The notes under the pieces were generated by a model, which made no database searches, was not told where the DNA came from, and worked only from the letters and a program-made list of their open reading frames with translations. The position numbers and the translations under genes were made by a program. From a virus, in IMG/VR virus record IMGVR_UViG_3300025118_000100, positions 1 to 29,068 of that record: a stretch of 29,068 bases of DNA. The stretch is one strand, 5' to 3'. Positions 1 through 29,068 of the stretch are shown in pieces. Numbering within the stretch: the stretch's first letter is position 1; every line of letters begins with the position of its first letter.

Positions 1-2
1 TG

Positions 3-506
3 ATTCTTTCCGGCATTATGCAAATGACCGAGACAAAGAACGGCAATGGCCGCGAATATCAGCACGAAACCATGGTGCGCGAAGTGGGAAATTATCAAAA
101 ACTCGTTAAAGAAAGCCGCGCCCTAGGTGAACTCGATCACCCCGATGATTCGGTCATTAACCTTCGAAATGCCTCCCATATGGTTACAGCTATTTGGATG
201 GAAGAGAAAAACGTGATGGGTAAGATCAAAGTACTCGACACACCATCCGGCAAGATTCTACAAGAATTGGTGAACGGCGGCGTGACAGTCGGCGTATCCT
301 CTCGCGGAATGGGCTCTGTGCGTGAAGAGATGGGGAGAACCATCGTAGAAGATGACTTCCAGCTGATTTGTTTTGATATGGTTTCTGAGCCATCAACGCC
401 AGGCGCGTTCATGATGAAGGAAGCCAAAGATCTTTCCGAGTCCAACATCATCACCAAGGCAGATCGTATTAATCGATTATTAAATGAGGTTCTCGACGAT
501 GAGTAA
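3..506 (+). CDS. gp21: Prohead core protease, gp21-like (5' end cut by window)
   Basis: This is the maturation protease that cleaves scaffold and capsid proteins inside the prohead in T4-like phages (serine protease, herpesvirus-assemblin-like fold). The reading frame is open to the left edge, so the N-terminus is missing; the first complete codon is at 3. Counting from the ATG at 18, the visible family signatures are G-R-E-Y near residue 11 (usually GRIYP), G-E-L-D-H-P with the likely catalytic His41, G-V-S-S-R-G with the nucleophile Ser at 94 or 95, and an Asp at 120 in the strand before S-E-P. T4 gp21 is 212 aa, so about 45-50 residues probably lie outside the window. Its stop overlaps the next start by 8 bases. 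Expected substrates in this window are the scaffold at 6840 and the capsid protein at 8045. The identification is firm at family level. Confidence 0.9.
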   Translation: MLSGIMQMTETKNGNGREYQHETMVREVGNYQKLVKESRALGELDHPDDSVINLRNASHMVTAIWMEEKNVMGKIKVLDTPSGKILQELVNGGVTVGVSSRGMGSVREEMGRTIVEDDFQLICFDMVSEPSTPGAFMMKEAKDLSESNIITKADRINRLLNEVLDDE

Positions 507-981
507 GTGGTCAAGTTTCGAACAAGATCAAGAGTATACTGAGGATTGGCGCCAATATCTTGAATCCCAAGAACTCGAAGAGGGTATTGGCGATACTTTA
601 GAAAAAGGCCGTCAAAGGACTGCCGGCGCCTATGATTGGATTGCAAACTTCCTCTCAGGCACCCCCAAGGACAAAGATTACTCGCACTTAAACATGCCTA
701 CGCCGGATATCCCAACGGCAAAAGGTGCAGAACCTGAAGGCGAAGAAAGTGCCGAAGAGGATGCGGCCACAACTCAAAAGAAGCGCGAAGAGGAAGAAGC
801 ATGGAAACAACATCGCGAAGAGCCCGGCGCCGGCGAACAACAGAAGACCGACGGAGCACAAGAAGAAGAACCAAAAGATAAAAAGAAGACGATCAGTCGC
901 GTTCCGGATAGCGCACTAAACGAATCCCAAACGTATGATCGATGGAAAGTTTTATCAGGAATCAAAAAGAAGGTGATATGA
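499..981 (+). CDS. Charged hypothetical protein of the prohead gene cluster
   Basis: A 160-residue protein I do not recognise. The N-terminal 65 residues look folded (aromatic and acidic, with W-R-Q-Y-L and Y-D-W-I-A-N-F-L). Residues from about 75 to 135 are a low-complexity stretch rich in Glu, Lys, Gln and Ala, followed by a basic tail ending in Lys-Lys-Lys-Val-Ile. The start at 499 is preferred to an upstream in-frame ATG at 484, because it overlaps the protease stop as ATGAGTAA and has GAGG about ten bases upstream. It sits between the protease and another small prohead-linked gene, so a role as a core or internal head component is plausible but is inference only. The stop overlaps the next ATG as ATGA, which indicates translational coupling. 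Confidence 0.7.
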   Translation: MSKWSSFEQDQEYTEDWRQYLESQELEEGIGDTLEKGRQRTAGAYDWIANFLSGTPKDKDYSHLNMPTPDIPTAKGAEPEGEESAEEDAATTQKKREEEEAWKQHREEPGAGEQQKTDGAQEEEPKDKKKTISRVPDSALNESQTYDRWKVLSGIKKKVI

Positions 982-1385
982 AAAAGAACGATTTAAAGCA
1001 GCTTATTAAACCAATTGTAAAAGAATGTGTTCACGAAGCCCTTATAGAAGAGGGTCTTTTGTCCAATGTTGTGTCGGAAGTTGTGAAAGGCATGCATGCC
1101 GCACCGCTTGTGGAGGTTGTTCAAAAAACCAAGACTCCGGAGTTCAACACTGCCAGCAATAAAAGCAGTGAATCTCGCAAGAAAATTGCCGCCCATCGCA
1201 AAAAAATGTTGGAAGCTATTGGCTCAGATGCTTATAACGGGGTAGATTTGTTTGAGGGCACGTCGCCAATGACCAACAACGAGCCGCGACCCGGCACCGT
1301 CGATCTTGGAGCCCCTGGCGACTCGGGTGTCGATATTAGTTCTTTGGTCGGCAATGCAGCCGCCGTTTGGAAAGCAATGAAATGA
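978..1385 (+). CDS. Conserved small protein of the capsid cluster
   Basis: A 135-residue protein. The N-terminus is an amphipathic helix rich in Lys, Ile and Glu (L-I-K-P-I-V-K-E-C, then I-E-E-G-L-L-S-N-V-V). The middle is basic (R-K-K-I-A-A-H-R-K-K-M-L), and the C-terminal half is acidic and Gly/Pro-rich (D-L-F-E-G-T, then G-D-S-G-V-D-I-S-S-L-V-G). From memory, proteins with this helix and this ending occur beside prohead genes of marine myophages, but their role is unknown and I could not check it here. The start at 978 overlaps the previous stop (ATGA), with AAGGTG just upstream; an earlier in-frame ATG at 942 lies well inside the previous gene and is not preferred. A capsid-assembly role is inferred from position only. 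Confidence 0.7.
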   Translation: MKKNDLKQLIKPIVKECVHEALIEEGLLSNVVSEVVKGMHAAPLVEVVQKTKTPEFNTASNKSSESRKKIAAHRKKMLEAIGSDAYNGVDLFEGTSPMTNNEPRPGTVDLGAPGDSGVDISSLVGNAAAVWKAMK

Positions 1386-1395
1386 AGGAGTTAGG

Positions 1396-1644
1396 ATGGC
1401 CAAGAAACCAGTCAATGTATCAGTAAATTCAAATCAATGCCGCGGCAACCATGAGCGAATGATTCGAAGATTTATTAAAAAAACGAAGAAAGCAAAGATA
1501 ACGGAACAAGTAAGAGATCGCAGGCATTACAAAAAACCGTCTTTGAAAAAGAAAGAAAAAAGAGAAAGAGCAGCCCGCCGCCGCCGGCGCGATGAACAAA
1601 AGAGGCTTAAAGCTAATCAAAATCGTGATAGAAGAAAAAAGTGA
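1396..1644 (+). CDS. rpsU: Phage-encoded ribosomal protein bS21-like
   Basis: An 82-residue, extremely basic protein. From about residue 20 it follows the bS21 pattern: R-R-F at 24-26, a Lys-rich helix with K-A at 32-33, E-Q-V-R at 37-40, R-R-x-Y-x-K-P at 42-48, then a long Lys/Arg helix. Bacterial bS21 reads R-R-F-K-R...K-A-G...E-V-R-R-R-x-x-Y-E-K-P in the same order and has a similar length (about 70 aa). In bacteria bS21 sits on the 30S platform near the anti-Shine-Dalgarno end of 16S rRNA and helps initiation. Phage bS21 homologues are known, including in pelagiphage HTVC008M. The SD is AAGGAG five bases before the ATG. The alternative is a basic internal head protein, since it lies among prohead genes. 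The match is judged by eye. Confidence 0.75.
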   Translation: MAKKPVNVSVNSNQCRGNHERMIRRFIKKTKKAKITEQVRDRRHYKKPSLKKKEKRERAARRRRRDEQKRLKANQNRDRRKK

Positions 1645-1651
1645 CTATTTA
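1644..1651 (+). promoter_or_regulatory. Candidate late promoter motif ACTATTTA
   Basis: Exact copy of the octamer that recurs in the leaders of this window. Its first base is the last base of the bS21-like stop codon, and 30 bases separate it from the ATG at 1682. The same 30-base gap and a similar TAGGAGTT SD are seen before the scaffold gene at 6840. The promoter role is inferred from recurrence and position. Confidence 0.5.
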
Positions 1652-1681
1652 TAATGATAGTTAAAAATTAGGAGTTTTATA

Positions 1682-2107
1682 ATGGCGAATAATGCTTGGA
1701 ACATGAGAGTAGGCATAAATAATGTTGGTTCCTATCAAGTTAGCGGCAAGCCGTGGGCTAGCGGCAGTATCAATGCTCTTCACGGCCATCGCCCGGGCGG
1801 ACACGAGATTCAGTTTCCGTACGTAGCAAAATGGTTTAAAGTAATTAATAATGATGAGACAAATATTTGCAAGGTAGCCTTTTCTGTTTCTGGTATGACG
1901 GGTTCAAGCAATTTTTTTACGGTTGATGCAGCAGACTTCGACGCGTTTGGCGCGGGAAACAGCGGTGTACTAGATTTGAAAGTGTCTTCCATATGGATTT
2001 CGGGCTCTACCGATGTTGATGTGGTCGCCGGCCTGACCAGCATTGAATCAATAAGCACGCGAACCGATGTTGGTGCGAACTGGTCAGGATCTTCAGGGGT
2101 AGGATAA
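1682..2107 (+). CDS. Small virion structural protein, beta-rich
   Basis: A 141-residue protein rich in Gly, Ser, Val and Asn, without signal peptide or membrane segment. It looks like a single beta-sandwich domain: Y-Q-V-S-G-K-P-W-A-S-G-S near the N-terminus, I-Q-F-P-Y-V-A-K-W in the middle, and L-K-V-S-S-I-W-I-S-G-S followed by V-D-V-V-A-G-L-T towards the C-terminus. Such compact repetitive-strand proteins are typical of head decoration or fibre accessory proteins, but I do not recognise a named family. The SD AGGAG lies seven bases before the start. It opens the block of fibre-like genes between the prohead genes and the capsid gene, behind its own candidate promoter. Only a gap of four bases separates it from the next gene. 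Confidence 0.7.
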   Translation: MANNAWNMRVGINNVGSYQVSGKPWASGSINALHGHRPGGHEIQFPYVAKWFKVINNDETNICKVAFSVSGMTGSSNFFTVDAADFDAFGAGNSGVLDLKVSSIWISGSTDVDVVAGLTSIESISTRTDVGANWSGSSGVG

Positions 2108-2111
2108 GCCC

Positions 2112-2804
2112 ATGGCAAAGTTTGGCTGGGCGTACGTAGACTGCGACGCGGGACATATAACCGGTTCGGGACCAACCGGATCGATACAGTTTGTAACCGG
2201 GGGCGATGGATATACCACGGGCTCCTATCATCTGATGTTCCATACGGCATCCTATGAGGCGCATGCCGCCAATAGCCTGATTCTTTCCGGAAACATGGTG
2301 ATCACAGGCACCTTGAGCGCTAGCGCGCTTCACTATCGCGACATCACCCACATAGACGCCACAGGATCTACTTTCTTTGGTGACACTATTGACGACATTC
2401 ATTCGCGCACAGGCAGCCTTGAAATCTGGTCAGGCACCACACCCATTTTGACATCAAGCACATATAGCCAGCAAACGTTTGTTAAAGGTTTCGGTGGTGG
2501 TTATTTCAATGTTACTAGCGCTCACCATACCGCTTCAACGTCGGACTATGTTTTAGGAATCAATGCAACCATCACGGCACCTACCAATATTTATGTGACA
2601 ATCCCCAATCCTGCAATGTTCTCTGCTGGCGCAATTCTTGTGGTTAAAGACGAAGTGACAACCCCGCGCGGCCTTTCCAATATCACACTTACACGCTCGG
2701 TCACCGATACGTATACATTTGACGGTGATGCATACTACATTCTTACTGGTACGATGCCGGCAATTAGTTTATATTCCAACGGTACTAACTGGTTCGTCTT
2801 CTAA
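2112..2804 (+). CDS. Fibre-like structural protein with shared C-terminal domain (copy A)
   Basis: A 230-residue Gly/Ser/Thr-rich protein. An N-terminal segment contains G-P-T-G-S-I-Q-F followed by D-G-x-x-T-G-S and F, which is also present in the protein at 2827 (G-P-x-x-S-I-Q-F). The last 80 residues form a domain shared with three neighbouring proteins: S-D-Y-V-L-G-I-N, then I-P-N-P-A, V-V-K-D-E, N-I-T-L, F-D-G, and a final L-Y-S-N-G-T-N-W-F-V-F. Endings of the type D-G-T-N-W are common at the tips of phage fibres. No catalytic residues or membrane segments were seen. Whether it is a tail fibre, head fibre or decoration protein is not decidable from sequence. The upstream gene ends four bases before the start. 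Confidence 0.7.
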   Translation: MAKFGWAYVDCDAGHITGSGPTGSIQFVTGGDGYTTGSYHLMFHTASYEAHAANSLILSGNMVITGTLSASALHYRDITHIDATGSTFFGDTIDDIHSRTGSLEIWSGTTPILTSSTYSQQTFVKGFGGGYFNVTSAHHTASTSDYVLGINATITAPTNIYVTIPNPAMFSAGAILVVKDEVTTPRGLSNITLTRSVTDTYTFDGDAYYILTGTMPAISLYSNGTNWFVF

Positions 2805-2826
2805 TTAAACTTAGGAGAACCGCAGA

Positions 2827-3642
2827 ATGTCCTATAACAATATGTCGGGCACCGTTTTCATGCCCGCGGAGTTTTTGACACGCCCGGACACACTTGTCCC
2901 CACGATTCTTTCGGGAAACTTAGGCACATCTGATGCAGCAGGCGTTATAAATGTGCCCCGCGTCTCTAACGCCACCAATAATGCCATCCTTACAAACGTT
3001 GGCGGCGATGCTAATGCTCTCGTATGTGAAAGTAATCTTACTTTTGATGGAGACGCCTTAAACATCATAGGGAATCTTACGGCCTCAACGGGAGCATCCC
3101 TGCAGGGGCCCCTCCACATATCAGCCAGCACGGCTATGCGGGTCACAGGTTCTGCATATTTTAGCACATCTGTATCGGCATCGAGTTTTTATGGCGATGG
3201 CAGCCACTTGGTCAACGTTAGAGCAGATCACGTTGTGGCCGAGGGTCCTCAATATTCAATTCAATTTCATGATTCTGTCGACGGCGATCTTACTGGGTCG
3301 GCAACGTTTTTGTTTGAAGCGGATATTTTAAAACTTGGCGGAGGTCTCAAACTAAACCGTACCAGCATCACTTCAACCTATACTGCATCGGCCACCGATT
3401 ATTATATTGGAATTGACTCAACGGGTGGTACGATTTCTCTCCAGCTTCCAAGTGCGGCAGCCCTGTCCGACGGACAAACATACGTTGTAAAGGACGAAGG
3501 CGGCACCGCCAACTCAAATAACATTACAATTGTTGCATCCGGCTCGCAAACTATCGATGGTCAAAATCAAGTAGTTTTGATGTCTCCTTACGCATCTCTC
3601 CAGCTTTATTGTGACGGGTCCAATAAATTCTTTATTTGCTGA
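2827..3642 (+). CDS. Fibre-like structural protein with shared C-terminal domain (copy B)
   Basis: A 271-residue protein with three recognisable parts. The N-terminal part contains N-L-T-F-D-G-D-A-L-N, a motif also present in the protein at 5649 (N-L-L-F-D-G-D-T-L-H). The middle has F-Y-G-D-G-S-H-L and the G-P-x-x-S-I-Q-F segment shared with the protein at 2112. The C-terminal 80 residues are the common tip domain: D-Y-Y-I-G-I-D-S, L-P-S-A-A, Y-V-V-K-D-E-G, N-I-T-I, S-Q-T-I-D-G and Y-C-D-G-S-N-K-F-F. The SQTIDG block is nearly identical to that of the protein at 3784. SD AGGAG lies nine bases before the ATG. This mosaic of shared blocks indicates duplication and reshuffling within the cassette. 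The receptor or partner is unknown. Confidence 0.7.
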   Translation: MSYNNMSGTVFMPAEFLTRPDTLVPTILSGNLGTSDAAGVINVPRVSNATNNAILTNVGGDANALVCESNLTFDGDALNIIGNLTASTGASLQGPLHISASTAMRVTGSAYFSTSVSASSFYGDGSHLVNVRADHVVAEGPQYSIQFHDSVDGDLTGSATFLFEADILKLGGGLKLNRTSITSTYTASATDYYIGIDSTGGTISLQLPSAAALSDGQTYVVKDEGGTANSNNITIVASGSQTIDGQNQVVLMSPYASLQLYCDGSNKFFIC

Positions 3643-3662
3643 TTTTAAAGGCGCCTCAAGTT

Positions 3663-3670
3663 ACTATTTA
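3663..3670 (+). promoter_or_regulatory. Candidate late promoter motif ACTATTTA
   Basis: Exact copy of the recurrent octamer, 20 bases after the stop at 3642. It lies 113 bases before the start at 3784, the longest leader of the set, and the leader contains the hairpin at 3674-3743. Role inferred. Confidence 0.45.
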
Positions 3671-3673
3671 AGA

Positions 3674-3743
3674 GCAGGTGGACGCTGTAGGTCTCTGGCT
3701 TTTACGCTGGGCGGTGAATATTCGTGCATATAAGCCCACCTGC
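3674..3743 (+). other. Long-range hairpin in the leader of the 584-aa fibre gene
   Basis: GCAGGTGG at 3674-3681 is the exact complement of CCACCTGC at 3736-3743, enclosing 54 bases that hold a direct repeat of ACGCTG. The right arm is followed by an A-rich, not T-rich, run, so it is not an intrinsic terminator on the + strand. It lies in the transcribed leader if the motif at 3663 is a promoter. It may stabilise or regulate the mRNA; function unknown. Confidence 0.35.
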
Positions 3744-3783
3744 CAAAAAAAATAAAAACTAATAATATGGAGGGTTTTAATAA

Positions 3784-5538
3784 ATGGCTTATAAATTTCA
3801 AATGTCCGATGCTATCCTGAGTGGTACCATCGCCCCGCAAAACGATAACTCTTTCGACCTTGGTGTCGAAGGCGCTGAGTGGAAAGATCTTCGTTTTGAC
3901 GGCACAGCATACGCTGGCAATTATTCTGGTTCTGGTACTGTTTACTGTGCCGGCGCTGCTACGTTTAGTAGCACTCTTGCAGTCACTGGCGCAATGTCTT
4001 CAGCTGCTGCTATTACTGCTGGTACCTCATTCATCATCGGTTCCGCTGATCTCAACGAGACTGATATGGAAAAACTTGACGGTATCACTGATGGTACCGC
4101 CGCGGCCAACAAATGTCTGGTCGCTGACGGAAACGTCGATGTTGCGGGCCTTCGCAACCTAACCGCCACAGGCGCCGTCACAGCCGGCTCCTCATTCATC
4201 ATTGGCTCTGCCGATCTGAATGAAACCGACTTGGAGAAGCTTGACGGTATCACTGATGGTTCAGTCGCCGCTAACAAGGCGGTTGTTGTTGACTCAAACA
4301 AAGACATCACCGGCCTTCGCCACGTGACTGCCACAGGTGGTATCACTGCCGGCGTATCGTTCATCATTGGCTCTGCCGATCTGAATGAAACCGACTTGGA
4401 GAAGCTTGACGGTATCACTGATGGTACTGGCGCTGCTAACAAGTGCCTTGTCCTAGACGGCAGCCGCGACGTTGATACAATCAACGCTCTCGGTATCGCC
4501 AGCATGGCCAACAACTGGACCAACGCTGGTCGCACTGTCGCCGACATGGGTATTCTTACCACTGTCGACATTAACGGCGGTACGGCTGATGGTGTTGTGA
4601 TCGGTGGCGCTTCGGCAGCCGCTGGTACTTTCACCACTTTGGTTGCAGGCGGAAACGTCGACCTTGGTGATGCCACAAGCGATACCATTACAGCTACTGG
4701 TCGCTTCGACTCGGACCTCGTCCCGTCAAGTGATTCCGCTCGCGACTTGGGTACCAGTGCACTTCAGTGGGCAGCGCTTCACTGTGATGCTGGTTATGTC
4801 GATGCTATGACTGTAAGTGGCCACTCTGCATTGCAGAGTGTCACCGCTACCTCATTCAGTGGCTCTTCCACACTTCAAGCTGTTGGTAACAGCTTCCTTG
4901 GTGGCAACCTTGCTGTCTCTGGTACTGTTAAGCTGGAGGGTGTTGCTGATACTGCCGCATCACTCGGCTCTGACTCTTTCTACTTCCTTGATACCGACGG
5001 TCTCATGAAGAGAGAGTCAATGGTTGATTATGCTGCTTCTGCTGCTGGCGACGGCCTCTCTGCGGCTTCGGGTGTCTTTGCGCTCGATCTTAACGAGTTG
5101 ACCGCTGCTGCAGTTGACGTTGCTAACGATAGCATTGCTATTGTTGACGCCAATGATAGTAACGGCTCTAAGAAGGAAAGCATTGCTGACCTTGTTTCTG
5201 CTATGGCTGGTACCGGTCTTACCGCTACCAATGGTGTTCTTTCATCTGACGCGTCCCCGGCGCCGACGAACCACGGAGACTCCGCGGGCACTCTTGCCGA
5301 GGGTATGAACTTCAGTTCAGCCATCTTCAGTGCTGCTCGTATTTGGACGCTCCCAGCGTCCCCGGACGCAGGCGACACTGTTTCGGTCAAGGCGCCAGCT
5401 AACGCTAGCACCTACGAGCTTACCATTTTACGCGCTGGTTCCCAAACCATCGATGGTGAAACACAAGTTGTTATCATGTCTGATAGCGGCGCTGTTGAGT
5501 TCGTCTACCTTGGTGGAGACAAGTGGGCTATCAAGTAA
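3784..5538 (+). CDS. Large repeat-containing fibre-like virion protein
   Basis: A 584-residue Ala/Gly/Ser/Thr/Asp-rich protein with very low Cys and no hydrophobic segment. The N-terminus reads D-N-S-F-D-L-G, which recurs near residue 318 as D-S-A-R-D-L-G-T, a strand-turn module common in phage fibres. Residues 80-236 contain three tandem 55-residue repeats built on F-I-I-G-S-A-D-L-N-E-T-D and E-K-L-D-G-I-T-D-G; such L-N-x-L-D-G repeats occur in long trimeric fibre proteins of aquatic phages. The C-terminal 70 residues are the tip domain shared with the neighbours (S-Q-T-I-D-G, then Y-L-G-G-D-K-W). Codons favour GGT, GCT, CTT and ACT, as in the capsid gene and unlike the flanking fibre genes, suggesting high expression. 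GGAGG precedes the ATG by nine bases, and a strong terminator follows. It may be an abundant head or tail fibre. Confidence 0.75.
   Translation: MAYKFQMSDAILSGTIAPQNDNSFDLGVEGAEWKDLRFDGTAYAGNYSGSGTVYCAGAATFSSTLAVTGAMSSAAAITAGTSFIIGSADLNETDMEKLDGITDGTAAANKCLVADGNVDVAGLRNLTATGAVTAGSSFIIGSADLNETDLEKLDGITDGSVAANKAVVVDSNKDITGLRHVTATGGITAGVSFIIGSADLNETDLEKLDGITDGTGAANKCLVLDGSRDVDTINALGIASMANNWTNAGRTVADMGILTTVDINGGTADGVVIGGASAAAGTFTTLVAGGNVDLGDATSDTITATGRFDSDLVPSSDSARDLGTSALQWAALHCDAGYVDAMTVSGHSALQSVTATSFSGSSTLQAVGNSFLGGNLAVSGTVKLEGVADTAASLGSDSFYFLDTDGLMKRESMVDYAASAAGDGLSAASGVFALDLNELTAAAVDVANDSIAIVDANDSNGSKKESIADLVSAMAGTGLTATNGVLSSDASPAPTNHGDSAGTLAEGMNFSSAIFSAARIWTLPASPDAGDTVSVKAPANASTYELTILRAGSQTIDGETQVVIMSDSGAVEFVYLGGDKWAIK
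4021..4491 (+). repeat. Three in-frame 165-bp tandem repeats
   Basis: Units begin at 4021, 4186 and 4351, an exact 165-base (55-codon) period; the third unit diverges after about 47 codons. Units 2 and 3 are identical over 66 bases (4195-4260 and 4360-4425), whereas unit 1 encodes almost the same residues with many synonymous changes. This suggests a recent duplication or gene conversion between units 2 and 3. The repeats lie inside a coding region and conserve frame. Confidence 0.9.
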
Positions 5539-5578
5539 GATAACCTTAAAGAAATTGAAAACTTTGTTTTCATTTCTT

Positions 5579-5612
5579 GGATGCCTCTCTTTTGGGAGGC
5601 ATCCTTTTTTTT
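5579..5612 (+). terminator. Intrinsic terminator after the 584-aa fibre gene
   Basis: A perfect 9-bp stem, GGATGCCTC at 5579-5587 and GAGGCATCC at 5596-5604, with an 8-base loop, is followed by eight T residues. It lies 41 bases after the stop codon and isolates this gene from the one at 5649. Confidence 0.93.
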
Positions 5613-5614
5613 GT

Positions 5615-5622
5615 ACTACTTA
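5615..5622 (+). promoter_or_regulatory. Candidate late promoter motif, variant ACTACTTA
   Basis: One-base variant of the recurrent octamer, three bases beyond the T run of the terminator and 26 bases before the ATG at 5649. The identical variant follows the capsid terminator at 9998. Role inferred. Confidence 0.4.
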
Positions 5623-5648
5623 AAAGAGAACAAAGGAGAATAGGTGGT

Positions 5649-6776
5649 ATGGCATATAATGTCTTAAAGGGAACAGTTGAAGGATCTGTGGATCAGCATG
5701 CAGATCAGGAGATTGGAGGCATAAAAGTTTTTAAAAACACAATTAGCGCTAGTGTCTTTTATGATACGGACGCACAGAGCCCATGCGCAACCATGAAAGA
5801 CGTCGCAATTACTGAAGTCAAAGGCGGCCGCCCCACTTCGGTGCTAACATATATGGGCGATAAAACGGCCGTCGCCAATCGTAATTTGTTGTTTGACGGA
5901 GACACGCTACATGTTAAAAACATCGCCGCAAATACAATCGGTGGGGACGCTAGCGGTCTTGTCCGGGTTCCATCAGATCGCTTTATTGGGCCGATCGGCG
6001 CAGACTTCGTTAATCACGGAGTTGGTTTGCAAAATGTTAGAAATCAATTGCAGGTAAAAGTAGGAAATGGGATGATTGTTGACGATGAGGGCTTAAGTGT
6101 TTCAGTGGGTCTTTGCGGTGCCATCTCTATTAATTCCAACGTGCTGTGCGTGGATCCGGCCAAGAGCGATCCGATTAATGCCCAAGGTCAAAATTTGAGT
6201 GATGATGATCTGCTGTTGGTTGCGGATACTTCTTTGGGCGACGTCCGACATACCACACTAATAAATTTTTACGAAAATCACATTAAAACTAAAATCCCCA
6301 CCTCGGCTGGCAGCCCGGGCCATATTCAGCTAAAAGCAAATAATGGATTTGTGTCCACTCCAAAACTATCTTTTGATGCCGCCAAGAGTGCCCTAGTGGT
6401 GGAGGGCACAACCTCAACAGTAAACTTGAATATTGAAAAAGCTTTAAATTCTAATGGCGCGGTGAGTTATAATATAAAAACAACCAAAGACGCAAGCTAC
6501 GAAGTACAAGCTTCTGATTACACTATTCTATGCAATTCTTTTGAAAATCCTGTATCAGTAATCCTTCCGCCGGCCTGCAATAATAAAGGCCGGGTGATCA
6601 TTGTGAAGAAAACAAACACAGATAAGTATAACTTAAAATCCCACCCGGTGACGTTGATGGTAAGCGAGGGAACCATAGACCTAACCGACATTTTAACAAT
6701 AAAAATGAATTATTCATCCAGAACGGTGCAGTCAGACGGAACGAATTGGTGGATAATTGGGACAAAGGGTACTTAA
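5649..6776 (+). CDS. Fibre-like structural protein with shared C-terminal domain (copy D)
   Basis: A 375-residue protein. The start at 5649 is preferred because GGAG lies ten bases upstream; an in-frame ATG at 5577 would run through the terminator. The N-terminus (G-T-V-E-G-S-V-D-Q-H-A-D) is distinct from its neighbours. Residues near 80 carry N-L-L-F-D-G-D-T-L-H, shared with the protein at 2827. The central part contains G-N-G-M-I-V-D-D-E-G-L and a V-C-G-A-I/N-S-N-V-L type turn series typical of fibre shafts. The last 80 residues are the common tip domain in its most divergent form: S-D-Y-T-I-L, L-P-P-A, V-I-I-V-K-K, and Q-S-D-G-T-N-W-W-I-I-G. Codon choice is less biased than in the 584-aa protein. 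The exact place in the virion is unknown. Confidence 0.7.
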   Translation: MAYNVLKGTVEGSVDQHADQEIGGIKVFKNTISASVFYDTDAQSPCATMKDVAITEVKGGRPTSVLTYMGDKTAVANRNLLFDGDTLHVKNIAANTIGGDASGLVRVPSDRFIGPIGADFVNHGVGLQNVRNQLQVKVGNGMIVDDEGLSVSVGLCGAISINSNVLCVDPAKSDPINAQGQNLSDDDLLLVADTSLGDVRHTTLINFYENHIKTKIPTSAGSPGHIQLKANNGFVSTPKLSFDAAKSALVVEGTTSTVNLNIEKALNSNGAVSYNIKTTKDASYEVQASDYTILCNSFENPVSVILPPACNNKGRVIIVKKTNTDKYNLKSHPVTLMVSEGTIDLTDILTIKMNYSSRTVQSDGTNWWIIGTKGT

Positions 6777-6801
6777 TAAACGGCCTTTACCTCAAAATAA
6801 C

Positions 6802-6809
6802 ACTATTTA
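6802..6809 (+). promoter_or_regulatory. Candidate late promoter motif ACTATTTA
   Basis: Exact copy of the octamer, 30 bases before the scaffold ATG, followed by a TAGGAGTT SD as in the leader at 1644. It would start the scaffold-capsid transcription unit ending at 9911. Role inferred. Confidence 0.5.
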
Positions 6810-6839
6810 TTTTGAATTACTATCATTTAGGAGTTATTT

Positions 6840-8012
6840 ATGTCTGATATGCTTTCTGAGGCCATTGTTGATGCAAAGGCACTGCGCGCGACCGCATTAA
6901 AAAATGCCGAGAATATTGTTATAGAAAAGTATTCTACCGAAGTTAAGAAAACCTTGGAGACAATCCTGGAACAAGAAGAAGGTGTGCTAGCTCCCGATTT
7001 GGAAGGGGCCCCACTCGACGACGCGCCACTACCTGAGCCCGATTTCGACGCGCCGGAGGACACATTCGGCGAACCAGAAGCTGAAGAGGAAATTGTCGAA
7101 GGTGACGATATTCCCCTGGCTGCCACTATCGGGCTATCAGACATGACCGGTACAAACTTGAGCGATGTACCCTCAGAGAGCACAGAAACTGAAGTCACCA
7201 TCGATCTTGGCGCTCTCCAAGAAGCAGTGAAAGCGCTTGGCGACGATTTAGATGAGGAAATCGAAATTACCGAAGAAGACATTGTTGATATTCTTTCGGA
7301 AGACGACGAAGAACTTGAAGAAGCTGCAGACGGCGGCCCAGTTGCCGATGCCGCTTACACTGATGCGGAAGACGAAGATGACACCGCCCTTAAAACATCG
7401 GCGGCTACCAATCAGGATGCCACGTCCGGATATGGCGGAACTGACGAAAGCCTCGATTCTCTCGTAGATTCCATCCTCGAAAAACTTACCGTCGATATGG
7501 GCGCAGAATTGTCCGGCTGGGCCGGCCGCCCCACATCACAACTCAAGCACGAGCAAGAAAGGGCGTTAGCCGGTGCTCAGACCGATGATGTAAAAGAAGA
7601 TTTAGAAGATTTGAACAAAGCTCAAGAAGAGTTGGTTGCAGAAAATAATCAACTCAAAGAGCACAATGAACAATATAAGCAAGCATTTAATGAGCTAAGG
7701 GGGAATTTACAAGAAGTGAATCTTTCCAATGCTCGCTTGCTTTATACGAACCGAGTATTGAGAAATACCTCCCTAAATGAGCGGCAAAAAGATAAAATTG
7801 CCGAAGCTATTTCCAGCGCTGGTTCAGTAGCAGAAGCAAGAACGATCTATGAAACGCTTCAAAGCACAGTGGAGGCCGCTCCAAGGAAAAGCCCACAATC
7901 ACTGAGCGAGGCAATTGGTCGTCGGTCTACTGTGTTACGGGCTACTCGTCAAGAGGTGCCTTCAAATGATCCGTTTCAGGATCGTATGAAAAGATTAGCT
8001 GGAATAAAATAA
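6840..8012 (+). CDS. gp22: Prohead core scaffold protein, gp22-like
   Basis: A 390-residue, very acidic protein directly upstream of the capsid gene, the position of T4 gene 22. The N-terminal 45 residues are helical. Residues 50-200 are disordered-looking and rich in Glu, Asp, Ala and Pro. Residues 250-300 form a predicted coiled coil (E-D-L-N-K-A-Q-E-E-L, then N-N-Q-L-K-E-H-N). Next comes a conserved-looking helical block with N-A-R-L-L-Y-T-N-R-V-L-R-N and L-N-E-R-Q-K-D-K-I. The C-terminus is basic. In T4 such proteins form the core on which the shell assembles and are then degraded by gp21. Sites fitting the T4 protease rule (Leu or Ile, any, Glu) include L-S-E at residues 5-7 and again near residue 355. 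It is longer than T4 gp22 (269 aa). The assignment rests on composition, coiled coil and position. Confidence 0.75.
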   Translation: MSDMLSEAIVDAKALRATALKNAENIVIEKYSTEVKKTLETILEQEEGVLAPDLEGAPLDDAPLPEPDFDAPEDTFGEPEAEEEIVEGDDIPLAATIGLSDMTGTNLSDVPSESTETEVTIDLGALQEAVKALGDDLDEEIEITEEDIVDILSEDDEELEEAADGGPVADAAYTDAEDEDDTALKTSAATNQDATSGYGGTDESLDSLVDSILEKLTVDMGAELSGWAGRPTSQLKHEQERALAGAQTDDVKEDLEDLNKAQEELVAENNQLKEHNEQYKQAFNELRGNLQEVNLSNARLLYTNRVLRNTSLNERQKDKIAEAISSAGSVAEARTIYETLQSTVEAAPRKSPQSLSEAIGRRSTVLRATRQEVPSNDPFQDRMKRLAGIK

Positions 8013-8026
8013 TCATATAAAAGTAT

Positions 8027-8038
8027 AAAGGAGGTGAT
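8027..8038 (+). promoter_or_regulatory. Near-perfect Shine-Dalgarno of the capsid gene
   Basis: AAAGGAGGTGAT matches the full 3' end of bacterial 16S rRNA over about 11-12 bases, six bases before the ATG at 8045. It is the strongest SD in the window and fits the need for massive capsid synthesis. Confidence 0.85.
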
Positions 8039-8044
8039 TTTAAA

Positions 8045-9856
8045 ATGTCTAGTATTATCGAAAGATTGACCGAAGGAGTTGTCAATCGTGATATGCGCGC
8101 AGAGGGTCACGCTCTGTTGTCTAAGTGGGAGAAGACTGGTCTTCTCGAAGGTATGACAACAGATGCTACCCGTCAAAATATGGCGCGCCTGCTTGAAAAC
8201 CAAGCAAAGGAGCTACTTCGTGAGAGTAGCACCATGGCCGGTGGTGATGTAGAGGGCTTCGCAGCCGTCGCATTCCCCATCGTCCGCCGCGTGTTCGCTG
8301 GCCTCATAGCCAATGAACTCGTTTCAGTTCAGCCGATGAGTCTACCTAGTGGTCTTATCTTCTTCATGGATTTCACTGTTTCAACCAATGGTGCGGGTCT
8401 CCCGCGTCTCGGTTATGGTGATCCTCTTGGAGACGAGGAGTCGCTTTATGGTGGTGGTCGTGTTGCGAAGGGCATCGTCAGTGGTGCGTTGATAGGTACA
8501 ACGAACGCTGAAGAAGGTCCGTACAACATGAACAACGGCTATTCCTCACCGACCGGCTCGGGCGTCCTAACGATGGCGTTCATCACGGCAAGTACATATA
8601 GTTCTTCCGCTGGTGATGTTCCGAAGCTTTGCGAGTATGACCCCGAGCTTGAGTCGCAGTCTGGAACTGCCACTGTCGCCGTTGCTTCTATCTTGCTCAG
8701 CGATCTCGCGAACTTCGATTCGGGTGATAACCGAAACCTTTCCGCAATCGTACTTTCCGGTGCTTCCGGACATGGCGGTATGGGAAGGCTTGGTAACTCT
8801 GGCTCAACGGCTATTAATGGCGTACAGCTTAAGCGCTTGACTCGCATCACCGGTTCTGGTGCTCAGACTCATGCTCTTATTGTTATTGCGTCTTATGATG
8901 GTTCAGCCACCGCCCTACAATTGGCAGAGGTTCTTACTGGTTCCTCGCATGCTGACGGCGGCGCCGATTATCCGGCGACTGTGGTGTCGGCATCTTGGCC
9001 CATTAATGATGATTTCATCACTGGTGGCGCTCTTGGCTCAGTGATCGGTGACGATCCGTGGGGCCTTGAGAACAACCAGAGCATCCCCGAGATCGACATC
9101 AAAGTCGATTCCGTGGCTGTGACGGCTGTCACCAAGAAGCTCAAGGCTAAGTGGACACCGGAGTTGGGTCAAGACCTCAACGCCTACCACAACCTTGATG
9201 CCGAAGTTGAGCTTACTTCAATTCTCTCTGAGCAGATTGCTCTTGAGATTGATCGCGAGATCCTTGAAGACCTCATCCGCGGTGCAAAGGCTGGTACCTA
9301 CTTCTGGTCCCGCTCACCGGGTCTGTTTGTGAATCGTACGACTGGCGCCGAAATTGGCTCCACGACTAAGGCTCCGGACTTCACCGGTACAGTCAGTGAA
9401 TGGTATGAGACTCTTGTTGAGACCATTAATGATGTGTCTGCGCAAATCCATCGTAAGACTCTACGTGGTGGTGCTAACTTTATCGTCTGCGGACCTGAAG
9501 TTGCAAACATCCTTGAGTTCACCGCTGGGTTCCGCGCTTCCGTCACTGCTGATGATGAGCGTGGCTCTGTTGGTGCTGTTAAGGTCGGCGCGCTTACGAA
9601 GAAGTTCGACGTCTATGTCGATCCTTACTTCCTGCGCAATGTCGTCCTCGTCGGCCGTCGCGGCTCCTCTTTCCTTGAAAGCGGATACGTGTACGCACCG
9701 TACGTGCCACTACAGACCACACCTACTATCTTTGGCCCCGAAGACTTCGTGCCCCGTAAGGGCGTGATGACTCGCTATGCCAAGAAGATGGTGCGTCCCG
9801 ATATGTACGGCCTCGTTGTCGTCCGCGGGCTCTTAGGCGAGTCTGGTAGTACCTGA
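8045..9856 (+). CDS. gp23: Major capsid protein, gp23-like
   Basis: A 603-residue precursor of the hexamer-forming shell protein (HK97 fold). The hallmark gp23 block is clear at residues 72-110: F-A-A-V-A-F-P-I-V-R-R, F-A-G-L-I-A-N-E-L, V-S-V-Q-P-M, P-S-G-L-I-F. The C-terminal half has L-K-A-K-W-T-P-E-L-x-Q-D-L, L-S-E-Q-I-A-L-E-I-D-R-E-I and a final Y-G-L-V-V-V-R-G-L-L-G. An N-terminal propeptide is likely: L58-R-E60 fits the T4 protease rule and lies close to the T4 cleavage site (after residue 65). It is about 80 residues longer than T4 gp23 (521 aa); the extra length appears to lie between residues 120 and 350, rich in Gly and Ser, perhaps a surface insertion. Codons are strongly biased to highly expressed choices. 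Followed by TGA TAA TAA stops and a terminator. Confidence 0.95.
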   Translation: MSSIIERLTEGVVNRDMRAEGHALLSKWEKTGLLEGMTTDATRQNMARLLENQAKELLRESSTMAGGDVEGFAAVAFPIVRRVFAGLIANELVSVQPMSLPSGLIFFMDFTVSTNGAGLPRLGYGDPLGDEESLYGGGRVAKGIVSGALIGTTNAEEGPYNMNNGYSSPTGSGVLTMAFITASTYSSSAGDVPKLCEYDPELESQSGTATVAVASILLSDLANFDSGDNRNLSAIVLSGASGHGGMGRLGNSGSTAINGVQLKRLTRITGSGAQTHALIVIASYDGSATALQLAEVLTGSSHADGGADYPATVVSASWPINDDFITGGALGSVIGDDPWGLENNQSIPEIDIKVDSVAVTAVTKKLKAKWTPELGQDLNAYHNLDAEVELTSILSEQIALEIDREILEDLIRGAKAGTYFWSRSPGLFVNRTTGAEIGSTTKAPDFTGTVSEWYETLVETINDVSAQIHRKTLRGGANFIVCGPEVANILEFTAGFRASVTADDERGSVGAVKVGALTKKFDVYVDPYFLRNVVLVGRRGSSFLESGYVYAPYVPLQTTPTIFGPEDFVPRKGVMTRYAKKMVRPDMYGLVVVRGLLGESGST

Positions 9857-9880
9857 TAATAATCAGGTTTAACGACCACC

Positions 9881-9911
9881 AAAAACCCCCCTGGTTTCAG
9901 GGGGGTTTTTT
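9881..9911 (+). terminator. Intrinsic terminator after the capsid gene
   Basis: CCCCCCTG at 9886-9893 pairs with CAGGGGGG at 9898-9905 around a GTTT loop. An A5 tract precedes the stem and six T residues follow, so it may act on both strands. It ends the scaffold-capsid unit. Confidence 0.95.
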
Positions 9912-9997
9912 GTTTTTTAAAGAAAAGTTAAAATTGTTGATTTGTCAAATTTTTTCCCTGGTAAATTTTTGAGATTTCCGTTTTTGTAATGTAGGAA

Positions 9998-10005
9998 ACT
10001 ACTTA
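9998..10005 (+). promoter_or_regulatory. Candidate late promoter motif, variant ACTACTTA
   Basis: Same one-base variant as at 5615, within the AT-rich spacer after the capsid terminator and 37 bases before the ATG at 10043. Role inferred. Confidence 0.4.
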
Positions 10006-10042
10006 TTAGGTACCTTATACATACAAACAAGGAGATTATAAC

Positions 10043-10249
10043 ATGGGTAAGAAATGGAAACGCTTATTGATCGCAAGAAGGGCCGCGGCAGCAACCCCCG
10101 TGGAGGAAGTGGCAGAGGCGCCAGCCCCCAAGGCGGTAGAAAAGAAGGTTGATGTAGTCACACCCGCTCCCAAGACCGTTACAAAAACCAAGACGAGGGC
10201 CGTTAAAAAGGCCACCAAAACTAAGACCACAACTTCCCACAACTCATAA
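10043..10249 (+). CDS. Small basic Ala/Lys/Pro-rich protein
   Basis: A 68-residue protein. It starts with a basic helix (G-K-K-W-K-R-L-L-I-A-R-R-A-A-A). An acidic Glu/Ala/Pro linker follows, and the C-terminus is rich in Lys, Thr and Val with K-T-K-T-R-A-V-K-K-A-T-K-T-K, resembling histone H1-type tails. That composition suggests nucleic-acid binding, for instance in packaged DNA or in the prohead core, but no family is recognised. GGAG lies eight bases before the ATG. It has its own promoter candidate after the capsid terminator and is separated by 67 bases from the neck gene. Short length and low complexity make any database match hard to interpret. Confidence 0.6.
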   Translation: MGKKWKRLLIARRAAAATPVEEVAEAPAPKAVEKKVDVVTPAPKTVTKTKTRAVKKATKTKTTTSHNS

Positions 10250-10288
10250 ATAAACCATTCTTGAGTGGCGAGTTTTGTGGTTGTGTTT

Positions 10289-10296
10289 ACTATTTA
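10289..10296 (+). promoter_or_regulatory. Candidate late promoter motif ACTATTTA
   Basis: Exact copy of the octamer, 20 bases before the neck-gene ATG at 10317, the shortest spacing of the set. The SD GGAG lies between motif and start. Role inferred. Confidence 0.5.
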
Positions 10297-10316
10297 TGGA
10301 GTAGGAGCCTTTATGT

Positions 10317-11591
10317 ATGCCGACCAATCTTAGCCCCAAATCACAAACAAACACAGTGGTCCTCACGTCCACAGGCAGCACAGATCTAGTATCAACAGGC
10401 CTGCCGTTTGGAATGTACACCGGCTCGGCCATGTTCCTCAGTGGCGCTTCCTCCCAAGTTGCATACGTCTATAAAAAGCTCGGTGGCGATGTCGTTGACA
10501 TCGAACTTACACCTTCGAATGTATACGCGGCGTATGAAGAGGCGGTCTTAGAGTATTCCTACATAGTTAACCTGCACCAAGGGAAGAACGTTCTTTCTAG
10601 TGTCCTAGGGAACACCACAGGAACGTTTGACCACCTAGGGGACTTGACTGATGGCCCCAGCTCGGTTAACCTGCGTTATCCTCGCTTTCAAGCAGCCTAT
10701 TCAAGAAAAGTGGGGGATACAATGATTTCTGTCGGCGGCCTAGGCGGCGCACTCCCTCAATATTCAGCGTCCTTTCAGCCGAAGTCAAAACGACAAGATT
10801 ATGATCTCCAGGAGATTATAGAAACAGCCTCTTCCAGCGGAGTTGATGACGGCGGGAACGCCGTGCCCTTTTCAGGGAAAGTGGGCACCAAAAGGGTTAT
10901 CATTACCCACGTCTTTTATAAGACCCCTCGTGCCATGTGGAGATTTTACGGATATTACGGCGGTATTGGGGTTGTGGGGAACATGAACACTTATGGTCAA
11001 TTCGCCGATGACTCGACATTTGAGCTTATTCCGACGTGGCAAAACAAAATGCAAGCAGTTATGTACGAAGATTCGCTATGGACGCGGACATCGCACTTTT
11101 CTTATGAAATTATTAATAACAAGCTTAGATTATATCCGGATCCTGGTTATTGGGACTTTTCCGATCTCAATCGCATATGGGTTAAGTTTTATGTTGATGA
11201 CCAGAATGCATGGGAAACTAATCCTGACTTTACTGATGGCACACAGGGCATAAATAACCTTAATACGCTGCCTTTCGATAACTTGCCGTATGAAAACATC
11301 AATTCAATGGGTAAGCAGTGGATCCGCAAATATTCCTTAGCCTTGTGCAAAGAGATGCTGGGGCAGATTCGAGGCAAGTTTACGACCATTCCGATTCCAG
11401 GCGAAAGTGTGACTTTAAATCATTCTGAATTGCTTTCTCAAGCAAAAGAAGAACAACAATCTCTAAAAGACAAGCTGCATGAAATGCTCAAAGAGGTTGA
11501 ATACAAGGAGCTTGTTAAGTACGATGCCGAAACATCAGATGCAGTAGCAACTACATTTAAGGGATCGCCTTTGCCGATTTTTGTGGGGTGA
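10317..11591 (+). CDS. gp13: Neck protein, gp13-like
   Basis: A 424-residue head-completion protein. The diagnostic part is the C-terminal third: I-N-S-M-G-K-Q-W-I-R-K-Y-S-L-A-L-C-K-E-M-L-G-Q, then R-G-K-F-x-T-I-P-I-P-G and L-L-S-Q-A-K-E-E-Q, which parallels the T4 gp13 end. The N-terminal part has L-T-P-S-N-V-Y-A-A-Y-E-E-A-V-L-E-Y, as in gp13 proteins of aquatic T4-like phages (from memory). T4 gp13 is 309 aa; the extra length is Gly/Ser-rich and lies between residues 100 and 190. In T4, gp13 with gp14 forms the neck that closes the portal and accepts the tail. The start at 10317 is used rather than the ATG at 10313, which is out of frame. The gene is followed after six bases by a gp14-like gene. 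Confidence 0.8.
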   Translation: MPTNLSPKSQTNTVVLTSTGSTDLVSTGLPFGMYTGSAMFLSGASSQVAYVYKKLGGDVVDIELTPSNVYAAYEEAVLEYSYIVNLHQGKNVLSSVLGNTTGTFDHLGDLTDGPSSVNLRYPRFQAAYSRKVGDTMISVGGLGGALPQYSASFQPKSKRQDYDLQEIIETASSSGVDDGGNAVPFSGKVGTKRVIITHVFYKTPRAMWRFYGYYGGIGVVGNMNTYGQFADDSTFELIPTWQNKMQAVMYEDSLWTRTSHFSYEIINNKLRLYPDPGYWDFSDLNRIWVKFYVDDQNAWETNPDFTDGTQGINNLNTLPFDNLPYENINSMGKQWIRKYSLALCKEMLGQIRGKFTTIPIPGESVTLNHSELLSQAKEEQQSLKDKLHEMLKEVEYKELVKYDAETSDAVATTFKGSPLPIFVG

Positions 11592-11597
11592 TAAGTA

Positions 11598-12086
11598 ATG
11601 TCTGATGAATGGAACCGGCCTACAAATCCACCACCTCCGCTATTTTTAGGAAAGAAAGAGCGTGACCTGGTCAAACAGGTTAATGACGAACTAATTGAAA
11701 AAGTCATTGGTCAACAGATCCTCTATTATCCTATAGACATGGAAACAACCGATTTTCACGATCTTTACGGCGAAGCCATAGAGAAGACGTACCTGGCCCC
11801 CATCCGGATATATGCTTTGGTGGAATTTACCGACTATTCAACGGAATACATGGAGAGTGCCGGAATTGACAAAACGTGGGAGATAAATGTTCATTTTCAC
11901 GAAAGGCGCCTCCAAGAAGATCAGAATATGTATGTGCGAGAGGGCGATTTTGTTCTATATGGTAGTTATTATTACGAGATCGTTAAATTGGTCGAATCTC
12001 GCAAGCTTTTTGGCCAAGTCGATTATGGGTTTGAAATTTCTGCAAGATGCAGAAGAGCAAGAAAGGGACTTTTTGATGCTACCTGA
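11598..12086 (+). CDS. gp14: Neck protein, gp14-like
   Basis: A 162-residue protein with a Pro-rich N-terminus (N-P-P-P-P-L-F) followed by a helix and a beta-rich body: I-L-Y-Y-P-I-D, L-Y-G-E-A, I-R-I-Y-A-L-V-E-F, then W-E-I-N-V-H-F-H and G-D-F-V-L-Y-G-S-Y-Y-Y-E-I-V. The Y-Y-P-I-D and L-Y-G-E-A blocks and the place right after gp13 fit the gp14 neck family, which binds the bottom of the head together with gp13. It is shorter than T4 gp14 (256 aa), so peripheral parts may be missing. The 3' end overlaps the next gene by 11 bases. The call is partly contextual. Confidence 0.65.
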   Translation: MSDEWNRPTNPPPPLFLGKKERDLVKQVNDELIEKVIGQQILYYPIDMETTDFHDLYGEAIEKTYLAPIRIYALVEFTDYSTEYMESAGIDKTWEINVHFHERRLQEDQNMYVREGDFVLYGSYYYEIVKLVESRKLFGQVDYGFEISARCRRARKGLFDAT

Positions 12087-13038
12087 TGATTTTAGCTTTG
12101 CAATGCTGCCACCTGGCACTAAATCTGGCACCCTTAAGGAATTAGGGATGCTGGCCTCCACTATCGAGACTATCGATTACGCTCTTGTTTCGTGGGTTAA
12201 GGAAGATCTCGATTTAAGCGCAAAAACAAACAAAGGTCCACTCAGGGTGCCGGTTTTGTGGCAGGCCCCAGAGAGATCATACCAAATTAAAAACGAAAAA
12301 GACCTCAGAGACGACTCCGGCGCCCTTAAACTGCCCCTGATCAGTATCGAAAGAACAAATATTGCAAAAGATCCAGCGAAAAAGGGAGCATTCCAGGCTC
12401 AGTTGTTCTCGGATAAATATGATGGCCGTAGCGGCCGAGTGGTTTTAGCCAAGCGCATTAAACAAGACAAAACGCGTAATTTTGCAGTAGCGACCGGCAC
12501 ACGCACAAACAGTGGTGGAAAACCACAACAATATTTTCCACGCACTAATAAAAAAATTGTAATTCAATCTCTTTCAATCCCAATTCCTGTGTATGTCAAT
12601 ATTGACTATAAGATTGTCATTAAAACCGAATATCAACAACAGATGAATGAGTTGATGACGCCGTTTATTGCACGCACGGGCCAAATCAACTCATTTGTCA
12701 TGAGAAGGAACGGTCACCTTTACGAGGCGTTTATCGAACAAAATTTTACCCACAACAATAATGTCGCGAGCTTAGGCGAGGACACACGTATATTCAGCAC
12801 TGACATTACTATTAGAGTTCTGGGGTACCTTATTGGAGAGGGGGAAAATGATGATAGACCTATTGTGCGCATTGATGAAAACATTGTTGAAGTAACGTAT
12901 CCCACTGAACAGGCGGTGTTCCCAGGAGACACCACTTTTACAGCCTCGACCCTCAAAACTCTCTTTGGGGACGATTCTATTGAAGACGAGGATAGGCAAG
13001 ATTCGTTTGATGCCAGCGATTATGTACGTTCAAGTTAG
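12076..13038 (+). CDS. gp15: Tail completion / sheath stabiliser, gp15-like
   Basis: A 320-residue protein. The start at 12076 (M-L-P-D-D) is chosen because it overlaps the gp14-like stop by 11 bases with AAAGG just upstream; earlier in-frame ATGs lie deep in gp14. The protein has L-R-V-P-V-L-W-Q-A-P-E-R near residue 60, L-P-L-I-S-I near 95, I-P-V-Y-V-N-I-D-Y-K-I-V-I-K-T-E-Y at about 175, and D-I-T-I-R-V-L-G-Y near 245. The C-terminus is acidic. The order of a VP-strand, an LP-x-I strand, a long strand pair plus a helix resembles T4 gp15 (272 aa), the hexamer capping sheath and tube at the head-proximal end. Position after gp13 and gp14 and before the sheath supports this. Sequence similarity by eye is weak. 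Confidence 0.6.
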   Translation: MLPDDFSFAMLPPGTKSGTLKELGMLASTIETIDYALVSWVKEDLDLSAKTNKGPLRVPVLWQAPERSYQIKNEKDLRDDSGALKLPLISIERTNIAKDPAKKGAFQAQLFSDKYDGRSGRVVLAKRIKQDKTRNFAVATGTRTNSGGKPQQYFPRTNKKIVIQSLSIPIPVYVNIDYKIVIKTEYQQQMNELMTPFIARTGQINSFVMRRNGHLYEAFIEQNFTHNNNVASLGEDTRIFSTDITIRVLGYLIGEGENDDRPIVRIDENIVEVTYPTEQAVFPGDTTFTASTLKTLFGDDSIEDEDRQDSFDASDYVRSS

Positions 13039-13086
13039 CTCTAAAGAGCGCTTCCTGAGTTGAAAAGCTTATTATAGGTTTTCCTC

Positions 13087-13158
13087 ATGAACAGAAATGC
13101 ATATTCTACGTTTACTTCAGGACTTTTAGCGCCTTTTGAAATTAAAAATACTATTTAA
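13087..13158 (+). CDS. Possible 23-residue peptide in the sheath leader
   Basis: A short open frame reading M-N-R-N-A-Y-S-T-F-T-S-G and ending K-N-T-I, with a weak TAGG about eight bases upstream. Its stop codon lies inside the promoter-like motif at 13150. It could be chance; there is no homology evidence. Confidence 0.15.
   Translation: MNRNAYSTFTSGLLAPFEIKNTI
13150..13157 (+). promoter_or_regulatory. Candidate late promoter motif ACTATTTA
   Basis: Exact copy of the octamer in the 175-base gap before the sheath gene, 56 bases before its ATG. Apart from this motif, the SD and a possible tiny peptide, nothing else was seen in the gap. Role inferred. Confidence 0.5.
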
Positions 13159-13213
13159 GTTTGATGGCAAAAACGATCTACGTCATTTGTTTTAAGAAGG
13201 AAGGGAATTAATA

Positions 13214-16156
13214 ATGTCAGTAAAAGATTTTAAGTTCGTGTCTCCAGGGGTTTTTATTAACGAGATTGATAACTCGTTTATACCCAAATCGGCAGACACA
13301 ATCGGACCAGTTGTTATTGGTCGCGCTCAGCGCGGGATATCCATGCAGCCGGTAAAAGTTCAATCATATTCAGAGTTTGTTGAAGTGTTTGGCGATACGG
13401 TTCCGGGTGATGCCGGCGGCGATGTATACCGCGATTCTGTGGATCTTCAGTCCCCCATGTACGGTACATATGCAGCAAAGGCGTTCTTAAGATCAAACGT
13501 GGCGCCACTTACATATATTCGTTTGCTTGGACACGATTCCGATTCCGCCGATTCCACAGCCGGCTCTAAGGCCGGCTGGAAGACGGATAGCTTCCTTAGC
13601 ACCACAAACAGCGGCGGTGGAACGTTCGGCCTCTGGGTTGCACCTTCTGGCTCGAATGCCGTACTGAGCGCTCACGGTGGCGCCTGGGCATTTACTGGCA
13701 GTAACGCGTTCCAATTAGCTGCAGTCTTTTACAATGATAATGGCGGAATGGCTCTCGTAGGTAATACGTGGGGCAACGCCTCCGGAAGTGTGGCGCCAAA
13801 CGTCACTGACACAAAATCAAACGCAATGATCCTCTCCGATGCAAACGGCACCTTCACCGCACAAATCAGCGGCAGCACGGGCGCCACTGAAAAGATCACC
13901 TTTTCGATGAATGATAATTCGGAAGATTATATCCGTCGGAAGTTCAGCACTAACCCAATGTTGCGCCGCGGCGGCGATTTTTACACCAACGAGAAGGATT
14001 GGTGGCTTGGCGAGACTTTTGATCAAGAGATCAGAGATGCCGGCCTTAACTCTGGCCAGCTTGTGGGTGTCATCTTAGGCATTCAGCTTCAGGGTGGATC
14101 CGATGATGAGGGCCCCGGCAACATGTATGGCCAAGCTGCCCGCGAAGCGGTTGCGGGCTGGTTCATCGCTCAGAACGCCGGCGCCCCAACCGATTATGAA
14201 GCAGAGAACATGCAAAAGTTGTTCCGTCTGCATGGCCGCGGCCACGGCGAATGGCTGATGAAGCACTGTAAAGTTTCAATTGAAAAAATTCGTCCGTCGA
14301 GCACAACCACCAGCGAGTACGGCACATTTTCGGTGGTAATCAGAAGCATTAGCGACTCTGATAACGCTGTTCAAGTTATGGAGAGGTTTGACAATCTAAA
14401 TCTTAATCCTAATTCTCCAAATTATATTGGTTCCCAAATTGGTACTGAATATTATAGTTGGAGTGAAACCGACCGAAAGTTGATTTTAGAGGGCGATGGG
14501 CACCCTAACCGCTCTAAATTTATTCGTGTTGAGCTTTCTGATGTTGTCCGCGGAGGTGCACTGGAAAAAGCTACCTCGTTGCCCTTTGGCTATTACGCGC
14601 CTCCGAAGTTCTCGACCACGACACTCCGCGTATCGGTCACCGGCTCTCGCTCCGGAAATGCCAGCAAATATATTATTGCTGGTAGTCAGTTGCCTGATTT
14701 TGCTGGTAACGCCAGCTGCACCGCCATATCCTCATCTCAGGTACCGGCCGGCGCCGGCTTCGGTAGCGCATCGTTTGCGTTCCCGGAGGTAAGGTTGCGC
14801 AATTCAGCATCTGACGGCGGCCTTGTTAACTATCGCGATGCCTACTTTGGATTTCAGAATACCAGATCCAGCGGCAGCACAGTTGGCATGCCGGCTATTT
14901 GGCAGACCAACAGGCTTTGGTCGCAAACCGTAGGTGATGATCCCACCACTTCGACTGGCACTGGAATAGATGGGTTTAGCACTATCTTTTCTCTCGACGA
15001 TATTCTTACGGGAAGCAGCACCACGGGGTTCTTCTATCGGTCGGGTTCTCACAAGAACGGCCTTTCCGTAAGCGGACAGACAGGCAGCGCGTCTACCTAC
15101 AAGACGCTGTTGGATCTTGGCGTTGATCGCTTTACTGCTCCATTCTGGGGAGCAAGTGATGGACTAAACATCCGTGTTCCGGATCCCATGTACAATGCTG
15201 CAATGAGCGAGTTATCTGACAATGACAATAGCTATATTTACTACACATGGCGACGCGCAATTGATTCGATTGCCGACCCTGAGTTTGTTAACATGAATCT
15301 CTTGGCCGCGCCCGGCTTGGGTTTAAACTCCTTGACTGCTCATATGATCAACACTTGTGAAAATCGTGCTGATGCTATGGCTCTCATAGACCTGGAGGAT
15401 GCTTATAAGCCCCGCGCGGAAGGAAAGACGGGGATCACCAAAGAGTCCGATAGAGTTACTTACAACCCAACTCAACTTTCTAACAATCTTCGCGATCGTC
15501 GCATCGACTCGAGTTATGGCTGTACATTCTATCCGTGGGTTCAAACCCGTGATGAAAACACAGGTCAACTTGTTTGGATTCCGCCTACGGTAGCCATGAT
15601 GGGCGTTCTGGCAAGTTCCGAGCGCAAGTCAAAGATTTGGTTCGCTCCCGCGGGCTTTAACCGCGGCGGCTTGAGTGATGGCGCCGCAGGTATTCCGATT
15701 ACGCAAGTCACCACTCGACTTTCATCGAGGGACCGCGACACGCTGTACAACGCGCGTATTAATCCGATTGCTTCATTCCCCTCCACCGGAATTGTGGTCT
15801 TCGGACAGAAAACGCTTCAAGAGCGTCAATCCGCCCTTGATAGAATTAACGTTAGAAGGTTGGTCATCTACCTTAAGAAGCAGATTTCCATCCTATCCAC
15901 CCAGATTCTGTTTGAGCAAAATGTTCAAGCAACTTGGAATCGATTCAAGGGACTCATCGATCCGTTCTTGGCGAACGTGACTACCGAGTATGGTATCACA
16001 GATTATCGCCTGATCCTTGATGAATCTACCACCACGGCCGACCTCATTGATCAGAACATTATGTATGCCAAGATCATGATCAAGCCAGCCCGCGCCATCG
16101 AATTCATTGCGATTGACTTCGTAATTGCTTCAACCGGCGCATCTTTTGATGATTAA
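13214..16156 (+). CDS. gp18: Tail sheath protein, gp18-like (enlarged)
   Basis: A 980-residue contractile sheath subunit. The conserved N-terminal segment is V-S-P-G-V-F-I-N-E-I-D-N-S, then G-P-V-V-I-G-R-A-Q-R-G and S-Y-S-E-F-V-E-V-F-G. The C-terminal core is also typical: N-L-L-A-A-P-G-L, Y-P-W-V-Q-T-R-D, W-I-P-P-T-V-A-M-M-G, K-I-W-F-A-P-A-G-F-N-R-G, G-I-V-V-F-G-Q-K-T-L, N-V-R-R-L-V-I-Y-L-K-K, and an end with K-P-A-R-A-I-E-F-I-A-I-D-F. These two regions bracket about 550 residues rich in Gly, Ser and Asn (roughly residues 110-650), probably surface-exposed insertion domains. T4 gp18 is 659 aa. Sheath subunits surround the tube and drive contraction. SD AAGGAAGGGAA precedes the ATG. The tube gene follows after 51 bases. 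Confidence 0.93.
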   Translation: MSVKDFKFVSPGVFINEIDNSFIPKSADTIGPVVIGRAQRGISMQPVKVQSYSEFVEVFGDTVPGDAGGDVYRDSVDLQSPMYGTYAAKAFLRSNVAPLTYIRLLGHDSDSADSTAGSKAGWKTDSFLSTTNSGGGTFGLWVAPSGSNAVLSAHGGAWAFTGSNAFQLAAVFYNDNGGMALVGNTWGNASGSVAPNVTDTKSNAMILSDANGTFTAQISGSTGATEKITFSMNDNSEDYIRRKFSTNPMLRRGGDFYTNEKDWWLGETFDQEIRDAGLNSGQLVGVILGIQLQGGSDDEGPGNMYGQAAREAVAGWFIAQNAGAPTDYEAENMQKLFRLHGRGHGEWLMKHCKVSIEKIRPSSTTTSEYGTFSVVIRSISDSDNAVQVMERFDNLNLNPNSPNYIGSQIGTEYYSWSETDRKLILEGDGHPNRSKFIRVELSDVVRGGALEKATSLPFGYYAPPKFSTTTLRVSVTGSRSGNASKYIIAGSQLPDFAGNASCTAISSSQVPAGAGFGSASFAFPEVRLRNSASDGGLVNYRDAYFGFQNTRSSGSTVGMPAIWQTNRLWSQTVGDDPTTSTGTGIDGFSTIFSLDDILTGSSTTGFFYRSGSHKNGLSVSGQTGSASTYKTLLDLGVDRFTAPFWGASDGLNIRVPDPMYNAAMSELSDNDNSYIYYTWRRAIDSIADPEFVNMNLLAAPGLGLNSLTAHMINTCENRADAMALIDLEDAYKPRAEGKTGITKESDRVTYNPTQLSNNLRDRRIDSSYGCTFYPWVQTRDENTGQLVWIPPTVAMMGVLASSERKSKIWFAPAGFNRGGLSDGAAGIPITQVTTRLSSRDRDTLYNARINPIASFPSTGIVVFGQKTLQERQSALDRINVRRLVIYLKKQISILSTQILFEQNVQATWNRFKGLIDPFLANVTTEYGITDYRLILDESTTTADLIDQNIMYAKIMIKPARAIEFIAIDFVIASTGASFDD

Positions 16157-16168
16157 TAATAGATAGAT

Positions 16169-16176
16169 ACTAATTA
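16169..16176 (+). promoter_or_regulatory. Candidate late promoter motif, variant ACTAATTA
   Basis: One-base variant of the octamer, 31 bases before the tube ATG at 16208 and with an AAAGGAG SD downstream, the same layout as at 1644 and 6802. It would allow extra transcription of the tube gene. Role inferred. Confidence 0.3.
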
Positions 16177-16207
16177 AAAGTAAGACACAAAAAGGAGTAC
16201 TTAACAA

Positions 16208-16813
16208 ATGCCATTCTGGTCAACAAATTTTTCCGAGCAAGGAGCCGAATACAAGGATCCAAAAAGAAAGTTTAGATTTCAAGTGCAGTTTCAGGGAATC
16301 AGCGCACAAATCGGAGGCGCCGCCGCTTGGTACGCCAAGACCGTAACAAAGCCGGCCTTCTCGATTGCGGCCGCAGAGCACAAATACCTTAACCACACGT
16401 TCTTTTATCCAGGATCTGTTACGTGGGAAGATGTTTCGCTAACGTTGGTCGACCCGGTCGAGCCCGACATGGCAGCAACGCTTTCAGACATTGTTCAACT
16501 TTCTGGATATAAGCCGCCCGTTACTTCGACTGAAGAAGGTAGCCTATCCACGATGTCCAAGGCCAAGGCCGCCGGCGCTCTGGGCGCAGTAACAATTGCC
16601 CAGTTGGATGCCAACGGCGCCCCCCTCGAAACCTGGACGCTTATGAACGCGTTTATCACCGAGCTTAAGTACGGCGACCTGGCTTACGGCGATGATGAAT
16701 TAACTGAAATGTCGCTCACTCTTAAGTATGATTGGGCTACGGTAAGTACGTCCGGCGGATCAGTAGCAGTTGGCGGCAACCAGGGATCCGAATTCTTTTC
16801 TATCAACAGCTAA
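16208..16813 (+). CDS. gp19: Tail tube protein, gp19-like
   Basis: A 201-residue subunit of the inner tail tube. Family features are an N-terminal P-K-R-K-F-R-F-Q-V-Q-F strand, W-Y-A-K-T-V-T-K-P-A-F then H-K-Y-L-N-H-T-F-F-Y-P-G, W-E-D-V-S-L-T-L-V-D-P, and a C-terminal W-T-L-M-N-A-F-I-T-E-L-K-Y-G-D-L-A-Y-G-D-D-E-L-type strand pair followed by Y-D-W-A. T4 gp19 is 163 aa; the extra residues are a small loop around residues 105-125 and a Ser/Gly-rich tail. The place directly after the sheath gene matches T4 (18 then 19). SD AAAGGAG lies upstream. Tube length is expected to be set by the tape measure at 18002. Confidence 0.92.
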   Translation: MPFWSTNFSEQGAEYKDPKRKFRFQVQFQGISAQIGGAAAWYAKTVTKPAFSIAAAEHKYLNHTFFYPGSVTWEDVSLTLVDPVEPDMAATLSDIVQLSGYKPPVTSTEEGSLSTMSKAKAAGALGAVTIAQLDANGAPLETWTLMNAFITELKYGDLAYGDDELTEMSLTLKYDWATVSTSGGSVAVGGNQGSEFFSINS

Positions 16814-16839
16814 CGACAATTTTTAAATAGAGGTGTATA

Positions 16840-17697
16840 TTGTCTAGAAACAAAAACCGCGTTGGGAGCAACAAAACCGCAGGAAGTGCCCCACCGCAAC
16901 ATGTCATGCAAAATCATGATGGAGGAGGTCTTTCCTTCGTAATACCGACAGAATTTGTCGATCTACCTTCAATGGGAAAGTTTTATCCCGAAGGTCATCC
17001 CCTGCACGCACAAGACAGCATTGAAATAAAGCAAATGACTGCGAAAGAAGAAGATATTCTCACGTCGCGCTCATTGCTTAAAAAGGGTGTTGCACTAGAC
17101 CGCGTCATCGAAAGCGTGATCATGAACAAGAGTGTGAATCCAAGCGATCTCCTCATTGGCGATCGAAACGCGATTATTGTTGCAACCCGAGTTTCCGGCT
17201 ATGGAAACGAGTATGCAACCAACGTCACGTGTCCAAATTGTGCACATACACAGAAGTATGAATTTGATTTGAATGAAAGTACTATCTATCATGGCGAGAA
17301 TGCTCAGGATTTGCAGATCACCGACCATGGCGACGGCACATTTTCGACCGTACTGCCACGCAGCAACTTTGATGTTAGATTTCGACTGCTGACCGGTCGC
17401 GACGAGAAAACCCTATCACAACAGGCCGAAAGTGGAAGAAAGTCCCGAGGCCTTGAAAAGAACATTACAACACAATTAAAGAATATGATTGTATCTATTA
17501 ATAACGAAGACAATAGACAAGTGATTGGTCAGGGGATTGAACTCCTGCCTTCTTTGGATGCTCGCCATTTGCGCACGGCCTACAAATTAGCCGCGCCAAA
17601 CATCGATCTGTCACAATATTTTGAGTGCGAAGAGTGCGGTCACGAAGAGACCATGGAGGTACCGCTTACAGCGGACTTTTTTTGGCCTGACCGATGA
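16840..17697 (+). CDS. Baseplate hub / tail assembly protein, gp26-like, with zinc ribbon
   Basis: A 285-residue protein starting at TTG (16840) with GAGGTG five bases upstream. After a basic, disordered N-terminus it reads F-V-I-P-T-E-F-V-D-L-P-S-M-G-K-F-Y-P, then M-T-A-K-E-E-D-I-L and D-R-V-I-E-S-V-I, a pattern I associate with T4 gp26-type proteins of aquatic myophages. Cys131-x-x-Cys134 and Cys263-x-x-Cys266 form a four-cysteine zinc ribbon, with the intervening 130 residues making a beta/helical domain. It ends next to a run of seven T residues and just before the short gene at 17702, directly upstream of the tape measure. That is the place of tail-assembly chaperones (lambda G/GT, P2 E/E'), so it may be a tape-measure chaperone rather than a hub subunit. 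Confidence 0.7.
   Translation: MSRNKNRVGSNKTAGSAPPQHVMQNHDGGGLSFVIPTEFVDLPSMGKFYPEGHPLHAQDSIEIKQMTAKEEDILTSRSLLKKGVALDRVIESVIMNKSVNPSDLLIGDRNAIIVATRVSGYGNEYATNVTCPNCAHTQKYEFDLNESTIYHGENAQDLQITDHGDGTFSTVLPRSNFDVRFRLLTGRDEKTLSQQAESGRKSRGLEKNITTQLKNMIVSINNEDNRQVIGQGIELLPSLDARHLRTAYKLAAPNIDLSQYFECEECGHEETMEVPLTADFFWPDR
17677..17683 (+). other. T7 run, candidate +1/-2 frameshift site
   Basis: In the gp26-like frame the codons are GAC TTT TTT TGG and the stop TGA follows at 17695. The frame of the downstream gene is +1 relative to this one and is open across the run. A Phe tRNA can re-pair with TTT after a +1 or -2 slip. A -1 slip would meet TGA at 17688. Confidence 0.4.
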
Positions 17698-17701
17698 TTA
17701 C

Positions 17702-17935
17702 ATGCACAATGTGTATGAACAATTCTTTTTCTTAAAATATTCAGGCGGATGGAGCTTTTCCGAATCTTATAATTTGCCGGTGGGCCTCCGCACCTGGTTC
17801 GTGGAACGCCTTATTCAACAGATAGAGACTGAAAACGAAGCGGCCACCCAAGCCTCCAAGGGCGGCGGGAAGGCTCAAGCTTTAAGTGCCCACAACCAGC
17901 CCCCCACCCCGGCCACATTTTCAAAGAAATACTAA
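17702..17935 (+). CDS. Short tail-assembly partner, possible frameshift extension
   Basis: From the ATG at 17702 this is a 77-residue protein. It has an aromatic helical core (Y-E-Q-F-F-F-L-K-Y-S-G-G-W-S-F, then Y-N-L-P-V-G-L-R-x-W-F-V-E-R-L) and an Ala/Gly/Gln-rich tail. The core is convincing as a real folded protein, and I recall similar short proteins next to gp26 in aquatic myophages. No SD precedes this ATG; the previous stop ends four bases before it. Expression must therefore rely on coupling, or on frameshifting at 17677-17683, which would append G-L-T-D-D-Y and this segment to the gp26-like protein. Being the last gene before the tape measure, it matches the T or E' partner of lambda- and P2-type chaperone pairs. 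The function is inferred from context. Confidence 0.65.
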   Translation: MHNVYEQFFFLKYSGGWSFSESYNLPVGLRTWFVERLIQQIETENEAATQASKGGGKAQALSAHNQPPTPATFSKKY

Positions 17936-17945
17936 TCAAATTCAC

Positions 17946-17976
17946 TAAATAGTCTTTTTCGATAGCAAACTATTTA
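17946..17976 (+). promoter_or_regulatory. Inverted pair of the promoter-like octamer (TAAATAGT / ACTATTTA)
   Basis: TAAATAGT at 17946-17953 is the reverse complement of ACTATTTA at 17969-17976, with 15 bases between. The right copy lies 25 bases before the tape-measure GTG and matches the other promoter candidates. The pair could form an 8-bp AT-rich hairpin, or be two motif copies in opposite orientation. Role inferred. Confidence 0.45.
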
Positions 17977-18001
17977 TTTTTGAATATAAGAGGTTTTTTT
18001 T

Positions 18002-20671
18002 GTGCCGACAAGAGAAGAAGAACAACAGAGGCTAATAGCCCTCGCTAAAGAGTACAATGCCGAACGCGGCCGCACTTTAGAGTTAGAAGATGACATCCTC
18101 ATCGCACTGGGCGAGCAAATCGACAGACAGCAGTCGCGTTTCGAGAACCTCAAAGCCCAAGGAGAAGCCTTGGAGACCCAACTTGGCGTGTACGAAAAAC
18201 TTTCGGCTTCAGACAATAAGCGAGTTTTGCTGGCTCAAACTTCTCGAGATCTAGCCAAGAACAAGCTGGATATCGCAAAACAACTCCTTGTCGCTGGTAC
18301 CGACGAGTACAAAGACCGCGAAGAGGCTTACAATATCGCAGTGAAAGATCTAGAGACAGCTGAAAAGAAACTTGAGGTTACCAAGGGCACAACTGACGCA
18401 ATAAAACAAGGGACTGCTGCAGCCCAACAGCTGGGCACCGCAATGGCTTCCGCTTTTGGCCAGTATGGTGAGCACCCGTTCTTTAATGCTAAAACTATAG
18501 GCAATCTTATTAAAGTAGGCCGCGGCATGTACGACAAGAGTCTCAAGCCTCTTAACACTCTTATCGGTTCAATGGCCGGCGGATCGTTGGTGGCACTGAC
18601 CAATTCCTTCTTCAATCTCATTTTTGAGTTGGACCAAACCCAGCGCTCCTTCATTCGTGCGACCGGCGCAGGCGAAGAATATGCCGACAGCATAAAGGAA
18701 GTTTATGAAGAAACGCGCGTTCTTGGCGTGGATATGAAAGAAGTCGCGGCCAGTATGCAAGCGCTTTATACAACTTATACTGATTTTACCATGCTAAGCA
18801 AGGCTCAGCGAGATGAATTAGTTACAACAGGCGCCACTCTGGCAGAATTGGGTGTTTCTAACGAAGATTTTGCAAGGAGTATGCAATTGCAGACAAAGAT
18901 ACTTGGCGAAAGCGTGTCATCTGCCAGGGCCAATTCGCTCGAATTGGCTGACCTCGCGGGCATCATTGGCGTAACCCCGCAGCAGATGGGTAGAGATTTT
19001 GCAGAGGCCGGCGCAGGGATTGCAAAGTTAGGCACCCATGGCGTACGGGCCTTTAAGGATCTTGCAATTGTTTCCAAGTCAACGGGCCTTGAAATAAGCA
19101 AGCTCTTGGCAATTACAGATAAGTTCGACACATTCGAAGGCGCCGCCACACAAGCAGGCAAACTTAACGCAGCATTGGGCGGCAACTTCGTTAATGCGAT
19201 GGATCTGATGACGGCCACAGATCCGGTCGAGCGCTTCAGCATGATTCGAGATGCGATATTAGATACGGGCCTGACTTTCGACGATATGTCCTATTACCAG
19301 AGGGTTTTCTACAAGGACGCTCTCGGCCTTAATGATGTAAGCGATCTCGCGCTAATGCTTTCTGGAGATATGAGCACTCTAGCCGGCTCAACGCAGAAAA
19401 CTACCGCTCAATATAAAAAAGCAGCAGAAGAAGCTAAACGAGTCCAGAGCATTACTGAACAATTTAAAGCCGCCATGATGGATCTGATTCCTGTGGCTAG
19501 CGACCTTTTAACAGAATTTCGTGACTACACAAAGACGTTGACGGAAGGTAGTCCTGCCCGCAAAGAGCTACAATCCTTCATCGGTAACTTGGGGACTGCC
19601 CTAAAATGGGTAGCCCGGGCCATGATACTCGTCGCTAAAAATTGGAGAACCGCCGCGTGGACCTTGGGCGGCGTCTGGATCGCCGCGGCGCTGTACAAGT
19701 GGTGGGCGCTTAGGAAGTTTTTAGAGGATTTCATGGGAAAAACCATTCTTAAGCTGTCTGAAGGCGCCGGATCGGCCCTTGAAAAGCTCGGCGAAAGCGG
19801 TGGCGAGGCCATCGATAGTGTGGGTGAAGCCGCTACTAAAAATGCTGTAGGAATTGGTGCCCTGTCTCTATCAATTGTCGCAATTGGCGCCGCAGTCGCA
19901 ATGGCTGCCTTGGGGCTTGCAGAGCTTGTAAAAGCTTTCGGCGCCGCCGGCGATAATGCCGGCGCGGCAGTGTTCACCATCAACATGCTCCTTGGTGCCT
20001 TCATCGGGATGATGGCGTTACTTATTCCCTTGGCGCCAGTTGCCGGCGCAGCCGGCACGGCGCTGATGCCGTTAGCGGCCGTGATTCTCGCGATCGGCGC
20101 TGCAGTCGGCCTAGCTGCCGGCGGCATCGGACTAATGGCCTACGGACTAACAGAGATGTTTAAAGCAATGGACGTGCCTAAAATGTTGGCCTTCACTGCG
20201 TTTGTGGCGGTGGCAGGCACAATTGGCCTCTTGCTTATACCAGCCGCCCTGGGTCTGTCCATGTTTACAGGGGCGATGTTTGCCTTTGGCCTACAACTAA
20301 GACTCTTCCCAACTGATGAATTAGCGCCAATGACGGCATTTTTGGCCTCGCTCGGCCTTGCCGGCGCCGTGGCCACCGATCTACACAAAGTTGCATTAGC
20401 AATTGGAGAAATTAACAACAAGTTAAGAGAAATGCCAAAAGAAAATCACGCAGAGTTCACCACCACCATGCATGCGGTCACCACGGCTGCAGTTGCGGCC
20501 ACGACTGCTCAAGCGGCCGCTCGCACCCAGGTCTCGTCCCCTGCCGCCAGCACACCAGCCAACGAGCGCCCATATGCAGTCAAGGTGGAACTGACGCTTG
20601 ATGGAGACATAATAAGTGAAAAGCAGCTGACGTTTCTCGCCGGCAGATTAATGGAAGGAGCAATAGGATAA
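18002..20671 (+). CDS. Tail tape measure protein
   Basis: An 889-residue protein starting at GTG (18002), with AAGAGG eight bases upstream. Residues 1-130 are a long charged coiled coil. Residues 140-520 are mostly helical and Ala-rich, with S-F-F-N-L-I-F-E-L-D-x-T-Q-R-S-F. Four hydrophobic stretches follow at about 552-570, 617-641, 654-716 and 730-763, the usual membrane-interacting zone of tape measures. The C-terminus is Ala/Thr-rich and ends with a strand-like V-E-L-T-L-D-G-D. In contractile phages this protein fixes tail length (T4 gp29 role) and leaves with the DNA during infection. Size, helix content, hydrophobic zone and position after the chaperone-like pair and before baseplate genes all agree. 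Sequence match to gp29 itself is not evident. Confidence 0.85.
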   Translation: MPTREEEQQRLIALAKEYNAERGRTLELEDDILIALGEQIDRQQSRFENLKAQGEALETQLGVYEKLSASDNKRVLLAQTSRDLAKNKLDIAKQLLVAGTDEYKDREEAYNIAVKDLETAEKKLEVTKGTTDAIKQGTAAAQQLGTAMASAFGQYGEHPFFNAKTIGNLIKVGRGMYDKSLKPLNTLIGSMAGGSLVALTNSFFNLIFELDQTQRSFIRATGAGEEYADSIKEVYEETRVLGVDMKEVAASMQALYTTYTDFTMLSKAQRDELVTTGATLAELGVSNEDFARSMQLQTKILGESVSSARANSLELADLAGIIGVTPQQMGRDFAEAGAGIAKLGTHGVRAFKDLAIVSKSTGLEISKLLAITDKFDTFEGAATQAGKLNAALGGNFVNAMDLMTATDPVERFSMIRDAILDTGLTFDDMSYYQRVFYKDALGLNDVSDLALMLSGDMSTLAGSTQKTTAQYKKAAEEAKRVQSITEQFKAAMMDLIPVASDLLTEFRDYTKTLTEGSPARKELQSFIGNLGTALKWVARAMILVAKNWRTAAWTLGGVWIAAALYKWWALRKFLEDFMGKTILKLSEGAGSALEKLGESGGEAIDSVGEAATKNAVGIGALSLSIVAIGAAVAMAALGLAELVKAFGAAGDNAGAAVFTINMLLGAFIGMMALLIPLAPVAGAAGTALMPLAAVILAIGAAVGLAAGGIGLMAYGLTEMFKAMDVPKMLAFTAFVAVAGTIGLLLIPAALGLSMFTGAMFAFGLQLRLFPTDELAPMTAFLASLGLAGAVATDLHKVALAIGEINNKLREMPKENHAEFTTTMHAVTTAAVAATTAQAAARTQVSSPAASTPANERPYAVKVELTLDGDIISEKQLTFLAGRLMEGAIG

Positions 20672-20673
20672 CA

Positions 20674-21762
20674 ATGGCCGAGGAAGTCTTCCCATCCAAG
20701 GGATATTTTAATTCAACACGATTTAAAGCCACCAAGACGCCTTTCTTGGATGGAAGCAATGGCCTTGCCGGCAAGGCGGCCCAAGTTATTTCTTTTCGTC
20801 ATGAAGCTTCTGGTAACTCAGTGTACTTTAAAGCGTTTATTATTGCCTTCAATGAGTCTTATTCGAGCGATTGGGTGCCAGAAACGGTATTTGGCCGAGC
20901 CGACCCAATTCAACATTTTAAGCAAACCAGCCGTCGAATGTCGATAGGGTTTAAGATTCCTGCCGCCACCGAAAGCGAAGCGTATGATAATCTATCGAGA
21001 GTTCAACAACTTATCCAATACCTATATCCCAACTATGCCACGACCGACAACACACAGACTCTCTCGCAAAACCCATTTGTGCGATTAAAAGTCATGAATC
21101 TTGCCCAAAAAAACGAGCCACCCCCCGACGATGCCAAAGGCAAGTCAGACGGCATGTACTTCAAAGAATATAAATCTACAGCGGATCCGGCAAAAGGTGT
21201 ATTAGGCACCATTACTAGCTTGAATGTGGCGCATAATCTGGAAGCTGCTGAGATAGGCGTCTTGGAGATCGGAGCAAACACGATTCTTTCAAAAATGATC
21301 GAAGTAAATCTAGATTTCACCGTTATTCACGAAAGCCATCTTGGATGGAACGAAAGCAATGAGTTTGCAACTCCGAGCTTCCCATATGGAGCAATAACTT
21401 CTGAAACCCCAGGAGGCCCGGGCACCGGCCCCCCAGACGATGCCAGGGATGCCAATGAGACACCCGAAGAGCGTGACAAGCGCATGCAAGACGAAGAGCG
21501 CGCACGCCAGCGCTATGGCACTATGTTCGGCAAAGCGCGACTGAAGAAGGATTTGAAGTATCTTGCCAAAATGGCGGACAAGGCCCCGGGCAGCCTCACA
21601 AAAGGCCAACAGGCCAACGTTAATTACTTGTTGTCCACCACCAAGGGCGCCGGCCTCGAAGGGTTTGATAGCTTGGAAGATTATGAAGGCCTTCACGACC
21701 TCCGTACAAGAAAGGATATCAAGGACACTGCCGACGACCTCCACGGCGAATTCATCAAATGA
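20674..21762 (+). CDS. Baseplate tube-initiating protein, gp48/gp54-like
   Basis: A 362-residue protein starting two bases after the tape-measure stop, with GGAAGGAG upstream. Residues 40-120 carry the recognisable segment: F-I-I-A-F-N-E-S-Y-S-S-D-W, V-F-G-R-A-D-P-I-x-x-F-K-Q-T-x-R and I-x-F-x-I-P-A-A-T-E-S-E-A, followed by Q-L-I-Q-Y-L-Y-P. A strand-rich domain follows to about residue 235 (I-T-S-L-N-V, I-L-S-K-M-I-E-V-N-L-D-F). The last 120 residues are charged and low-complexity (D-E-E-R-A-R-Q-R, then K-K-D-L-K). T4 gp48 has 364 aa and gp54 320 aa; both lie after the tape measure gene 29 and begin the tube on the baseplate. The choice between them cannot be made by eye. The acidic/basic C-terminal extension is unusual. 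Confidence 0.55.
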   Translation: MAEEVFPSKGYFNSTRFKATKTPFLDGSNGLAGKAAQVISFRHEASGNSVYFKAFIIAFNESYSSDWVPETVFGRADPIQHFKQTSRRMSIGFKIPAATESEAYDNLSRVQQLIQYLYPNYATTDNTQTLSQNPFVRLKVMNLAQKNEPPPDDAKGKSDGMYFKEYKSTADPAKGVLGTITSLNVAHNLEAAEIGVLEIGANTILSKMIEVNLDFTVIHESHLGWNESNEFATPSFPYGAITSETPGGPGTGPPDDARDANETPEERDKRMQDEERARQRYGTMFGKARLKKDLKYLAKMADKAPGSLTKGQQANVNYLLSTTKGAGLEGFDSLEDYEGLHDLRTRKDIKDTADDLHGEFIK

Positions 21763-21779
21763 TAATAAGGAAATGAAAA

Positions 21780-22121
21780 ATGGCTAGCAGATATAGCGGA
21801 GAAGAGATTCTCGATAATGATTCTGAGTTTTATAGTTTTTTGCGAAAAATGAGACAAAACCAGAAGAACATAAGACAATACGGAACACAGATTTTACACA
21901 ACCCCAACACAGTCCAGCGCATGGTGCTTTCCAAGGATAGCTATATTTGGTCCGTGGGGGATCATTTCTACAATTTAGCTGCCAAATATTATGGCGATCC
22001 AACCTACTGGTGGGTGATCGCCTGGTATAATGGATATCCAACGGAAGCTGACATCTCGCCCGGCGCAATAATCGATGTGCCCATTAATTTGGAAGAAGCC
22101 CTTAAGGCCTTGGGATTATAA
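21780..22121 (+). CDS. gp53: Baseplate wedge protein with LysM-like domain, gp53-like
   Basis: A 113-residue protein. Residues 50-105 are a LysM-type fold: W-S-V-G-D-H-F-Y-N-L-A-A-K-Y-Y-G-D-P, Y-W-W-V-I-A-W-Y-N and P-G-A-I-I-D-V-P. This pattern (D-x-x-x-x-I/L-A-x-x-x-Y-G-D-x-x-x-W-W-x-I-x-x-x-N) is typical of gp53 and of small LysM tail proteins. The N-terminal 50 residues are charged and helical. T4 gp53 is 196 aa and clamps the wedge-hub interface; this one is shorter, close to just the LysM domain plus an arm. AAGGA lies eight bases before the start. The next gene starts after three bases, so the two are probably co-translated. Confidence 0.75.
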   Translation: MASRYSGEEILDNDSEFYSFLRKMRQNQKNIRQYGTQILHNPNTVQRMVLSKDSYIWSVGDHFYNLAAKYYGDPTYWWVIAWYNGYPTEADISPGAIIDVPINLEEALKALGL

Positions 22122-22124
22122 ACC

Positions 22125-25100
22125 ATGGCTGACGAGAACGAGTGCCTTCTTAAACAAGACTGGTCGTCAGCCTCCAAGGCTGTTCAAAATTGGTGGAAGA
22201 AAAATTGCGGGGATGTCGCGGATGCCGCGCTACAACTGGCCGGTGTTCCAGAGGCCGGCCAGTCCTTCGCGGAGGTCGCGGATATTTTGCACTGGCAAAC
22301 AACCCCGGGCAGTGATGCGCAAGATGGCGCCAATACCCGCCCGGGCAACATCAAAGATCGTGCCGGGTGGGGCTACGCGGGCATTTTGAGCAACGACCCG
22401 GCCATGCACAAGATTCTCGACTTCGGCGCGCAACTGAACTCCGATAAGAGCGACGCCTTCAACGCCTCTGCGACGGAGGGGCTTGGTGTTCCCGCCGCCA
22501 AAATGATTGCCACTGATCAGAAATCCTTAAGGGCCAACCTGGAAGCTTCCAAGGATATCAAACAAATCCTTAGCTACGCCGACAATATGGAGGTTGCCGC
22601 CAAGCTCGTTATACCTCACGTTGAGGTGGTCAGAGATCTCGCCAAAATGCTTCCTTCACAATATGCACAATATGCCGACGCGGACCCGGAAAGCCTGACC
22701 AGCCTAGGCTGGACCGACTGGTACCAGGGCTCCGACGGTGTATTCGGCACCTTCGCGGATCTCAAACTCCAGGCCGACGCTCTAATAGAGGCGCTAAGGA
22801 CAATCATGGACGCGGCCGCCAAGGTGAGGAAGCTTTATGAGGATCTTGAAAAGATCCAAGAACAAGCCGAGAAAACCGCCGCTGCCGCGCTGCAGGACCA
22901 CTTGGACAAGTGTATGACCAAGGCACAGCGCGGCCAAGTGCTGGAGCATCGCCCTGGCATTCGAGTACATCTGCCAGAAACTGAAAGCGAGCTTAATGCT
23001 GATGCCCCCGGTTGCAAGGGCGACAGTTTAAAAGACTGGGAGGCGACGCGGGACGCGCTCCAACAAGAGCTTGACGCGCTTAAAGCAGCCCGAGAAGCGG
23101 GCCTCGAAGCATACATCGAACAGGGTGGCGACGTTATTCCAGAAGCTTTTGTTGGCCAAACAATGAAGCGAACGTTTAAAGAGCAGTGTCTGTTGCTTTC
23201 CAATGTATACAAAATTGCCCAATATAAACAGGGCGCCCTCGAAAAGGCGAAACCCGCTAGATTGCCATATGTAAATAACAGCTCTGGTTCTTACAATGCG
23301 TGTTTAATGGCTCAAAGATCGCCATGGGGATTCATGAACCAACTGGTGCAGGATCCCAGTTACGGATCGTTTTTTGATATTAGTCCGTCGCTGCTATCCC
23401 AACTATCGCCAATGATTCGCTTATATAAGATTGAGATGGATGCTAGCACTCAAGGCGAGCGCCAAGTTGAAATTAAGTTTGATACACACTATAATGCAAG
23501 CCCGCTTGATAACATCTTCAGCAACAAGGACAAAAGAGGATTTGGAGTCGGATTGAAGAGTTTTAATTTTTCATACGAAGGGAGCAACCCTTTCGCGGTA
23601 AAGAAGAGCATTAAGGCCAAACTCGTTATCTTCGCTAGCTCTTTTGATGACCTCCTGGCTCAACGCGGCCAAGGCCCAGGCGCATTTAGATACTGTGACT
23701 TAGCTCTTAAGACGGGGGGCAATTTAAACGAATTGCTGGATCGTTCGGATAAGAGTGCGTCTGCCATTGTTAACAATATTAGTAAATTAAATTTTAGATT
23801 AAAGGTGGTGGTGGGCTGGGCAATGCCCAACGGCAATTTTGAGAATAACACACCAATCCCACAAGAAGATCGCACGAACCTGGCCAAGGCGATTGATAAT
23901 TCTTTTGTAACGTTGAACTTAACACCAACTATCCACAATTTTGATATTGACGATCAGGGTCGCGTTGTGTTTAGCATTGAGTACCTTGCCTATATTGAAG
24001 ATTTTTTTGATCAGCCCAATTATGATATTTTTGCAAGCCCAAAAAACTACGCAGCCGCCCTTAAAAGGAAACTAATGATTGCCTCAGTTGAGGAGCATTG
24101 CGACGCCGACCTGGCCAGCCAAAAAAAGAAAGAAATATATGAAAAAGTAGAGGAAGAGAAAAGAGCAAATCTTTCAACCATCTTGAGCCAGCTTTTAAAG
24201 ACCGAAAAGATATATTTCGTGCCGATCAAACTCGAGAAGCTCGCGGAATTTAACAAACAGGGTCCGTTTTTTGATTTTTCATTGGATTCCAGCACACCCA
24301 CTGTGGCCGGCAGCAACGATGAGATTACCACGGGCTTCGCCGCGGCACTGGCGAAACTACAAAAACAGACAGAATTAACGACAGATCTGTCACAGACTAA
24401 GATTGAAGCATTGAACGAAACGACATATATTAAATTCTTCTATTTGAGTGATTTGGTGAATGTTGTTTTGCACAATATAGAGACCTCTTTGACGTCCTTG
24501 GTGAAAACAACCGAAGGCACGGGCCCAAACAGTCTTACCTTCCCAACCGGACTGACAAAGACAGCCGCGGCCGAGACCTCCTGGAAAGCGCTGGTGGAAT
24601 CCGAAAAAGAACGATTGCAAAGGCTGCTATTTAACTTTAAGCACTTCAGGGTGCTCCTGGGCCCTTGTGAGTTATATGATTTTTCAACTGGCCAAGGAAA
24701 AAGACGCAATGAGAGTTCTCTGATGACTACTGTTAATTTGGGAGATTTGCCCATTTCCGTATCTTATTTTATGGACTGGCTGACAGAAAAGGTGCTCAAG
24801 AGAGAGAGCCCAATTTATACCTTGAGCACATTTATGAATGATTTGCTAAACGGATTAGTTAGGAATTTTTTGAATGAAGATCGGTGTCATGATTTGAATA
24901 TTAAACAAAAAACCAGAATGTTTCAATCTGTGGTGACGAGTTATAAAAATTGGAAAAAAGGCGGCAAGCCCGATACCACCAACCAGGACGAGATTACCAA
25001 CTGGATCATCCGCCAGGCCAAACATCAGGCCGGCCAAAACGTTCCCGCCTCAAAGCTGTGGATGGAAGAAGTCAGCTGGATGAAGGAATACGCCGGACGA

Positions 25101-25721
25101 GAGGAAACAGGAATTTTAGACGTAATGGGAGTTCGCGATTCGCCAATCTCCACGCGGTCTCCATCGATGGAGTACAATTATTTAGTTTATTATGCCGGCC
25201 GTGTGAACCCGTCGTCAGAGATGAAGGGCGAGCGCGCCGTTGACACGGCTAATGGCATATGGCACTATATGATTGGAAAACCCAACGGCATTGTTAAAAC
25301 AATCAGGCTGACACGGACAGACTCGCCGGGTCTCAAGGAGGTGAGATTCGAGCAAGAGGGTTACGACGGGCTTTCGCAGTTGCGTGAAACTTATGATGCT
25401 ACCATAACGTGCTATGGGTCTCCCAATATCGTGCCTGGAACTTACATATATATCGATCCGAGAGGGTTTGCGCCCAAGAAAAGCACCGGCAAGGATGAGT
25501 ACACCTTTAAGGACTCCGCCGGCAACAAGCACACCATAGATCCCGCACTGCTCACCAGATATGGTATCGGGGGATATTATATGGTGATTAAGGCTGAAAA
25601 CAAACTTGGTCCCGGGGAGTTTAACACCACCATTACCGCCAAGTGGGTAGCCGAATTGGGCAGCAACAACTCAAATCTTGTGCCGCGGGCCCCTCGACCT
25701 ACTAAATGTAAAGCGTCCTAA
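22125..25721 (+). CDS. Very large baseplate protein, probable hub component
   Basis: A 1198-residue protein, the largest in the window, with no T4 counterpart I can name. Residues 1-210 are helical and Trp-rich. Residues 230-350 form a helical, coiled-coil-like region with K-L-Y-E-D-L-E-K-I-Q-E-Q-A-E. Residues 400-520 are beta-rich (L-S-P-M-I-R-L-Y-K-I-E-M, then G-F-G-V-G-L-K-S-F-N-F-S-Y-E-G-S-N-P), a pattern I recall from baseplate proteins of large phages. The C-terminal 130 residues have P-G-T-Y-I-Y-I-D-P-R-G, G-I-G-G-Y-Y-M-V-I-K and T-T-I-T-A-K-W, the closing strands typical of tail hub proteins (gp27/gpD fold). It sits between the gp53-like gene and another structural gene. No lysozyme or peptidase motif was found. 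Hub role is inference. Confidence 0.6.
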   Translation: MADENECLLKQDWSSASKAVQNWWKKNCGDVADAALQLAGVPEAGQSFAEVADILHWQTTPGSDAQDGANTRPGNIKDRAGWGYAGILSNDPAMHKILDFGAQLNSDKSDAFNASATEGLGVPAAKMIATDQKSLRANLEASKDIKQILSYADNMEVAAKLVIPHVEVVRDLAKMLPSQYAQYADADPESLTSLGWTDWYQGSDGVFGTFADLKLQADALIEALRTIMDAAAKVRKLYEDLEKIQEQAEKTAAAALQDHLDKCMTKAQRGQVLEHRPGIRVHLPETESELNADAPGCKGDSLKDWEATRDALQQELDALKAAREAGLEAYIEQGGDVIPEAFVGQTMKRTFKEQCLLLSNVYKIAQYKQGALEKAKPARLPYVNNSSGSYNACLMAQRSPWGFMNQLVQDPSYGSFFDISPSLLSQLSPMIRLYKIEMDASTQGERQVEIKFDTHYNASPLDNIFSNKDKRGFGVGLKSFNFSYEGSNPFAVKKSIKAKLVIFASSFDDLLAQRGQGPGAFRYCDLALKTGGNLNELLDRSDKSASAIVNNISKLNFRLKVVVGWAMPNGNFENNTPIPQEDRTNLAKAIDNSFVTLNLTPTIHNFDIDDQGRVVFSIEYLAYIEDFFDQPNYDIFASPKNYAAALKRKLMIASVEEHCDADLASQKKKEIYEKVEEEKRANLSTILSQLLKTEKIYFVPIKLEKLAEFNKQGPFFDFSLDSSTPTVAGSNDEITTGFAAALAKLQKQTELTTDLSQTKIEALNETTYIKFFYLSDLVNVVLHNIETSLTSLVKTTEGTGPNSLTFPTGLTKTAAAETSWKALVESEKERLQRLLFNFKHFRVLLGPCELYDFSTGQGKRRNESSLMTTVNLGDLPISVSYFMDWLTEKVLKRESPIYTLSTFMNDLLNGLVRNFLNEDRCHDLNIKQKTRMFQSVVTSYKNWKKGGKPDTTNQDEITNWIIRQAKHQAGQNVPASKLWMEEVSWMKEYAGREETGILDVMGVRDSPISTRSPSMEYNYLVYYAGRVNPSSEMKGERAVDTANGIWHYMIGKPNGIVKTIRLTRTDSPGLKEVRFEQEGYDGLSQLRETYDATITCYGSPNIVPGTYIYIDPRGFAPKKSTGKDEYTFKDSAGNKHTIDPALLTRYGIGGYYMVIKAENKLGPGEFNTTITAKWVAELGSNNSNLVPRAPRPTKCKAS

Positions 25722-25736
25722 TAGGAGGAATGAATC

Positions 25737-26951
25737 ATGGCAGATGAATTTACAAAAAACAACAATGCCGGCACACGAGCCCTCTTTTATGATAGACAGC
25801 TTTATCAAGCCACCGCCGGGATGGCTCAGCCAGAGTGGTATGCCTCTTCTGGCGTAACTAATTTGCAAGATTTTCGAGAGAGCGAAAAAATACTTTATGG
25901 GAGAGTTAATCGCTATTATGTACCCATCTTTTTAGACACTAAGCGCACAGACCTCTCAAGCATCACTTTTGGCGCCAGCGGCCTGGGGCAGATAAGTGCG
26001 CTTCCATTTGTCGCGGAAGCATTTTCGCAGCTATCAATGCAATTTCAAAAAGGCATAGTGTCTGGTAAAATTTCCCCCGATGAGCGATACTTGAGCGATC
26101 TGAAGGCAGAAATAGCCTTCGAAGATCCACAAAATCTATATTACATATACACTAACAAGATCTCCGGACAATTGGTAAATTTTTATGTTGAAAATAAAAT
26201 AGTATTTAAAGATTTTAAAGAGTTTTTGGTGCACCTAAAAGAATCGTGGCGCCGCACTGCCCCTGTTTTCCCAATTACCTTTCCTGCATATATGAAAAGT
26301 CGATATTGCCCCATAACAACTACTGGTCTTGTGGTGGAAATTGCCGATAATCTTAGTTGTGCCGACGATCAAACTAAATTTGATGATTTTGTGGCGAGCA
26401 AAAATTGGAAATTTTATGTAAATGCCTGCCGGTCGTATGGTTTTGCTGTCGACCTTAACAACCCATGGAGACTAATAGCAGATATAGGATCTGGGGAGAT
26501 GGTAAAGTATGCGCGTAAATATGGGTTTTCCAGCACAGATGACATTCTTGAATCTGCCTACACTGTGGCTCACATGCCATTTTATACTGGATTTAAGTCG
26601 TTTGTGCTGTCGTTGTACAATCAACTGCGCACCAAACAATATATGGTTTCGGAATATTGCCAAAATAGCCAGGTCAAGACTCGCATAGAATATTCCATGG
26701 AGTATAAGGTGGAAGATCTTGAAAAGTTGTTTCCAGAAACCTTTTTCATAGACTTATATTGTTATCTGAGGTTCCTGGAAGAAGAAACTAAATTCTCCTC
26801 TGCCGAACAAGAGAGGATCACCAAAGATTGCATGGAGTTATATCGCATTCGAGGGATCTCCGAAGCCCTAAATCAGTTTGAAAAAATACTCAATAAGACC
26901 TATAGCTACAGAGGGTCCTTGACAGACCGAATGAATCGTGCTATCTTATGA
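25737..26951 (+). CDS. Conserved structural protein of the baseplate block
   Basis: A 404-residue mixed alpha/beta protein without membrane segments. It begins G-T-R-A-L-F-Y-D-R-Q-L-Y. The centre is rich in aromatics: N-L-Y-Y-I-Y-T-N-K, F-K-D-F-K-E-F-L-V-H-L-K-E-S-W, then F-P-A-Y-M-K-S-R-Y-C-P and G-L-V-V-E-I-A. A conserved-looking N-P-W-R-L-I-A-D-I-G-S-G-E-M lies near residue 240. From memory, proteins with a CP...GLVIEIA...PWRLVADL pattern occur in the tail blocks of aquatic T4-like phages with no assigned role. AGGAGG lies eight bases before the ATG. It ends the structural block, 29 bases before the polymerase gene. A baseplate or connector role is likely but not shown. Confidence 0.65.
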   Translation: MADEFTKNNNAGTRALFYDRQLYQATAGMAQPEWYASSGVTNLQDFRESEKILYGRVNRYYVPIFLDTKRTDLSSITFGASGLGQISALPFVAEAFSQLSMQFQKGIVSGKISPDERYLSDLKAEIAFEDPQNLYYIYTNKISGQLVNFYVENKIVFKDFKEFLVHLKESWRRTAPVFPITFPAYMKSRYCPITTTGLVVEIADNLSCADDQTKFDDFVASKNWKFYVNACRSYGFAVDLNNPWRLIADIGSGEMVKYARKYGFSSTDDILESAYTVAHMPFYTGFKSFVLSLYNQLRTKQYMVSEYCQNSQVKTRIEYSMEYKVEDLEKLFPETFFIDLYCYLRFLEEETKFSSAEQERITKDCMELYRIRGISEALNQFEKILNKTYSYRGSLTDRMNRAIL

Positions 26952-26970
26952 TAGAGAAAATATACGAATC

Positions 26971-26976
26971 GAGGTG
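26971..26976 (+). promoter_or_regulatory. SD GAGGTG fixing a TTG start
   Basis: GAGGTG ends four bases before TTG at 26981, the only plausible start in the polymerase frame; no in-frame ATG or GTG occurs before the protein's conserved-looking N-terminus. The adjacent GTG codons are in another frame that soon closes. Confidence 0.6.
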
Positions 26977-26980
26977 GTGA

Positions 26981-28168
26981 TTGCTTTTTCAAACACTGGA
27001 TGACAAAAACGAATGCGTTGGAGTATATGTTGATGGAAAGTTGCATTTCGACGCCATTCCGACACCTCTGACAAAAACGTGGAAATTTACCGGCTCAGTA
27101 GACTCGCATGCGGTACAATATGCATGGATTTACTGCAATGGCAGGAGTATGGCGGAGGTTTGCCCGGATGAGCTTCGTGAAAATTGGGAACGTTGTTCAA
27201 AAAAGCTGACGGCATACAAAAAAGCTTTTGCGATTGCAAAGCTCGATTTACGACAACATTGTTTTTTTGATTTGGTTCCGCATGACGCATTGCTTGAGTT
27301 CTGTGATGTCAAAAACAAAATTACTGAGTATGTTTTTGAGAATTATGAAAGACCTGCAAACTATGAGCACCTTAAAAATGCTGCGGCCTTATTGCACAAG
27401 CTCAAACACCAAGACTTGAAATTGGAAAGTAAGAATTGTCGGTCATTATTTACCAATAGCACACTTCACAGCGGCGCTAAGAAGATTTTGAGCGGCAATA
27501 GGTATATTAATTATAACCTTTTCGGCACCGTTACGGGGCGCCTTGCAACTCACCCTTCGTCGTTCCCCATCTTGACTATGAAAAGAGAGCTTCGAAGCCT
27601 CATAAAGCCTGCAAATGATTGGTTTCTTTCTTTAGACTATAATGGTGCCGAGGTGCGCACGCTGCTGGCGCTGTCCGGGCAAAAGCAGCCCAACGTGGAT
27701 ATTCATGAGTGGAATGTCATCCATGTTTTCGAGAATGCAACGATGACCCGCGAAGAGGCAAAAACGATCTTCTTTTCGTGGCTATATAACCCGGATTCCG
27801 ATCACATTGAAACTAATCACTATGATCGCAAAAAAGTACTTGACAAGTACTACGATGGTGACTATATTAATACTATATTTGGGAGGCGCATTATGGTGTC
27901 GCCAAAAAAAGCATTCAATTATGCTATACAGAGCACCACTGCCGATCTTGTGATTGACAGGGCAATTGCATTGGACGAATACTTAGATGGAAAAAAGTCA
28001 TTTATATCGCATATAGTCCACGATGAGGTGGTGATAGATTTAGCAGACGAAGATCGAGACCTAATACCAGAGATGAAAAACATTTTTGCAAAAAACAAGA
28101 TGGATGAATTTATGGTTAACCTGAAAGCCGGCCGCGACTACTATAATCTCAAGACACTATCACTATGA
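26981..28168 (+). CDS. Compact family A DNA polymerase (polymerase domain only)
   Basis: A 395-residue family A (Pol I-type) polymerase core. From the start at TTG 26981: F-G-T-V-T-G-R-L at 181-188; motif A L-D-Y-N-G-A-E-V-R with catalytic Asp219 and Glu224; D-I-H-x-W-N at 240-245; motif B Arg257, Lys261, Phe265, Tyr269 (R-x3-K-x3-F-x3-Y, with Phe at the E. coli F762 position); Q-S-T-T-A-D-L at 317-323; motif C H347-D-E. All polymerase metal ligands are present. No 3'-5' exonuclease or 5' nuclease motifs occur in the 180 residues before. The distance from motif B to the Q-S-T segment is much shorter than in E. coli Pol I, so the fingers are reduced. T4 uses a family B enzyme, so this marks a different replication system. 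GAGGTG lies four bases before the TTG. Confidence 0.88.
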   Translation: MLFQTLDDKNECVGVYVDGKLHFDAIPTPLTKTWKFTGSVDSHAVQYAWIYCNGRSMAEVCPDELRENWERCSKKLTAYKKAFAIAKLDLRQHCFFDLVPHDALLEFCDVKNKITEYVFENYERPANYEHLKNAAALLHKLKHQDLKLESKNCRSLFTNSTLHSGAKKILSGNRYINYNLFGTVTGRLATHPSSFPILTMKRELRSLIKPANDWFLSLDYNGAEVRTLLALSGQKQPNVDIHEWNVIHVFENATMTREEAKTIFFSWLYNPDSDHIETNHYDRKKVLDKYYDGDYINTIFGRRIMVSPKKAFNYAIQSTTADLVIDRAIALDEYLDGKKSFISHIVHDEVVIDLADEDRDLIPEMKNIFAKNKMDEFMVNLKAGRDYYNLKTLSL

Positions 28169-29031
28169 TTTCTATTGTTGGTATTGGCAATGGTGCCAGT
28201 GCCATTGCAGAAAAATTTGTCAATTTCCCTCAGTATAACGTGTATGTGCTGAATGACAAGGTTGAGAAATCATCCGGCAAGAAGCGAAAGCTAAAGAGGT
28301 TCACAAGCCCTGAAGATTATGAGGAGAATATTCCCGATCTCACCAAGTATTTTTCTAAAATTGACAATCACGTTCAAGTTTTTGTGATGGGTTCGTCCTA
28401 TAGTTCAAATTACGCCTTGGGGATCCTGCAGCAGATTAGCACTAAAAATGTTGATGTCTTCTATATTCAGCCAGACACCACGCTGCTTACCGGTATTCCT
28501 CGCCTAATGGAGCGAGCCGCATGTGGAGTGCTACAAGAGTATGCGCGCTCAGGGCTCTTTAGTTCAATTACAATAATTTCTAATAAAAACTTAGAAGAAG
28601 CTCTGCAGCGAGTCCCGATTAAAAAGTTCTATGATCATCTTAATTCATCAATTGCGTCTACCGTTCATTATTTAAATTATTTCTTGCACAATGAACCCGA
28701 GATTGGGGTGATAGCTCCCCCTATTGATCATGCGCGTATACGCTCAATTGCAATATTGGAAACTCAGAATATTGAAGAAAAATGGCTTTTTGAGCTTGAC
28801 ATGCCGCGCCAGCTGTGTTATTATTTCTGTATAAACAAGGAAAAGCTTGAGACCGACGGCGGCCTTCACAAGAAGATCGTCGACCGCCTAAAGCAGAAGC
28901 CAAGGAACGCATTCAGAAACGTCTCGTATGCAATCTACGAGACTGAGCACGGAAAAGACTTTGGGTTTGTCGTGGCCCATACAAACGCGATACAACAACA
29001 AAATACCCTTGACAAGTTAGATCAAGGGTGA
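28165..29031 (+). CDS. Divergent FtsZ/tubulin-like protein
   Basis: A 288-residue protein whose block order follows FtsZ. I-S-I-V-G-I-G-N-G-A at the N-terminus matches the first strand and Gly loop. V-Q-V-F-V-M-G-S-S-Y-S-S-N-Y-A at 70-84 occupies the place of the G-G-G-T-G-S box but lacks its glycines. V-D-V-F-Y-I-Q-P precedes a helix. I-T-I-I-S-N-K-N-L-E-E-A-L at 135-147 matches the I-P-N-D-K-L-L segment, and F-Y-D-H-L-N-S-S-I at 155-163 matches the F-x-x-A-N-x-x-L helix. P-P-I-D-H-A-R-I at 185-192 could be the synergy (T7) loop. The C-terminal 90 residues form a second domain. Tubulin-type GTPases (PhuZ) centre the phage nucleus in some jumbo phages. Here GTP binding is doubtful. The ATG overlaps the polymerase stop (ATGA). 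Confidence 0.6.
   Translation: MISIVGIGNGASAIAEKFVNFPQYNVYVLNDKVEKSSGKKRKLKRFTSPEDYEENIPDLTKYFSKIDNHVQVFVMGSSYSSNYALGILQQISTKNVDVFYIQPDTTLLTGIPRLMERAACGVLQEYARSGLFSSITIISNKNLEEALQRVPIKKFYDHLNSSIASTVHYLNYFLHNEPEIGVIAPPIDHARIRSIAILETQNIEEKWLFELDMPRQLCYYFCINKEKLETDGGLHKKIVDRLKQKPRNAFRNVSYAIYETEHGKDFGFVVAHTNAIQQQNTLDKLDQG
29005..29029 (+). other. Hairpin across the end of the tubulin-like gene
   Basis: ACCCTTGA at 29005-29012 pairs with TCAAGGGT at 29022-29029 around nine bases; the stop codon TGA starts on the last stem base. No T run follows, so it is not a classic terminator. It may protect the 3' end or mark RNA processing. Confidence 0.4.
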
Positions 29032-29039
29032 TACATTAG

Positions 29040-29060
29040 ATATCGAGGAAAGCTCGATAT
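29040..29060 (+). other. Second hairpin at the window end
   Basis: ATATCGAG at 29040-29047 pairs with CTCGATAT at 29053-29060 around GAAAG. It lies nine bases after the stop codon. The following bases ACTTTACA are only weakly T-rich and the window then ends, so terminator activity cannot be judged. Confidence 0.4.
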
Positions 29061-29068
29061 ACTTTACA

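Follow-up and report, generated by a model that had tools for sequence, protein, structure and literature searches.

By long-standing description, gp33 of bacteriophage T4 mimics sigma4 without reading the DNA. In phage SPO1, gp33 and gp34 act jointly to direct late transcription, at promoters composed of −35 and −10 elements. T4 gp55 and gp33 have together been termed a split sigma (PMC2988020), gp34 of SPO1 has been named the late sigma (PMC9429907) and Bacillus SigO-RsoA is a sigma factor whose domains reside on two polypeptides (PMC10141391). The T4 transcription regulators were not found in the Far-T4 phages, for which a different transcription was expected and whose transcription control was left open in 2015 (Roux et al. 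2015, PMC4360716); PMC4360716 and PMC7198788 make no mention of a promoter or of a sigma factor. The octamer ACTATTTA, which recurs in the 29,068-nucleotide viral fragment analysed here in full (the window), most likely represents the principal half of a bipartite late start signal in a large group of uncultured marine phages related to T4. The sequence comparisons give a probability of roughly 0.8 to the overall explanation, in which ACTATTTA would be the −10-like half of a promoter served by a divided late sigma, in a clade of mostly marine, uncultured, "Far-T4"-like phages of the T4 superfamily. A literature search for the octamer word returned unrelated matches only.

Six exact copies of ACTATTTA and three one-base variants lie on the plus strand of the window, all at the coordinates given in the initial annotation. 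The copy at 1644–1651 stands before a structural gene at 1682 and that at 3663–3670, the weakest case, before a gene at 3784. The variant ACTACTTA at 5615–5622 precedes the start at 5649 and directly follows an intrinsic terminator on the plus strand (5579–5604; 11-bp stem and T tail) that ends 10 nt 5′ of it. The exact copy at 6802–6809 precedes a scaffold-like gene at 6840; the capsid gene (MCP) that follows at 8045 lacks a separate motif. A second plus-strand terminator, 3′ of the capsid gene (9881–9910; 13-bp stem and T tail), is likewise directly followed by a site, the ACTACTTA variant at 9998–10005 before the gene at 10043. Exact copies at 10289–10296, 13150–13157 and 17969–17976 precede a head-tail adaptor-like gene (10317), the tail sheath gene (13214) and a tape-measure-like gene (18002), and the variant ACTAATTA at 16169–16176 precedes the tail tube gene (16208). 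As claimed, all nine sites are intergenic, the first overlapping by one base the stop codon of the ORF before it, and their distances from motif end to start codon are, by position, 30, 113, 26, 30, 37, 20, 56, 31 and 25 nt, eight of the nine falling within the 20–56 nt described.

On both strands together the window holds seven exact copies against 0.68 expected (sd 0.85, maximum 4; 100 dinucleotide shuffles), in agreement with the claimed excess over chance, and ten matches to ACTAHTTA against 1.98 expected. The claim that the motif keeps to the plus strand holds for six exact copies and overlooked the seventh, on the minus strand at 17946–17953, which forms an inverted pair with the plus copy 15 bp away at 17969 and has no gene behind it. 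No exact copy was found inside the genes of the window, as had been stated, and the described concentration in non-coding DNA stands, the amount of such DNA being about 1.1 kb by the present gene list, slightly below the 1.5 kb claimed. Matches with one mismatch number 32 against 21.8 expected, a mild excess reached by 3 of 100 shuffles. Thus the signal is the specific octamer rather than looser words, and the one-mismatch look-alikes, barely above chance in the window, were dropped.

In 80 relatives retrieved by their capsid protein, ACTATTTA is the commonest leader 8-mer, present in 210 of the 493 leaders counted and in 75 of the 80 loci. The T4 word TATAAATA occurs in 3 of the same 493 leaders, and the leader-word method applied to T4 itself returns TATAAATA. 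Across the window and relatives (about 984 kb, only 61 kb of it non-coding) forward copies number 241 in non-coding DNA and 27 in coding DNA, an overwhelming enrichment, and the non-coding minus strand holds a single copy, so that the density within genes and on the opposite strand, on which the initial annotation had staked its reading, is far from equal to that in the leaders. Read in reverse, ACTATTTA gives TAAATAGT, which in one copy lengthens to TATAAATAGT; a backward-pointing T4 promoter was nevertheless rejected, the motif being strictly confined to the coding strand. The genes downstream of the octamer code for head, tail and baseplate components rather than for replication, so that it precedes virion genes as T4-type late promoters do. 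This restriction to one strand and to the leaders of virion genes supports the late-promoter reading first proposed, and the octamer very probably marks a late promoter.

The octamer is only the putative −10-like half of a bipartite promoter, whose second half, missed by the initial annotation, is a GG(C/G)nTTTT block at a fixed place 12 nt 5′ of it. The block occurs in 63% of 132 non-redundant sites against a background of 6%, gave 4.39 against 2.08 (sd 0.10) in a permutation test, and was seen again in 80 contigs retrieved by another protein. In the window it is represented by GGCCTTTA at 6782–6789 and CGCCTTTT at 13130–13137 (each 6/7 positions; sites 6802 and 13150) and by CCGTTTTT at 9978–9985 and CGAGTTTT at 10269–10276 (each 5/7; sites 9998 and 10289), all on the plus strand. 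The 17969 site has a partial block (4/7 when shifted by 1). Two of the six exact sites, 1644 and 3663, are without it, and at the former the corresponding stretch falls within an S21-like ORF. Purines peak about 6 nt 3′ of the octamer, at about +13/+14, and transcription is thus predicted to start some 6 nt past the octamer, a start that fits a layout in which the octamer spans roughly −13 to −6 and the block, further upstream, roughly −33 to −26.

A G-rich and T-rich block might be the mere tail of intrinsic terminators, leaving a −10-only promoter as in T4, and some sites do follow terminators, GGGGTTTT and GGGGCTTT being common leader words. This origin is scarcely tenable and was rejected on the hairpin-free subset, since sites without an upstream hairpin carry the block as often as the others (65% versus 62%), and the block is fixed at one position and absent in T4, Flavobacterium phage immuto, Microcystis phage Mel-JY01 and LR756508. 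The fixed spacing of this second element likewise speaks against an RNA leader element (a processing, stability or translation signal), a highly improbable role suggested by the closeness of the octamer to start codons (median 33 nt); the distances scatter over 19–112 nt (5th–95th percentile), sites stand straight after terminators, and the motif separates late from early genes.

Replication and chaperone genes of the clade are preceded by promoters of the TTGACA...TAnnnT type, and TTGAC-type promoters lie upstream of 4 of 10 genes for the region-4 protein described below. No late motif was found within 6 kb upstream of either sigma gene in 14 cases. The leader words of immuto, (A/C)TATTTATA, and Mel-JY01, ATATTTAT, have the core TATTTA in common with that of the clade. 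The octamer might instead be a −10 variant read by a host sigma factor, a reading in whose favour the core shared by phages of very different hosts can be counted. It is improbable: a core common to a Flavobacterium and a Microcystis phage points rather to a phage factor, other clade genes use TTGACA promoters, and a standard sigma70 promoter scan of the window is at chance level (22 matches versus 23.6 expected).

The late promoter is probably opened by a phage-encoded gp55-like sigma. The window carries neither sigma gene, both being known from relatives. With the gp55 family model a gp55-like sigma was found in the long relatives G001, G008, G009 and G010; T4 gp55 as a single query did not succeed. 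The late-sigma family PHROG 234 is matched by 35 of 46 relatives (E up to 0.001, best 4e-9) and no other family is, the E values of single members being modest. The predicted structure superposes on region 2 of sigma-E bound to −10 DNA (Z 9.3, rmsd 2.7, 91 residues), and a search of the clade with PF04542 (region 2) gave no match. Since the long relatives encode a late sigma of the gp55 family, the distinct late sigma proposed in the initial annotation is supported. No motif like the clamp-binding SLDFLYE of T4, a short motif, is visible by eye in the clade gp55-like C-termini. Tails similar to a clamp-binding motif occur on neighbouring small proteins.

A stand-alone, Cys-rich protein (about 80 aa) that carries sigma region 4 is also encoded in the clade, by 22 of 28 contigs and, among gp55-selected contigs with a length of 145 kb or more, by 6 of 7. 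Its open frames of 84–126 codons are devoid of region 2 and are not part of a full sigma factor. Five long relatives pass the PF04545 gathering score (above 24.1 bits; 36.9 bits in G003), and the family profile matches sigma70 domain 4 in the PDB. The small structural model gave a weak Foldseek match (best E 1.1), and the region-4 assignment therefore rests on sequence profile, not fold. A possible kinship with T4 gp33 is suggested by the proposed role and by a coupled ORF upstream of the region-4 gene, which resembles the dsbA-33 arrangement.

The upstream block is somewhat more likely than not read by this region-4 protein, an inference drawn from comparing genomes with and without it. In four genomes bearing the protein the block accompanies 43–57% of sites, and in T4, immuto, Mel-JY01 and LR756508, which are without it, 10–12% (background 4–8%), in a comparison that covers few independent lineages and, for LR756508, just 8 sites in the stretch taken. 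Cyanophage P-HM2 was unusable as a control, with one TATAAATA site by the caller used. Among the more divergent genomes that bear the protein, G030, G033 and G035, the block is weak (15–40% of sites). The 210-kb G029, with a gp55 of 49% identity and no match to the region-4 protein at E 0.01, offers 3 ACTATTTA sites, too few to bear on the comparison. The late promoter could also be right and the block be read by the C-terminal helix-turn-helix of the gp55-like protein, then an ECF-like two-domain sigma, or by another activator, the region-4 protein being otherwise employed. The predicted terminal helices 188–199 and 203–226 are helix-turn-helix-like and could read the block, several whole sigma factors align to the model over residues 14–223, the tail is highly conserved within the clade, and the sigma of RM378 is an ordinary one that contains both region 2 and region 4. 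This reader is rather unlikely: immuto, Mel-JY01 and LR756508 share the gp55-like C-terminal domain yet are without the GG-TTTT block, no match emerged when that domain and the region-4 family were compared as profiles, and the Pfam cut-off clearly identifies the stand-alone protein as a region 4.

In the divided-sigma mechanism, early genes, including those for both sigma parts, would be transcribed by host RNA polymerase with a host TTGACA-type sigma. The gp55-like protein would then replace domain 2 of the host sigma and open ACTATTTA, and the region-4 protein, seated on the beta flap in the place of T4 gp33, would read the GG-TTTT block, the outcome being a divided late sigma that contacts both −10 and −35. 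A tentative and somewhat doubtful extension holds that each half is tied to the replication clamp by a small co-encoded partner protein with an acidic-hydrophobic (L/I)FD(L/I)(I/L) tail, and that the region-4 protein would hold the flap seat of gp33 yet read a −35-like element. T4, with its −10-only promoters and DNA-blind gp33, would in that case stand at one extreme of a series along which the −35 reader was lost or was never recruited. Neither small partner protein had a convincing match in PHROGs, and the partner of the region-4 protein had none in Pfam. The PF02916 clamp was not found in G001, G008, G009 or G010, with a model that gives only E 0.012 in cyanophage P-HM2, and no paper was found in the literature for the clamp peptide of RB69 polymerase.

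Among known systems, the proposed two-protein sigma would be analogous to SigO-RsoA, a cellular stress sigma, and to the gp33/gp34 pair of SPO1, which belongs to another phage group. Rhodothermus phage RM378 and the Far-T4 phages are similar in being T4-superfamily phages of uncultured aquatic kinds. In contrast, RM378 unites regions 2 and 4 in one sigma, which was not found in the clade, and as a direct counterpart it was rejected because phmmer gave no clear homologue in the long relatives. Immuto and Mel-JY01 have a gp55-like protein with the same domains but neither a region-4 protein nor an upstream block. T4 late promoters likewise have a brief AT-rich word in the −10 position ahead of late genes, a gp55-family sigma and a second small phage protein that belongs at the flap. 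In contrast to T4, the 8-bp leader word is ACTATTTA and not TATAAATA (4/8 positions agree), a conserved −35-like GG-TTTT block stands at fixed spacing where T4 late promoters have none, and a true region-4 protein is found where T4 has the DNA-blind gp33. The proposed promoter would be readable from the genome in hundreds of uncultured marine phage contigs, its word dividing clade genes into an early and a late set with no need for culture. A split sigma, if real, would provide a −35-reading counterpart of T4 gp33 and would make the origin of −10-only late promoters testable.

The octamer ACTATTTA of the window is a signal that is real, strong and widespread and, as read from sequence, very probably a late promoter. 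The initial annotation, which had proposed such a promoter, was right in essence although it missed the bipartite nature of the signal, an upstream block accompanying the octamer. Exact octamers number seven on both strands against 0.68 expected, and none lies inside a gene of the window. All nine coordinates previously assigned to the octamer and its variants were correct on recount, including the six exact copies on the + strand, while an exact copy on the - strand (17946) had been overlooked. The inverted pair at 17946-17976, exact ACTATTTA on the - and + strands separated by 15 bp, precedes the tape-measure gene and is unlike the remaining sites in arrangement. The site at 3663 is followed by a leader of 113 nt, the sole long leader in the window, which is predicted to be structured from an 8-bp inverted repeat between site and gene (3674-3681, GCAGGTGG; 3736-3743, CCACCTGC).

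The window, a genome fragment, corresponds to an entire IMG/VR virus record (29,068 bp) and displays T4-superfamily head and tail genes: prohead protease, S21-like protein, major capsid protein, head-tail adaptor, sheath, tube, hub and tape measure. Its nearest named capsid relatives are Microcystis phage Mel-JY01, Flavobacterium immuto phages, the uncultured 484-kb phage LR756508 and Rhodothermus RM378, a neighbourhood known as Far-T4; in the capsid protein search, closer relatives were metagenome contigs only. The head cluster includes a phage-encoded ribosomal protein S21-like gene (1396-1644; PHROG 21469, E 6e-4), with a similar gene in the corresponding place of Mel-JY01. Between it and the scaffold-like gene, four fibre-like genes lie in a row (2112-6776) and share similar C-terminal ends (...SQTIDG...WxI/F). 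A family-A DNA-polymerase-like gene of 395 aa (26981-28168) immediately follows the structural genes, and the immuto record starts with a similar gene.

The window's own genome is incomplete and known here from sequence alone; relatives supply the evidence on sigma factors and promoter classes. All leader 8-mers were counted in 80 contigs, themselves fragments, fetched by capsid protein; genes were called by a simple, crude script taking the longest ORFs with starts refined by Shine-Dalgarno. ACTATTTA was the top 8-mer: 210 of 493 leaders contained it, as did 75 of the 80 contigs, and ACTAATTA and ACTACTTA were likewise high. The octamer lay on the coding strand in non-coding DNA (241 forward versus 1 reverse in 984 kb), an asymmetry unlikely to be a gene-calling artefact. 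The identical method applied to T4, as a positive control, yields TATAAATA. Leaders of immuto (L088-L091) hold a further repeated word, TATATTTAGGTA, which may mark another promoter class of that phage; there, TATATTTA occurs in 23 leaders and ATATTTAG and TTTAGGTA in 17 each.

When 229 sites were aligned on the octamer, a further block emerged between -20 and -12, counted from the octamer's first base and reading G, G, C/G, any, T, T, T, T. In a strict subset of 132 sites, from which similar sequences and every site with an upstream hairpin were removed, leaving kinship not wholly eliminated, the block was present at five or more of seven positions in 63% of sites versus 6% elsewhere (permutation test: observed 4.39, mean 2.08, sd 0.10). 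Both halves were reproduced in another collection of 80 contigs, retrieved via a different protein. A purine peak is observed at +13/+14, and placing the transcription start there positions the octamer at about -13 to -6 and the block at about -33 to -26. Within the window the block is present at 6802, 9998, 10289 and 13150, partial at 17969 and absent at 1644 and 3663; its absence at 1644 may arise because that stretch falls within the S21-like gene.

In seven long contigs (G001-G004, G008-G010), the first genes after ACTA(T/C/A)TTA (90 genes) include head-tail adaptor (7), sheath (5), tube (3), baseplate, tail spike and virion proteins, together with PhoH and one primase. The 72 genes scanned after non-coding TTGAC(A/T)-N15-19-TAnnnT include Hsp20, GroEL, DnaB helicase, DNA polymerase, SbcCD, single-strand binding protein and exonuclease, as well as one head maturation protease. 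Such a division is expected of late versus early promoter classes. Early-type genes behind TTGACA...TAnnnT suggest that the host uses an ordinary sigma70 and that it is unlike the Bacteroidota host of immuto.

A search with PHROG 234, the T4 late sigma family, identified a 248-codon frame in the 185-kb contig G001. Clear relatives of this gp55-like protein occur in immuto, Mel-JY01, LR756508, G008, G009 and G010, and at least 488 IMG/VR stretches encode one; PHROG 234, and no other family, was matched by 35 of 46. The predicted structure (pLDDT 81) aligns almost exclusively to sigma factors and superposes well on sigma-E region 2 bound to its -10 strand (Z 9.3, rmsd 2.7). The match at G009:71996-72673 (L215) contains one in-frame TAG, either a frameshift, a sequencing error or recoding. 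A second protein, ~80 aa long, has conserved cysteines and a helix-turn-helix of the region-4 type. It was found in 22 of 28 clade contigs, exceeded the Pfam cut-off in each of the five longest contigs selected by capsid protein, and was present in six of the seven contigs selected by gp55 that measure at least 145 kb; at least 560 IMG/VR stretches encode relatives. Its profile leads to sigma70 domain 4 structures, its second helix (SFVRVKQIQ) aligning with sigma70 TRERIRQIE. Sigma70 uses R584 and E585 for TTGACA; the matching positions are replaced here, which would fit another DNA target. No late motif was found within 6 kb upstream of 14 sigma genes, and a TTGAC-type promoter lies 1.4-5.4 kb upstream of 4 of 10 region-4 genes, as expected if these proteins are made before the late phase.

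The block would be read, at slightly better than even odds (about 0.55), by the stand-alone region-4 protein, mainly because the two co-occur, across few independent lineages. The block marks 43-57% of sites in the region-4 bearers G001, G008, G009 and G010, and is weaker in the more divergent bearers G030, G033 and G035. In T4 (11%), immuto (10%), Mel-JY01 (11%) and LR756508 (12%) it is not above the background of 4-8%, and the region-4 protein was not found in these four phages. Reading of the block by the gp55-like protein's own C-terminal end, which is helix-turn-helix-like, is a serious rival; against it, immuto, Mel-JY01 and LR756508 carry that domain but do not show the block.

Small partner proteins accompany both genes. 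The partner of the region-4 gene is a ~108-aa protein matching no known family; it lies upstream, overlaps or abuts that gene in the 80 loci examined (L129-L208), most commonly by 4 bases, and ends in an acidic-hydrophobic IFDILE-like tail in 74 of them. Such tails number six among 711 C-termini of four genomes, three belonging to this partner. The partner of the gp55-like gene lies downstream of it and is a ~96-aa protein whose tail, LFDLI, is of similar type in 75 of 80 loci (L277-L356; looser pattern). In immuto, Mel-JY01 and LR756508, no such protein was seen behind the gp55-like gene. T4 gp55 ends in SLDFLYEAND and the frame taken for gp33 in TLDFLL, ends of the clamp-binding kind (review, PMC2988020); binding of the clamp by the partner tails is speculation. 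The placement of the ~108-aa protein's gene resembles that of T4 dsbA, which overlaps gene 33 and is translationally coupled to it.

In T4, the late -10 word is read by gp55 with no conserved -35, while gp33 sits on the flap and mimics sigma4 without reading DNA; the two together are termed a split sigma (PMC2988020). The sigma system behind the octamer would, judging from these likenesses, be one that works like T4's, and the octamer, at about -13 to -6, would occupy the -10 place of T4 late promoters. In contrast, the clade promoter departs from two defining features of T4 late promoters, the word itself and the absence of a -35.

Follow-up and report, generated by a model that had tools for sequence, protein, structure and literature searches.

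T2, a family with a divergent tubulin fold, is encoded in the core replication operon of hundreds of marine T4-like phage contigs and is paired with a canonical tubulin of the same phages. The family is named here from an open reading frame (28165-29031) of IMGVR_UViG_3300025118_000100, a virus contig of 29,068 bases that was analysed whole and is referred to below as the window. The canonical tubulin/FtsZ, which we call T1, lies elsewhere in the genome. The placement of T2 in the DNA-copying cluster, with T1 elsewhere, suggests that replication of the phage DNA is linked to a cytoskeleton made by the phage. The phage tubulins so far described (PhuZ, TubZ) are filament-forming GTPases.

The T2 gene in the window

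The gene, its upstream neighbors and the parts of the protein discussed below are as follows. Loops are named as in FtsZ; counts are from an alignment of 200 T2 proteins unless loci are given.

25737-26951, plus strand: gene of unknown function (404 aa), 5′ of polA, at the boundary of the replication module
26981-28168, plus strand: compact family A DNA polymerase, 395 aa (PF00476, E 2e-15)
28165-28168, plus strand: ATGA stop/start overlap of polA and T2, exactly 4 bases, kept in 211/218 measured loci
28165-29031, plus strand: T2, predicted tubulin/FtsZ-fold protein, 288 aa, ATG start
28180-28203, plus strand: equivalent of the T1 loop, residues 6-13, GIGNGASA (from alignment)
28390-28413, plus strand: equivalent of the T4 box, residues 76-83, GSSYSSNY in place of GGGTG(S/T)G (from alignment)
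28579-28596, plus strand: T6 loop, residues 139-144, SNKNLE (N140 in 197/200, E144 in 200/200)
28627-28689, plus strand: helix H7, residues 155-175 (Y156, Y or F in 197/200; N160 in 200/200)
28690-28707, plus strand: equivalent of the T7 loop, residues 176-181, NEPEIG (from model and alignment), with no H8 after it

The original prediction was built on four sequence blocks, and all of them lie where it had placed them: GIGNG at residues 6-10, GSSYSSNYA at 76-84, SNKNLEEAL at 139-147 and FYDHLNSSI at 155-163. The pattern is not due to chance: the frame has been conserved across hundreds of IMG/VR contigs, and the predicted fold is that of tubulin/FtsZ over the whole chain. The coupling to a DNA polymerase gene, also proposed, is real, the ATG of T2 overlapping the TGA of polA. 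The assignment to a T4-like phage holds as well: the window carries a head protease, a gp23-type capsid protein, sheath, tube and baseplate genes, and the gp32-type SSB and UvsX found downstream in a matching contig (L001) fit this context. The DNA polymerase A (26981-28168) is only 395 aa long, and in L001 the 5′-3′ exonuclease is a separate gene downstream.

The predicted fold

AlphaFold2, supplied with 116 relatives, gave a confident model of T2 (mean pLDDT 90.4, pTM 0.89); an earlier model from 21 sequences (pLDDT 51) was discarded. When the PDB was searched with Foldseek, the best matches were TubZ (E 1e-13) and FtsZ (about 1e-12). By VIA-align, the Z-score was 23.1 with CetZ, 22.2 with TubZ, 22.0 with FtsZ and about 21 with tubulins. 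In these alignments 261-284 residues were matched to the tubulin superfamily across residues 1-288, and the C-terminal domain is therefore included. The best 50 matches listed in both PDB fold searches were tubulin-superfamily chains, and proteins annotated as FtsZ or tubulin were among the best viral structure matches. The tubulin/FtsZ fold, first proposed by eye with structure prediction named as its test, is thus borne out over both domains by a confident model in which no other fold appeared (Z 21-23), and on this modeling we consider it nearly certain. That T2 could be a Rossmann-type enzyme or an NAD(P)-binding regulator, resembling tubulin through a common alpha/beta core, is extremely improbable: the sequence matches of this kind were all below threshold (F420_oxidored, E 0.2, for T2; Shikimate_DH, 0.0057, for one relative), the listed fold matches go the other way, and a chance similarity of Rossmann cores is ruled out by Z-scores above 20 and by the coverage of the C-terminal domain.

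The family match by sequence, which was also expected, was obtained in one form and failed in another. A profile of T2 aligned by hhalign with a mixed profile of FtsZ, PhuZ, phage G gp138 and T1, colinearly over residues 1-273 (E 4e-5, probability 70%; 0.29 for the reversed control). Neither FtsZ (0.077) nor T1 (0.031) gave a significant alignment by itself, both of these profiles being shallow, and a Pfam search gave no match of PF00091 to T2 or to its relatives.

Distribution of the family

Twenty-eight close relatives of T2 were found in IMG/VR virus contigs, and a scan of IMG/VR contigs confirmed at least 588 relatives. The carriers are hundreds of contigs of marine T4-like phages, which are abundant ocean phages. 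Our alignment holds 200 distinct full-length proteins with a minimum pairwise identity of 42%; 129 are left after thinning at 90% identity.

Sequence searches of Pfam, PHROGs and the PDB gave no significant match to T2, and the tubulin superfamily is hereby extended to a family that these libraries did not recognize. T2 was also not found among cultured phages, in the 50,697 phage records of INPHARED searched at E 0.1 and at E 1, or in GTDB contigs by a scan reliant on exact short patterns. The genomes with the closest capsid proteins (Microcystis phage Mel-JY01, Flavobacterium phage immuto, RM378 and two huge phages) yielded neither T1 nor T2; one of them has a sub-threshold PF00091 fragment. 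Some INPHARED records labelled as phage, OR846604, MT835570 and OR845317 among them, carry an ordinary bacterial ftsZ, probably from host contamination, and served here as FtsZ sequences only.

The nucleotide pocket

T2 has lost the loops of the standard GTPase. The box GGGTG(S/T)G is absent from all of the 200 proteins, a near-invariant GSSxSSNY or variants of it standing in its place, and the degenerate glycine box first noticed in the window is thus common to the family. Nothing in T2 corresponds to the T3 phosphate loop, GxGAGxNPExG, and in the model DSSP finds no helices at the positions of H8 and H9. The acidic residues of the T7 loop, E177/E179, are present in most members of clade T2a and are replaced in most of T2b and T2c. 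Since T2 has neither a PF00091 match nor the signature box, neither tubulin GTPase nor PhuZ is the right label for it. To judge from sequence and model, T2 most likely gave up standard GTPase chemistry.

The base side of the pocket is different. N140 in T6 and Y/F156 and N160 in H7 correspond to N165, F182 and N186 of E. coli FtsZ, a correspondence drawn from a weak profile alignment and secondary structure. These residues are kept in nearly all of the 200 proteins, and the T1, T4 and T5 loops are more conserved than average (column entropy of 1.0, 0.7 and 0.7, respectively, vs. a mean of 1.2). The pocket therefore looks rebuilt and constrained rather than dead or decayed, and the description of T2 as GTP-binding-deficient in the original prediction is not supported as it was put. 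We lean, if only slightly, towards a pocket that binds a nucleotide. It should be noted that conservation extends beyond the pocket, the most conserved regions being the end of H5 and strands S9-S10. The loops of the opposite face range in entropy from 2.6 (H1-S2) down to 0.2 (the end of H5), and hence one patch of that face is also highly conserved.

In the minor clade T2c (L381, L384, L387, L389), residues 76-83 read GSGRTANA and the T1 loop, GIGTAGEN, is FtsZ-like (GVGGGGGN in FtsZ, by alignment). From its sequence, this box is a possible evolutionary step from GGGTGSG to GSSxSSNY.

The replication operon

T2 is a core gene of the replication operon. Its upstream neighbor is polA in 294/303 loci and its downstream neighbor a gp32-type SSB gene in 283/285, counts that are not independent since several loci are overlapping stretches of the same contig. 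On the 3′ side of the SSB gene follow UvsX/RecA, dCMP deaminase, 5′-3′ exonuclease and a DnaB-like helicase. In a few contigs, pentapeptide-repeat genes intervene between polA and T2, and T2 is still directly before the SSB gene; these arrays (L289:478-2965, L291:419-2973, L288:1577-2939) have a common leader, MKLTKxxLKQIIKESxEDE. Genes that by eye resemble DNA adenine methylases are variably present between SSB and UvsX (L118:9986-10894, L134:8740-9633, L112:9323-10147).

The divergence of T2 follows that of its operon. In a set of 83 non-redundant loci, the distances of T2 are correlated with those of polA (0.60) and SSB (0.65), and far less with those of the 404-aa gene (0.23). T2 thus belongs to the replication module. 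The partial correlations (0.24 for T2-polA, 0.42 for T2-SSB) do not single out a direct contact with PolA. Although membership of an operon does not prove function, we think it quite likely that T2 has a role within replication.

A canonical tubulin in the same phages

These phages also encode a second, canonical tubulin, outside the stretch on which the original prediction was made. When five large T2 contigs were searched with PF00091, four had a separate gene, T1, that scored over the Pfam cut-off; T1 matches the model with 42 bits. The protein is about 380 aa long and similar in sequence to FtsZ structures (E 3.5e-10). Its GGGGGGTGSS, N225 of T6 and D270/D273 of T7 are invariant in 17 aligned members. 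The gene comes after an SbcC/gp46-like gene. In marine T4-like phages the T1 family (L165:1297-2445, L166-L234) has a conserved N-terminal extension of 63 aa, acidic and proline-rich. T1 was not found in cultured phages, apart from a weak match to gp138 of Bacillus phage G.

In 8 of the 21 large contigs tested, both genes are present and share a strand, T2 lying about 39-45 kb downstream of T1; one of the eight spans the ends of a 195-kb contig (circular permutation assumed) and two have T1 cut at the contig end. In the other 13, the partner would lie past the end of the contig, or almost past it in one case (G015). Two further contigs, 3300030329_004103 and 3300010883_000064, also have both. 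Ten contigs thus carry T1 with T2 and none contradicts the pairing, which is known from relatives, the window itself being a 29-kb fragment. The two families differ greatly in divergence: identity to the query goes down to 42% in T2 and stays at 81-91% in T1.

An N-terminal leader, MKxLxENWxxFLxE, is shared by at least 26 distinct proteins over all the loci, including genes next to T1 (examples are L315 7724- and 9938-, on the minus strand, and L313 18115+). We presume that it recalls the capsid-targeting sequence of T4.

What T2 may do

The reading that we prefer, in the knowledge that it may well be wrong, is that T2, whose gene is coupled to that of the polymerase, is a tubulin-fold partner that does not hydrolyse GTP and joins the replisome to T1 filaments. 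With a gene that overlaps polA and comes directly before that of SSB, T2 would be a fixed part of the replication module and would be in contact with T1 and with PolA or SSB. The rebuilt pocket would most likely still take a guanine-type base and not hydrolyse GTP. T2 would then probably serve T1 as an end cap, seed or adaptor, and replication complexes could be tethered to, or positioned on, T1 filaments through it. That T2 is the partner of T1 is itself a tentative proposal; the distance between the genes, about 40 kb, counts against it. More speculative, and on the unlikely side, is the full picture of a phage that has no nucleus but physically binds its replication to a cytoskeleton of its own making, with a T2 that no longer hydrolyses GTP seeding or capping the filaments of an active T1. 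We also considered the T7 loop of T2 as an activator of the T1 GTPase and dropped the idea: with E177/E179 lost in T2b and T2c, T2 cannot generally have that function.

The main rival to a filament-linked partner of T1 is a PolA accessory subunit without a filament. T2 would be a dedicated part of a short-PolA replisome, as a processivity, proofreading-platform or handoff factor, and would use its fold as a scaffold. In keeping with this are the ATGA overlap by which T2 is coupled to a PolA of 395 aa, the fixed slot before SSB, and the lack of H8 and H9 in the model; H8 takes part in the filament contacts of tubulins. The gp45-clamp families had no match in the large T2 contigs tested, which is weak evidence, since such a search would overlook a clamp that has diverged. 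Against this reading, all genomes that could be tested have a canonical tubulin alongside T2, and the partial correlation of T2 with polA is no higher than that with SSB. We hold such a subunit to be somewhat unlikely.

Autonomy is a less probable state for T2. As a second phage tubulin in its own right, it would bind and hydrolyse GTP with a serine-rich box and form its own filaments. The conserved base-side residues and pocket loops would suit such a protein, box intermediates such as GSGRTANA occur, and the box of phiKZ PhuZ, which the original prediction had assumed to be kept in PhuZ, also departs from GGGTG and reads GGASGS. Yet the T3 phosphate loop, H8 and H9 are missing, the acidic residues of T7 vary by clade, and T2 has diverged far more than T1, all of which makes an autonomous T2 rather improbable.

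Lastly, an inhibitor or decoy partner of host FtsZ that blocks division, a role suggested at first, found no specific support and is quite improbable: capping of FtsZ by a tubulin fold whose GTPase loops are altered is conceivable in principle, but fits poorly with a gene position that is fixed between polA and SSB throughout a divergent family, and T1 of the same phages is the nearer candidate partner. The inhibitors of FtsZ known to us from phages are small unrelated proteins.

In sum, T2 and T1 make two propositions testable, that a tubulin fold can serve DNA replication and that phages outside the nucleus-forming group have a cytoskeleton.

Comparison with known systems

T1 and T2 are of the same superfamily and the same phages. 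T1 has the box, N225 of T6, D270/D273 of T7, the 63-aa extension and a slow rate of evolution, whereas T2 is without the box, T3, H8 and H9. The whole-chain fold of T2 is common to TubZ (4ei7, 2xka), CetZ (3zid) and FtsZ (2r6r), with Z of 22-23. Identity to these proteins is 9-15%, and T2 differs from them in being shorter, in having no GGGTG box and in being neither a plasmid nor a cell-division gene. The N-site of alpha-tubulin and the FtsZ-like domain of plant ARC3 are cases of a tubulin fold in a partner without GTP hydrolysis. They offer a possible working analogy for T2, as a non-hydrolysing partner of an active paralogue.

PhuZ of phiKZ (gp39) is, like T2, a phage-encoded tubulin fold with a non-canonical box. 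It differs in setting, PhuZ being found in nucleus-forming jumbo phages (PMC12908238, PMC4244570) and T2 in a T4-like replication operon. The PHROG of PhuZ gave no match to T2, and the phiKZ shell protein was not found in six related contigs with one sequence query, which a diverged shell could escape. Two FtsZ/tubulin representatives are on record among jumbo phages (PMC7824862), and a tubulin in marine phiKZ-like phages (PMC9123017). Our searches of the open-licence PMC literature returned no title or abstract that deals with a T4-like replication operon containing a tubulin-fold protein, or with a phage that has a canonical/degenerate pair of tubulins. Finally, the AlpA/AlpC system of prophage CGP3 provides a case in which an adaptor links phage DNA to a phage-made filament and aids replication (PMC4446434). 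There, the filament is actin-like and the adaptor binds DNA, and unlike T2 neither has a tubulin fold.
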